In this document: positions 1-64,000 of the stretch, in pieces
How the letters are laid out: the number at the start of each line of letters is the position of its first letter
Position numbering within the stretch: the first letter of the stretch is position 1
Origin: Heterotrichella gracilis
Taxonomy: Eukaryota > Sar > Xanthophyceae > Tribonematales > Xanthonemataceae
NCBI GenBank assembly: GCA_032358255.1
Contig: JAULBX010010988.1
Coordinates: 8,645-72,644, forward strand
Direction of reading: 5' to 3'
Length of the DNA stretch: 64,000 bases
Notes under the pieces: generated by a model
The model's database searches: none
The model's input: only the letters and a program-made list of their open reading frames with translations
What the model was told of the DNA's origin: nothing
Translations under genes and position numbers: made by a program

Positions 1-6
1 GTGGTG

Positions 7-27
7 CCCCCCCCCCCCCCCCCCCCC
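7..27. repeat. Poly-C tract at window start
   Basis: A run of 21 C. It sits just upstream of the acceptor at 44-45 of the first visible VPS13 exon, so it is most simply the pyrimidine tract of an intron. Such runs are prone to length error in sequencing. Confidence 0.8.
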
Positions 28-45
28 TTTCGCTGGTCCTACCAG

Positions 46-3000
46 GATCCAGCTGGCCTCCCTAGCCCACGCCAGCCTCCAGGACATCGACAACGCGCTG
101 CTCACATCCATCGCCATCCACCCCCTGGGATTCGACCCATCCCCACCGGTGGCCATTGCACTGCGGGACCCATCCCCACGCGCCAGCGAGGCCACCTCTT
201 CATCTCGGGGAGGCGGGGAGGACCCCCCACCCCCCACCCGTCTGGAGACAAAAGTGGTGGTGTGTGAGTCGGCGCGCGCTGCAAGCACTGCGCTGCTGAC
301 GGTGCTTCGCAGGATCGACCCTGCGACCTCCAGCCATGAGGTGCGCAATTTTACAGTTTACTACATACTATTAAGGTGTTAATAATTTATTAGTACAGTT
401 TCATTGGAATTATGTATAATGCTAAGAAGCAGAGTCCCTTTAATTATGTAGTCTTCTGAATGGAAGATACTGCTCTCTGAATGGAAGATACCGTTCTCTG
501 AGTGGAAGATACCCTGCTTTCCCTACTTGCCGCCTGTTGTGCTGCTAGGGTATGCTTATGCAAACATTATAGTCAGCCCTGGTTACCTCATCTATGTTCC
601 TTTTTCAGGTGTGCATCAGCGCCCCGCTATGGGTCTACAACTGCAGCTCGGCGCCCATCGCGGTGCGGCGGAGCGGCGGGGACGACTGGGAATTCGGCCC
701 ACCTGATGCACCCCCCAAGCAGTGGCTCCCACCCTACGAGCTGGCGGCGGCTGCGGGGGCGCCACCTGGCAAATCCATGGCGCCCCGCACGCCCCAGAGC
801 AAGACCAACAGCGAGAGCACGGTGCCTGGGCTAGGTGCGCGCTCGGTACTTGGGTGTCATTTGCCTCTAGAGAAGGGATGACAGTGCATATAGTGCAGCA
901 AATTTCACTATTTTCTTTTTAATGAACCCATGTAAAAATGCTCAAGCTTATCTTTTATTTCCTGTAACAAGAGGGACTGACCCCAGGCATTGGCAGGCGG
1001 CTATTGAATGTGACGAACTCCTTTATATCAACTTTCAACGTATTGAATTTCTTTCCTTGCTGCCTAGGCGAGGTGCTGACCCCCGGCATGCGCCAGGCAG
1101 CCACCGATGCAGACACCGGCAGTGTTGATGTTGCTCTGCGTATGGGTCACAAGGCGCAGGGGAGGGGCATCCTGGAGAGCGTGGACCAGCTGCCGCCCTA
1201 TGAGGAGCCATCCAGGTGGGTAGGGTTTTGTAGGGAGTGTTAGGGTTTTAGGGTTCCGGGTGTGAAGCGTGTAGGGATTAGGTTTTGTAGGGCATGGCTT
1301 TGAACTTCACGAGGAGCCCTCCGAATGGACTGTGCATGTAGCACATGGCAACACCCTGCACCTAAACCCTAACCCCTAGACATCGTGGCGATCCTCAGCC
1401 ACAGGGTGCAGCTGCAGGCTAACCCTAAAAGACCCTAATCCCATCGCTCCCCACTCCCCACCAGGTGGCCCAGCCTGCTGGCAGGAGTGGAAGTGAGCAG
1501 CCACCGCGTGCGCCTCCAGTTACTAGCAACCCCCTGCACCGCACCCTACGGGGACACCTACTGGTCAGACGCGGTGGAACTGGATGCGCTGGGGGGTGCG
1601 GCCATTGTGGATGTGCCCTCCCCCTCCCCAGGGACCATGTTCCCTGCCACTGCCAAGTCGGTGTATGTCCTGGCGGTGACTGCCAAGCAGGTAGGTGGGT
1701 GGGGGGACTATGCAACCTTGTCATCACATGGGCGACACTGTGTGGCGCTCATGGCTCTGGTGTGGAGAAGTGCTTGTGTGGAAGCACACCTACCCCACCC
1801 CGCCCCAGAAAACTCAAAACCATTTTCATGACCCCTCCTCAACCCCCTCCCCCCTGCCCCGCAGGTTCCTGATTCTGGCGGCTCCCTGGCTGTGCACATC
1901 CTGCCGCGCTACGTGGTGCACAACATGCTGCAGGTGGCGGTGCAGTACAAGCAGCAGGGCACAGGGCACTCTCCCTCTTCCCACACTTTCCCTTCCCCCC
2001 TGCCAAACATATGCCGGTGCACTTGACATTTTGCCTCCCCTGCAGGTTCCCGACTCCGGTGGCTCCCTGGCAGTGCACATCCTGCCCCGCTACGTGGTGC
2101 ACAACATGCTGCAGGTGGCGGTGCAGTACAAGCAGCAGGGCACGGGGCAGGAGCGGGAGGCGCCCGCAGGGGCAGCAAGGGCTGTGCGGTGGCAGGACTC
2201 GTCCATGCCCTACCGCCTGTGCTTCAAGGTGCGAACACATGTGTCATATCAATTTTTGCAGAAATTTAAATTGAGGTTGCTAATCAGCCAGGGCTGTGGG
2301 CTAGCAGGACTCGTCCATGCCCTACCGCCTATGCTTGTGACCCGCATCCCGCCGACAGTGTAGCATGATATGATCATTGACGGCATGACCATTGGTTGTC
2401 ATGCCGTTCAGAAAAAAAAAGTAATGAAATGCGCTCTGAGTGCAAATTTCATGCTAAAATGGATTTTGAGAAGTTAGTGTAACTGCTCGGAATGGGTTGC
2501 TAGCAAGGTTGTGGGGCGGGTGTGGCCATGTAGTTGAAGAGCACACATTGGTAGGTCATGATGATGGCGGGCAGGCAGACGATATGGCAGGGTTTTCATG
2601 AAGATCAAAACCAGGCATAAAAGGTGACATTCTCTACCTTAAAAGGCGTATCAGTAGTGCATGTACTGATTTATAATGCCCCTGTGCTTCCAGGTGCAAG
2701 AGGCAGGGTGGCTGTGGTCGGGGGGCGCCATCCTGGACGCACCGGGGGACCAGTTCATCAAGATCAGGCACAGGGACAGGCAGGAGACGCTGCTTGTGCG
2801 GGTGGACGTGAGCGCCACCACCAGCGGTGTGCTTGTGGCGAGGTTGAGTCACGAGGCTGCCGGGTTTGCCCCCTACCGGATAGACAACTGCTCCCAGGAG
2901 ACGCTGCACGTCAGGTGGGTGCGTCAATCTTGCACCGTGCGCATGGGTGTGTAACAGTGGGGCAACCACTTGAGCCCAGATCAGCTCGGGCAGTAATAGA

Positions 3001-6000
3001 GCAGCCCAGCTGCATCACAATGCAAGCACAGCTGCACTTAGTCTCAAAATGCTGGTATCAAGCCCCAAGTGGTTGCCAGGGTTGAGAACACACAGCAATT
3101 GCATTAGGGGTATACTAGCTGTATTGTTGCCCTGGCGGTGCAATTGCATGCCAGCCCTGGCGGTGTCTACTTCAACAGACAGCATGCCGCTTGTGGCGTA
3201 TGTTGCTGTGATTTCCGCCCTCCCCACACTCACCCAGACACCTTCATCCACACCGCAGGCAGCAGCGCGTGGTGGAGTGCGAGGACGTGATCCGCCCCTA
3301 CTCCTCTCTCCACTATGCATGGGACGAGCCCCAGCTGTCGCACAAGCTGGAGGTGCAGCTGTCGGGAAACAGGTGGCTGGGCAGGTTCAACCTGGACAGG
3401 GTACGCAGAAGAGAATAAAATAAATAAATAAATGAAGAATATTTGTGTATATGTATACGGATCAGATTGAGAATGCGCTGGGCAGCATGCACTGAACAGC
3501 ACTGCTGCAGCGCATTATGCAGTAAACTGCAAGAAAGGCTCAACAGCGAAATATTACATGCCCCTGACAGGCCACAAGTTCAGTTTGGACAGGGTGCAAC
3601 GGGCAGCACCCACGTGCAAATTTTGGTAGGCTCCCCCTTGCATGTTTATTCATTCCATAAAAGCACTCGACCCTGCACCACTTTGCGCCGCCTGGCTCTG
3701 CCTTGGCGCTGCACCATTCTGAATGTGTAAAAACCCTACACCCTAAAACAAATGACCCTAAACCCTAAACCAATACCCACCTTTTCACAGATCGGTTAGC
3801 AGGCCACATGGCACATCAATGGGCGTCCCCGCTACGGCATCCCCCCCAAGGACCTCTCAGTGGTGATCCACTGGGCTAATTTATGTGCCATGACAATATG
3901 TTGCCGATCAGGGCGCCTTCAAGCCCTGAATGCTGAACCCTATACAGGGTACCCACCTTTCCCCTCCCCCTTTTGCAGATTGGCCAGCAGGCCACGTGGC
4001 ACATCAAGGGGCGCCCCCGCTACGGCATACCCCCCAAAGATCTGTCAGTGGTTGTGCGGGCTGAGGGCCCTACGGTGGTGCTGGCTGTGGTGGACCTCAG
4101 GTCACACTTGGGGGCTGGGCCGCTGCTGCCACCATCCAGGCAGGGGCTGGCGCCTGGGGTGGGGGCGCCTGCGCGCGGGGCGGGGGGGGCCGGGCAGGAC
4201 GCGTCTTCGGAGCACCAAGGTACGCGCTTGCAACGGGATTTTGGCGGGCGTTTATTGGATAATTTGTCAATAATAAACGACATTTAACAGGAACTATCAA
4301 ATCAGCTCCAAAATCCACCCTCTTTGCGCTGCCGATCTGCCACCCGTGCCATTACCCACCTACACTCCCCCTCGCACTCCCACCTCGCAGGCGCTGAGCT
4401 GGTGGTTGAGGTCCACATGGCGGGTGTGGGTGTGTCGCTGGTGTCGCCCCATGAGGAGGTGGCGTACGCGTGGCTGGGGGGTGTGGAGGCGCTTGCGGTG
4501 GGGGCCAGGGGGAGGTACACGCTGGAGGCCGCGGTGCAGAATGTGCAGGTGAGGGTGGCGGAGGGTGGGGGATGGGGGGGGGAGGAAGGGTGGGTGCTGG
4601 TATGGATGCTGGTAGGCTGCATGTGGTGGTGGTGGTGATGTGGTTGGTGCGAGGGTGGTGGTGGTGTACGTGAGGGGGGATGGAGGCGCTTGCGGTGGGG
4701 GCCAGGGGCAGGTACACGCTGGAAGCCGCGGTGCAGAATGTGCAGGTGAGGAGGGGGGTTGGGTGGAGGGTGGGGGGATGCGGGGCCAGTGGCGTGTAGC
4801 CTACCTGTGATGGGTGGGCGGGGGAACGTGGTGTGTTGCATGAACCCCTACATTACAGCTAAGATCAGTACACACCGCAAATAGGAAAGAAGAGGCCTAT
4901 CCCACTCCCATTCCCTCTCCTTGGCCCTCTTGTGCGCACGCGCGCACTTCCCCCCCCTTCTCGCGCCTCTCAAACCCTAAACCCTCCTCCCTGGAACCCC
5001 AACGTCACATCGTCAGCCCAACAGCTGTCTACCCTGTCACACTGTGCTGAACCCTGAACCCTCTCACATTTCCCCTCCCGCACCGCCTTCTCTCCCCCTT
5101 TCTCTCCCTTAAGAAAACACCCCCGCCCCCTTCTCTAGGTGGACAACACCTGCCCGGGTGCCGTGTACCCAGTCACCCTCTCCTCCCCAGTCACAGCCGC
5201 CTACTTTTCCACCCTCTCATGCCTCTCAAACCCCCCTCCCCCCTGCAACCCCATGTTGTTAACACCAGCCCCACCGTCGTGTACCCTTCCCCCCCAAACC
5301 CTCCCCCTCCCCTCCCCCTCTCACTCCACCATACCACCCTGCAGGTGGACAACACCTGCCCGGGCGCTGTTTACCCAGTCACCCTCTCCTCCCCAGTCAC
5401 CGCGGCTCGCTGGGCAGTGGTGGGTGCACACAAGGCGCTGGGCCCACGCCTGGAAGCGCTCAGGCTGCACACTACTGTGTGGAGCAGGAGACCGGGAGGT
5501 GGGTGGTGGGTGAGGGGTGCAAGGAAAGTACGGGGTGCACACAGGGGGCTAGAGTGGTTTGAGGTGGGGAGGGTTGTGGGGTGGGGGTGGGGTGCGCATA
5601 AGGCGCTGGGCTCATGGCAGGCTTCACAGTTGGTGGATGCTGCAAGGAATTTGGGTGCACACGGGGGGTCAGGAGTGTTTCAATGGAGGGTATTGGGGGT
5701 GGGCGCGGGTGGTACATTGTTGAGGGACTGCCACTACCACCACCACTGCCACCACCACTACCACTACCACCTCAATTACCTCCACCACCACCATTACCAC
5801 CACCACCACCACCACCCACCCGCCCTCCTCCACACCCCCACAGGTGTGCTGTGCATCGAAAGCCTGCACATCCAGCCGGGGCCAGTGGCCATCGACCTGG
5901 AACAGCGCCACCTGCAGCGACTAGCCACCCTCATCCGCCAGCTGGCACAGGCGGTCAGCCCCCCACCTGCACCCCCCTCCGCCGCCGCGTACCTGCCTGA

Positions 6001-9000
6001 TGTGTCGGTGCTGGTCCCTGGGACCGGAGATGGGGCGCGCCAGGGTTCCCAGAAGGTGTACATGGACCAGTTTGGGATCCCCAGGCTGGAGGTGACGCTG
6101 AGCTTTTTGCCTGCGCCGTGGCACCCAGGGGAGGATGCGGGTGCGTGCGGATGGGGAGGGAAAAACCGGGGGCACGGGGAATACAGTGGGTTAAAGAAAA
6201 GGCCGTAATTTAATTGGTTTTCCTGTGCTTTAGCACCCAGGGGAAGAAGCAAGGGATACGTTTGTGGTAATTTGCACATGTGCTGGGCCGATATAAAGGT
6301 GCCCTAAGGTGGCATGTGGCGCGTGCGGGCATAACTGGTTAGTGCTCAGAGTTATTCCTGCCGTGCCACCAACATTCCACTCACCCACCCACCCACGCTC
6401 AGGCCTCCAGCGCATCCTTGCCCTGCTGGATGTTGAGGATGCGCACATCCGCCTGGGGGCGATATCCATGGCGCACCCCCTGCTCAGCACAGATGCGCTG
6501 GCGCAGAGGGTGGCGCGGCACTACATGCGTGCGCTGCTGCAGGAGCTGTACAAGGTGGGTGGAGCAGATGTGGGGCGAGGGTGGATTTAGGGTGTGGGTG
6601 TAGGGTGTGGATGGGTGGGTGTTGTACAAGATGGGTGGGTGTGGAGATGGCGGAGTGGGTGATGGGTTTGGTGATTTGCACGGCGCGCCAGCTGAGCAAT
6701 GGTGCGGTGGCTCAGAGGGTGGCTCGCCACCACATGCGGGCGCTGGTGCAGGAGCTGTACAAGGTGGGGTGCACAGGTTTTGAGTGACCCCATGCAAACC
6801 GTACACCACCTGTGGTCTGATCAGCTTCACCCTTACGCAGTTCCACCCGCATGCCACACACTGCCCTAAACAGCACGTTTTATGGCCCATAATGTACTTG
6901 CTATGAAACAAACCCCCACTCACCCCCCTCTCGTCCTCAGATCGTGGGCTCCGCCAGCCTCCTAGGCGACCCCATGCGTATCGTACACCACCTGGGCCTG
7001 GGGGTGTGGTCATTCCTGGCGTCACCCGCTGCGGCAATCGTGGAGCTGCCACGTGGCACCTCGCCCGCCCACGTGGCGGCAGGTTTCGCCTCTGGCGCCG
7101 CAGGCCTGGTGGGGCATGTGGTGTTTGCCTTCAGCAACGCCACCACCAAGATGTCTGCGGCTGCGCGCAAGGGGCTGGTGGTGCTGGGGCTGGAGCGGGC
7201 GGATGCGGGTGGGTGGGGGTGGAGGTGGTGGTGGGGTGGGGGTGGTGGTGGTGGCGTGGGGGGTAGTTGTTTTCATCTGGGCAGAAGAGGCTGTGGTGCT
7301 GGGGCTGGAGGGGTAGCTAGTGGTAGGGATGGTGGTGATGTGGGGTACTGTGGCCATCTGCGCGCAAAGCACTGGCAGTAGCGGAGCCGTAATGGGCAGG
7401 TGCTGGTGCATGTGGGAGCGGGACAGGGGGCTGGTTGGCAGAAAGGCATGAGGACGCTTTGCTAAGCGTGAAGGGGTAGAAAGAGCGCAAATCTTGAGTC
7501 CTGGCGAAAATGCAACCAATGATAATTGTGGTAGTAGTATGGGAAGTTATCTGACTACCTGCTCCCCCCCCAGGCCCCGCCCGCCCACGCCTCCGGTGGC
7601 AGGAGGGCGCCCCCGGCGCCGACCAGGAGCCCCCGCACGAGGCCGGCATCGTGGACGCCGTCATGCGCGGCATTGTGGGCGTCATCTCTGAGCCCGTGCG
7701 CGGCGCCGACGAGGGCGGGGCCCTGGGCCTGGTGCGCGGCGCGTGGCGGGGCGCGCTGGGCGTGCTGGTGCGGCCCCTGGCCAGCCTCCTGGAGACCTCG
7801 GCCAAGGTTGGGGATAGCTTGCGGGTGGCGGTGTCGGGCCCCTCGGGGTACCTGACGCGGGTGCGGCCGCCGCGGTTTGTGCACCCGGGCGACCCGCTGC
7901 AGGCCTATGACTGGCTGGAGGCCATGGGCAGGTGCGCGTGGGGACTGTAGGGTTGCATTAGGGTGTTGGTGGGCATGTGGTAGGGTTGGAGTTTGGTATT
8001 GTTTGGCAGTTGTTGGTGGCGGTGGCAGGGCCGTGTGGACCGCCAGGGTACCCACCGCACGGTTTGTGCACCCGCGCGACCCGCTGCAGGCGTATGACTG
8101 GCTGGAGGCCATGGGCAGGTGCGGGGGCAGTAATGCATGTGTCAAGTTTTATTTATTATTATCATCATTGTTATTATTGTTGGATGTTTCTAATGTTATC
8201 TTAAAAACATCCAACAATAATGGACGTTTATTATAAACAGCTGTTGTACTTCCTGTTGCTAGATTGGTTTTGTGCCCATCATGTCATTTTGTCCTATTCT
8301 TCCATTTTACAATTGCAATCATGATAAACGAAATGGAACTGATCATTTCCAACTATCTGCACCTCTTATGCCTGTAATAATAATATTAATGTATTTTTTA
8401 ATGATAATCTGTGCCCCTGCAGGCACCTGCTGCTGGGCCTGGAGGGCGGCCGCTTCCTTCCCGGCGGCTTCATCGCATGCTTCGCCACGCTTCCCCAGGC
8501 GCCACAGGGCCAAACCACACCCGCCTCCTTCCTGGTGGTCACCCGCACCCACCTGCTGCATGCGCTGGCCTCGCACACCCGCCAGCCCCCCGCACTCACC
8601 TGGTCGGGGCCCCTGGATGATGTGCAGGACGTGCGCTGCAGCGGCGCGGATGTGATGGTAGGTTATTTGTGCTGACCACCATGTTTTTTTATATTGCCAT
8701 TTGTGTTTGTATAATTTATATTATAATATAAATCGTTACACGGGCCTCAGCTGGTTCCCATGTGACGCTGCGCTCACCACGCCGATGCCTCACAATTGAA
8801 ATAATATATAAGTGTTTACCTTGCCACAGATGAGATTTGGCATAAACTGGTTCTTGGCCTGGAACCAAACTTTTGTGATTGGAGTATAGGCAAGCAAGCC
8901 AGGTGAAATAATGTAAGTCAAAACCCAATAATCAAAGAGAACCAGGAAATGAAGCGTGTCCCTCACCTGTGCAGGTGACCGTGATTCGGCCGAGCGTGGT

Positions 9001-9205
9001 GCCGCACCGCCCCACCAGGTTCCACCGGACCATGCTGGTGCGACCTGCGGCGGCGCCGCTGGCAACGGTGGCGTGGCGGTGTGGGGACGAGGCTGCTGCG
9101 CGTCAGCTTGCTGGGGTGGTGGAGGCGGCGCACGCGGCTGCGGCGCCGCGGTGCAGGGTGGTGGGGGGCGGGTTCCTATTGGCCACACCGCACACCTGGC
9201 TGTAA
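46..9205 (+). CDS. VPS13: VPS13-family bridge-like lipid transfer protein, C-terminal part (5' partial)
   Basis: VPS13 proteins move bulk lipids between membranes at contact sites. Sixteen exons join in frame: 46-340, 609-834, 1068-1215, 1465-1690, 2046-2228, 2694-2914, 3259-3400, 3979-4219, 4391-4548, 5345-5498, 5844-6140, 6403-6554, 6941-7208, 7574-7931, 8423-8657, 8975-9205 (TAA), about 1177 residues. Seen: an SHR-BD/VAB-type region with VCISAPLWVYNCSSAPIAV, then APYRIDNCSQETLHVR and YSSLHYAWDEP. The VPS13_C-like block has ARHYMRALLQELYK, SASLLGDPMRIVHHLGLGVW and a Gly/Ala-rich stretch. A PRFVHPGDPLQAYDWLEAMG segment and a PH-like tail follow. The chorein N-terminus and most of the tube lie left of the window. 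Family assignment rests on the order and spacing of these blocks; the donor vs acceptor membranes cannot be told from sequence. Introns hold several partial exon copies, listed separately. Confidence 0.92.
1865..1970 (+). repeat. Echo of VPS13 exon 2046-2228 (5' half with acceptor)
   Basis: The first ~105 bases of the exon at 2046 are present here with the same acceptor (ccccgcag) and near-identical sequence. The exon's second half and donor are missing. Reading on from this copy hits a stop before the true exon, so it is probably a dead copy or an alternative acceptor leading to decay. A second echo of the same exon, its 3' end, lies at 2291-2340. Confidence 0.9.
2291..2340 (+). repeat. Echo of VPS13 exon 2046-2228 (3' end)
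   Basis: This copies the exon end at about 2180-2228 (the GGCAGGACTCGTCCATGCC block), with a degraded donor (TTGTGA instead of AAGGTG). It lies inside the following intron. Confidence 0.85.
3791..3868 (+). repeat. Echo of VPS13 exon 3979-4219 (5' end with acceptor)
   Basis: Preceded by a good acceptor (cttttcacag), this copies about 78 bases of the exon start at 3979. It carries an in-frame TAG (ATC GGT TAG), so using it would truncate the protein. CCCTAAA units lie directly upstream at about 3755-3775. Confidence 0.9.
4681..4750 (+). repeat. Echo of VPS13 exon 4391-4548 (3' end with donor)
   Basis: It reproduces the exon end from GGAGGCGCTTGCGGTGGGGG to the donor CAG|GTGAG with only a few substitutions, about 197 bp after the original donor. 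Confidence 0.9.
5139..5202 (+). repeat. Echo of VPS13 exon 5345-5498 (5' end with acceptor)
   Basis: After a ctctag acceptor, about 64 bases match the start of exon 5345 (GTGGACAACACCTGCCCGGG). The copy lies about 206 bp upstream of the true acceptor. Weaker fragments of the same exon (the AAGGCGCTGGG block) recur at about 5593-5620. Confidence 0.88.
5731..5823 (+). repeat. (CCA/CCACTA)n simple repeat in VPS13 intron
   Basis: Imperfect run of CCA triplets ending just before the acceptor at 5842-5843. It would encode poly-Pro/His in some frames but lies in the intron. Confidence 0.9.
6690..6815 (+). repeat. Echoes of VPS13 exons 6403-6554 (3' end) and 6941-7208 (5' part)
   Basis: Bases 6690-6770 copy the end of exon 6403-6554, including the donor AAG|GTGGGG. 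Bases 6783-6812 resemble an internal part of the next exon (GACCCCATGC, then GTACACCACCTG). Both sit in the intron between the two exons. Confidence 0.85.
8048..8122 (+). repeat. Echo of VPS13 exon 7574-7931 (3' end with donor)
   Basis: It copies the final ~70 bases of the exon (CGGTTTGTGCACCCG to CTGGAGGCCATGGGCAG) and the donor GTGCGGG, about 190 bp downstream of the original donor. Confidence 0.92.
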
Positions 9206-9324
9206 GGGATTTGGTACCCACTCCTCGCTTGGGCTGAAGTCTGAAATCCTACGGCGACGGTGGCATGGTGGTGCAGGGGTGGTGGGGTGGTAGAAGTGGG
9301 GCAGGGTGGTGTAGGTGTGTGTGG

Positions 9325-9455
9325 GGGGGACCATGGCCACCCCTCACACCTGGCTGTGAAGGGGCAGTACCCACTCCTCGCCTGGCTGGGCGAGCCCGGT
9401 ACCCACCTGTTGGGTGGCTGGGACAAGCCAGTACCCACTCCTTGGGCAGATACAT
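9325..9455 (+). repeat. Echoes of the VPS13 stop-codon region in the 3' flank
   Basis: The sequence around the stop at 9180-9230 (CACACCTGGCTGTAA, then GGTACCCACTCCTCGC) recurs at about 9330-9410 and, more weakly, to 9450. The copied stop region reads TGTGA. The echo pattern therefore continues past the coding end. Confidence 0.8.
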
Positions 9456-10092
9456 GGAGGGTGGCGGTGGGTTGTGGTAAGTTACAGGAAGTAGGGTGGT
9501 GGGTACATGGGGGTTTGGGATGGGGGTTGGGACTGGGATGCTAGTTGGTGGGGAGTAGGGTAGGCAATAGATAGGAAGGGTAGTGTTGGGGGAAATAGTG
9601 CAGGGTTAAGAGGAGGGGTTTAGGGTTTAGGCAGGCTTGCGGTTTCCCATTGGTACAGGAAAACCGATGCGGGTAGGTGTTTCAAACACAGTGTGTGTTA
9701 TACGTTGTTTACTCAATGAATCATTGATCCAACTTGAATTTTTGCTTCTGTTGCGTGTGTTTCCTGTGCAGATTTCCAATTGCAAAGTTTTCCTTTCAAA
9801 TTGCAGGTATTTGTTGTTCAGATGTCTCTCGTTTTTGCAGGCAATGCCGGGCTGGATTTAGGCAGAACTTGGGCTCGACTCGCCCGGTTTTTGCATTCAG
9901 TTTATTCAGTTCATGTCAGATAGCATGCTCTCTGGCCGCGTGTTTGAACGTACACTGAGTCAGATGGCACCTTACATTGTTACATACTGTAACAGTATGA
10001 TGACGTGCATCATGTCAGTGACCTCAACATTGTAAAGGGAAATGCTTTTAAATGCCACGGTGGGGAAATGCGCAAGTTGTATGTGTCAGACC

Positions 10093-10149
10093 CTTGACCA
10101 GCCGTTCTGGGCTGGTTGTGGTGCCCTCAGCGTGCGAGCCAGTGGCCCT
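10093..10149 (+). repeat. Dispersed repeat, inverted relative to 45183-45232
   Basis: About 55 bases starting CTTGACCAGCCGTTCTGG match the reverse complement of 45183-45232 with a few differences and short indels. Both copies lie in intergenic DNA some 35 kb apart. No coding content was recognised. Confidence 0.8.
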
Positions 10150-11894
10150 CTACCTCCGCCGCTGTGCGCCCCCAGTGGCCTTTCTTTCTTCTTCTCCAGG
10201 AGGACCTCTGCATTGATATTGCGTAATGTGGTTGCAGCCAAACACAGCTAGCTTAAAGTTTGGCTATCACAGAATCTGGATTTAGTTAAGGTAATGCAAT
10301 CCATCAATACAGAGCTGAAGTACAGGACTCCATAGTAACAGTCAGTCTTGCACATGCGGCGCCACGCAGCTCTATCCTGGCACTATTTGAACCATCTATT
10401 GATCCCACGCAAGCTAATCCAATAACAACCAGCAACACAAGCTAATCCAATAATTTAAACTTGGTAACCATGCATAAATTTATGCAAAGTGCATTGCAAG
10501 CACATTTAAGTTGACTGACCAAATATTTTGGCAAAAGATCAACCAGGTATATACTCTTATAAGAATCAAGAATAAGAGCTGTAAAGCACCGCCAAATCCA
10601 TGGTCACCATTGGGTCACAATGGAATAAAAATATGATAATCAGACGGCTACCAAAATTCCGAGTGGAGCTGCAGCTGCCAATTCCTATACCCAAACACTT
10701 CCCTGGCCTGCTCTCCGGCCGGCTCTCCAAAACAAATGCCGAACCTGACTGTGCCATGCCCGCAACATTGCACATCAATATGGTGCACACTGCCACAGCA
10801 AAAACAACGCAATCCGCTTATGCACATCCATGGTCAGTCATGCCATCCAGGGCAATATTTTTATTCTACCAAAGGTATGTATGATTGCCAAAATCATTTG
10901 GCTTTAGCGTAGAAGCCAAACAAGCCAACATTGTGCACATGTGGTAATTATGCGCAAACGGTAAAAACTTGTTGACTAATTATACTTGTAGCAGGCCGCA
11001 CTGCTGTTGGCAAATCACGAATAAAATAGTGTCAAAGGTCATGTATTACGGGACCTCCTGACGAACCCTACACCCAAGGTGTTGCACTGCAACTTTGAAG
11101 CCGCCATCCTAAATTATTCCTACTCCTAATGGTCATAGAAGTAGTACGCCACCATATGTGGGGTATGAGTCATATGCTGCATGCGTTCAATTAGTTCAAT
11201 TTGGTGTAATTGGTGGAACAACGTGAGGGCATGGCATTGCCCAGGAGGCAGCATGGCAACTAGGGGAACGCGGTAGCAACTCCAAAACCCTAAGCTGTGG
11301 TGGCACATGCAAAAACGTGGCGCATGGAAAAAGTGGCTTATGGAAAAACTGGGTGACCCTTTTGGAAAAGGAAGAAACAAAAGCCAATGGGAACTCTCTC
11401 CTAGATGGTCACCCCTTCATCTCCTCCTCCTCAAAATCCTAGACCCTAAACCCTCCGAGGTGACCTCCAGCGGCCATCTCAAACCCAATCCACCCCGCCC
11501 TCCTCCCACCCCCCCCACCTCACCTCTCCCTCACTGTGCGTGCGCCAACCTGACAACCACCTCCACAGCCACCAACCACCCCCTCATCCGCCCTTTACAA
11601 GCCCCATCCTCCCCCCTTCACAAAAGGGCTGCTAAGGGTACATGTCGAGCCGGGTTGGGGGGGATACCATAGCGACTGTGGGTGGGAAATGCAGGAAATC
11701 CCATTGGAAACAGCACACCAAATTAAAGTATCACAATGACCCCTTTTCACACCAGTGGCTGCCATGGGCCCATCTGGACGGGGGATGATCACGCTACCAG
11801 CTGTATCTGACCAGCAGAATCAAATCATGCTACCAGCAGAATCTGATCATGTTACCAGCTGTATCTGACCATGGAACATGTGGATGTGATGCCG

Positions 11895-14140
11895 CTACCA
11901 CCATGCCTGTGCCTGTGCTCTGCTGAGGAAGACGCTTGGCTTTGCCCCGTGCACGTAGCCCTTGGCAGCCGCAATCACCATGCACCGGTCGCTGCCCTGA
12001 AGGTGCGCCACATAAAAAGGCGTTTAATAAGTACATGAAACAAACAGACATATCAAACAGATTTACAACTATACAATCACATAAACGGATCAACAATTGT
12101 ACGCTGCTCATGTCGAGTACGAGGGTGTTGGTTGAGGAAGAACAGAGTGAGAGGTAGCCCACAATTATCAGCGGATAACTCAATTTAAAAATACAAAATG
12201 TGTGAACTGAGGGTGTAACCGTTCTGCACAAGCATCACTATGCCAATGGGCGCCATCCCCTCATGAATGAAAAGTAAAAAGTGGAAAGTGGAAAGTGGAA
12301 AGTGGAAAGTGGAAAAAGAAAAGAGAAAAATGAAAAGTGGAAAGGAAAACCTACCTGTAGGGGGACCACGCGCCCCATGGCCTGGCAGACTGCCTGGAAC
12401 AGGGTCCTCGGGCAAGTGCCCTGCTGCAATGTGCCTGCACTGCATCCCACCAGCTGGTGCAGGAGGGGGAGTAGGGTGTGCGTGAGCAAGAACTGGCTGG
12501 AGTCGGTGTAGTGGGGTCCAGTCACTGGGTTGGAGCTGGGTTTCCTGCCCTTGGGGGGCACCGTCGGGTGGGAGAGGAGGCTCTGGATGCCCTGGGTGAT
12601 GGTCTCGATCGCTCCACCCCTGGCCAACGCCTGATAAGAACAAAGGATATTGATCAGTTTAAACAGGCTCCTCATCTCCAGTACCAAACGCACCATGGTG
12701 TGTTAATCAGGTAACTTAGGATGAGACAGAGCAAGAGAGAGCCATTGTCAAAGACTGGTCCCTACCATCATGCTGTGTCCCTAAATAAATAAATAAGAAT
12801 ATGAGTACGCTCCTTAAATGTGTGTGAGAGTATAGTTGAGGAAGAGACAGAATGAGAGAGAGCCAGCCTCGGAGGCTGGTCATTCCCTCACGTGTTCCAA
12901 CCATTGTTGCGTTCCTACCATCACGCGCTTGAAATTCATCCATCACCTTCCCTACTACATGGGAATCTATATAAGGCTACAACCTCCTGAAGACAGGGCC
13001 TGCCGTCCAACCATTACCTGAAAGACCGGGGTTGCCAGCGCCATCGGCATGGCCATGACGCCCTTGGCCAGCGCCACCACCGCCCGCACATGCGCATCGC
13101 CCCTGCGCTGGACATGGTGGAGGTCTTTGCAGGCCGCAGAAAGCAGGGAGGCCACCACGCGCGCAGCATTCTGCGTAGGAAAAGGATAATCAATGAAAAA
13201 CGTGGACAAAAACAAAGTGAAGGAACAATACCACGCAACTATGCAGCAAGATGATCTGGCTTTGCTGCCGGTACGTTGTAATATATATATAATATAATAT
13301 ATGCAGCAAGAGCAAGCCGCACACAGCAGCGTGGTTAGCAGGTGCACAGCAAACTGCTTTAGGGTTTAGGGTTTACACTAATATGGTAGGGGAAACAGTG
13401 GACAGAAGGGCACTGCCCTTTTCTTGGCTCAATCCTCTTCCTTAACCAACGCGCCTGTTCAAGGACTGGTTGCGTAGATATTTAAGTATTTATTTATTTA
13501 CTTATTTAGGGTTTACACACTGCGGCATCATGCATGGTCAATACCACAGACAACAAATATGCAAGTGGACTTAAGAGCGCAATTGATTCTGATGATTTGT
13601 TTATCGAGACAGCATAAATGTCTTATATGACATGCTGCCTAATCCTGACCTGGCCCGCTGGTTTAGTTAGCAAGAGGAGGGTACTACTGCTTAGGGTTTA
13701 AGGTTAAGGGTTTAGGGTCTACCCTTGTGCGACCCCTACCTGCATGGCCAGCGTGTCTGCTTAGCGTTAGGATTGGGTCAAGGTTTAGGGTTTAGGGTTT
13801 ATGTTTACCTTTCTGCGACCCATACCTGCGTGGCCAGCCTGTCAGGCCCATCACTGGAGGTGCCCAAGTGGAGAGCATCGAGCAAGAGCCTGGTGGTGAT
13901 GGGGTCCTGCATGGCGCTGCGCAGGAACCTGTGGCTGCGCACCATGACCCTCATGAGGCGCAGGCCAGCGTTCCGCAGCGCCAGCTGGGTGCGCCTCAGG
14001 GCCTCCACCTCCAACGACAATGCGGGAAGCACATGCGTGCAGGGGTTCATTACCCCGAGGATTTGAGGTTGGATCATCGATGATCCACCATCGTCATGCC
14101 ATGCCAATTGCCTATACTGCCAGGGGCTGCGGCCATGCAT
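11895..14140 (-). CDS. Helical-repeat protein, 5'-truncated paralogue of the gene at 46026-51226
   Basis: Function not recognised. Exons in transcript order: 14140-13826 (start tentative), 13170-13018, 12630-12355, 11996-11895 (TAG), about 281 residues. The products parallel the plus-strand gene. EALRRTQLALRNAGLRLMRV and SHRFLRSAMQDP match its exon at 48779. HYTDSSQFLLTHTLLPLLHQ matches HYTDSAQFKLAHSLVPLLHQ. ARGGAIETITQGI matches ARQGAMEAIATGM. The counterparts of the partner's first four exons were not found upstream, and the first exon has no clear acceptor. I therefore used the ATG at 14140, which could equally be read-through of a lost intron. It may be a pseudogene: the last exon is short and unlike the partner's. 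Leucine/alanine-rich amphipathic helices suggest an ARM/HEAT-like fold, which is inference only. Confidence 0.55.
12265..12346 (+). repeat. (GGAAAGT)n simple repeat
   Basis: Tandem GTGGAAA units with decay into A-rich sequence. It lies in the last intron of the minus-strand helical gene, immediately downstream (in transcript terms) of the donor of exon 12630-12355. Confidence 0.9.
13733..13762 (-). repeat. Echo of exon 14140-13826 (3' end with donor)
   Basis: The block CTACCTGCATGGCCAGCGTGT repeats the exon end and donor at about 13820-13845 (CATACCTGCGTGGCCAGCCTGT). TTTAGGG units lie between the two copies. Confidence 0.75.
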
Positions 14141-14296
14141 TCAAAATTCGTCATTATGTTGTTACTTGTGTGATGCCCATATGGGCGTGTCTCCAACTCT
14201 TTTGCAGCCCCCAGGGACCCTGTTTTGTACCTAGGTCTCTACCACGAGTACTCTAGTGAAAGTTTCATAGAGCGTCAACATGCCGGATGTTGAATA

Positions 14297-14363
14297 CAAT
14301 ACATATGCATTCATGTTGCCAAATGCACCTGTTGCATTTGGCAACATGAATGCATATGTATTG
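14297..14363. repeat. Perfect palindrome: 31-bp arms, 5-bp loop
   Basis: The left arm 14297-14327 and right arm 14333-14363 are exact reverse complements around CCTGT. The right-arm sequence plus flank (about 37 bp, CAACATGAATGCATATG onward) is then repeated directly, giving two tandem copies over 14342-14416. It lies in the 0.9-kb spacer between the helical paralogue and the oxidoreductase gene. It could be a MITE remnant, a cruciform or a small-RNA hairpin; sequence alone does not decide. Confidence 0.92.
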
Positions 14364-14416
14364 TGTTACACTGCCAGGCAACATGAATGCATATGTATTG
14401 TGTTACACTGCCAGGC

Positions 14417-15057
14417 AAATGAAGGCCAACGGCTCCTATGTAATTTGCCAGACGTGCAGCAAAAGGAGCTGCTCGGTGTGTTTATTCCAGTAATTAGGTA
14501 ACGAAGGGAAAAAAAAAATTGGACAAAAAAGGCAATGATGCATCATGTGCCGCTCTCAGGGGCAGCAGGCAGTGTGCACGAATCAACACAGATCATATGA
14601 GAATCTCTGATGATAATTTCAACGCTGCCCTGTTGCATGAAGTTTGACGTGAGGTGTTAGCGCTCATGCATCAAGATGATCAGCCTGAGGGTGGAACTGC
14701 AGTGTGAAACAAGAAAACACGAGGGTCACACGCAAAGCAAGGTCATACACACTGGCCTGTCCCAAGCCTCCCAGGTCAGCGCCATGCCCATATATATACC
14801 GCATATGCATGCATGCGTTGGAAACTATGCGCAGCTGAGACAAACTTGCATGTCCGTTCCCGTAAATGGTGCTCAGAACTCAAGAAGGTCCATACAGTCC
14901 CGCTCTCCACCCCGAATTCCCATCCGCTTCCCGTGAAGCCGATGCTGATATCCCCCTCCACCCCCCCTGCACCCCATCCAGCTTATCCTGCTGCAGCGCC
15001 AGCCTTGGAAAACGAGGTCTATATTTGCATTACGCACCCCTGGAGAATTTCAACCCC
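14417..15057. other. Spacer and 3' flank of the oxidoreductase gene
   Basis: No gene seen. Bases 14926-14955 echo the end of the oxidoreductase coding region (CCCGTGAAGCCGATGCTGAT against CCCGTGACGCCGATGGTGAT at about 15068), without the stop codon context. Confidence 0.6.
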
Positions 15058-18000
15058 TCACTCGCTCCCCGTGACGCCGATGGTGATACCCGCCCCATTC
15101 AGCCGCTGCACCAGGGTACCCCCAAATGCAGATGCTGGTGTGAGCACGCCCCCCTTCACCACCCCCGCATCCCCATCAAGCTTGTCTTGCTCAAGAGCCA
15201 AGCACAGCCCCGCCTCCAGCAGCATGCGCGCAGTGTTCCAGTAGCCGAGGTCAAGGGGGCTCTGCGCAGTGAAGGAACATGTGAAGGTTTTGCCTTTAGG
15301 GTTTAGGGTATTAGGGTTTGCAGTGTAGGGTACGCCCCGCCTCCAGCAGCAGTGTTCCACTGGCCAAGGTCAAGGGGGCTCTACACCAAATGAGGGACAA
15401 TCGGGTTCAGGGTACATCATGAAGTAATATCTCATGATGTGGATCATGACAATCAGCAGCATGCATCAGTGTTCGTGAAGTTCACAGGCCAATCACTGTC
15501 TGATCATGTGTTTATCACTGTCTGATCACAAGCTGATCACTGTCTGATCATGGGCAAGGCATGTAGGAGGCCGATCACTGTCTAATCATGAGCTGATCAT
15601 TGTCTGTTCATGGGAATGGCATGCAGGAATCTGATCATTTAGTAAGGATCAGCGAGTTGCCGATCATAGGCATGGCATGCACAAAGGATGACTATAGGTG
15701 CCGATTCCCACTAGGATGAATGAGGGAAATGTGGTATCCCAGACTCCAACGTAGGGTCCCCCACCTTGATTTCGGCTGTGATTGTGTGTGGCTTCTCCCC
15801 TTCCTTGGCCTGTGTGGTTCCCACAAGAGTGCAGTGGGCGGAGGCAGACATCATAGCTTCACGGGAGGAGCCTACAAGAAATTGCAGGGTTTAGGCTTTA
15901 CCGCATGAGGTATTGGGAGTAGGTGTAGGGTTTGGAAATGAGGGTGTGGGAGTCATAGTGGAGGCACATCATGGGCTCACGAGATACAGAGAGGAACAGG
16001 GATGTAAGTTGAGGAATTTTCATGAATGGGGGCAATATTATAGTAAAACCAATGTTGAGGCATTGTCGGATTTAGAGTTCAGGATTGCCCTACCTTCGCC
16101 AGGGGCGGGCACCGCCTTCTTCAGCAGTGGGTGCAGGAAGCGCAGGGTGAGCAGCCAGCCACCCAAGGCCAGGCCAATGCTGCTGGCGTATGATGAGATT
16201 GCCCCCCCTGAGGGGACTACCTCGGTGTAGGTCAGGGAGGAGTCAGCTGCAAGGGAGAAAGTTGATATCAGTGATTGTTACAAAGCAAAAGTCGCTAATT
16301 TGCTTCTCTGGAGGGACCCCGAGGCCACAGTGGCCAGATTCCAGTATCGCCTAGCTTCAAAAAGGACGATTGCGGCGCAAAAGAACCCTAAATGGTGAAG
16401 AGTAACTAGTAAGAATAACTAACATGCAAAAAGGGTTGTCCCTTCCTTGCACCCACCATATTTGTCCCCCGTCAGCGCAACGCTGCGCCGCATGACAGGG
16501 TCGTTAACCGCCTGCATGGGGAAAGGAGACACATATCCCTGCACATCGGGGCTCCATCCGTAGCCAAACTGCATGGGCTGGAAGGGGCGCCTGCAGCCAA
16601 TATAAACACAACACTTGCCAGCGACATGCGCTGCACGGATGCGGTGCCATTTGTGCCTAAAGTCGATGGACTTGCTCAGCAGCTAGCGGCAAGTGGATAT
16701 GGCTGTGGAAGTAATGCTCACCTGGTAGAAATGAACACTTGGCTGCAAGTCATGTTTGAACAGTTGTCGTTAATAACATTGTAAAGCGACTGGTGAGGAA
16801 TTAAGGGTTTAGCACCCTAAACCCTAGCCTCCAGATCCCCAAGCACCACTCACCCTGCCCCTAGCGGAGCCAGCACATTGACATTCTTGCATGCCGCGAG
16901 CTCCTCAAAACCCTATACCCTCCTACCGTAAACCCTAGCCTCCACATCCCCAAGCACCATTCACCCTGCCTCTGGCGGCGCCAGCACCTTGACCATTATT
17001 TCTGACGCTGTTTTCAAGGGAGAGTATCATCACAAAACGATGGGGATGTAACACCACTCACCCTGCCTCTGGCGGCGCTAGCACATTGACATTCTTGCAT
17101 GCCTTGAGCTCCTCCGGGGTCTCTGTTGCCAGCATGTTGAAGATTGAGGCCATGGTGCCCCCGCTGGCTGTGGACCCCTTGAGACGCACCAGGTGGGTCA
17201 CAGAAGCCAGCTTGCTGCAAAAAAAGGGTGAAACGGGTGCATGTTGGAGATACATTTGGTGCACAATGGGTGGAAATTTGTGCGTGAGGCTAACAGTTGA
17301 GTGAGGTGTGTGGCAGAAATTAGCAAGGTACATATGGTGCCCGAAATAGCTTGCTGCAAGAAGGGTGGAAACAGGTGGGTGATGGACAGCATTTTGCCGC
17401 AACAAGAGCGGAATTCTATGTTATGTCGCCTGTGGTGGTGGTGACAAAAAGAGCAAAATCAAACCAAATCTGAGTACTGTCTGCATGGCCCCTCACCACT
17501 GTCATGCGCAGCACCAAAAAAAGCACCCACACCACCTGCCAGACCCCTTGATTGCGTGCTCTCCAGCACCCACAGAAACACGCCACCACCCACCATACCC
17601 CCACCACCCCTTCCCTCTTACCTGCCAAACTGCTTGATTGCCTGCTGTCCCAGCACCCACACCCCCATGTCTGTGGGGATGCTGTCGAATCCACAGCAGG
17701 GCACAATGCGCAGGCCCTTAGCTGCCGCCTGCTGGTGGTATTTTGCAATCATGCGCCGCACCCAGCACACCTCGCCTGCACGCAACGATTTATGGTCATT
17801 GCATGTTTCAATTCTACTCCCAACTTTTTAAACCGGAAATTTCTTTCAGTAACATCTGCTCATTTTATGGCTAAAAGTTTGGTAAAAGGGGCATGCTGCG
17901 CAGGCCCTTAGCTGCCGCCCGCTGGTGGTATTTTGCAATCATGTGCCACACCCAGCACACGTCGTTTGCGGCCAAACAATTGCAAATTGTATTGTGTTCC

Positions 18001-19833
18001 AGATTGTTGAAAGCAAACAGGGCTTTCTTTACTCAGTTTTCCTTAGATTTTACTTCGAAAAATGTCTAGAAAAGCCAGACCGTGGATGCCCTGTTGGTGG
18101 TACTTCTCAGGATTATGCCATGCTCGTCTCAAGTTCACCCATAACCCTCCCGACCAATTCTCATGCTACACCCGCCCCCACTCCCCATCTGTGATGTCGC
18201 AGTAATGACTGCCCATGCGCACACAGGCATCCACCACAGGTGTGCCATTCAGCGCATGCGTGACCTTGTGTGCTGCAGGCCAGTCTATCAGGGGAGGCCT
18301 GGTCACTAAGGCCAGCCCGTAGTACATCTATCACAAAACCCACTAAAACCCTAAACCCTACAACCCTATACCCCACCTGTGATGTCGCAGTAGTGGCTGC
18401 CCATGCGCACGCAGGCGTCCACCACCGGAGTCCCATGCAGCGCAAAGGGGCCGGCGGTAGACAGCGTGACTTGGGTGCTGCTGGCCAGCCTGTCAAGGGA
18501 GGACTGGTCGCTGAGGTCTGCCAGCAGGATAGGCACCTCCTAAAACAAGGGGGGAGAGGGGGGGTGTGGAATTATGAGTTGTATAGGATTTACAATGCAG
18601 AATGCCAGGGGGACTAGATAGGTCCTAACCTAGTCCCCCTGAGACGCTGCTTGTCCTTGACTAGGTGTGCTGGAGTGGAGTTGGAAAGAGGAGGGATATT
18701 GCTGCTGTGCTGGCCAGTCTGTCAAGGGAGGACTGGTCGCTGAGGTCTGCCAGTAGGATGGGCACTTCCTGAAGCAAGGGAGTGATGCTAAACTAGAGGA
18801 TGATCATAAAATAACTACAAGCGCTATGCTGCCTGTCCTTGTTGTATCCCATCATAACAGGGCACAACCAAAGGCTTGGTGTAGCCTAACCATCTGGGTA
18901 CCCAAAAAGGACACCTTATATATACAGCAGCGGCTTTATGCACCCGTTACCTTGACGCGGGGTTGGTCAGCTCCTGCCCTGCGCAATGATATAAACCCTA
19001 AACCCTAAGTCCACACAGCTAGGTTAGAAGCCCTGAACCTTAATCCACACCTTGACGACAGGGTTGATCTTGGTCAGCTCCTGCCCAGCCCATGGTACGA
19101 ACTCATACACCAAAACCCACACAGCTAAGGGTATAGACCCTGAACCCTAATCCACACCTTGACGCCAGGGTTGATCTTGGACAGTTCCTGCCTCAGCGCC
19201 TCAAGCTTGGGCTGGCTGCGACCCGCCATGGCCCACCGCACCTCACCCTGCAGGGAGAGGGGGGGTTTGTTGACGGTGATGGTGGTACCCAAACGGTGTG
19301 GTGGCGGTGATGGTGTTACCCACATGTGGTGGTGGTGGTGGTGGTGGTGGTGGCAGAACAGATGCGGTGGTGGTGGAGGTGGTGGTGGAGATGATGGAGG
19401 CGGCGATGGCAGGACAAAGGACAGTTGTGGTGGGGTTACGCAGGTGTGGTATGTGGCAGTGCGTGTAGTGGCACTGGTGGCACCAAAGTTTGTGGTGAGG
19501 AACTAGGCAGGGAGACAGCTGTTGGTGTGAGGGGAGGAGTACTGGGTACCACCTTGTTCAACGCAAAGGCGAGTTTTGGGTTGCTTGCAAACCTTGTTCG
19601 TGCCGAGCACAACACCACGGTTTCTGGCTCTGGCTATGGCATGGGTGCAGATGCATGCATGCATCTCATCCAGCTGACCCAGTGTGAGGGACTCGCTGTG
19701 GACGACCTCGTGCAGTAGCCACCAAACATAACTTTCTCACCTGATAGTGTGTGGCCAGGTGCTCGCACACCAGCCTTCCAGTGAACCCTGTGGCTCCCCA
19801 TATCACGATCTGGTGTGGTCGAGTAGCAGCCAT
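15058..19833 (-). CDS. Saccharopine dehydrogenase-like oxidoreductase (SCCPDH / enoyl-reductase-like family)
   Basis: Predicted NAD(P)-binding oxidoreductase of the family containing animal SCCPDH and bacterial trans-acting enoyl reductases; the substrate is unknown. Nine exons close exactly: 19833-19741, 19247-19158, 18539-18377, 17775-17622, 17214-17062, 16590-16457, 16246-16094, 15871-15765, 15261-15058, giving 416 residues, a usual length. Residue 1 starts MAATRPHQIVIWGATGFTG, a Rossmann fold with GATGFTG near residue 13. ADLSDQSSLDRLA and TAGPFALHGTPVVDAC follow. The C-terminal KGGVLTPASAFGGTLVQRL is the family's typical ending. A GGAISSYASSIGLALGGWLL stretch resembles the hydrophobic segment by which relatives attach to membranes or lipid droplets. 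Saccharopine reductase activity should not be assumed. Introns are large, full of echoes, and carry TTTAGGG units. Confidence 0.93.
15333..15387 (-). repeat. Echo of SCCPDH-like exon 15261-15058 (5' end)
   Basis: On the plus strand CGCCCCGCCTCCAGCAGC, then TGTTCCAC and AAGGTCAAGGGGGCTCT match the exon start at about 15209-15263. The copy lies about 120 bp upstream (transcript sense) of the true acceptor. Telomere-like TTTAGGG units at 15297-15318 separate copy from original. Confidence 0.88.
15440..15660. repeat. Tandem array of CACTGTCTGATCA-type units in intron 8
   Basis: At least five diverged units (TCACTGTCTGATCATG, TCACTGTCTGATCACAAGC, TCATTGTCTGTTCATGGG and others). They alternate with GGCATGTAGGA/GGCATGCAGGA spacers. 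The array lies in the last intron of the oxidoreductase gene. Confidence 0.88.
15959..15994 (-). repeat. Echo of SCCPDH-like exon 15871-15765 (5' end)
   Basis: GAGGCACATCATGGGCTCACGAG resembles GAGGCAGACATCATAGCTTCACGGG at about 15841-15865. The acceptor is degraded. Confidence 0.6.
16846..16994 (-). repeat. Two echoes of SCCPDH-like exon 17214-17062 (3' end with donor)
   Basis: Copies at 16846-16909 and 16958-16994 repeat the exon end and donor found at 17056-17110 (ACTCACCCTGCC, then GGCGGCGCCAGCACCTTGAC). Each is followed by CCCTAAA/CCCTAGCC-type units. With the original this makes three copies. Confidence 0.9.
17897..18125 (-). repeat. Echoes of SCCPDH-like exon 17775-17622 (5' end)
   Basis: Bases 17897-17970 closely match the exon start at about 17707-17775 (CGCAGGCCCTTAGCTGCCGC, GGTGGTATTTTGCAATCATG). 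A much more decayed third copy is visible at about 18083-18125 (GATGCCCTGTTGGTGGTACTT). Confidence 0.85.
18180..18310 (-). repeat. Near full-length echo of SCCPDH-like exon 18539-18377
   Basis: From TGTGATGTCGCAGTAATGACTG to about 18310 this follows the whole exon with many substitutions and a deletion. It is the oldest-looking and longest echo in the window. Confidence 0.85.
18700..18777 (-). repeat. Echo of SCCPDH-like exon 18539-18377 (5' end with acceptor)
   Basis: TGCTGGCCAGTCTGTCAAGG to GGGCACTTCCTGAAGCAAGG matches 18477-18550 closely. In transcript sense its acceptor reads ...TTCAG|GAAGTGCCC, so it could still work as an acceptor. Confidence 0.9.
18946..19100 (-). repeat. Two echoes of SCCPDH-like exon 19247-19158 (3' end with donor)
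   Basis: ACCTTGACGCGGGGTTGGTCAGC at about 18948 and ACACCTTGACGACAGGGTTGATC at about 19053 repeat the exon end and donor at 19153-19190. A telomere-like stretch (AAACCCTAAACCCTAA and relatives) follows each of the three donors. Confidence 0.9.
19326..19405 (+). repeat. (GGT)n simple repeat in intron 1 of the oxidoreductase gene
   Basis: Imperfect GGT/GGTGGA run. On the transcript strand it is an ACC-rich pyrimidine-rich tract. Confidence 0.9.
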
Positions 19834-20873
19834 CGAAGTGAGAAGGCTCGTCGCTGGCTGCTGGTAGAAGGGAATCAGACAGCTGGATACTGGAATATAA
19901 TATATCCTTGTGTCCCGTTGCACTACAGGTGGGCGAACTTAGTCTGCCGTATGGCTCTGTGTACTTGGCAAAGTGAGGGATGGTAGTGACCGCGCTTTCC
20001 TTAACACATACGTTTTGTGGGTGTGAGCTGTGCAGGGAATAGTGTTTTGAGCTGTGGACCAAGTGAAGAGTACAGCTTTGGGTTTGGTGAAACCCGTCCA
20101 AGGGTGCTTGCAAAGCAGCTGAAGGGCACCTGGGAGCATTTTGCAACCCTTTACAAGATTTTGTCTGGGACTCCAGCGGGGATTGGAATCATCCCCGATA
20201 TTACCCTAAAAATCTGGAGCCCATAATTATGAAAAAATGTCAATAGGAGTCACTTTTGAGCAGACACAGTGGAGTATAACAGACCAGTGTGCAGTCACGA
20301 TGGATATGATATATTGTAGCCTCATGGCCGCTTCACTCTAACAACCCATATATGTGGGTTCCACCCCCTTGGGCTAGTCAGCGATGTCCAATGCTGAGTT
20401 AGAAGCCAAACCCGCTGTATGACACAGGCCTATCACTGGTGATACTTATGTACCAACAATTCCATAACAGCAATTCTCAGCCAAGATTGTACAATACAGA
20501 CTGATAACCCACTCACATGAGGTTCCCTTTAAAGGTCTGTGGCCCCACGCAACCACGTGACAATGTTCAAGGTATAGAAATGGAAAGAAAAGTAAATTTG
20601 TGCAAAAATCCAATTTCTAGAAAGCGGCAATAGCAAAGGTGGACAGCCCAGGAATAAAAGTGTCATGAACCCCATCCCACAGGCTGGGAGATCAGCTGGG
20701 AGGTCCCGGGATATCGAGCAGAAATCGATGGACTGTTCAAAATTGGCAGTCATTACGACCCCACGCAGAATAAATAAACCCTCACTATGAATCCTTTCAT
20801 ATTGAGCATACTAGAGTGCACAGCGCTAACACAAAGGGCACTGATTTATCGGACTCTGCCTTGGAAGCACCAA
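19834..20873. other. Spacer between two minus-strand genes
   Basis: Upstream region of the oxidoreductase gene and 3' flank of the mTERF gene. No exon-like sequence was identified, and no telomere-like arrays or echoes stand out. Confidence 0.55.
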
Positions 20874-22658
20874 CTACCTCTTACCAAACTCTGCAAACCT
20901 AGCCATATACAGCTCGTACTCTGCTAACGTCTCCCCTGCACGTTCACAGAACTCAAGATCCGTGCTCTTGAATAATGGCGTCACACACATTCCCACCTCG
21001 CCGTTCTTGGATCCCATGCCCTGGTTCTTCCCCCTCCTTGACGCAAATGCCCCCTCCACCCCCTTCTCCTTCACCAAATACCATCTGGCATGCACAAGCT
21101 GCAGGCTGCGCTCCAGAAGCACTTTGCCACCTTTCAACACCTGCTTTGGAGTTAGCTGCATGACCCCATGCAGCAGCACCAGCCGCACACGCAGTTTGTC
21201 CAGGTTGTAGGCCCTCACGGTGACGCCACTGCTCGCAGTGGCTACAAGCATGCCAAGCTCCACTTGGCTCCACCCATACTCCTCCACAAACATGCGCTGC
21301 TTGGGCGTCAGGTTATTCTCTAGGTTCATTGAGAATAGGCCTGGGGTGCCCCACAGCACAGCAAGCAGACGCTCACGGGGGACATAGTACTCCGACACCA
21401 AAGCCTCCGCCATTCCCCGCAGCCTATCAACCGGCACACACAGCGTTCGGCACCCACCACACCGCATGCAAGTAGCCAACTGGCTCAGGCTCAAACCCAT
21501 CTCATGCTGCATCCACATCAACGCCGGAGCAAAGATATTGCAAAAACGTTTTAGACATGACCCCCTCAAAATATTGTTTTCAATAGTTTCAAACTGATCG
21601 AAAACTGATCAGACGTTCGTGACGCTCGTCTAGGCCTGATCCAAGTTCGCCAAACGTCATCAAAGTTCAATTTGACGTCGTTACAAGTCGTTACAAGTCA
21701 TCCGACCGTTACGATTCCGAGTTTGATCAGTCCCAACAAATAATTATGGGGGGTCATGTCTAAACGTTTTTGCAATAACTTCCGGCATATTCTTTGCGCA
21801 GTAGCGAAATATGTCATTGCCATAGCGAGCAAGCTGCTTCTGCGCCTGGGAAGGGGTCAGCCCATGCTTCTGCAAAAACTCCATTATTGCCGTGACCTTG
21901 TCAATAGTGGCGGATCCGTATCCGGAGTAGGTGCGTAGCATCATGGCATTGATCTGCCGCTGAGGCCAGCCATTGGCGGCCAGGTACTGCACCAGCTGTT
22001 GATAAGTGTCCGAATGGGCAACCAGCAGCAGTTTGGGTGCACGCAGGATGGCCTGCACCAGCTGGTCGGGCGGGAAGTGCTGAAGGTGACGAAGGGATGC
22101 CCATATGATCTCCGGCGATGTCCTCAGCAGGTCAGGGCATTTACGGAAGACCAACAGCAGCTCAGCCTGAGTCAGCCCAACAGACAGCAGCTGCATCCCA
22201 ACCGCCAGAAACTCCTCGCCCCTGGTGCACATTGCGGGGAACCTGCCGGCAATCTCCCGGCGCTCGATGCTGGAAAATCCAAAACCCTCCAAAACCCTAG
22301 CTGTCTGCTCCAGCAGCGCCCAGTCACGTGCCAACGCGGATGGGTTGGCGGTCAGTAGCTTAACAGCTTCCTTGGCGCTGTAGCCGCCTGGGCCCAACAC
22401 CCACTCCAGCACCGCCCCAGCATTCTCCACTGCACCCCCCTCTTTACCCCTTTTCGCTCGGACCATTAGTTTCTGTGCGCTGCGCATCTTGCTGTACAGC
22501 TTGTAGGTGGTGGCTTTGTCCAACTGCAGCCGCTGGAGCAGCAGTGCAGCCATGCCCTCGCGCTGTGGGTCGTCAGGTGCGGGTTGCTGTTGTGGTTGTG
22601 CTGGGACAGCAGACAAGGCCCGCAGCTGGGATGTGTGGCGAGTGGGGTGGGTGGGGAT
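20874..22658 (-). CDS. mTERF-like protein, coding sequence interrupted by an inverted-repeat element
   Basis: mTERF proteins bind nucleic acid in mitochondria or chloroplasts through stacked two- or three-helix repeats. The segment from 22658 (acceptor TTTAG at about 22659) to 21776 and the segment from 21535 to 20874 (TAA) each read as mTERF repeats: LLLVFRKCPDLLRTSPEIIW, LLSVGLTQAEL, MFVEEYGWSQVELGMLV. Between them sits a 238-bp element with TA flanks. Read directly, the first half stops at 21744. Removing the element with one TA restores a 515-codon reading frame (PEVIFAPALMW across the join). The first ATG in this exon is at the GMAALLLQRL block, and the true 5' exon is unresolved. An ATG exon at 22894-22818 looks like a transit peptide but ends in the wrong phase. 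Without RNA it is unclear whether the gene is active. Confidence 0.82.
21538..21775. mobile_element. 238-bp inverted-repeat element with TA target duplication (MITE-like)
   Basis: The ends are inverted repeats of about 28 bp beginning TTGCAAAAACGTTT. They run to the ATGACCCCC block and differ by one inserted T. TA dinucleotides at 21536-21537 and 21776-21777 look like a target-site duplication, as left by Tc1/mariner-type elements. No ORF for a transposase is inside, so it would be non-autonomous. It interrupts the mTERF-like coding sequence exactly where an intact frame is otherwise predicted. No GT-AG pair would splice it out precisely. Confidence 0.9.
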
Positions 22659-22817
22659 CTAAAGCAAGCGAGGAAATGATGTCAGCACGTGGATGATGTG
22701 GTCAGATCCAGTTCTAGAGGGCTCAACTTAGGAAAACGAGTTGAGATAAAAGCCGCGGGTGAATCTGAGGTTTGTGAGCATGACGTGTGCAGGCAGCGGT
22801 TTAAGAGAGTGGCTTAC

Positions 22818-22894
22818 CTTGCAAGCTTGACGGAAGGGGACCTGCGCTCGCCGCAGGCAACGTGGAGCAGCAGTGACCAGGTGGGGCGCGCCAT
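22818..22894 (-). other. Possible first exon of the mTERF-like gene
   Basis: ATG at 22894 starts MARPTWSLLLHVACGERR, an Arg/Ser/Leu-rich sequence like an organelle presequence. It is followed by a strong donor (GCAAG|GTAAGC). It ends in phase 2, whereas the exon starting at 22658 needs phase 0. Either a small exon is missing or this is not the first exon. Confidence 0.35.
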
Positions 22895-24066
22895 GGTGCC
22901 CCAAACCCCCGGTGAAGGGGTGCGGCTGTGGCTGCACAAGTCACCTGCTCATCTCCCTGCTGCCTCAAAGACCTTGGGGTGATGGGCCACAGGACTGTCA
23001 GAACCTGTGGAAGAGGTGTGCAGTGTCTTAGTGGATGTGGTACCGGTGATGAACACACACAGAACATCGCTCAGCCTGTCGCCAAGACATGCAGTGAGAA
23101 CTATGGCACAGTGTCAACTGCAGAATAGCACAGGTTTCTGTGCTGTGTGATATTTCCTCAAACCGATATGGGCTCAAGGTGGGTGCTTTGGGTTGCTGGT
23201 AGCTCAATAGGTCACAAGAAGCGTGCTTTCTGGTTGCGTGCACAACGGACACTGTATAGTCAGATGCCGGGCAGATGCATGCATGCAAAATCAAAACGGG
23301 TGTTCAAATGCTTGATCAGGGGCGCATGACATATATGTTGGACGATGAAATGCAGGATAACACCCATATATGATAAAAAAAACTCGCTTACCTGACAGAG
23401 TGTCGCCACACCAGCCTCCCTGCCACCCTTGCCCGAGATCAAGATGTGGTGTGCGGAGCACCCGTGCTGGCTATGAAAAGGAAGTTGCCAACTCCGACTT
23501 GGCGATGACCAGACACTATTGGGTCCTGGGAATTTGTAAAGAAGTGTTCTTCCGTTTCTGGGCGTATTGCAGGCGAAACTGCGGTCTATACTTGTGGCAT
23601 AGGGATGATGGGTTGTTTGCAACGATACCAGATACATGTGTGTTTCTGGTATTCTCTTACGTTTGCGTGGGACGCCTCTGCAGTGGGTTTGGTCTTCCCA
23701 CTGGGCCCAACCTATTCAGCTTAGGGCAACATGATGTTGACATCGCTTGAAGGCTAGCCAAAATTGGGGATTAAAGCGATCCCCACAAAAATTGATGAAA
23801 TTTCAGCTCGTTCAAAAGCGAGTTTTTTGCCGGTTTGAAAGAGTTTTCAGCAAGCCATTGTCGCAGTTGAGGACGCAAACAACGACAATGAGATACCTAT
23901 TGTTATTTATGTGCGTGGCCGCCTAGGCATCAGCCGAACACTAGGCTCGTTCAACGGTTTATATAAAGCAGCAGTCGCCATGGAACGCCTGCAGGTCACA
24001 TGGTGAAAACTTGCTGCCTGACACTTATTCAACCCTGTATCGCTGCGGTGTTCCAGCTAGGGCAAG
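22895..24066. other. Divergent spacer between mTERF-like and SNF2 genes
   Basis: Upstream region for both genes, about 1.1 kb. No coding exon was recognised and no splice-junction echoes were seen. A TATA-like sequence lies near the right end. Confidence 0.6.
23960..23967 (+). promoter_or_regulatory. TATA-box-like element upstream of the SNF2 gene
   Basis: TATATAAA about 100 bp before the ATG at 24067, in the expected orientation. It is the only clear TATA match in this spacer. The start site itself cannot be read from sequence. Confidence 0.5.
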
Positions 24067-27000
24067 ATGTATGATATAGGATCAGCTGTAGAGGTCCTTG
24101 GAATGGCCCAGGATGGGTTCCAGGCCTCCTTCGCGATGGGGGTAATCGTCAAGACTACACTCCCAAAGAGCCAGTTCATCCCAGTGTGCACAGTAAAGTA
24201 CAACGACGTACGTCTCCTCTTCAGTGGATCTGCTTGCAATGGTTACTTGAAAACTTCTTTGTGTTGTTTAACCTCGCTGCTGGTCCTCCTGTGCAGTTTG
24301 TGGGAGACGACGGCAAGCCACTCCTGGAGGTGTTCAGTGCAAGGAGTGCCCGACTGCGACCAGCACAGGCCAAGGAAACCAAGGCACTCACCGAGTATGA
24401 GGTAAACAGATCCCTCTCTTCTATCTCAGAGTGCCAATCACCCCATCCCAGCTCTGGTTGGAAGCCATTGGGGGTGTATTTACTCCCATGACTAATCCAT
24501 GGACTCTCCATGCTGTCTTCTCTTCCCAGCTGTCTTCATGAAGCTGACTGGCTGGTGTCCCATGTGCAGGTTGGGCAGGCGATCGACGTGAGACAGAAGG
24601 ACTGCTGGTGGAAGGGTGTGGTGCTTGACACCAAAGCCACAATAATGACCATCTGGATGCCAGGTACGCTTTACAGCGGCTTTGTGAAAGACCTCCCAGC
24701 ACCCCTTGACCCTGCCCTCCTTCCCTTGCCCAGAGGTGGATGGCAGCGTGGTTTATGCCAAGAGCGGCGTGAACGTGCGCCCAGGGCTGGAGTGGCGGGG
24801 CGGGTCCTGGCAAGTGCGAGTGGCGCAGCCCATACCCAGGCACCTGCAGCCTGCAGAGGTGGCGCCACGGCCCGTGTACCAGGTAGGGTTGCACCCTCCA
24901 GGGTTTCAGGGCCGCATGTGTAGGGTTTTTGGTGGCGCAGCCCATACCCAGGCACCTGCAGCCTGCAAAGGTGGCGCCACGGCCCGTGTACCAGGTAGGG
25001 TCGCACTTTCTAGGGTTTTGGGGGCGCATGTGTAGGGTTTTTGGGGGCGCAGCCCATACCCAGGCACCCGCAGCCTGCAAAGGTGGAGCCAAGGCCCGTG
25101 TGCCAAGGTCCGTGTACCAGGTAGGGTTACGGGGATTGCAGGGGTTTGGGACTGCAAGGGCATTTTGGTGGGACAGCAATGGGTAAACGTGGGACTGCAT
25201 GGGCAGGGTGCTGGGGTTGCGCGGGTTGTGGGGACTGCACAAAAACAGGCAAAAGGATGCAACAGCTCATATGAGATGACACTGGCTAATTGTCGGGTAC
25301 CCTACTTGCCGGTCGTTCCATGCCAGGGTGTGCCACACCCACCTGACTAGTTGAATACCTACCTTTCAGTTACCCTTGGCTGGGTTTTGCCTGACCGCAT
25401 GCCCTCCTGCATACAGCCGCCTCCCCCGCCTGTCAAAGCCTCCCCAGCCAAGCCTGCAAAGGTTCCAACGCCTGCAAAAGTGACCGGGAGAGTGGACGAG
25501 GAGGGTGGTGCGCTTGTGCGGCGAAGCCAGAGGGAGCGAACCGCCACCACAGTCACGGTAAGGGGATTGCACACGCCCTGGATTAGGGTTTAGGGTTTGC
25601 GGCAAGTAGCCTGCGCCACCGCAGTCATGGTAAGCGAGAGCACATCAGTGCGCACAACCTAGCTTGGGCATTGGGGACAGGGCAAGAGATTGGGGTTGGG
25701 GGACAACGGTTTAGGGTTTGGGGCAGGGCAGTGCACGGCGTGGGGAAGGGGCGTTTTTTTGGTAGGGAGAGCGGGGACACGCCCTGATGTAGGGTTCATG
25801 GTAGACCTTCTTTTATGGCCCTGCCATCTGCGTGTTGGTGTGGCAATTTGGCAAGGGGAGTGGAATCGTGGCGGTCCGCTTTGGTGGCAGTGCAAGCAGT
25901 GGAACTTCTTAGCGGCTTTTGCAAAAGCTGGATCTTGTTGTGGATGTCACGTAGTCGTGTTGTGTACCTTGGCCAACAGTCTTTTGCTCCTTCTTGCAGG
26001 TTGATGGCTTCACTGTTCTCAAGATGAACAACTATGATTTGGAGAGAGGCGAGCGGTCTGTGTTTGATCAGGAGCTCAACAGTGCGTGGAATACCCTTAA
26101 TTTCTGACGTGAAACCCTAGCGCCAATGCCTGGCATGCGACACTACCTGCACGGACACCTATTTCACATTAATCACAGTTTCTCATTTCACTAGCTTGCA
26201 TACTGTCACGTCAAAGTCTTGTGCATGGCGTATGTTTTTTTTTTTAATTTGCTGCCTTGCAAAGTGCCTCAAATACCTCTTTATAGGTGATCCTGCCATC
26301 TGCAGTGCACATCCACGCAACCGCATGTTCACTCAAACCCTGGTATTTTCCTTTGTGGTCATTGCTGGGAATCTGCCAGTCTCTGACGCGGTGTACCCCC
26401 GCTTGTCCAGAGCCCAAGATGGGCGGGACCCTATTTTCCGCCCCTGTTGCCCCCTCAGTGACGTGGCAGGCAGCGGAGAAAAGGGAGGCAAAGGCTGTGG
26501 GGGCGACCAACAAGGTGCGGGGCTTGGAAATCCTACACCAAAATCCTTCCCAAAACCCTTTCGTGGTCTCAAGTCAATTCGCACAAAACCCATCACCATG
26601 CCTCAAGCTGAATGCGCATCCCCACCTCCTGCATCTCTGTCCCCACCTCCCACTTCCCAATTCCCCACACCTCTCACCCTCCGCCCACACCACACCCACC
26701 ACCATCCACCCCCCATCTCCCGCAGGCCCCCAAGCACCACTCCGCTGTGGATGTGGCGCGCATGCAGCACAATGCAGCGGTCAGGGAGGCCGGCAAGGTG
26801 AGGGGGAGACCCACAGCAGGGCTTTCGAGGATATGTACCGCTCCCCCCCGGAACCCCAATGGAGGGTTTTCAGGCCCTGCTGCTGCTCCCTTTATCGAAA
26901 CCTACAGCAGGGTTTGCAGCTTTGCTGCTGCCCTGCCAGCATGTCAGAGTGCGTGCCCATTCAAACCCTGCCCACTGGTTGCATGACCGAATGTGGCGTG

Positions 27001-30000
27001 GTAACCAGGCGGACTACATTGACCATAATTGCGTGAGGTGTGAACCACCAAGCAGGGCCACCAAAACCCTGACCGCTCACCCTTCCTCCTTCTAGGCCTG
27101 CGAAGCTCGGCGCGTGACCTTCCTCATGCAGCACCTCAAGGTCATGGAGCCATTTGTGCCGCAGCAGGTGCTGGCAAGCATACGGGCAAAGGCGACAGCG
27201 GTGGCGGCAGGTGCGCACACCGTACACTTTTAACCTGAACTCAAACCCTAGACCCTAAACCATAGCAGACGCTGGCAAGCATCTGTGCAAAGGCGACAGC
27301 GTGGCAGCAGGTGTGCACACCAGAGCCAAGTCTTACAACCTACATAGCTTTTTCGTACCTTTTCCTTTTTTTCATTATTTCCATCCTTTTCTGTATTCCA
27401 CTCTATGTTTTGTTCTTTTTTTCTGCATACTGAGACGTGCTAAGCACCATATTTACAACATGTGGTGCTGGTGTGTCTACCCTTCCCGCAGACTGGCGCT
27501 GTTCTGGCTGGGCCACTTACCATCATCCCTTATCCCCTTGCCCCCGCAGACCTGCCCCCCCTCCCCCCCCTTGTGTCCTGCCAGCCGCCCTCTATCACCG
27601 CCACCATGCGCGAGTACCAGCTGGAGGGGCTGCAGTGGCTGGTGGGCAGGTTCGACCAGGGGGTGAATGCCATACTGGCAGGTGAGGAGGGGAGGAAACA
27701 CGTCATTGCAAGTCTTGGTATTAGCTTGCATATGGTAGTCCTGAACTGCAGTTAATGGTGGGAAGGTTCAACCAGGGGGTGAATGCCATGCTGGCAGGTG
27801 AAGAGGGGAGAAGTATGGATACAGCCTTGTTGCTTTTTACTCAAATTGCGTTGTATTATGGCTGGCATTTCAATAGCCTGCTATATAGCAGCGGTGGCAA
27901 GCTAGTTCTTGGACATCCTCTGACTGGCGCTTTCACCGGCTAAGTTACAGTTACAGTTACAGTTACATGCGTGGCTCCAGAGGGATGCATCCACCAATTG
28001 TCGCCAAACGCCAGGCACTCCTGTCCAACACAATACGCTGCCAGGTGCCAGCCCCAAATAGACTTCTAGCAATAAGGTCCCCCTTAATGCAGCTAACAGT
28101 GACTTGTATTCAGTTTGCGTATGGTCCTCCCAAAATGCAGCGAGCACTTTTACCGTCAGTTATTAAAATAGGATTGTACTTATTTTGACCATCAACTTCT
28201 CAGAATATATATCTGTTCGCTGTGCCAGATGAGATGGGCCTGGGCAAGACCCTGCAGACCATCGCCTTCCTGTCCTACCTCCAATCTGAGCGGGGCGTGG
28301 GTGGGCCCCACCTGATTGTGGTGCCCCTGAGCGTGCTGTCCAGCTGGATGAGCGAGTTTGCTAAATGGGCGCCGCACATGCGGGTGGTGCGCGTGCACAG
28401 CAACTGCGGGGAGGAGCGGAAGCGGCTGCGCAGGGAGGTGAGAGAAAAGCTGTTAGGGTGTGAAAGAGGGGTTTTTCTTGCTTATTTGAGGTTTTAGAGT
28501 ATATGGTGTAACGGAAGGATTTGGCCAAACCCCGTACCATTAAACAAGTAGTATTGCAGCCATTCATTTAAACATTCCTACGAGATGGGCACTCTTTTTA
28601 TTACAATATCATTATCTGCAATCTTATAACCCCTCATTTCTCCCCCGCAGGTCCTGTGCGACCCCCGCCTGTACGATGTGGCTGTGACCACCTACGAGAT
28701 GGTGCAGAGCAAGGACTTTGGGCACTCCCTGAGCCACCTCATCACCTGGCGCTACCTGGTGCTGGACGAGGGGCACAAGGTCAAGAACGAGGCAACAGGG
28801 GTGTCCCAAGCCATGCGCCACATCTCGTGAGTATTTTAGGAAGGCTTTACAGTCTTAGTATGGTGATCCTTGTGATTGAAGGTGGGACGAAGCAGCTTTG
28901 ATGGGGCGGCCCAATGAAGTGTCGCAGTGTGCATTATATGCACTGGAATTAAGGTCGAGGGTTTGAACCCTAATGTTCGATGGTGCTGGATGAGGGCCAC
29001 AAGGCAAAAACGAGGCAACGGGGGTGTCCCAAGCCATGCGCCACATCTCGTGAGTATTTAAGAAGGGCTTTACAGTGTTAGTAGGGTGATCCTTTTGGCT
29101 CTGGAAGAGGGGTGAAGCAGCCTTAATGGGAGGTGCAAAGTGTGTCGCGGTGTGTGTTGTATGCACATTCAGGGTTAGGCGGTTTAACCTATTGTCCTGA
29201 CGAGGGGGACACGATGAAGAAGGAGCCTACGGGGTTGTCCCAAGTCATGCGTTACATCTCGTAAGTTTTCAGGAGATCTGGGGTGGGTGTGCGTATCCTT
29301 GTTGCAGAGCCTCATAAGGCCCCTTTTTAACCAAATTAGCCCTCCTTTGAAACCCTAACAAAACCCTTCCCCCACCTGCAGCTGCCAGCACCTGCTGATG
29401 CTGACGGGCACCCCCCTCCAGAACAACCTGCACGAGCTGTGGGCGCTGCTCAACTTCATGTACCCAGACGTGTTCACGTCGTCGCACGCATTCGACAACG
29501 CGTTCAACCTGGCGCAGCAAAAGGTGGGTGGGGGCATTGCGTCCTGGACCCTAAACCCTAGCTCTATACCCTGAAACATGGTGCAGCAAAAGGTGGTGGG
29601 TCAGGCAGCATCATGTGCGCCCTCCTGCATCCCTTACCCCTTCAGGCAGGATCATATACGATTTCCTGCACCCTTTATTTCAGGCAGTTTCATGCGGGTC
29701 CTCCTGGCATCTCCTCCTGGCCCCTAGCCCGCTCCGTATGCAAACGCCCTCAAATTTGAAAGTCACTCGTCACCTGTGCACCCGTCAATACTCAACATCC
29801 CCACCCCACCCACCCCCCCACCCTACCCCCCACAGGTGGACACCCCCATGCTCGAGGCTGCACACGCCCTGCTGCGCCCCTTCTGCCTACGGAGGCTCAA
29901 GGAGGATGTTGAAAAGGGCCTGCCCCCCAAGGTCGAGACGCGCATCGCCTGCCCCCTGACCCAGGAGCAGACCTTCTGGTATCGGCGCCTGTTGCTGAGG

Positions 30001-33000
30001 GACAGCTCGGTGCTGCGGTCTGTGGAGGAGCAGGAGGGGGGTGCGGGGGTAAAGGTGGGTGTGTGTCGGCTGAGGGTGGGTGGAGCGTAAAATTGCATAA
30101 AAACCAGTGCCTTTTTGGAAATAAGAATCTATTATTTTGGTTTTCTACGTCGGCAGCGTTCCTTCTGCGGAGGGATAGCTCAGTTCTGCGGTCGGTGGAG
30201 GAGCAGGAGGGGGGGCCGGGGGTCAAGGTGGGTGGTATGTAGGTCAAGGGGAGAGTGGAGGGTGTTGAATGTGATGAGATCTGAAGAATGGCACACCTCC
30301 CTTTACAGCATGCCCTACCCAGTGCTCCCCCCCCACCACCAACACACACACACACATAAACCCACCATCCACCCACCAACCAACCCATACCCGCCCCATA
30401 CCCGCAGTACGACGCCGGCAGCCCTAAACCCTATGTAGGTTTTAACCCATTCCAACCCGCACCCGCAGTACGACGCCGGCAACCGCGACTGGACGCGCAT
30501 GCGCATGCTGCTCACCCAGCTGCGCAAGGTGTGCAACCACCCCTACCTCATGCCGGGGGCGGAGCCGGAGGGGCAGGAGGACACAACAGGTGGGGAGGTG
30601 GTGGTGGTAGGGGTGGTGGTGGTGGTGGGTGGGGCCAGAAGGTCGCAGCTGGTAGGGTGGCGGTAGGGACGGTGGTGGTGGTAGGTGGGGGCAGGAGGAC
30701 ACAACAGGTGCAGTGGCGGTGGCGGTGGCGGAGGTGGTGGTGGGGTGTTCGGCGCTGTGGCTTGAGCAAGTGGGGGTGTGCATATGTGTTCGGACGTGTG
30801 CCTCGTGTCGTGTGCCGCAACACAAGGTGGCTGTACTTGGCCACCTGCTGTAGCACGCGCTGCGGCAGGTGGGCAAGGCCTGTAGGCGGGGGTGATGCTC
30901 TTACTGCTCCCCTTCTATACCCTGTGCCCAATCCACTGTCTCATTCCCCTTGTGACCCCCCCTCCTCCCTACACCCCTGTAGGCGACGACCTTGTCCACA
31001 TGTGCGGCAAATGACTCTTAACCCTACGCGCTGAATCCGAAACCCTAAACACTGAACCCTAAACGCTGACTCCCTCATCTCCCCAGGTGAGGACCTCGTC
31101 CAGGTGTGCGGCAAGATGGCTGTACTTGACCGCCTGCTGCATCGCCTCAAGGCGGGGGGGCACAGGGTGGTGCTGTTCAGCCAGTTCACGCGCCAGCTGT
31201 CAATCCTGGAGGACTACCTCATCATGCGGGGATACACGTGAGTGTAAAAACCCTTTAGGCAGTGTAGCGCTGAAACTGGCGCCATGAATTCCTGATCGCT
31301 GCCATGAGACCCTTGGGTAGGGTGGCCATATAACCCTGACCAGGGTGATCCCAAGCAGTGTTCAGCCACTTCAATATGCAGCTGCCCTTGTATAATTACT
31401 TGCTTGAACTTTGTTGCCACTGGAGTCCAACACTCCAGTTTACCTGTGCTCCAACATTTCACTCTATTCCCTGCCCATTTCCCCTCTGGTACTACATCCT
31501 AGACAGCGCCACCAACCCAGTCACATGCACGATTGACATGAGAACCCTAAAACCCTGATGCAAAATCCCTACACCCTACCCTAAACCCTCTCTCCGTCCC
31601 GCACCTACTAATGAAGATTCTGAACCCTGACTCTTACATTATACACCCACATGTACACTTTTATTTATACTTTGCAATAATATCTGATCCCTCCCTCACG
31701 AGATGAACGCTCTCTCAAAAGTCTAGACACTACCCTGAAACCCTAAACTCCCTCCCGCAGCTACTACCGCCTAGATGGCAGCACCAACCGGGTCAAACGC
31801 ACCATTGACATGAAGATGTTCAATGCCGCCGGGTCGGATGTGTTCATCTACCTGCTTGCCACACGCGCGGGGGGTCTGGGGCTCAACCTGCAGACTGCCG
31901 ACACCGCCATCCTGTACGATTCGGATTGGAACCCGCAATGGGACCTGCAGGTGAGGCGGGGGTTCTACATCCCAAATCCTTAGCGCCCTAAGGTAGGGTT
32001 TGCAAGGTTGTGTTACAAGGAGTAAGGGTAGGTGTGTGCATCAACATGCTGGCCACTCGCACGGGGGGGCTTGGGTTCGTTTTGGAGACTGCCAATTGGC
32101 TAGCATGATGGTTCAGCTCAAACAAGTCACATTATAGAATCGGGGCTGGAACTACCCCTTGCACCAGTCGCTTTCAAACCATCACCGCCACCACCCTCTG
32201 CAGGCCATGGTGCGCGTGCACTGCATTTGGCAAGACCCAACCGTGGCATTGTACCGTCGGTGCACAGCCGCCACCAGCCTCCCCACAGCCACCTCTCACT
32301 ACACCCCACCACACACTCTCAACTACCACACCTATCTCACGCGCAGGCCATGGCGCGTGTGCACCGCATCGGCCAGACCCGCCCGGTTGCGGTCTACCGG
32401 CTGTGCACCGCCGGCACTGTTGAGGAGCGCATCCAGCTGAGGGCTGAGCAGAAGCTGTACCTGGATGCAATGGTCAACAGGGGGGCGGTGGAGGAAGGTG
32501 GGTGGGGGGCATGGGTGGGTGGTGATGCTGTATGTGGAGGGTGGGATGATGGTACCTAAAAGTCATGGTCAACAGGGGGGCGGTGGAGGAAGGTGGGTGG
32601 GGGTTGGGTGTTTCTACCTTGGAAAACCATCCCATGTGACACACATCAGAGCAAAAGTATTTTTGGGTGACGGTCTGCACCAGCCATTCACTTCCTCCAC
32701 CACCACTGGCCTGCGTAAAAGCCACCCGCAGTCAAGTTTGCAAACCCCATTTTCAACATTTTTGAAGTTTCGGAAATCAAATTTCCCATCCCAAAAGTGT
32801 TCGCATTCCTCTCCCCAGGTGCCGAGGAGCTGGAGGGCCTAAATAAGAAGGAGCTGCTGTCCATGCTCAAATTCGGCGCGGACCGCATTTTCGCCACCGA
32901 GGAGGGCAGGGCTCCTTCGGACAAGGAGCTTGACGCGCTTATGGACCGGACGGGGCTGGTGGAGAAGCAGGAAAAGGCAAAGGGGAGCGACGTAGGTGAG

Positions 33001-36000
33001 GGTTTAGGGGACGGTTAGGCATTGCTGTGGTTTTGGGGTTTTGTGGCATTGGTGGCATTTGGCAAGGGTTTGGTTGAGCGACAAAATAGCAAATGGAAAT
33101 GATGCAGGTGGGGGGATTTGGGTAGTTTGGTGTCTTTGGCTAGGGTTTTGGAGGAGCGCTGTGGGCTTCTGTCTAGGCTTTTGGTTGCATTGCTAAATGC
33201 GTTATCTATAAATCAAGAATATATCTATGGTGCCTACTCCTCGCACCTGGCACTGAACTCCCTTGCCCCCCTCCCCGCAGCCGCCTCCCCCCCCGGCGCC
33301 CTTGTGAGCCACAGCCTGAGCGCAGCCACCTTTGACGCAGCCCAGGCGCCCATCTCCACCTATTTGCTGAAAGGCACCGACTACAAGGCAGTCAAGTCGC
33401 TCAAGGTGTGTGGGATGGTGCATCTGAATGAAAGCTTCATGTGTAATATTAATGTGAACCAGGAACGCAGAACACACTTTGCAGGTGCAGGGGGACTAGA
33501 AGAGTCCAAAACTAGTCCCGCTCGCAGGTGCCGTAATGCATTCCTGACAACCCTCCTACCTTGCAATTCCTCGTCCTGACCCCCTCGACAATGCAGGACA
33601 ATGCGGAGGAGCTCTACCATACGATGTAGGTCTCCGCATCACCCCAAACTGTCCTCGCATACTATCTTCTCCTGAGCCCCCCTTTCAATACAGGACATTG
33701 CGGAGGAGTTCAAGGAGCTGCACCAGCGGCAGCGCACCTCGCGCCTGATCACCGTCAATGGCTTCCAGGTGCTCAAGAACAACATGTACGACCTCAGCAA
33801 GGTAAGGGGTACGCTGTATCCTAGAGGTACAACCCTAAACCTTAAACGTTGAATGGGTCTCAGGTGCTGAAGAGCAACATGTATGACCTCAGCAAGATGA
33901 GAGACCAAAACCCTTAGACCCTAGGCCGTGTCTTGTCCCGCTAAAAAAGAAGAATAAGAATAAGGCTTAAAATATATAATGAGTACCCGCCGCCGCTCAT
34001 TTTTATCCTTGGTGTCGCTCTTCAATGGTGCATCCCCTGGCATGGTTTCAATTGCTTCCATTTACACCCCACTCTTGGTGCAGGGCGAGCCCTCTGTGTT
34101 TGCCCGGGAGGCCGCCACCATGTCCGCTATAGAGTTGTTACTCCCTCGCACACAATCATCTTATGACTGTAGCTGTTACCTCCTCATCTTATGGCTGTCT
34201 CTCCTTTTCAATGGGCCATCCCTGGCATGCGATTTTCTGACTGCTTTGATTTTCACGTGCAGGGGGAGCCCTCGGTGTTTGCCCGGGAGGCCGCCACCAT
34301 GGCCGCCCAAGCAGCGGAGCCCACCCAACGGCGCCGCAAGTCGCAGGCCGCGGGCCGCGACTACGGTCACAGCGACTTCTGCCAGGTGTGCTGGGACGGT
34401 GGCGACCTGCTGTGCTGCGACCAGTGCCCATGCAGCTACCACCCAGAGTGCCTGGGGTACAGCGAGGAGGTGAGGAGTGGGGAAGAATGGGTGGTGGGGG
34501 GATTTGGATAATAGCGTGCACTTGTTGCCCGGTTGAAAAGCTTGCGTATTTCAGACTCACATCTGGTGCGTCCCCCTGCGTGTACGCCGTAAACACTTTA
34601 TTTTCTTTCTTTACCCCTGCCATAAGTTTTTATCCTCGTGGAATTTCCCGCTGTACAATTTGGGCCTACCCACCACCACACCGCGGCAGCACCAATTCCC
34701 CTTTCCCTCCCCTCATCCCCCCCCCACCCCCCACCGCAGGAGGTGGCCCGCCTGACCATGTGGGCCTGCCCCCACCACCGCTGCGACATCTGCCTCAGGA
34801 AGACGCAAGCCGCAGGGGGCCTGCTGCTGCGCTGCGAAATGTGCCCCTCCGCATTTTGCGAGGACCACCTGCCGGCACACGCTGAAATCATCGGCACATG
34901 CGCGCGGTTCCAGGAGCTGGGCCAAGAACAGCCCAAGACGGTGAGTGGGAAGACACCCAATGCTTCAGAAAAGGCCATTTCTGCCTCCCCACCTTCATTC
35001 TACTGCAGGGTGCTTCCATCCCCATCACCGTTGCCGTTGCTTGTTACTATCTCCTACGCCCTGGCTAACAGGCTGCCTTCATCCACAGCTTCACATGCTG
35101 CCTACATCCCTATCTACACCCCTTTTGCCACTCCATCCGAATCATAATTCTTAGCCTGCAGGCTGCCTTCATCCACTGCTGCACAGACTGCAAGCATCTC
35201 CATTCTCATCCCATTCCCATTCCAATCCAATCCCACTCCAATCACAATCCAACCCTGACCACCCCTTACCCGCAGGCTGCCTTCATCCACTGCTCCACAG
35301 ACTGCCAGCAGTTTGCCAAGCGCTACTACGCGTGGGGCGACCTCAAGCAGGCCCCGCTGGCCCAGCAGCAATACGCGCTGACGGCGCCGGAGCCAGAGGC
35401 GAAAGGTGGGTGGTGGGGAGGGTGGGGAGGGGAGGGGAGGGGCAGGGTTTTGTGTGGACCCTTAGAAGCGGTACACAGTGGCGGTGCCATGGGGCAGAGG
35501 TGGGTGGGTTGTTGGAGGAGGCAAGTCAAGAGCAGGCACCAGTGGGCCAGCAGGAATATGTATTCTGCACGGTGACAGCACCTGTGCCAGGGGGAAAGGA
35601 TGGGTGGGATGGAACGGGAGTGGCAAGGACATGTATGCTATGAGTAGGGTTTGGCTGTACAGCCCAAGCAGCAGTCCAGTTTAGCTGAAACCCTAAACCC
35701 TAAACCTTAAAGCAGTACAATATGGCCGAGACCCTAAACCCAAAACCCCAAAACAACACAATGTGGCTGAGACCCTAAATCCTACACCCTAAAACAGTAC
35801 AGTGTGGCTGAACCCTGAATCTTCCCTATCAACCCTTGCAGTCACAGGCCACAAACGCACCGGTGCCAAGGGGGCAAAGGGGGGCAAAGGCAAGAAGGTA
35901 AAAATGGGGTCGGCCACCAAGTCCCCCGCAGCAGGCACCTCCGCACGTGAGTACCCAAACGGGCTATAACGGGCAAGGTGGGTGTGGCGTCGTGGTTTGT

Positions 36001-36384
36001 GCCCCTACGGAAGTCTCCTTCCTTCTCCACCGCACGCAATGCAGTGCTGTGAATCAGTATGGACCAACTGCCATACGCGCCAGTGCTTTGTCATCGCTCC
36101 ACGTTGTGTTCACCATGCTTGTTTAGGGTTTAGGTTTCAATGCTTACACCCTAAACCTTTAAGTGGTGTAGGATGTCTGCTGCTTTGGCTGATTGGCTGT
36201 GTCATGTCAACTGTGCCATCCCATCCCACCCAGTACTGGCTTGCGTGCAGGTCAAGGCCTGACACCCAACGCCATGGCGGTGGCAATGGGCGCAAGGGGC
36301 ACGGCAGCCGCTGCCGCCACAGCTCTCAAACCCTCCGCACCTCCCGCGCCCCACCCCTTCCCCCGGATGCCAGCCCCCGCCTAG
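24067..36384 (+). CDS. Agenet-SNF2 (ISWI-like)-PHD chromatin remodeling ATPase
   Basis: Predicted nuclear ATP-dependent nucleosome remodeler. Exons: 24067-24207, 24297-24401, 24570-24663, 24734-24882, 25417-25557, 26000-26081, 26411-26514, 26726-26797, 27096-27210, 27550-27681, 28229-28437, 28651-28826, 29382-29523, 29836-30054, 30469-30589, 31087-31237, 31761-31950, 32347-32497, 32819-32995, 33281-33405, 33694-33801, 34263-34469, 34740-34940, 35276-35405, 35842-35946, 36251-36384 (TAG), giving 1226 residues. Agenet/Tudor-like modules occupy about residues 1-160 ([35 protein letters not shown]). The ATPase starts at [12 protein letters not shown], with DEMGLGKT (motif I), DEGH (II), [14 protein letters not shown] (III), [25 protein letters not shown] (V) and RVHRIGQT (VI). 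It is closest to ISWI, but no HAND-SANT-SLIDE is visible. C-terminal PHD fingers ([30 protein letters not shown]) and a basic Gly/Lys/Ala tail follow. The large introns are rich in echoes and CCCTAAA units. Confidence 0.94.
24938..25128 (+). repeat. Two echoes of SNF2 exon 24734-24882 (3' end with donor)
   Basis: Copies at 24938-24996 and 25045-25128 repeat CAGCCCATACCCAGGCACC through GTGTACCAG|GTAGGGT. With the original there are three exon ends, each with a usable donor, about 100 bp apart. Confidence 0.95.
27261..27318 (+). repeat. Echo of SNF2 exon 27096-27210 (3' end with donor)
   Basis: GCTGGCAAGCATCTGTGCAAAG to GGCAGCAG|GTGTGC copies the exon end about 100 bp upstream. A CCCTAAA unit lies directly between the two copies. 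Confidence 0.92.
27754..27808 (+). repeat. Echo of SNF2 exon 27550-27681 (3' end with donor)
   Basis: GGTGGGAAGGTTCAACCAGG to CTGGCAG|GTGAAG copies the exon end and donor, about 120 bp after the original. Confidence 0.93.
27940..27966 (+). repeat. (GTTACA)n hexamer repeat
   Basis: Four to five tandem GTTACA units in the intron before the Walker A exon. Confidence 0.9.
28979..29268 (+). repeat. Two echoes of SNF2 exon 28651-28826 (DEGH-box exon end with donor)
   Basis: Copies at 28979-29056 and 29199-29268 repeat the end of the exon, from the GTGCTGGACGAGGGGCAC block to CACATCTC|GTGAGT. The second has decayed to ACATCTC|GTAAGT. The flanking intron sequence is copied too. Spacing is about 211-223 bp. 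Both copies keep plausible donors but have lost frame. Confidence 0.95.
30155..30236 (+). repeat. Echo of SNF2 exon 29836-30054 (3' end with donor)
   Basis: TGCGGAGGGATAGCTCAGTTC to GGGGTCAAG|GTGGGT matches the exon end. It is about 180 bp downstream of the true donor. Confidence 0.92.
30405..30435 (+). repeat. Echo of SNF2 exon 30469-30589 (5' end with acceptor)
   Basis: ACCCGCAG|TACGACGCCGGCA precedes the true, identical junction by 63 bp. The copy then runs straight into CCCTAAACCCTATG. Confidence 0.92.
30597..30745 (+). repeat. (GGT)n simple repeat in SNF2 intron
   Basis: GGTGGT-rich run starting right after the donor at 30589, with an internal partial duplication (GGAGGACACAACAGGTG at about 30693, an echo of the exon end). 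Confidence 0.88.
30825..31012 (+). repeat. Echoes of SNF2 exon 31087-31237 (5' part)
   Basis: CAAGGTGGCTGTACTTGGCC (about 30823) and AGGCGACGACCTTGTCCAC (about 30981) match successive parts of the exon start. The second is followed by CCCTAAAC units. Confidence 0.82.
31500..31545 (+). repeat. Echo of SNF2 exon 31761-31950 (5' part)
   Basis: GACAGCGCCACCAACCCAG to ATTGACATGAGA resembles GATGGCAGCACCAACCGGG to ATTGACATGAAG at 31772-31815. CCCTAAA units follow immediately. Confidence 0.8.
32036..32276 (+). repeat. Echoes of SNF2 exons 31761-31950 (3' part) and 32347-32497 (5' end)
   Basis: Bases 32036-32100 echo the motif V region (CTGGCCACTCGCACGGGGG). Bases 32200-32276 echo the start of the next exon with its acceptor (CTGCAG|GCCATGGTGCGCGTGC). 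Confidence 0.9.
32563..32602 (+). repeat. Echo of SNF2 exon 32347-32497 (3' end with donor)
   Basis: CATGGTCAACAGGGGGGCGG to GAGGAAG|GTGGGTGG is an exact-looking copy of the exon end, about 99 bp downstream. Confidence 0.95.
33590..33900 (+). repeat. Echoes flanking SNF2 exon 33694-33801
   Basis: Before the exon, 33593-33635 copies its start with an acceptor (GCAG|GACAATGCGGAGGAG). After it, 33857-33900 copies its end (CAGGTGCTGAAGAGCAAC to CTCAGCAAG), with the donor changed to ATGAG. CCCTAAAC units sit between exon and downstream echo. Confidence 0.92.
34013..34135 (+). repeat. Echo of SNF2 exon 34263-34469 (5' end, acceptor and upstream intron)
   Basis: GCAG|GGCGAGCCCTCTGTGTTTG to GCCGCCACCATG copies the exon start. 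The preceding intron (TTCAATGG, CATCCC, TGGCATG) matches 34208-34235. The duplicated unit therefore spans the splice junction, not just exon. Confidence 0.93.
35066..35192 (+). repeat. Two echoes of SNF2 exon 35276-35405 (5' end with acceptor)
   Basis: GGCTGCCTTCATCCACAGC at about 35070 and CTGCAG|GCTGCCTTCATCC at about 35157 precede the true junction at 35275. Three copies in all, spaced about 90-115 bp. Confidence 0.93.
35680..35830 (+). repeat. Cluster of telomere-like CCCTAAA units
   Basis: Repeated AAACCCTAAACCCTAAAC and variants, interleaved with a diverged CAGTACAATATGGCCGAGA-type spacer that itself recurs about three times. It lies upstream of the acceptor at 35841. Confidence 0.9.
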
Positions 36385-38256
36385 GCCCCGGCTGGGCCCG
36401 ACGCAGCCCCGCTTTCTGCAACCCCATCTCCCAATGGTGGGGCAGGGTGTTGCTAACTCAGTGTGCCCCGCATGGGTTCAAGGGGGATGCGAGGGGGGCG
36501 CATCGTGAGCCTCAATCCTCGATGGTGTCCAGCGGCACGGTGGCTCAAGGCAGGGTGTTGCTGGCGGACCCCTCCTCTCCCTGGCGCTCCCCGCTGGTGC
36601 TGGGAGGTGCAGGGAAGGCGCCCAAGCGTGGGGGCGCAGGTGCAGGTGGTGGTGAGGGTAAGGAGAATGCGCCACATGGCAGTGGGTGATGTGTCCAGCA
36701 GGATGGTGCGCCACTGCAGATACCTGCTCACTGCAGATGATGACAACCAGGGTTTACGTCAATGGAACAGGCAGTCAAATTTGGTGAAAATGTTGTATGC
36801 ATGCATTGCAAGGAGGACGCGCCATGTCAGCGGGTGATGGGGGGGCCAAGTGAGGTGCTGCACATGGCCCTGGGTGGGCGCACAAGGGGTGCAGGGTCGA
36901 TGGTTTCATTGTGGGGCTTGGGATGTTGTTGTAAGGAGAGTACTCCACATGGTGCTGGCTATAGCAAGGAAGCCAGACCATCTTCTGCGAGTGGCTGAAG
37001 TATGCAGCGCCACGGCTGTGCTGCTTGGGAGCTATGGCGGAATGGCGTGGCATGACAACCATCGCTTGATAAGGCAGTACGGCAAAGTTGATGGAGTGTC
37101 GGGTTGGTAGCATGCTGCGCAGCAGTTTTCACTGTGACGGGCTGGTCCAGAATGCTGTGCTGCAACATACCTAGCTGCGCTTTTATCGCTGGGATTGAAT
37201 CAAGGCCATTATTTATCTCGATTTTTACAACGCCATTTATTCTCTTATGCAGCCCCTGGTCGTGAGTAGCATTGCCAGCTTGTTTCGGGTGAGCTTTCAC
37301 ATATACTACTGCACAGCGGTGTCCGTTTCTAGTTGCACATCTTTATATCATTAGCGGCAGCTTCATTCAGGCCATCCTTGGTGCAACATATTGTCCAACT
37401 TGCAATGAGGCTATGTGACTGTTCGAGATGCATATCGGTCGTTTGTTGAGCCTCCAGTATGGGTTGTTTCTCCTGTGCTGCAGCTTCTATCCCACTGGCA
37501 GTATTTAAGGAGTATTAAGTTGTATGGTTTGTTGCAGCTGGTTGGCAATACACAGTACATATATCGGACGTGTTTACCAACCCAAACTGTCACGCATGAT
37601 GGAGTTACACACACGTCACCAAAGAAACCTTGTTCCAAAAGGTGTGAAGTGGGAAGCAGCCACTCACTGCTAGGGTGTTACACCCAGACTGTAACAGGAG
37701 CCATTGCACCAGGCTGCCCCCCCGGCTATGGGGTACATACACTGTTACACAGCACACTGCCGCCGTGTTGGTTGGTTGGTGAGTTGTGCTTACAGACTGG
37801 GTGCTGCTGCCACAGAAACAGGGCAACAGGCTCCTTGTGAGCCACACGCAACACACACTCCGGGTACTCCAAACCCAAATGGAGCCCAATGGAACCCAGA
37901 TGCACATATACGCCATGACTGCAGCCAGGTCGCAGCAATGGTGCACGCTACCACCCTCTTGAAAGGTATCTCAGCCCTCGGCTGTCTCTTTGGCAGTTCC
38001 AAGAGCAGGGCTGAGGCCTGGCAAGGTGGATGGGGCTAAAGGAAACCAACAGCCCCTGAAAAATCCATCGTAATATTTGAACAGCTGTGTTTGAACACCT
38101 ACCGCACGACCGGCAATCGCTGAACGGCTGAACAACACATTTTTCTGCCCATCTGCCCACAGCCCCTGTGCTGGCTTGGACTCCAAGTGAGAGCTGATCA
38201 AGAAAAGCGCTGTCACTATCCGCCAGCAAGGAGCTCGTGGTATGCGGGCCAGCAAG
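36385..38256. other. Convergent spacer between SNF2 and zeta-COP, with a possible unplaced exon
   Basis: Most of this 1.9 kb looks non-coding. About 36530-36689 is exon-like in one plus frame (QGRVLLADPSSPW, GGEGKENAPHGSG then stop). The block GGAGAATGCGCCACATGGC recurs in decayed form at about 36812 and 36935, as real exon ends do elsewhere in the window. It could be an alternative last exon of the SNF2 gene. The 3' ends of both neighbours must lie here. Confidence 0.4.
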
Positions 38257-39322
38257 CTACTTCAAAAGGGACCGCGTGATTTGCTCCTTTGCTGAAGCCA
38301 AGGCTTGCGAGAAGGTCTGCACCAACCCACCATGAGTAAGCAAGGACAGGAGTCGAGGGGTGCGACGAGACAAGCTTGGCGCACATGGTTACCTGCTCTG
38401 ACAGTGGTACTTCCTCGGTGCCCCGCATGGATACCCGCCGCACAATCTCATTCGCGTCGGTTTCCAAGATCAGCCTGCACAACCAGGTGCCAATGAGCTA
38501 CCATACGGTGCAAAGCCACAAGGGATAATCCTAGCGTTGAAACAGCCTGATGCAGGAATGGTTATACAGCACCAGGACTGCGCTGTGTAGGACAGACTGC
38601 TGATCTTGCTGTATTGCTTGTATGCATGTCACACCCTAACATATTAGGCTGGGACATGTGGCTGCACTCACCCCCCGTCGATGATCTCATCCATGGCAAG
38701 CAACACCAGGTCCAGGTTCTCAAGCACGCTCTTCTTGTCCAGGGCACCCCTGCCAGTCAAAGAGAGAAAGCCTGGTGAGCAATTCTTTGCAAGATGTAGG
38801 CACACTGCCCTTATGCCAGAGCAAGGGAGGGAACCCACCTGAGCAATAGCGACGAGGACTCGTAGAATGCCTGTAGGACTGTGTAGAGGATGAACTCGTT
38901 CTCTTCTTGTGAGCCAGTGACGTAGAACATCAAGTCCCCAACGAACTTGTACACCACCAGGACATCATCAAACATCGTGATCTCAGCTGCATCGTGGCAC
39001 TACCCTTTTCATATCTCCCAATTGAAGAGCGTGACATACAACGCACAGAACTCAAAGTACTTTCCAATACCTTCGCCACGTGCGTTTGTCCTGCTTGTCT
39101 TTGCAAACACTGACTTCTCATAGTTGGCTTGGGAATTTACTGTCGTCCTGCCAACCCAAATCACCCATGTCAACAATATGCTGCTTAGCAAAATATGCAC
39201 TGTAATGGGACAGTCAACTATACTCACCACTCTGGCGTGAAGTACTTGACTGCAATACGCTTTCCCTCCGAGTCCAGCAGAAGCATGTTTCGAACAACTG
39301 GGACAGTGGGATCGATATCCAT
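38257..39322 (-). CDS. COPZ: Coatomer subunit zeta (zeta-COP)
   Basis: Small subunit of the COPI coat for Golgi-to-ER and intra-Golgi vesicles; partners gamma-COP. Six exons: 39322-39228, 39147-39071, 38986-38839, 38749-38672, 38474-38393, 38316-38257 (TAG), giving 179 residues, the standard length. Longin-type fold: [20 protein letters not shown] near the N-terminus, [61 protein letters not shown], and the C-terminal [19 protein letters not shown]. All introns are short (76-197 bp) and hold neither exon echoes nor telomere-like units, unlike the neighbouring genes. Codons are also less GC-biased than in the neighbours. Confidence 0.96.
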
Positions 39323-40242
39323 TGTGGCAGTGCGTGCTCAGTGTGGGTTCCTGTGTGGGTTCTTGGGCTTTTGCAGCTCACGCCCAAACTCAACCTGCTT
39401 TGAATACACCAAGAATCTGGCAGATTGCCTCCAAAGTATTGCGAGGTGGGTGTCTCACTCAAGTCCTATTCAGTGCAGGTTTGAAACACGGCAGGTGCGG
39501 CTTCAAGCTCCAGGCATCAGTCACGGCTTGCAGGCACCACGACTGGGTTTGCAAGTGAGCTCAGGTTTGACAGTGGAGGCACTGGAACTGCGCCAAGCTT
39601 CCTTAACAAACCTCTGCAAAGGCATGATGCATGGTGGTCAGGTGGGTTAACCCACATTAGCCTCAAGCGGGGAGGCAAACCACACATGCATGCATGCATA
39701 AACCCAATTGCAGCTCGCTGAGGCAGCCTAGATACTGTGGCAAACCACCAGGCAGAAGGCAAAACAGCCCCTGTACCCATCCTCCATATAGGCTTAGTTA
39801 GGTTGTCATATCTCACTCAAACGAGACGTTAAGAGTGGCATCTGCCCAACTGGACGCCAGCACCATTTGCCCAGTCCTCCTAAGAAGTCCCAAACCGTTC
39901 GCGTCTAGTCTTGTCGGTCTCACTTAAGAATCAGAATGGGTTTGTGAAAGTAGCTGCAGCCCTAGCAATGTGTGCGATGTGAACCCGAGGTTCCTGGCCT
40001 CAGCATGTGGTCCAGCCATGGTCTACTTGCCAGTGGAGCAACGTCACGCCACACTGTCAGCTTATCACGCACCCACACCCACAACGACAACCCACGTCTG
40101 GCCAGGGCTATCTTACACAGACACAAGCCCCTGCCAAAGCCCTCCCACGCAAGCCACATATCCAAGCATCCCCAGCTAGCCCGTGCACTCCAGCAGTCCG
40201 TCACCCACCATGCACCGCAACCCAGCACCCTACCTTCCACAG
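39323..40242. other. Divergent spacer upstream of zeta-COP and the NTase-JmjC gene
   Basis: No firm exon. It should contain the promoter of zeta-COP and the missing 5' exon(s) of the nucleotidyltransferase gene. No TATA match convincing enough to report. Confidence 0.5.
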
Positions 40243-43200
40243 TCTCCTGGAAGCAAGCACGGTGCCTGACGTCACTGGAAGAAGCACAGCGGTTACAGCT
40301 CGTGCAGCCCATAGAGGAGTCTCCTGGCAACAAGTTGGAAAATGGCGCAGTTGAGCCCACAGCATCCCTTGACAAGGTGATTGTCTACTGATAAGTACCT
40401 GCCTTCCCGCTGCAAAATAGCAAGAACAGTCTAGTAGATCTTTGGCACATTCCTGTATAGAGCGACTGCAGTAGCCCGGCACACTGGCACCTAAACCCTA
40501 ACCCTAAACCAGCTGCCTCAACTGCGCCGCCATGACTTGTCACCCACACCTCACCCCTTCCACCCCTTTCAGGTCTCCCCACAATTCTTCCCCCTGGTCC
40601 ATGCCGCAGTGGCGGCCTACCAGCGGGTGCTGGGCGGGCGCCTGATTGGGGTGTATGTCAGGGGGAGCGTGGTACAGGGGCTGGCAAGGGAGGGGTTTGC
40701 TGACCTGGACACATATGCGTTGTGCTTCTCTCAACAGTCTGCTGAAGATGGAGCAATTGGCGCAGCAATTGACGGGGAAATTGGGGAAGGTGATTCACCC
40801 ACTGAGGGTGATGCGCAGCTGCAGGGGGTGGGGGAGCAGCTGCGGCAGCAGCACCCTTGGTGCACCAAGGTGGGTGGTGGGGGGAGCCGGGAAGATGGAG
40901 GGTGATGCCGAGATGGTACATAGGTGTACACACCGCTTGGTGGGAGCAGGGAAGAAGAGGGGGTGTGATAATTGAGCACACTGTGGGTATTTTTGTCTGG
41001 GGAGTATGTTGATGGATGTGGAGGGGAAGATGCCATTATGGTACTTAGATGCGCACTAACATACCCCGATGGTACTGAACCGCTATGTTCAACACAGTCA
41101 TTAATACCAATTATCTCGAATAAGTGCTTGCCTTGTAGCAGGTGGAAGCCCAGTAACTAACACCAATCAAATGGTGAAAAAATCCTTTCTGTTTAACACC
41201 AATCAAATCCTGAATTTATTATTTTGTTTTAGGCCTTGAAAAGAACTTCGCATGTGGTCAGGTGGAAATGAAGGTGCACTTCATCGACCCAGCCTCCCAT
41301 CTGGGCAAACACCTCCACACCCTCCAACAAACCCACACCACCACCACCACCTCCACCACCGCTGCCATCACCACCACCACCACCACCACCACCACCAGCC
41401 ACCACCCCTTCTCACCAGCCTTGCTCCACCAGCTACCCATGGCATTTGAGCTCAAATCAGCATCGGTGTGCGCCCACGGGCTTGACCTCCCCCACATTTT
41501 GCCCCCAGAGGCCGCCCTGCCCCGCTACACCCTCCTACCCCGCTTGGTGGAGGATGTGGAGTGGGCCGTACCCCGGGAAACCCCCCCACAGCGGGGGACA
41601 GGCGGTGATGCTCCCCTTGGGCTGCCAGCTGGGGAGGGCGAGGGTGCGATTCCCTCCCAGGGAGGTGCGGCAAGCGGGGCGCGACTCAGAGGGGAGGGCG
41701 GAAATTCTGTCCCCTCCCGGGGGGTGGCAGGTGTCGGGGGCAAAGGGGAGGGCGAGGGTTCGATTCCCTCCCAGGAGGTGTTGCACAGCGGGGGCGGAGG
41801 GGAGGAAGTGGGCGCGGTGCGGCGGGCGAGGTGGGCGCTCAAGCGGTGCATCAGGGGGGCATTCGAGCTGGTGCAGGAACGGGGGGAATGGTACAGCAGG
41901 GATTTGTACTGGTGTACCCACCTGGTCAGTAAAGAGCTTCCGCAGCTGGAGGCGCCCCTCGCCCAGGCCCTGGTCGCCTATGTGCACCTTGAGCGGTGGC
42001 TGGGGGAGTCACCCAAGGGGTATGGCGGTGATCATGGTCAAGGGGTGGGGAGGGGGAGGGGGTCACTGGCGGATCCTTCCGAGGGTGGTGGTGGTGGTGT
42101 CCAAGGGGACGATGGTATGGATGGTGGTGGCCAAGGGGAGGAACTGCGCTACCACTCCCCCATGGAGTTTGTACAGGCGCTGGTGCATGGATTGGCGCAC
42201 CAGCTGGATGGCATGTTCCTCAAACAGATGCTCATGGTGGAGCCGCATTACCCTAGGCTGCCCCAAAACCCTACTGGCTCCACCCTCGAGGGGGGCCACC
42301 AGCCCACGGCAACCCCCCCTTCAGACGCATCCCATGGAGGCGGGTCCATGGGGGGTGGAGCAGTGGGTGGAGGAGGGGGTGGGGCAGTGGGGACCCAAGG
42401 GGGTGGAGGGGTGGGTGCACAAGGGGGGGGAGCAGTGGGGGCACAAGGGGGTAAACACCGACCACAAGGGGGGTTGGACCGGGTGCAAGCAAAACGGCAG
42501 GGCAAGTTGGTTCCCAGTGCGTGGGATCGCGCTCGGCTGTGGGTGCAGGACTTGGATGCAGGCGCAGAGGGGAGGGACCCCGAGCCAGTCGACGTCACCA
42601 TCAGCGGACAGGTGGGGTAACGAGCTTGACCTTAAACCCTAGACCGTCCCTCTCTCTACCTTCATTGTAGCGCACCTGAGACTGCCTTTTACTGTAACTG
42701 TGTTATACCTCCTCCTGTTTCCGGGGGGCACAATTTCTGAACAAGATTATCTGCTGTGCTGCATGGGCTCGGATGCTCAATCCTCAACCCTAAACCCTGA
42801 ACCCTTGCTCACAGACTTGCACACAGAGGGCACCAGCACTTGCATGTCCACAAAATTCTGATGTTACAAAATAAGCTGATAATTGCTACAGGTGGCGGCG
42901 TATGAGTGGTCGCATCAAGGGGAGCGAGATGCGGCATGTGCCAGGGTGGCGAGTATGGAGACAGGGGGGGTTGGCCTGGGCAGCCCGGGGTATGGTCCGG
43001 TGGTCATGCGGGTACGTGTAGGGTTTACGTAGGGTGCTCGAGCCCTGATTGTGACATTCAAAATCGTGTAGGGTATGTGTATTGAGTGTCTTACTCAAAA
43101 TTTGTGTTCATCCCACCAAAAGGGAGCAGCAGCGCACTGGCCGCACACCCCCATGCCCATATTAAAATGTTCATTTTACATTCGTAATAGTAGTAACTCG

Positions 43201-44694
43201 GCAGCGCATTAGCCGGCGGCAACGCCGGACAGGTACACCCATTTTTGCCTTTTTTCAAATGTTTTTACATGTATCCACAACATGGAGCGGCAGCGCATTG
43301 GCCAGCGGTGGGCAGATGGACCCTCACATGGCTGGCCCGGTACACCCCGGTTATGCTATGTTTTGTAGCTGTTTTTTATTCATCTAATATTATTTCCATG
43401 TCAGGGAGCGGCAACGCATTGGCCAGCGGTGGGGAAATGGACCCTCACATGGCTGGCCTGGAACACCCTTTTATGCCATTTTTTGTTTCTTTTTATAAGT
43501 TTAATATTATTATTATCTGCACCACAGGGAGCGGCAGCGCATTGGCCTGCGGTGGGCAAATGGACCCTCACATGGCTAGCCAGGTACACCCCCTTTGATG
43601 CCCGCGTGCGCCTCTCCCCCTCCATGCGCTTCCCCTTCTGCGAGCCAGTGCTGATGCGCCACCTGGCAGCTGCGCAAGGTGAGCACTCCCTATTGAAAAA
43701 AATGAAAACAGTTAGGGTGTAGGGTTTCCTGGGCCCAAAACCCTGCTCTGGGCTCATGCTGCCAGCTGGCAGCATAAGGTGAGCACTTGCTGCGGAGGAT
43801 ATGGAAGTTGTGGGAATGTGTGCCTACCTCGGAGTGGGCTGTTACGAGTGCGAGAGGCTTGCGCATTGGCGGGTGGCAACACATGCTAGTGGTTGCAACT
43901 TGCATAGTACTTTGAAGTGGAAAAACATCATCTGACATGGATCACGATTTTGCGCCAACCAGCCCTGTCTTGCCACTGTTTATACCATCACTTGCAATGT
44001 CAACGCAGCAAATCGCATAACGCCAGGTCAGCGCAAGTCTTTAACTACAAAATAACTTGTCGTCAAATAGGGTAATGTCTACTGCCTGATCAGTCATGAC
44101 ATAAGCCACCTTTTGGAATCCGCAGGCCTGCAAGCCGCACCCAGCGTGCTCCTGAGCATGGACCTGCGGGAATTTGCCCTGCGCCTGCAATCCCACACCG
44201 CCTTCAACCCCCTGGTGTACACCCAAGCCCCAAGGGAGCAATACTACCTTCAGGCTGTCCTCCCCAATTTCCTCATCCGTGACACGCACCTTGACGCGCC
44301 GCCATTCGCGGTTCCTGCGTCCCCGCACACGCGGCGCCAATCCCAGGCCGCCAAGGTGTGGATCGGGCCCCGCGGGTCGGAATCCCCGCTGCATTTCGAC
44401 GCCTCGGGGTCCTTTCTGGTGCAGGTCACGGGGAGGAAACGCATGCTGTTTTCCCCCCCTGAGGACCTCCCTGCCCTCTACCCCTACCCCGATTGGCACC
44501 TGCTGAGGAGGAGGTCTCGCGTGGATGTGCACCGCCCCGATTTTTCCAAATTCCCCCTGTTTTCTGGCGCACGGTCCCTGGAGGTGGTGCTCCATCCTGG
44601 GGATGTGCTTTTCTTCCCTGCCAGGTGTGCGCATTACACCGAGAATCTGGACCTGTCTGTCTCGGTTACATGCCGCTTTGTTGGCGCCAGCTAA
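40243..44694 (+). CDS. Nucleotidyltransferase-JmjC/cupin_8 fusion protein (5' end unresolved)
   Basis: Exons: 40243-40376 (tentative), 40573-40869, 41262-42611, 42892-43011, 43528-43678, 44126-44694 (TAA); at least 872 residues, phases consistent. N-terminal nucleotidyltransferase fold: GVYVRGSVVQGLAREGFADL then DTYA fits the polymerase-beta-like GS...DxD signature, and KVEMKVHFID can supply the third acidic residue. A long linker carries Thr/His-rich (ACC)n and Gly-rich segments. The C-terminal part resembles cupin_8/JmjC Fe(II)/2-oxoglutarate hydroxylases such as HIF1AN, KDM8 and TYW5. PVVMRGAAAHWPAVGKWTL spans the 43011/43528 junction, HFD is the likely HxD iron site, and PGDVLFFPARCAHYTENL holds the distal His. 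The fusion may be one gene; the 42611/42892 and 43011/43528 joins are in phase. Substrates are unknown. No initiating ATG was identified. Confidence 0.82.
41338..41402 (+). repeat. Coding (ACC)n repeat
   Basis: ACC triplets inside the 1350-base exon, encoding a Thr run followed by SHHP. The frame stays open through it, so it is treated as coding, although a small intron cannot be excluded. Confidence 0.85.
43118..43475 (+). repeat. Four tandem echoes of NTase-JmjC exon 43528-43678 (5' end)
   Basis: GGAGCGGCAGCGCATTGGCC and the following ~60 bases recur at about 43405 and 43284 (nearly complete, each through GGACCCTCACATGGCTGGCC). Shorter copies are at about 43196 and 43123. With the exon there are five copies spaced about 73-123 bp. 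The copy at 43405 keeps a TCAG acceptor. Confidence 0.95.
43754..43795 (+). repeat. Echo of NTase-JmjC exon 43528-43678 (3' end with donor)
   Basis: CAGCTGGCAGCATAAG|GTGAGCACT copies CACCTGGCAGCTGCGCAAG|GTGAGCACT about 100 bp downstream. Confidence 0.85.
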
Positions 44695-46025
44695 GCAACC
44701 CACTGGTGTTCAACCAGGTTTCTGTAGGGTTTAGGAGTTGACATTGAGAGTTTGTGTGCTAGGTGTACAGTTTAGGGGTTGGGGCTTGCTGTTTCACTCT
44801 ATTATTTGGCGGCTTTGGAGTTGGTTTCATATGCTGTTCATTTTCCTCCTTTGGCGGTTTTCTATTCTTTTTTCTTTAAAATGAAGTGGTATGGCCTGCC
44901 AGTGTGGGGAAAACCCTGCTAGGGCTCTGCCACATAACCTGCTTGCAAGTAGCTAATGTGCACCTTCATTCTCACCCAGCATGCAGAATTATAAACACTT
45001 CCACAGGTTTGGGCTTTCCAAAATCATACACACATTTGGATATCCATGCAGCGATTAGCCCTGGCTGGTCAGTCGCCCCATCAGTTTAAATCAACTCAGC
45101 AGTGTGAGTAGTGCAGCTCCATAGTAACGTGACCAACTTTAGAAAGAAAGAAAGAAAGGGAACGCACAGAGGCATAGTTAGGGGGCCATTGGCTCGCACC
45201 AGGGCACCACACCAGCCAGAACGGCTGGTCAAGTATTATAGGCCTTGAGGCTTAATTAGCCAATGCCCCTTTATTCAAGTTAATTTTCAGTAGGCTCCTT
45301 GCACGCTCACCCTGTTGCCAAAGTGCCTTAGTGCAGCAGTTTCCTGCCACGAGTGTTGAAACGGTGTGCAATCGGTTTCAGCCCGCAAGCGCAGGCAGCA
45401 TGTAGTGTGGTGGGCACCCTTGAAGAAATTTACGTCATGATGACTGCACTTTCCAGCACCCCCTCAATGTGACTCTGGTTTAGGCTTGAAACTGGACTCT
45501 GTAAAGGGGCAGCCGCTAGCACTGCACCTAGCATATGACAACAGCAGCCTGGGGTGTACGAAATTCCAGGTGTCACGGGGGTGGGACCACAAAACCCTAG
45601 GCTAGGGCAGAATCCACGCAGGCCCTGGAGTGAACCCACCAGGCAGGGCCGACGCGTTTTGCACACAGAGTTTAAACAAATGTTCCTGCATAAGAACCCA
45701 AACCCACGGTTGCATTGCCCCACAAAACTCCTTTCTACGTTGGTTGTCGTTCCTCGGCTATATCGCGCGGCAGGTGCTCTCAACTCGCACCGCTGTAAAC
45801 CGTTGCTATATATTTCACATCGCACCCAAGGTGCTGTTAGGAAGCAGTGACCTGTGCCCAACTCAGCCTCTTGACAAACCCACTCTGCCCGGGCAAAAAA
45901 CTCTGGTCTCGTTCCCCGCGTCAACGTTCACAGGTTCCCAAAGTGGGTGGTCTTAGCCGGCCTACATTGCGTTCGTCACGTTCACCCTCGCTGCCTTCCA
46001 AGGGTGTGACAGCGCTGCAAGGGGA
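44695..46025. other. Spacer upstream of the helical-repeat gene
   Basis: No supported gene. It contains the inverted dispersed repeat at 45183-45232 and a short AAAG run at about 45142. Open frames of 100-160 codons in 45430-45956 on both strands lack splice context and family similarity and are not called. Confidence 0.55.
45183..45232 (-). repeat. Dispersed repeat, inverted copy of 10093-10149
   Basis: GGGGCCATTGGCTCGCACC to CGGCTGGTCAAG is the reverse complement of the intergenic block at 10093-10149. Confidence 0.8.
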
Positions 46026-49000
46026 ATGAGGCCCATCGCCGTGACAGCAGCAGCAGCAGCCTTTGCCATGGCTATGTTACAAGCGAGGAGGGCGTTCGGT
46101 AAAAGGTGCGAAACTGTGAATGCAGTGGAGAACAAAGTGGGCGTGAACGCCTGTGGCTCAACCCATATGGGTGATTAGCAGACAAGGCGCCGGTGTCACT
46201 GTCACTGCTTGTATGCATATCATATGATACTGCCTAAACTACTTTGCTGAGTGAAGTGCGTGGGTGTAGACCTGAAGGCATTGTGCAGCTGTTTGCTGTG
46301 TCACAGAAAAGAGCTTGCGCGCTGCATGTTGTTTTACTTGTGTACTACAGCAATTATTATTGGTACTCTTGAAGGACTAGGCACGACACCCTTCTGTACG
46401 TGATAGAATTTACAGGCTACAAAAGGACACAAGAGATTTCTTCACTCTATTTCTTAACGCTTAATATCGGATGTAGCAGACCCATTGTATTCAACGTTGT
46501 TAATTGACTGCAGGCCAAGCCCAAAGAAATCTTCGAAGCGGTCGCCACCCATACCACCAACACCGCCACCAACTCCAACCAAGTCTAGAAAGGCACCAGG
46601 TATTACCTTCGACATCAAAGTCAGCTGTGTTAGCCACCCTCTGCAGCTGCCCGCCCCTCACCCTGCCCAGGTATGTATAGCTATTGCTCGCACTGTATGC
46701 ATGTATGCATGTATGCACTGGGAGTCATGACGCACACTCCCCCATAAAAAACGAGGTTTCCCAGCGTTTATATTAGGTATATTAGGTGCCAAGCAAGTAG
46801 GATATTCAGGCTAGCTGCTTTCCACAGTGCTCAAGACGCATAGCGCCGCGCGTACTACACTTACAGCTCCATATATGCATACTGCTCAATTGCAATGCAT
46901 GCATGCACCATAAGTGGGCATCCCTCTTTTACTGGCTGCAACTACTGCAACCTCTGGCCAGGATGCCTAGGATTTATGAGGCATACAAACCCCCTTCAAA
47001 GCTGCCAAACCCCAGAACCTGGCGCCCAGCCGCATCGCCCCTCTTTGATAGCCTAGACAGCCCAACCCTCTAACCTTATACTCTCTGGGGCCTTGTAGGC
47101 CTTGCACTCTCTCTACTCTCTCTCACTCCAATCCTTCAACCCTAACCCTTGAATAACCCTCAGCAACACCTCCTACACCTCCGCTTGGGCCAAGCTTTGC
47201 TGCACCAGAGCACCAGTACAATATTCCACTACTTTTCATATGCAAATTCTAGTTTATCAGATTGGAAGCCCGGTCTCAACTCCCCTCCGCCTACTCCACC
47301 CCCCCGTGCAGGAGGCGCTAGAAGAGGTCCTCATCCCCTACTACATCACCCAACTTTTCAACTACCAGGACCCCAATGCGCGTCTGCACGCAGTGCTGGT
47401 GCTGGTGCGCCTGTGCACCGCGTTAAAGAGGTAGCTGAAAACCCTTAACCCTAAACCAAAACCCTAATTAGAGGACCCAAAGACGCGCATGCACACAGCG
47501 CTGGGGTGCTGGTTTGCCTGTGCGCAGTATTACCCATAACAAAGAGCTGACACAGTTAGCTATGGCAAGCATGGCAATTTCTTTGCGACTCTGCTTCGCT
47601 TCTCCTGAGCATGGCGTCAGTACTAAACCTCTAGGTCTACTCAGTGACACTTGACTGTGACCTCTCAGCCTGCCTTTTCACCCTTCAAAAGTTGGGGGTA
47701 AGGTATGACGCATCTTGTATACGTCTAGCAGATGCTTCAACTCTTATCCGCCTCAAGAGGGTCCTTTAAGGGTTAGGGTTGAAGGTTAGTGCACCTGCCT
47801 TCAGTCTGTGCAAGAGTGTTCATGTGTATCCACACCTAATTAATTTAATTCATTTCCAGTCTGCTTCCTTCGGCCTTAAAGCCAAGCGCCCCCCACCTCC
47901 ATGACTTCCAGCAAGTAATAAAAGAAATAACGAAATAAATCAAAGAGATAAAGAAATGATAGCAAGTGAATGAATACCATCCACATCCATGACCGCCAGC
48001 AGTGTCCTAGTGCATATGCTCAATCAACCCTATGCTCCTACATGCACTCCCAAATAAAGCCAGCGCCCTCTATTTCGTTGTCACAGAGCTTTGTGGGCAC
48101 GGCCATAGCTTTATTTTCTGGGTTCAGTACCTACTGGGTTTAGTACCTAGGTTTAGCAAATGGGTTTGAACCAGAGATTTGATGATGAGCCCCCCCTTAT
48201 TCTCCCACTTTGCAGGACGCTCCACCTTCTGGCCAAGTTTGACGAGCTGCTGCCTGCAGTGCTGGAGCTCGCCAGCGCATCACCCAGCCTGGTGTCGGCC
48301 AAATTCAAGGCCCTGCCATGGGCGCAGGTAAGAACCCTAGTACAGGGTGGCTGCTGTAGGATTTAGAGTACAGGGTCTAGGGTTTTGGGCATACCATTTG
48401 TTGCCCTGAGGCGCACCCAAGCTGCAGCCTTATGGTAGACTATCATAAAACCTCTAAACAAATCTGAAATAAAACCAGGTACTATAAAACCCAAATAACA
48501 TCTTGACAAAATGCCTACCAACGCCTGGTCCTCCCCTCCGCTCACCCCACAAACCCTTCCCCCCTTGCAGTTGGAGGCCTTGAAGGGCACCCAGCACCAG
48601 CTGCAGCACGCGGGCCTGTGCCTCATGAGGGTCATGGTGCACAGCCGCAGGTTCCTGCGCAGCGCAATGGCACACCCCTTCATACCTACAACCACCGTGA
48701 GCCATACAGACATCATAAAACACCATGCTCCTGCACATGTTAACATCAATTAATCATGAAATTCCTCCACCCTTGCAGTTGGAGGCGCTGAGGCGCACCC
48801 AGCACCAGCTGCAGCACGCGGGCCTGCGCCTCATGGCGGTCATGGTGCGCAGCCACAGGTTCCTGCGCAGCGCCATGCAGGACCCCCTCACCACCACCCT
48901 GCTGCTCGATGCAATGTGCCTGGACGCGCGGTGCGATGCAGCGGACGCAGCGGCCATGCAGGTGGGGGACGCAGAAGGGCTGAACCCTAAACCCTGAATG

Positions 49001-51226
49001 AAGGGCATTGCAGAATAGGGTTAGGGTTTAGGACGCATGGTGCGATGCAGCGGATGCGGCGGCCATGCAGGTAGGGGATCCCCAATCCAGATGCAGAAGG
49101 GCTGAACCCTAAATCCCAAATGGAGGGCATTGCAGATTAGGGTTAGGGTTTAGGGCGCGCAATGCAATGCAGCGGATGCGGCGGCCATGCAGGTAGGGCA
49201 CAGATGGGAGAACCCTAAACCCTCTACAAACCCTAAAGCCTGAATCGGAACGCTCTCCAATTCTACACAATATCGCTCCCTGGCTCCTTGTCTTTGACCG
49301 ATTGAACCAGCGTGCCCGTTCAGGAACAGGCTGCACAGTCATTCCTTCACTTATAATCATTTCAAATTACTTGTAATTTCAATTTACTTGCAATTTGAGT
49401 TATTTCAATTTGCCATGCAGGACGCCTTGCGCGTGGTTGTTGCGATGCTGCGTGCCACGGGCGCAGAGCTGCACAAACCGGAGTACAGGTACTGTACAGG
49501 GCATTGCAGGTACTGTACATGTATTACAGATACTGCACATGTAACAGGGAATTACAGGTACTGTACAGGGAATTACAGGTACTGCACATGTAACAGGGAA
49601 CTGTGGACAGGAGGGGTATGGCGTGGCTTGGCTCATGCATGGGCATGCCCCTCAACCATGTCGATGTTAAAGTAGAGGCTGCGTAAGAATGTTCAGCACC
49701 TTGGATTTGCCATGCTTCTAATTACTGTGTTGTCTATGTGTGATACAAAGTACTGAGCTCCCTGTCTGACCTGGTTTGGTCCTCTGATTCCGATTTTGGT
49801 TTTAGAAAGAATGGACTCGCTCCAATTTCCTTGCTGATTCTGACTTGGATCCATTTAATTATTGCCGTATGTTACAAGATTTACAAGATTTTATTTGACA
49901 GTCACATATTCTTGCAGGGGAAAGCAGCATGTGCGTGAGTTGATGGTGCTCGTCGACGGAGTGAGGCAATTGCCAGACCCCACGCCAGTCTACCGACAGC
50001 TGGCAAGGCAGGGGGCGATGGAAGCCATCGCAACGGGGATGCTGGCCTTCCTCCCCTGCCTCCACCTGCCTCCAGAGGGGGTTGACAAGACCGACGAGGG
50101 GAGGGGAGGGGAGACACGGAGGGGAGATAAAGCAATTCAGGGGAGGAGGCGCAACTGTGGTTTGGACACCCACTACACCGATTCCGCCCAATTCAAGCTC
50201 GCGCACTCCCTCGTCCCCCTGCTGCACCAGCTCCTCTCCAGTGCGGTGGGCAAGTGAGTGGCACTGCTCTCCTCTGTTCTGTGAGGTCTAGGTTTAGGGT
50301 TTAGGGTTCAAGAATCGCCCTCCTCTGTGCTGACTTTCCTTCCCCCGGCCTGATGCTCAGCGTGAGCGAGGCCATTTGTTCATATCTACTTCTTTATAAC
50401 AGTCTATGTAGTCAGTTGTTTTTGTAGTTGAGGGTGGAGAGCCTTCCGCCCGGGCCTGTTACACTGTACCTTTCTTTATTTTTCTACTCTTTATTTCTAT
50501 AATTGGCTTATTGTTGTTTGCAGGTTGCGGGTGGAGAGCACTCCCGGGCTGCTGCCTAGTGTTTCCGAGGCCATGGGTCGGGTGTCCCTCCTGCAGGGCA
50601 GTGACGCATTCATGGTGGCGGAGGTGATGCGCCACTTCATGCACCTGCTGGGGGTGCTCCAGTGCAGGGCAAAACGGCAGGTAGGCGGTGGGTGGACAGG
50701 GTAACGTTCATTTGCTGCATGGCGTGTGCGTATTGAACGGAGGTATTGGTTTCATGAATAGGTGGGTTTGGCACAAAACGACAGGGTATGTGGCATGCCA
50801 CAGGGTCGAGTAGCTTGAGGCGGTTCTCCCCCCTGCCCGGCTGGGCCCATATGGTTGCAACTAGCGGATGGCAGGCAGCCAGCTGTGCGCATGCGGAGCT
50901 GCAGGACCCATATATATATTGGGCCCATTGCATCTAGCTGGTTACAGCAAGCTGGGGTAGCTGGGGGTGCGCAGGGAGCATATGGTGCGCAGCAGGCAGT
51001 GGAGGAGGGGGCGGTACCGGTGTGCGGCCTAGCCCTGGGGCGCTCATTATTGCTGGCTGGCTGGTGGACTGCAGAGCAAGGGCCATGTGGACAGAACCTT
51101 GTGGACCGCCATGGGAGCATGCCACAGCAAGGTGCATATGTACTGCAGGACAGTGGCGTGGAGCAGGGGATGTGCCAAAATGCCTATGCTTTGGAGCAGC
51201 AGGCAGGGGGACTTTGCGATGCCTAA
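46026..51226 (+). CDS. Unrecognised helical-repeat protein with N-terminal presequence
   Basis: Not assigned to a family. Exons: 46026-46105, 46514-46670, 47312-47430, 48216-48327, 48779-48961, 49421-49488, 49918-50253, 50524-50680, 50948-51226 (stop), all in phase, about 496 residues. If the last intron is not removed the protein stops at 50704 (about 411). The N-terminus MRPIAVTAAAAAFAMAMLQA is Ala-rich and hydrophobic with following ARRAFGKR, like an organelle or secretory presequence, then a Pro/Ser/Lys-rich stretch (PPIPPTPPPTPTKSRKAPG). The rest is Leu/Ala-rich helices (EEVLIPYYITQLFNYQDP; LHLLAKFDELLPAVLELASA; RTQHQLQHAGLRLMAVMVRS), ARM/HEAT-like by eye. The exon at 48779 has an in-phase upstream duplicate (48571-48696) that could be a cassette exon. 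A truncated relative lies at 11895-14140 on the other strand. Exons are certain as a set; function is not. Confidence 0.65.
47471..47528 (+). repeat. Echo of exon 47312-47430 (3' part)
   Basis: GAGGACCCAAAGACGCGCATG to GCCTGTGCGCAG resembles CAGGACCCCAATGCGCGTCTG to GCCTGTGCACCG in the exon. It follows directly after CCCTAAACC units. Confidence 0.82.
48571..48696 (+). repeat. In-frame duplicate of exon 48779-48961 with its own splice sites
   Basis: Acceptor CCCTTGCAG, 42 open codons (GTQHQLQHAGLCLMRVMVHS, then RRFLRSAMAHP) and donor ACC|GTGAGC. It starts with the same sequence as the real exon and is in the same phase. Unlike most echoes it could be spliced in, adding 42 residues, or be used instead of the downstream copy. 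Confidence 0.85.
49033..49199 (+). repeat. Two echoes of exon 48779-48961 (3' end with donor)
   Basis: GGTGCGATGCAGCGGATGCGG to GCCATGCAG|GTAGGG at about 49039-49078, and a second copy at about 49160-49199. TTAGGGTTTAGG precedes each copy, so heptamer plus exon end form one repeating unit of about 120 bp. Confidence 0.93.
49480..49608 (+). repeat. Minisatellite built from a 5' splice site (TACAG|GTACTG)
   Basis: Starting at the exon end at 49488 the motif TACAGGTACTGYACA recurs about five times with GGGAATTACAG, GGGCATTGCAG and TGTAACAGGG spacers. Several copies carry the exact donor junction. Confidence 0.9.
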
Positions 51227-52002
51227 TACCACCTGAGTTGGCTCTTTAGGGTTTAGGGTGTTGGGGTTTGGCTCTTTGATCCTACCAGGGTCTAGGGTTT
51301 GGGCTCTAGCTCAGGGTTGCTAATGAAAGCAGCCATATGAGGCAGGATATGGAGTAGAGGTGCAATGTGTGGGTGCTGCGCTGGCTTCCATCCATGGGGT
51401 CTTTACTGGCAGAGCATGGAAGGGAGGAGAGTGTGGTAGTAGAAACCTAGTCTAGCGATACGAATGGCTTTTATTTCCCCACCTGTGGTTGGTTTTCCAT
51501 GTGACCTGCGGCGGCTGGCAGCGTTTTTCCTAGCTCAAATTGACACAGAACATTTTACTCCCCTTTTCCCTTCTCAGAAAAGAGTGGCACCCAGTTTTGC
51601 GAATAGGTAAGATGTAGGTGTACTCGTTCATCTATAGATTATAATGAGTTGTACTTGGTTATCCATTAATGCATCTGCGAATGGCCGGCAGCCAGGCACC
51701 AGCCACTGCTATGCGCCATGGCATGTGATGCGCTCACTGTTGAACGTGATCCAATGCATGATTTGAATGAACGTCATATTCACGTCACACTTTTCTCCTG
51801 TTTGTTGCATACCGTATGTACCAATTGGTACAATGACATTGCCCTAATAGGTAAAACCATGGGGGTCTCCTCAGTTAGATTTACCAGTTGAAATTGGCAG
51901 CTTAGTTTGCATGTGCACAAGTTTTCCACAGGTGGGATATTATTTTTTGATCAAAAATAGAATAAGCTGTAGAATAGATGCTAGGCAAAATGCTGATGAC
52001 CA

Positions 52003-52400
52003 GCGATGACGGCTTGGAATGCCTTTTGTTTGTTACATAAGTAGACAGGTAGATATTAGGTAGATATAATGTATTATCCAATTTGGCAAACACAACTCTC
52101 ATAGGCCAGCTAGTTTTTAGATAAATTTTTGAGTAAAATAAATTTTCTGCCACTCGTATTCCATTCTTACGTTAGGACGCAGTTACCCTTGCAAATTCTG
52201 AGGCATAGGTTTAAACTTGTCCATTTACTCAGTAGCCTAGGCGGCCTGTAGCACACTGATTAGTCTTGAGTTCTCAGCCCATTAATCCTGCATCTTTTGA
52301 GCCAATGGCATGATGAATCTCAAAACTTTGAATGTGTAGCATCTTATGGGCAATAAGCCGATGACGGCTTGGAACGCCTTTTGTTTGTTTGTTTGTATAT
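52003..52400 (+). repeat. Direct repeat pair, about 35 bp, 360 bp apart
   Basis: CGATGACGGCTTGGAATGCC followed by TTTTGTTTGTT at about 52003-52036 recurs as CCGATGACGGCTTGGAACGCC with TTTTGTTTGTT at about 52358-52390. Origin unknown. Confidence 0.85.
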
Positions 52401-53159
52401 ATACGGATCTCCAGTTATTAACCAAGATCCACATGGCATTGCCAGCAGGGTTCTAATTCAGATTGATTGTTCCAACGATGTCTGATTGTCACAACGATAT
52501 TGCATATACCAGGATCCGCAGTGGTGGTACTTGTCATTCCCCCTACTTGACACGCCATCCATACACATAAACCCCACCGCAGGGAACTGAAGACCCCGCC
52601 ACACCTCACCCGCTCCATCAGGGCGTATGACAGACAAAAAATGCATGCGCAGCAAAAACAATACGCAGCAGGGCTTGACGCCACTCTGACAGGCTTGACG
52701 CACAGTGTGCACCAACTTGGACACCAGGTAGCGCGTGGCACCCCACACTGTGCGAGGTGGCCTGTGTACCCAAAGCGCTCTTGCTGCCTCGCCACCGCAT
52801 GGAGCAAACCCCCTTCAACAAAACCCTACAACCCTACAACTGTTAACCTTCACAGCCCAGAAGCTGCGGCACCAACTCCCACCCTGCTGCCGGCTGATGC
52901 CACGCCCCCCTGCCCCCACCCCCCCACAGGCCCAGCCACAAGACAGGGTCCAACTATCACTGCCCCACCCCTTGACCCCCATTGCGAAGCCCAAAGCGAT
53001 CACAAAAAGCCTCCCCAGGGGTAAAAAGCCATTGTCCTGACTCATTCCCGCGTACCCACCATGTGCCCCTCCCAAGCAGCCCCCTTGTTGCTGGGCCCTT
53101 GAATGCCACATGCACCTGGCCACACATGACGGGAACAACCCTTGCAAGGGTTGTTGCAC

Positions 53160-53300
53160 GCTCACAGGCACCCTTTGGCGTGGAAACAGGGTGGAAACAG
53201 CCATTTCCTGATTGTTGCACGCTCACGGGTACGCATCCTCCAGAGGATGATACGATCTTCTCCTGGCTGTTGAGCCTAGCCACCCCCGCAGGTACAGCCA
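53160..53300 (-). repeat. Echo of the AKR2 last exon and 3' flank
   Basis: GATACGATCTTCTCCTGGCTG to TTGAGCCTAGCCAC at about 53250-53283 matches GACACGATCTTCTCCTGGTTG at about 53463. The neighbouring GTTGCACGCTCACAGGCACC also recurs at 53153, 53214 and 53396. Confidence 0.85.
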
Positions 53301-53437
53301 TCAGGCGCCCAAATAACCCTCTGGTAGGGTTTGCTGGCTACGCGCCCCACAGACACACACCTCTCCAGCGCCCAAAAAAAGGCCCACCCAGGATTGCTGC
53401 GCGCATACAGGCACCCTCATCCAGCATCGCACCCAGT

Positions 53438-56400
53438 TCAGAGGTATGCCTTCTCCAGTGTGGACACGATCTTCTCCTGGTTGTTGAGCCGGGCCACGTC
53501 CAGCGGGATCTTGCCATCGAGGTTCTTGGCTGTGCAGTCGGCGCCACTACGGGAGGGGGGAGGCGGGGGTAAGTAGTGTGTGGGAAGGTGTTCCGATGTT
53601 GGGTAGGGTGCAGAGCTGTGCGGTTGACGTGCAGCATGCCTGGCGCTAGGCGAGCGATGTGCACATGTGCCCTGTCCATTATCACTCATAATTTATGAGC
53701 CAGGATCTTGCCATCAAGGTTTCTGGCGGTGCCAGTCGGCGCCACTGGGGGCGGGGAGGAAGGGAGGGTTAGGGCAGGCTGTGGGTTCAGGGTTAGGTGA
53801 CATCAGATGGTGAACGGTGGCTCCCTGTCAGCAGGCACTTGACCCTAAATCCTAAACCCTAAACCAGTTGTCAGGGCCTTGGTGTCCAGGCACATGGCGG
53901 TGGCGTCGGCGCCGATGGCAGGGCGTCAGGGCCAAACTCTAAACCCAAAAACCATGCATATGGCAAACGACTCCAGTCCCACAGCACCCAACAACCCCAC
54001 CCCCACCCACCGCAGGACCCTCCACCCTCACACCATACACCTAACGCACCTCTTGAGCAGGACCTCCACGCACTCCAGCTGGCCATACCCGGCGGCATAG
54101 TGCAGCGCGGTGTTCTTGTTGTTGTCGAGCGCGTTCACATTGGCGTGGGCGCCGATCAGCGCCTCTGCGCACGCCAGCTCGCCGTAACCGCACGCAAAGT
54201 GCAGCGCGGTGCGCCCCTCCTCGTCCTGCTCGTCTATCGCTGCCCCCTCGTCCAGGAGCGCCTGCAATTGGGCCACGTCGCCTGCGGATTGGGTGGGGTG
54301 GGGTGGGAGTCAGTTGAATCCCTGGATGAGGGCGGTTTTTGTGTATGGGGTGTGGGTGTGGGTGGTTCCCTCCTCGCCCTGCCCATCTATCGCTGCCCGC
54401 CTGGTGCAGGTGCATCTCACATCAAACCACACCACATCACCAACCTTACCCCCCCCCCCCCCACTACTACAACCCTCCCCACGCACCTGTGCTGGCTGCG
54501 CCATGCACACTTGGCTCCTCCTCTCCCTCATCCTCATCCCCCGCCACAATGCCGCTGCCCACCCCCTCCTCCCGGGTACCCTGGCCGATGCTCACCCCCT
54601 CAAATGCGCTGCTCATGGCGCCGCTCAGCTTCTCCATCATGGCAGGGTCGTTCCAGTACCTGGGAAGCGGGAGTCCAGGATATTAGGGTTAGGGCATGTA
54701 TTATGGGGTTCAGGGCAGAATGCCGCCATAGCGCCGCTGAGCTTCTCCATCATGGGCGGATCCTTTCAGTAAACGAGGTAGCTGCTTATTCACAAAGTGA
54801 ATGAAAACAGTTCCATTCTTTTTTTAAATACTATTTTTACTTTTAGGTCAAATTAAAGACTGTAACGTTTTTTTTAAATACTAGTTTTACTTTTAGGTCA
54901 AATCAAAGACTGTACCGCACTCCCTTCATCAAGGCTGCTGGCCCACCCCTCTCCTCCCCGTGCGTATGCAAGATCATGCTTCTGGCCAAAGCTTTCCACC
55001 TCCAAACCTACCTACCCTCGCACCTCAAGGGACTCAAGGACTAACCCCATGCATGCGCAAACCCCGGCCCCCTCCCGCAACCCACCCATAGCCACTCACT
55101 CCATCATGGCTGACGGCCCTCCCTCCCTGCCCCGCCTACAACACCCTCACGATTCCCCAAGAAAACGATACAAAACCATACACAAAGTCAACGCAAAAAA
55201 ACAATCCATATTCTGTATCTACTTTCAACTTCTCATTTTGATAATATGCTGTACCGCACTCACTTCATCATGGCCGCTGGCCCGTCCCTCTCCACCTCCT
55301 CCATGACCTTTGCGTAGTCTGGGTCGTCCTTGAGCCCCTTGAGCTTGCTCTCTATCTGCTCGCGCACATCCGGGGACTGCATGGACTGCATCATGTTCAC
55401 CAGGTTGGGGTCCGACTGCAAGGGGAGAAGAAGAAGTTAGTGGTTGCTTAGGGTCTACTAATCAGGGTTTACAACTGCGAGGGGCTCAGAGCTGGGTGGG
55501 GTACAGCATGGACTGCATTATGTTCAAATTGGGGTCCGACTGCAAGGAGGAGGGAAGAGGGGTGGGTTAGTGGCTGTTTAGTACAGGTTGTAATGGTTGT
55601 GTTGGGTTGGGTAGTGCATGGACTGCATCAACTTGACTAAGGTGGGGTCCGACTGCATGGGGAGAGCAGAGGTTTTAGTGGCTGTGTAGGGTTCAGAGTT
55701 CGGCACTGGGGGCCTGCTTGGACTGCAACATGTTCAACAGATTGGGGTCCGACTGCGAGGAGAGGAGGGAAAGGTGGTTAGTGATTGCCTAAGGTTCATG
55801 TTTTGGGTTTTGCGCTGGGGTGAGTACTGCAGGATGCTGCATGGACTGCTGGATGTTGACCAGCTTGCGGTCCGACTGCGAGGAGAAGGGAGAAGGGGTG
55901 GTTAGTGGTTGTGTAGGGTTTAGCGCTAGGTGGGGTACTGCATGGACTGCATCATGTTGGCCAGGTTGGGATCCAACTGCGAGGAGGGTTGGAGGGGTGG
56001 TGAGTGGATGTTTGTGGCTTACTACTTAGGACTTAGCGGTGAGGTGGGTACTGCATAGACTGCTGGCCAGGTTAGGATTCGACTCCTGCTAGGGCAACCA
56101 CCTTGCCCCCGCCAGCACCCCCCAGGGGTTACCTTGAGGCGCCTGAATTAGTCCCCAGGGCCAGAATCGCAGCCACCACCACCCGACGCACCTCCATGCT
56201 TTCCGTGCCCAGGCTCTGCGCCATGTCGACAACTCGGGGTTGCTCATGGCCTGCGTTCCCTAGCTGAGTATAACCCTAAACCCTAAACTGTGAACCCTAG
56301 ATCGCCTCGCTTGCCACCGAAAACGCAGCCGCCCCACCACCACCACACAACCACCACCGCCAGCCACCGCCACCTGTCGCACCTCCATGATTTTCGTGCC

Positions 56401-57517
56401 CAGGCTCTGCGCCATGTTGACAAACTCGGGGTTGCTCATCACGCCCTGCATGGCCTGCATGTACTTGGTGGGGTCAAACCCTGCCATAGGGTCCACGCCG
56501 CCAGGCCCGCCTGCCGCCCTGGGTGCCTCTCCCGAGCCGCTGCCCCCCCCTGCACCAAGGCCCCCTGCAGCAGCGCCAGGGGCCAGGAGACCTGATATAC
56601 AGATTACAATACAGGGATTAACGTGAAAAATTATACAAAACACATACGCCTACAGTGGCATATAGAACTACAAGAAAGGCTCGGGGCTTCCAAGCTGCCC
56701 CAACCATTGGGTCACGTGCCAAGTGCGCAGCCACTCCCAAACCACTGCCCCCTGTGGCATTCCCCGGGGCCTGGAGACCTGATGTACAGGTTTAAGAATG
56801 CCTCTCACAGTATTCAAATGCGGCTGTAGCTTGGATTACCTGACATGCTCTCCTGCAGGGCCTTGGTCATCTCCTGGAAGCTTGGGTCCAGCGAGATCTG
56901 CTCAGCCATCTGCTTGATGCTGGGGTCCTGTTGGTGGGGAGGGAGGGTGTGAGGCTGCGTGATCAAGGGCAGCTAGCACGGGGTTGCAGTGTCTGGACCA
57001 TGGGTCACTAGATTACACAATACTAGGTAGTGTACCGCTGGAAGGACAGCAGAGGTGCTGAGGGGACTACTGCTGACTGAATAATATTTGGATACGAATT
57101 TGCATATGTATATGCATCAAAACCACGGGGAAAGCTGTGGTATACCTTATGATACTGTGTTGAAGCTGCACCAGCACAGGGCAGGAACGTGCAACGGGGG
57201 TCACTACGTCCCACAACGCCCTAATGCACTAGTGAATATGTGTTTTCCAAACGTTTAGGTATCCAACTACCAGCTGGTTGTTATCACCAAAAACGACCGA
57301 GCCAAACGGTGCAACCCCATACCACCACCAGCGTTACAACCCGGCCTAACGAGACCATGGTTTCGCTGGATATTGTTTGGCTCTGTCCCAAGCTGCACCA
57401 AGAGACATCAACCTGATGGCTATGGCCCCACCCCCATACACGTACGTTCAGTGCCGCCTGCAAGGCGGAAAAGTCGAAGCCTCCCGGCATCCCAGGAAAC
57501 GGAGGTGCCCCTGCCAT
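53438..57517 (-). CDS. AKR2: Ankyrin repeat protein AKR2-like (chloroplast outer-envelope protein targeting factor)
   Basis: In plants AKR2 is a cytosolic chaperone that binds nascent tail- and signal-anchored outer-envelope proteins and docks on chloroplast lipids. Exons: 57517-57446, 56927-56840, 56591-56383, 55415-55264, 54659-54487, 54281-54050, 53546-53438 (TGA), giving 344 residues, as expected for AKR2. N-terminal [20 protein letters not shown] and [21 protein letters not shown] Gly-rich linker, then STI1-like segments ([51 protein letters not shown]). An acidic stretch (DEDEGEEE) precedes four ankyrin repeats ([60 protein letters not shown]). Intron 3 contains a six-copy echo array. 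The gene shares a short divergent spacer with the F-box gene. Confidence 0.96.
53700..53925 (-). repeat. Echoes of AKR2 exons 53546-53438 (5' end) and 54281-54050
   Basis: Bases 53702-53750 (ATCTTGCCATCAAGGTTTC to TCGGCGCCACTGG) copy the last exon's start. Bases about 53878-53922 loosely copy ankyrin-exon sequence (GGCGTCGGCGCCGATGGC). CCCTAAATCCTAAACCCTAAA lies between them. Confidence 0.85.
54360..54415 (-). repeat. Echo of AKR2 exon 54281-54050 (5' part)
   Basis: CCCTCCTCGCCCTGCCCATC to ATCGCTGCCCGCCTGGTGCAGG matches 54214-54257. It lies in the intron upstream (transcript sense) of that exon. Confidence 0.85.
54720..55125 (-). repeat. Echoes of AKR2 exons 54659-54487 (5' end) and 55415-55264 (3' end)
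   Basis: Bases 54727-54770 copy GCGCCGCTGAGCTTCTCCATC. Bases 54908-54945 and 55090-55125 copy the exon end CACTCACTTCATCATGGCCGC. A TTTTTTTAAATACTA-type direct repeat (54823 and 54869) lies between them. Confidence 0.85.
55500..56090 (-). repeat. Six-copy echo array of AKR2 exon 55415-55264 (5' end with acceptor)
   Basis: The unit CATGGACTGCATCATGTTCA to GGGGTCCGACTGC, which includes the exon start and its acceptor, recurs around 55535, 55648, 55748, 55871, 55972 and 56078. Spacing is 100-124 bp and divergence grows with distance. With the true exon there are seven. The GAGGAG, TTAGTGG and TAGGGTT intron sequence between units is copied as well. Confidence 0.96.
56190..56260 (-). repeat. Echo of AKR2 exon 56591-56383 (3' end with donor)
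   Basis: CACCTCCATGCTTTCCGTGCC to CTCGGGGTTGCTCATGGCC copies the exon end with donor, with small deletions. A second fragment, of the exon's 5' end, is at about 56757-56790 (CCTGGAGACCTGATGTACAGG). Confidence 0.9.
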
Positions 57518-58082
57518 CGCTGATGTGCTTTGTTTGCTCGAGGTTTTCTTACTGACCCTGTGTGGAGTTTAGCGCAGCTAAACAGCGGAAAACTGGAGGT
57601 GGCGAGGGCAGGTTTTAGTTTCAGGGCATATACAGACGCAAAGAATGGCTCTTTGTGTAGCGATTGCGAGGAAGAAAGAGGGGTTGCAGCCTAGAAAACA
57701 GGCCTTATCCTGTGTGATAAGAATGGGTGGCTGCTGAAAAGCTCCTCAGTTTACAGTTGAGGAAAGGGGACAGATAATAGTCAGCGGGGAGGTAATTGAA
57801 GACACCCTCGCTTTCTTTTCAGTGTAGTCTTCCCCTTGAGACGTTTCTCTGTTGCTGAATGCCATCGCCCAAGTCCTTTTTCGGTGACACAGCGGGCTGG
57901 AAAGCAGTGTTCGGAACAGCCGATGCCATGTGCGTAATGGTGTTTCAACAACTCGCCAGCGGGAGCACTGCACAAAGTTTGCACTCACGGAATGTATCCC
58001 CATGCCACCCAGTGGGTCCAAAACTGAATTAATCACGCACACCCCTATGGCAACGTCCTGATTCATCGGTTATCACACCAAC
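57518..58082. promoter_or_regulatory. Bidirectional spacer between AKR2 and the F-box/LRR gene
   Basis: Only 565 bp separate the two start codons, so this must hold both 5' UTRs and promoters. I see no echoes, telomere-like units or clear TATA box in it. Confidence 0.6.
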
Positions 58083-61000
58083 ATGGCGTCGAATTCCAGT
58101 TTCCGTGACTGGACGGAGCTACCAGTAGACATCTGCGAGCAAGTCGCACGCCATCTGAACAACGAGGCCATCTTGCAATCTCGTGTCAGCAAGTCCTGGG
58201 CACTGTCCTTCACCACCGCCATCACCTCAGCCCGCCTCATCGCGCCCTCCCCCACCACCCCACATTTCAGGCCATCGTCCCCAAGCCACTTCAAGCTGCG
58301 ATTCCCCAACCTCTCCTCCATCTCCCTGTTCCTCCCCAGCCTGGGCTCAACCCACAACAGCCTCGTTGCCCTCACAAGCCTGCCGTGGCTGACTGGCCTC
58401 ACCATCGAAAACGCAAACTGGCACTGCCTCTGTGGTTTTGGGCACCTCAGCAAGCTTACTCACCTCACCAGCCTCTCCATATTAGAAGCACCCAGCACAG
58501 GTAAGCTGCTGGGCAGTTTTGAACCCATGTCGTGCAAGTATTTCACATATTACCAACACTGTCAGGTCACCCACACCGCCGCTGTCATGGCTTCCTGTTG
58601 TATCAAGACTTGGCCACGTTGTGCCACGCCGCAGGCGCCCAAGTTGGGTTGGAAATTAATTTCTTTTTCCAGTCAAGTTCCGTTATATTTGGCGTTCATG
58701 CCCATGTGTTGCAAGTCATTCCGATCCGGAGCATATTTGCTGAAACTGTTTGTAATTCTGATTGCACAGGGCGCGAGGAGACCCAGCCCCAGGAGTGCTG
58801 CAGCGCCTGCGGGAGCGACATCAAGGCATGGAGCAGGCTGTTCAGGGTTCTGGGCGCCATGCCACAGCTGCTAGAACTGACCATCGTTGAGGGCAGGCTC
58901 CGAACCCCCGCCTCCTCCGACCCCGCGCTCCTGGCAAAGGTGTGGTTTTATTAATAATGTTATTTTTTATTTCTCAAGATAATTCGACTAGAGTACGCTT
59001 TTGCTACAAAGGACTTGGAAAGCGTTGTATGGTTGCTCGCCCTTACACTGCTACTTCACTGTCCATTTTCAACTTGCGTGTGGTAATCACTAGCACTAAT
59101 TTAGGGAATTGCCTGAAGCTGTGTTACTGTATGCGTACACTCATTTTGGTGACACAGTTAGGTACGTTCTATTTGGTGACTACTTACATTGACGTGCTGT
59201 GGCTTGATAATGATTTAGTCACATCGGACCGTCATTCATGGTTGCACGTCCAACTCCATGCCTGTGGTAACCACTAGCACTCCTTCATTAGTTAGTTAGT
59301 TAGCTAGTTAGTTAGTTACATGCATTCCAGCAAAATAGCCAGATTAGCACTCCTTCATGGCCAGGATTAAAGCCCTTATGTTTTCACCCTTTTATCCATT
59401 TTCACAGGTGTTTTCCAGCCTGAGGCACCTGAAGCGCCTCCAGGCGCTCGACCTCACCCTGAGTGGCGAAGCTTCCCGCCCGGGCGCGCTGGGCCAGTCC
59501 GCAGCGACGCCTGGAGCAATATGCCGCGCCCTGGCGGGCCTCAACCACCTCACTCGCCTGGCCCTGCGCAACTGCATCATCGTACCCCACTCCAGCGACA
59601 TCCAGCCCCTCGCAGCCCTCCAGCACCTGCGGATGACGGGCTTCGCCAGATACGACGATGACCTCAATGACCTCCCGAGCAGCCTCACTGCCCTCCATGT
59701 GGACGTGAACACCCCCACGCTGTACTGGGCATCCCGGGGAATGGAATTTGTTCAGGGAATGGAATTTCAGGAAGCATCCCAGGGATTAACCGCCATCCTG
59801 CCCCAGCTGGTGGAGTTTTCAGTTGATGTGGAATGCTGCACCCCCCCCCCCGGGGCCGCCATTTTAGACCTCCAGCTTCCCCCAACCACCACCTCCACCG
59901 CCTTCCGCCTCTACTCAAAGCGCACCGAGGTCACAGCCATACTCGAGCGCCTGTGCCACCCCAGCTTCCACCACCATTGCACCCTCCAGAACCTCCAGAT
60001 CGGGGAGGTCGACGGCCCGGCCCTCAACCTGGCATCGATCAGCAACCTGACAGCCCTCACGTCCCTATCTGTGCGCAACTTCAACCAGCAGGCCAATCCC
60101 GGGGAAACCCTGCTCGACTGCCTGGGGACCCTCACCAATCTGAAGAACTTGGAGCTGGACTGCCCCGCGGTGCTCTCCATCGAATGGGGCATGTCGGACG
60201 ACCGCATGGCCGCAATAGCTTCCACCCTCACCAGCATCACCAGCCTTGTGGTTACCGACAGTTGGTTCACGCCCCGCAAGGGCAGGCCTGCGCTGGGGGA
60301 CAAGGGGGTGGAGGCCCTGGTGAAGGGTTTGCCTGGGCTGGTGTCACTGGAACTGGCGCTGAACACAGTCTCTGAGGCGGGGTTGGTGCACCTGGGGGCG
60401 CTGTCCAGGCTGCAGCACTTAAGGTAAAACCCTAAACCGCAACCCTAAACGATGGCAAGGCAATGACTGGTGCCATGGTTGAACGTGCTCCATGCGATGT
60501 ACCGTAGAGGTTCTGGGGTTTAGGGTTTCAAGGTTTATGGTTTGTGTCATTTGAGCTGGCGTTGAACACAGTCTCTGAGGCGGGGTTGGTGCACCTGGGG
60601 GCGCTGTTCAGGCTGCAGCACCTCAGGTAAACTCTGAACCCTACTCGTGTGCAACAAGACTCCAAACCCTAAACAGCAATGAATCCCTTACCCTAAAACA
60701 CGCTGTAGAACCCATGGGCAGCAAAGCAATGACCGGATTCCCGCCACCCCCCTCACACACCACACGCACCTCACACACCACCATCCCCCACCTGCAGGCT
60801 GGCCTCCTGGTTTTCTGCGCAGCACCGCACCCCCTGCTCCCCCCCCTTCCCCCTCTCCGAGTGCGCCATTTCCACCTGGCCCCGCACCCTCCGCAGCCTG
60901 GTGCTGGACCATGATTGGGCAGTGAGCGACCAGGTAGGTGCTGTGAACAAGGCTGCCTATTCACCCGCCCAGAGCTGCATGCGCAGCGCCTCTGGATTAC

Positions 61001-62309
61001 CACATGGCATTGGGTGTAGCACTGGCTTAAAATGCACAGCTATTTTAACCACCGGACTTGGCTGCCTAGCCGTAGACCACCTTGACGAGGACCCTACCAA
61101 AACCCTACTAAAACCCTGTCTAAACCCTAGCAAACAGTGGTTAAGTGGCCGATTCGTTGCAGATTCTGTGCGCCATCGCCACCCTGAGCATAGACCACCC
61201 GGAGGAGAACCCTAGCAGAGGGTGTTGGTCTTGGTCTGAGCACCCTATAGGAACCCTATAGGAACCCTATAAGAACCCCAGCTGAGGGTTTAACCTGTGC
61301 AGGTGCTGCACGCCATCGCCACCCGGCTGACGGGGCTCACCAGCCTGGCCATAGACCATCTTGATGAGAACCCTACGAGAACCCTAGCTGAGGGTTTTAC
61401 CCGTTGCAGGTGCTGCACGCCATCGCCACCCACCTGACAGGGCTCACCAGCCTGGCCATAGACCATCTTGATGAGGTGTGTGGCATAGGGGGGACGCGCA
61501 CCATCAGTGAAACGGGGCTGGCTGAGCTGGGGCGCCTCCACTGCCTGCGCGACCTCAGGCTGCACTGGCAGGGGGACATGCAAGGTGGGACGAAAGACAA
61601 ACTGCAATCTTTATAACATCTTGATCATTGTATTTGTAAGGCGGTATCGTAATCATACCCTTAGCAGGATGCGCATCTAGTTGAAAGTGTTATTTAGTAT
61701 GCATGGGGGGGGTGTGGCGCCTGCACTGCCTGCGAGAGCGCACAGTGCATTGGCAGGGGGACATGCAAGATGGGGCATGCAGAGGATGGGACTTGGGGTA
61801 ATAATAAGTGCAGAACAGTACCACTCCATTCCAGTCCGCCCCACCCCACCCCACCAGCCACCCACCCCCTGCAGGCCTGCGCCGCACCCACTTCCAGTCC
61901 CTCCCCTCCCACCTCACCGCCCTCTCCCACCTGCACGCCATCAGCCTGCGGCCCCTTACTGAGGCAAACTGCTCCTGGCCCGGGTGCCAGCAGGACAGGG
62001 TGCAGTACTACCGCGCGCTGCAGGTAGGATTTTAGGGTTTAGGGCTTTAGGTTTAACCAAAGGTTTAGGGTTTTGGCTGCCTGCAGGATAGGGTGCAGTG
62101 CTACCGCTATAGTTTCGTTGCTTTCCATCTCCTGTCTTTCCTTATGCTCTTTCTGATTTGCAGCTCTCACGTGTGCTCTAACACCAGGTTGCTTTTGTAT
62201 GTTTTTTGTGTCTGCTAATATATCCTCACCTTTGCTGCAGGCGCTGCAGGACAGCAGCCCCCGCATCATGCTGCCGGGGCATCTGGTGGGCACACGCGCA
62301 GGGCTGTAG
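58083..62309 (+). CDS. F-box/leucine-rich-repeat protein
   Basis: Probable substrate-recognition subunit of an SCF-type ubiquitin ligase; target unknown. Exons: 58083-58500, 58770-58939, 59408-60423, 60798-60933, 61410-61584, 61875-62023, 62241-62309 (TAG), giving 710 residues with phases closing. F-box-like region at residues about 10-45 (WTELPVDICEQVARHLNN then SRVSKSWAL). LRRs run to the C-terminus: LTHLTSLSILE, LKRLQALDLTL, LNHLTRLALRNC, LTALTSLSVRNF, LTNLKNLELDCP, LVSLELALNTVSEAGLVHLG, LTGLTSLAIDHLDE, LHCLRDLRLHW. Start: first ATG, directly before the F-box. The last four introns and the 3' flank hold echoes and TTTAGGG/CCCTAAA units; the first two introns do not. The F-box call is the less certain part, because F-boxes vary widely. 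Confidence 0.85.
59286..59319 (+). repeat. (GTTA)n tetramer repeat
   Basis: About eight GTTA/GCTA units in intron 2 of the F-box/LRR gene. Confidence 0.9.
60540..60632 (+). repeat. Echo of F-box/LRR exon 59408-60423 (3' end with donor)
   Basis: GCGTTGAACACAGTCTCTGAGG to CAGCACCTCAG|GTAAAC is nearly identical to the exon end and donor, 184-190 bp downstream. TTTAGGG/CCCTAAAC units lie between. Confidence 0.95.
61055..61375 (+). repeat. Three echoes of F-box/LRR exon 61410-61584 (5' end, two with acceptor)
   Basis: The best copy, 61301-61375 (GTGCAG|GTGCTGCACGCCATCG to CATCTTGATGAGAA), is almost exact. A decayed one is at 61155-61210 and a fragment at about 61060-61100. Each breaks off into GAACCCTA/GGACCCTACC-type units at the same point, GATGAG. 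Confidence 0.93.
61700..61790 (+). repeat. Echo of F-box/LRR exon 61410-61584 (3' end with decayed donor)
   Basis: GCGCCTGCACTGCCTGCGAG to GGGGGACATGCAAG|ATGGGG. The donor GT has become AT. Confidence 0.9.
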
Positions 62310-62440
62310 AGCTTTAGGGTTTAGGGTTTAGGGTCATGCTGCAGAGGCACCTGATGGGCACGCGCCCAGGGCTGTGGGGGTGTAGGGTTTAGGGTTTAGG
62401 GTCATGCTGCCGGGGCACCTGGTGGGCCCCTGCACAGAGG
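62070..62440 (+). repeat. Echoes of the last two F-box/LRR exons, extending past the stop
   Basis: GGATAGGGTGCAGTGCTACCGC at 62086 echoes exon 61875-62023. Bases 62333-62375 and 62401-62440 echo the terminal exon (CATGCTGCCGGGGCACCTGG), each preceded by TTTAGGGTTTAGGGT. In one copy the stop region reads CTGTGG. Confidence 0.92.
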
Positions 62441-63849
62441 CTGCCTTGTGGAGGGTAGGTGGCGGGGTGGGTGAGGGTGTGGGTTGGCAAACCCTGGGCG
62501 CTGGGGCGGTGTGGCGTTATGGTGGGAAAGGCTGGGAGTGAAGCTGTGAGTGTGGTGGCTGTGGTGGCGCGTGCATTTGACGGTTGGTTGGTGCGGTGTG
62601 GTTGAGAAAGGGGGAAACTTGCAAGTGACCTTCAGGGAAGGACTATCAGTGATATAGCGTATCACTCTATGTGCTATAGCCGCAGGGTGCGCGTAGGGCC
62701 AGTGGTTGATGGCCCAAGTTGGCCGCAACAGCCCGGCTGACAGGCCCCAACAAAGGGTTTTCAATATCATTTGCCAACCAGTGGTGTAGACAGTGTCAGG
62801 CCAAACTTTTTGTGGTACGGCAATGAGGTATTGCCCCTCTTCGTGGCTGCTTCCCCAGCAGCAACAGTGCCAGCTGTGTGTCGTGCGTTTGTGTACCGTG
62901 ACTCATCTGCGGCATGCAACCCCCCAAGGGTCCGTAACACTTTGCTAGGATCTGTTTACAACACTTTGCCGCTGGCTGGCTGTGCCCTCAACGGACCTCA
63001 GGTTGTGTGTTCAACGCACGACCTGACCAGCAGACGAGGCTCGCTGACTACGCTGGCAGGCTCTAGAAGCGCACCTCATGAGAGGTGCAAGCTTCCACCG
63101 TGGTGGTGGTGCTAGTTTTGTCACAATGCGTTGTGACTAAACCCTCTAGAGTATTCGGCCACCTCAGCTCCTCCTGAACCAGTCTTCGCCCTCGGCTTTG
63201 TCTCGGAACAGAAGGACTGGGTTTCGGTTAACGCTTCAGCATGGATATGCAGCTTCGGCTCAGCAAATGGTTAGGGCCTCAGCAAATGGCTAGGGCTGTT
63301 GATGACTCATCTCAAAACTTGCACCCGTGTAACCATAGCCACGCACATGCGTTTATGGTGACCATCCCTGCCCGTCAGGGTGTTAAGATGCAGAGCCCCC
63401 TGTTGTTTGGTCGAGCAGTGGGATGCATACGCCGAAAGCCCTATCTAGTGGCGAGGGGCGCAGGACGAAGCTGCAGGCACGTGACCCACGTGATTGGAAA
63501 AAGATTCAAACGGTGCCATGTGGTGTGATCACATGGGGGACTTTTAGCCGACTGGCCCGGGCCGCCCGGCCGCAGCCGCAGGCCAGGGTCTGCTCGCGGA
63601 CCTTCCTCGGAAGGTAGCGCCTTGCTGGGCAGTACATAGGCCCAAGTGGGAGGAATGGTGTGTCTCTTTTGCTCTGTTGGTCGCCAGTTTACGTTTGGCA
63701 ACCTTTTAGCACCTCGTGCGCCGTCCTGTTTTGCAATCAGAGCTACAGATAGCAATCAAACTGGGGTGTTCCTCCGCTGCAAGCGAGGTACCGGTGTTGT
63801 CACGGCAAACACCTTCCCACAGTGATCTACAGCTGTTTTGCCAGCGATC
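62441..63849. other. Intergenic region before the last gene
   Basis: No supported gene. A plus-strand frame at 63423-63617 encodes an Arg-rich 64-residue peptide without recognisable features and was not called. Confidence 0.55.
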
Positions 63850-63924
63850 ATGGGCGCCCGAGCCCACTTTGTCAACTTGAAGAACAAGACGTTCAACTTC
63901 TTCAGCAACTTGAAGAAAGCAGTG
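63850..63924 (+). CDS. First exon of an unrecognised gene (3' partial)
   Basis: ATG at 63850 opens 25 codons (MGARAHFVNLKNKTFNFF, then SNLKKAV). A strong donor GTG|GTGAGT follows at 63925 in phase 0. The peptide is basic and amphipathic. The remainder lies beyond the window, so no function is proposed. A minus-strand frame over the same bases is a shadow. Confidence 0.4.
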
Positions 63925-64000
63925 GTGAGTGAAGCACCTTTCGCTGTGCACCGGTACACCTCAGCTCCAGGATGATGAAAAAAACACGTTTTGTGGATTT

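Follow-up and report, generated by a model that had tools for sequence, protein, structure and literature searches.

The 64,000-nucleotide stretch of Heterotrichella gracilis DNA analysed here (contig JAULBX010010988.1), hereafter the window, contains a VPS13-like, an SNF2/ISWI-like, a JmjC-like and an LRR gene, and introns within it carry partial copies of the adjacent exon ends. In the VPS13-like gene, the intron at 1691-2045 holds a plus-strand copy of the acceptor side of exon 2046-2228 (1865..1968), at a spacing of 181 bp and 93% identical to the exon, with all seven differences at third codon positions. Further acceptor-side copies of the VPS13-like gene on the plus strand lie at 3798..3864, where the beginning of exon 3979-4219 is copied (spacing 188, 90%), and at 5139..5200, from the exon starting at 5345 (spacing 206, 92%). 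Donor-side copies on the same strand that keep the GT are found at 4657..4745 (exon end 4548; spacing 197, 93%), 6670..6763 (exon end 6554; spacing 209, 82%) and 8015..8118 (exon end 7931; spacing 187, 89%). In the copy of exon end 7931, identity rises to 97% over the final 59 exon bases and first 5 intron bases. The other copies listed in this paragraph are on the minus strand, where an acceptor-side copy of exon 15062-15261 (15334..15380; spacing 119, 94%) is separated from the real junction by telomere-like filler at 15295..15309. Exon 17062-17214 has a donor-side copy at 16854..16906 (spacing 208, 89%) and another at spacing 97, and exon 17622-17775 an acceptor-side copy at 17889..17964 (spacing 190, 91%). 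Exon 18377-18539 is copied on both sides: at its donor (18189..18317; spacing 188, 86%), with telomere-like filler at 18346..18360 in between, and at its acceptor (18708..18768; spacing 229, 93%).

The remainder of the window presents a similar picture. On the plus strand, which holds the copies listed next up to those of the JmjC-like gene, a tandem array of 2.6 units of 112 bp (24820..25105, 92%) spans a donor. Exon end 27210 is copied at 27264..27310 (spacing 100, 87%), the copy being immediately preceded by telomere-like filler, and exon end 33801 at 33852..33896 (spacing 95, 87%), where the filler at 33831..33841 lies just before the copy. In the SNF2/ISWI-like gene, the copy of exon end 28826 (28981..29049; spacing 223, 94%) carries about 150 bp of diverged intron flank. 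The exon starting at 43528 has an acceptor-side copy at 43284..43348 (spacing 244, 94%) and a second at spacing 123. Exon 48779-48961 of the JmjC-like gene is copied on its acceptor side at 48571..48682 (spacing 208, 89%) and on its donor side at 49031..49070 (spacing 109, 90%) and again at spacing 231; telomere-like words at 48983-48995 and 49021-49032 (together 48983..49032) stand between exon end 48961 and its copy. A decayed minus-strand array from exon edge 55415 (55372..56084) has copies at spacings 127, 237, 337, 460 and 561, and a minus-strand copy of part of exon 56338-56564 (56170..56247; spacing 191, 92%) stops 23 bp before the donor. In the LRR gene, exon end 60423 is copied at 60544..60621 (plus strand; spacing 203, 94%) behind a spacer with telomere-like words (60427..60528), C-rich at 60427-60438 and G-rich at 60516-60528, about 15 bp before the copy. 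Finally, two abutting plus-strand units of 107 bp (61262..61475, 91%) span acceptor 61409.

Frequency of exon-edge copies

A gene predictor was trained on 264 kb, comprising the window and 200 kb of other GC-rich pieces, and gave the splice signals CAG|GTGGGT for donors and TGCAG|G for acceptors. Eight predicted exons that were copies of a neighbouring exon were masked, which left 325 introns and means that such copies are counted as intronic by design. Exon ends were aligned with their own intron for 319 introns, using a strict cut-off of score ≥40 and a cut-off of score ≥34 for the list of copies. At the strict cut-off, matches were obtained for 40/319 donor sides and 32/319 acceptor sides. 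Introns of other genes gave 0/319 and 0/319, and the reverse complement of the own intron gave 2/319 and 0/319. The intronic echoes of exon edges are thus confirmed as a real observation.

At score ≥34 there are 74 copies, each containing 26-146 exon bases; the window has 44 of them (25 at donors, 19 at acceptors) and the 200 kb of other contigs 30. They occupy 62 of the 319 introns, and the window is a rich spot, with 35/81 introns bearing a copy compared to 12/94, 13/74 and 2/70 in the other samples. The original prediction gave about fifty echoes in seven genes on both strands; the 44 copies found lie on both strands in six of the eight gene models. Their presence in most large introns holds within the window (24/38 introns of at least 400 bp) but not outside it (17/67), and the copies do not fill the introns as had been described, covering only 2,577 of 37,586 intron bases in the window. 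Local self-matches in the 264 kb are predominantly direct (113, against 6 inverted), and copy spacings peak near 106 and 194 bp.

Telomere-like sequence between exon and copy

Spacers between exon and copy are telomere-like (p≤0.05) in 22 of 52 cases, compared to 2.6 expected; the remaining 30 are not, and at spacings of 150-260 bp only 4/19 are. The spacers are also more telomere-like than a flank of the same length taken from behind the copy (Wilcoxon p 0.0018). Close to the copy-copy join, at no more than 15 bp from it, telomere 8-mers are present in 15/38 cases (6.9 expected) and 11-mers in 8/26 (3.5 expected). Direct repeats flank 36 of 90 telomere-like loci, against 12.3% of 1,500 random intron positions, and at the same threshold none of the 90 is flanked by inverted repeats. 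Outside introns with a copy, the excess of flanking repeats is small (10/48 loci at score 28, 6.8 expected).

The filler motif equals the organism's telomere repeat. The telomere words are present genome-wide, a 17-mer having 2,437 matches (array overlaps included) compared to one for the reversed control, and five contigs open with TTTAGGG arrays of 45 bases, located no further than 7 bases from the contig start. Two matches to the TERT RNA-binding domain (PF12009) were found on one contig, the best with E 4.8e-13, and none in 14 control genomes. Telomere word pairs genome-wide number 954, 1,021, 529, 474, 422 and 349 at gaps of 48-77, 78-107, 108-137, 138-167, 168-197 and 198-227, respectively, a profile that supports the short unit and lacks a second peak.

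Of the telomere-like loci, 82 are intronic, 7 intergenic and none exonic, with no such locus in 78 kb of predicted exons. Therefore, the words at a join are not derived from the exon-side break point. Telomere words occur in 28/62 introns with a copy and in 33/257 others; stratifying by length and by window gives an odds ratio of 3.4 (p 0.003). It should be mentioned that the words are also enriched within 60 bp of donors (31, 14.8 expected) and acceptors (24, 15.6 expected), so that part of this association could stem from splicing constraints. All 24 words within 60 bp of acceptors are C-rich and none is G-rich, while near donors 12 are C-rich and 19 G-rich. A role of the word as branch point was rejected, CTAAA not being enriched upstream of ordinary acceptors (ratio 0.68); these are simply C-rich upstream.

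Probable staggered-break repair and competing explanations

We consider it probable that the copies are target-site duplications, left when double-strand breaks with widely staggered cuts were repaired, in many cases by adding telomeric filler. The two strands would be cut tens to ~150 bases apart, and fill-in of the overhangs would leave the segment between the cuts present twice, each echo being one half. The ends would be joined either directly, leaving tandem units that abut, or through filler, in many cases a brief stretch of this organism's telomere repeat, for which telomerase is the presumed source. A duplication over an exon edge would be tolerated because the outer splice site would still give the old mRNA; the spare copy would become intronic and afterwards decay neutrally, and duplications within exons would be removed by selection. 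Donor copies lie downstream and acceptor copies upstream because the mRNA must stay intact. The expectation that the process reaches beyond the window was borne out, with copies in many contigs and a DNA-level repair process as the best fit. A wider proposal, advanced tentatively, is that telomerase regularly helps to repair staggered internal breaks and is the main engine of intron growth, that breaks favour exon borders, and that the C-rich telomere strand is accepted as an acceptor tract. The narrow spacing peak near 194 bp is not predicted by the staggered-break model. This class could not be explained as the 106-bp class doubled with loss of a middle copy, as the 16 copies at 179-209 bp show only one clear and one weak middle peak.

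Plain small tandem duplications, arising at random by replication slippage or unequal exchange and then selected, with telomere words incidental or marking fragile sites, are a rather unlikely alternative to staggered-break repair, even though several observations agree with them. Random tandem duplication had been called a poor fit in the original prediction. In our simulations, the junction-centred look is reproduced by local duplications placed at random, which persist only where the mRNA stays the same and then lose their intron part faster, given fast indel gain in intron flanks and exclusion of short flanks. These simulations imposed at least 40 bp of intron in the duplicated segment, drew spacings from the two observed classes, and replaced a first version in which flank and copy gained indels at the same rate and the flank could be of any length. 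The simulated ratio of exon-intron to intron-only events was 215:110 at a low flank indel rate, 127:49 at one indel per substitution and 129:15 at two; the observed 67:14 (clusters) falls between the last two, a match by random placement and neutral decay. The boundary profile is likewise reproduced with indel-rich flanks, although it is sharp only if flank indels are about as frequent as substitutions and the arrays gave about half that. Abutting units, as plain duplication or the direct joining of staggered ends would leave, are present in a subset of copies (z>3 in 13/57; arrays). However, most spacers have no homology to the flank behind the copy, including those of some copies 92-94% identical to the exon, and the telomere-like sequence at the join, absent from exons, is left unexplained.

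It is improbable that, as originally suggested, the splice junction itself is the unit copied, for instance at R-loops or at boundaries marked by the spliceosome. The junction-centred look itself is real: among the 49 copies that come within 1 bp of the edge, 41 match no more than 15 bp into the intron. The enrichment of telomere words near splice sites would also suit such copying. In the short class, moreover, the exon part takes up a tightly limited share of the spacing (mean 0.44, sd 0.10, n=33), narrower than even break placement gives unless the copied segment has to contain ~40 bp of intron or more; only 2/33 copies have <40 bp. Copying of the junction is nevertheless not required, as selection and decay yield much the same picture. 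The predicted retention of splice sites holds for most of the 49 copies (GT in 21/26, AG in 18/23), but although 57 of the 74 copies extend to within 5 bp of the exon edge, the other 17 end before it. Intron-only duplications also occur, as the 14 clusters beside the 67 indicate, and longer remnants of the intron flank are detected by comparing the spacer with the flank behind the copy (z>2 in 19/57 copies). Flank detectability falls as copies age: at z>2.5 it is 3/3 for copies of at least 95% identity, 8/13 at 93-95%, 3/9 at 90-93% and 1/17 below 90%.

It is highly improbable that part of the echoes are genuine exons, alternative or duplicated, kept by coding selection, since the copies on the whole evolve as neutral DNA. 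Third codon positions hold 215 of 453 differences over the 74 copies (47.5%), where a constraint on the exon alone predicts about half, and the reading frame is lost through 43 of 45 indels. These two results rule out a general coding constraint, with the exception of three copies in the VPS13-like gene that differ only at third positions (19/19); the spread of differences over codon positions is uneven among copies (heterogeneity p 0.004). The predictor had initially called the eight masked copies as exons. At the 28826 junction of the SNF2/ISWI-like gene, the only remodeller chain displayed, PDB chain 6pwf_K, aligns without a duplicated segment. In ten arrays, the exon part diverges by 13.6% between real exon and copy and by 21.3% between copies. 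These values fit neutral decay and disfavour gene conversion that keeps exon and copy alike, which was rejected because differences are unclustered (combined p 0.38, 24 copies); identity along the exon part is flat at ~0.9. Young copies are scarce, only 3/45 being at least 95% identical, compared to 33-40% in simulations with even ages.

Local reinsertion of RNA-derived copies, also raised in the original prediction, is extremely improbable: the copies found are all exon-sense (the only orientation covered by the search at score ≥34, the inverted control of 2/319 and 0/319 being run separately), but beyond the exon edge 47/49 match the intron better and 1/49 the spliced neighbour exon, and DNA-level tandem arrays include intron flank. 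An assembly artefact is likewise extremely improbable; the assembly is of mixed origin and near-identical copies are scarce, as if collapsed, yet most copies differ from the exon by 3-20%, show a neutral codon pattern and come from several contigs.

Comparison with known systems

In Daphnia, introns are described as gained or grown by repair of staggered double-strand breaks, with repeats of 4-12 bp common to new intron and exon, and direct repeats from such breaks inside introns are proposed as a passive trend to longer introns (PMC4202315). The copies described here resemble the latter, but they hold far more exon sequence, lie within longer introns and often have telomere-like filler. Intron gain by the same process gave no signal in 304 introns: exon-end copies at the intron end were absent at score ≥24 (0.0 expected), while four were seen at score 20, where 1.2 are expected. 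Genomic duplication of AGGT segments in tandem, reported as a route of intron gain in which the spacing is the new intron (PMC3443670), is similar in duplicating exon sequence with splice sites; here, in contrast, the spare copy sits within a longer intron and the spacing does not equal the intron length. Another report describes direct repeats of 4-30 bp at the borders of each of its 213 introns, or close to them, and links these to break repair on insertion (PMC11782384). Those repeats lie at the two intron ends, whereas here the intron contains a copy of the exon edge, and repeats shared by the two intron ends show no excess at score ≥24.

Short interstitial telomeric sequences in mammals are reported as inserted at double-strand breaks, with none in human exons, and the target is directly duplicated at some loci, ascribed to staggered breaks; these are a minority in the counts given (rodent 6/130, primate 4/25, horse 3/66 plus 2 complex loci) (PMC2246262, PMC7215372). 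The present loci likewise have the own telomere motif at internal sites and none in exons, but direct repeats lie near 36/90 of them and their density is far higher. Small tandem duplications have been attributed to CST and polymerase alpha-primase, which fill in staggered ends before end joining, and CST also acts at telomeres (PMC8355091). Tandem units abut in a subset of the copies described here and would likewise come from breaks with overhangs; telomeric filler, frequent here, is not known from that work.

Literature searches for partial exon copies that retain their splice sites in algae, for telomeric repeats within the introns of algae, for telomere words acting as splice signals, and for interstitial telomeric repeats combined with introns and tandem duplication gave nothing relevant among the titles listed. 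Introners are families of similar copies across genes and alter introns genome-wide. Genome-wide intron change is the common element; here none of the 58 direct self-matches in the window reaches beyond 4 kb, and similar intron copies in unrelated genes were not found in the window.

Intron lengthening and its sequence sources are known from few recent cases. Repair scars with local duplication would offer a simple explanation of how introns grow in this genome, which seems to hold a large, dateable record of such events; since a conserved reference copy of every exon edge is present, one assembly suffices to tell how old each event is, where its break points lie and what filler it received. 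Should empty sites confirm the telomeric filler, this would link telomerase to break repair and to the evolution of introns, on a scale exceeding the 80 to 250 loci per genome given in the reports on mammals (PMC2246262, PMC7215372). The copies might also act as decoy splice sites.

Gene models and exon-edge copies in introns

The training set of the gene predictor amounted to 264 kb: the window, one 70-kb stretch from each of two further contigs and six pieces of 10 kb. After masking of eight predicted exons that were merely copies of a neighbour, 325 introns remained, of which 319 were tested. Matches of exon ends within their own introns far exceed every control, bearing out the partial exon copies of the original prediction. 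At a single threshold 74 copies are counted, of which 44 lie in the window and 30 outside it; 57 of the 74 reach the exon edge to within 5 bp. They occur on both strands, the donor copies lying downstream of their exons and the acceptor copies upstream, as had been described. The splice sites are also kept, the dinucleotide being intact in 39 of the 49 copies that come within 1 bp of the edge. Copies are found in 35 of 81 window introns compared to 27 of 238 in the other samples, indicating that the first reading had come upon an especially dense part of a more widespread pattern.

Eight gene models are predicted in the window, with Pfam backing for the clathrin-adaptor small chain, mTERF, SNF2 and LRR proteins; the labels VPS13, saccharopine-dehydrogenase, JmjC and ankyrin are presumed from the look of the proteins. 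The matches of the SNF2 protein are chromatin remodellers. In its alignment to 6pwf_K (ISWI), the only chain displayed, the latter spans the echo-bearing junction at 28826 without a repeated segment, and a spare copy left in the query lies within an unaligned stretch. The gene models at 12355-14111 (-) and 48779-50680 (+) end, by eye, in similar protein stretches, as if paralogous. A 37-bp unit is repeated 2.3 times with 97% matches at 14293-14423, adjoined by a short 28-bp inverted match. Inside a predicted coding sequence at L023:2812-3829 (52812-53829 of the joined piece of contig C50) lies a direct repeat of 367 bp, with 98% identity and a spacing of 651.

Contigs C1 (894 kb) and C100, where sampled (L001-L005, L016-L020), have 36% GC and are packed with long open frames. 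Intron-free and bacterial in look, they suggest that the assembly is mixed with bacterial DNA; local repeats are rare in them, with 2 in one 50-kb sample and 3 in the other, and telomere words are absent from their sampled parts.

In the window and the pieces L006-L015 and L021-L030, the distance from a real splice site to its copy has two peaks, at ~106 and ~194 bp, separated by a gap, and a two-component fit beats a one-component fit by 28 BIC units. Of the 22 copies with spacings of 175-214, 18 are located in the window. Telomere word pairs genome-wide show the short unit only, with no ~194-bp peak. A value of ~194 bp is near common nucleosome spacings.

Telomere-like filler and proposed break repair

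Telomere-type loci in the 264 kb sample number 82 in introns, 7 in intergenic sequence and 0 in exons, against 0.8 expected overall. Genome-wide, a 17-mer telomere word has 2,437 matches, whereas its reversed form has 1. In five contigs a TTTAGGG array starts no more than 7 bases from the contig start, and the assembly encodes a TERT domain. This telomere motif is given for Chlorella and Coccomyxa (PMC12633428); taken together with the gene content, it would suggest a green alga.

Telomere 8-mers lie within 15 bp of 15 of 38 copy-copy joins (6.9 expected), and 22 of 52 spacers between copies are telomere-like (2.6 expected). Predicted exons carry no telomere words, so a word at an exon-flanked join did not originate on the exon side. 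The clearest filler, at locus L015 of contig C50 (spacing 70), consists of five donor bases followed by 39 telomere-like bases and then the exon-edge copy. Direct repeats flank 36 of 90 telomere-like loci compared to 12.3% of random intron positions, although loci sharing one array are not independent; at an equal threshold, inverted repeats flank none of the 90. Away from echo introns little excess is left, with 10 of 48 loci between direct repeats at score 28 (6.8 expected), and the direct-repeat test therefore rests mostly on the echo introns themselves.

The copies and the filler fit repair of staggered double-strand breaks, for which we infer the break step and the enzyme. At a double-strand break with staggered cuts, fill-in would duplicate whatever lies between the two cuts, and filler might be added prior to end joining. 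Mammalian studies describe telomeric insertions at breaks, at times with direct target duplication (PMC2246262; PMC7215372), and small tandem duplications made at overhang-bearing breaks by CST and polymerase alpha-primase, both of which act at telomeres (PMC8355091). For Daphnia, staggered breaks within introns are proposed to lengthen new introns (PMC4202315). The present case differs from these in its long duplicated segments, its telomere-like filler and its trail over many contigs marked by exon edges, a combination not described in the relevant passages of these four papers.

Copy boundaries and the splice junction

The original prediction took the junction itself as the copied unit. In 41 of 49 copies, similarity on the intron side does stop no more than 15 bp from the splice site. 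Random duplication in which copy and flank share a low indel rate is rejected, since simulated boundaries within 15 bp are far rarer. However, flank homology is present in the youngest copies and fades with age, being found in 3 of 3 copies of at least 95% identity, then in 8 of 13, 3 of 9 and, below 90%, 1 of 17. The simulated boundary profile also comes near the observed one if the indel rate of intron flanks roughly equals their substitution rate. In the arrays, flanks show ~0.5 indels per substitution versus 0.1 in the exon part; the required rate thus exceeds the measured rate, and inserted filler must account for part of this gap.

In these simulations duplications were placed at random, decayed neutrally and survived only with the mRNA kept and at least 40 bp of intron, a minimum adopted because the sample itself shows it. 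Exon-intron to intron-only events came to 215:110, 127:49 and 129:15 when the indel rate of the flanks was set to 0.12, 1 and 2, respectively; observed were 67:14, plus 1 intergenic, 3 exon-exon and 3 other clusters. Among short-class copies (those around the ~106-bp peak), only 2 of 33 have <40 bp of intron; the mean exon share of the spacing is 0.44 (sd 0.10). This minimum and the narrow exon share are the strongest remaining point in favour of a junction rule. On the acceptor side, the 40 bp may be needed for a functional branch site and acceptor tract; on the donor side no good reason for it is apparent. The need for the junction as copied unit is reduced by flank fading and, if flanks gain indels that often, by indel-rich flanks.

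Splice-site context and decay of the copies

Telomere words in the introns of the GC-rich samples are enriched around donors and acceptors alike. Within 60 bp of acceptors 24 are C-rich in sense and 0 G-rich; near donors they are mixed (C-rich 12, G-rich 19). Ordinary acceptors here have C-rich tracts upstream with no enrichment of CTAAA, so a branch-point role for the words is not favoured, and the strand bias is read as selection against G-rich sequence at acceptors.

Differences between copy and exon by codon positions 1/2/3 are 116/122/215, the third making up 47.5%; about half is expected for an unconstrained copy of a constrained exon. Nearly all indels in copies break the frame. Over the exon part of ten arrays, real exon and copy differ by 13.6% and copies among themselves by 21.3%, the ratio expected if copies drift while the exon does not; intron parts diverge by 27-31%, gaps included. 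Gene conversion has left no trace, as differences in copies are not clustered. Few copies are young, a pattern that an old burst or collapse in the assembly could explain. The codon-position spread is uneven among copies (p 0.004). In the VPS13-like gene, all 19 changes in the acceptor-side copies at 1865-1968, 3798-3864 and 5139-5200 fall at third positions, as if still translated, and judging from this pattern the three could be used exons.
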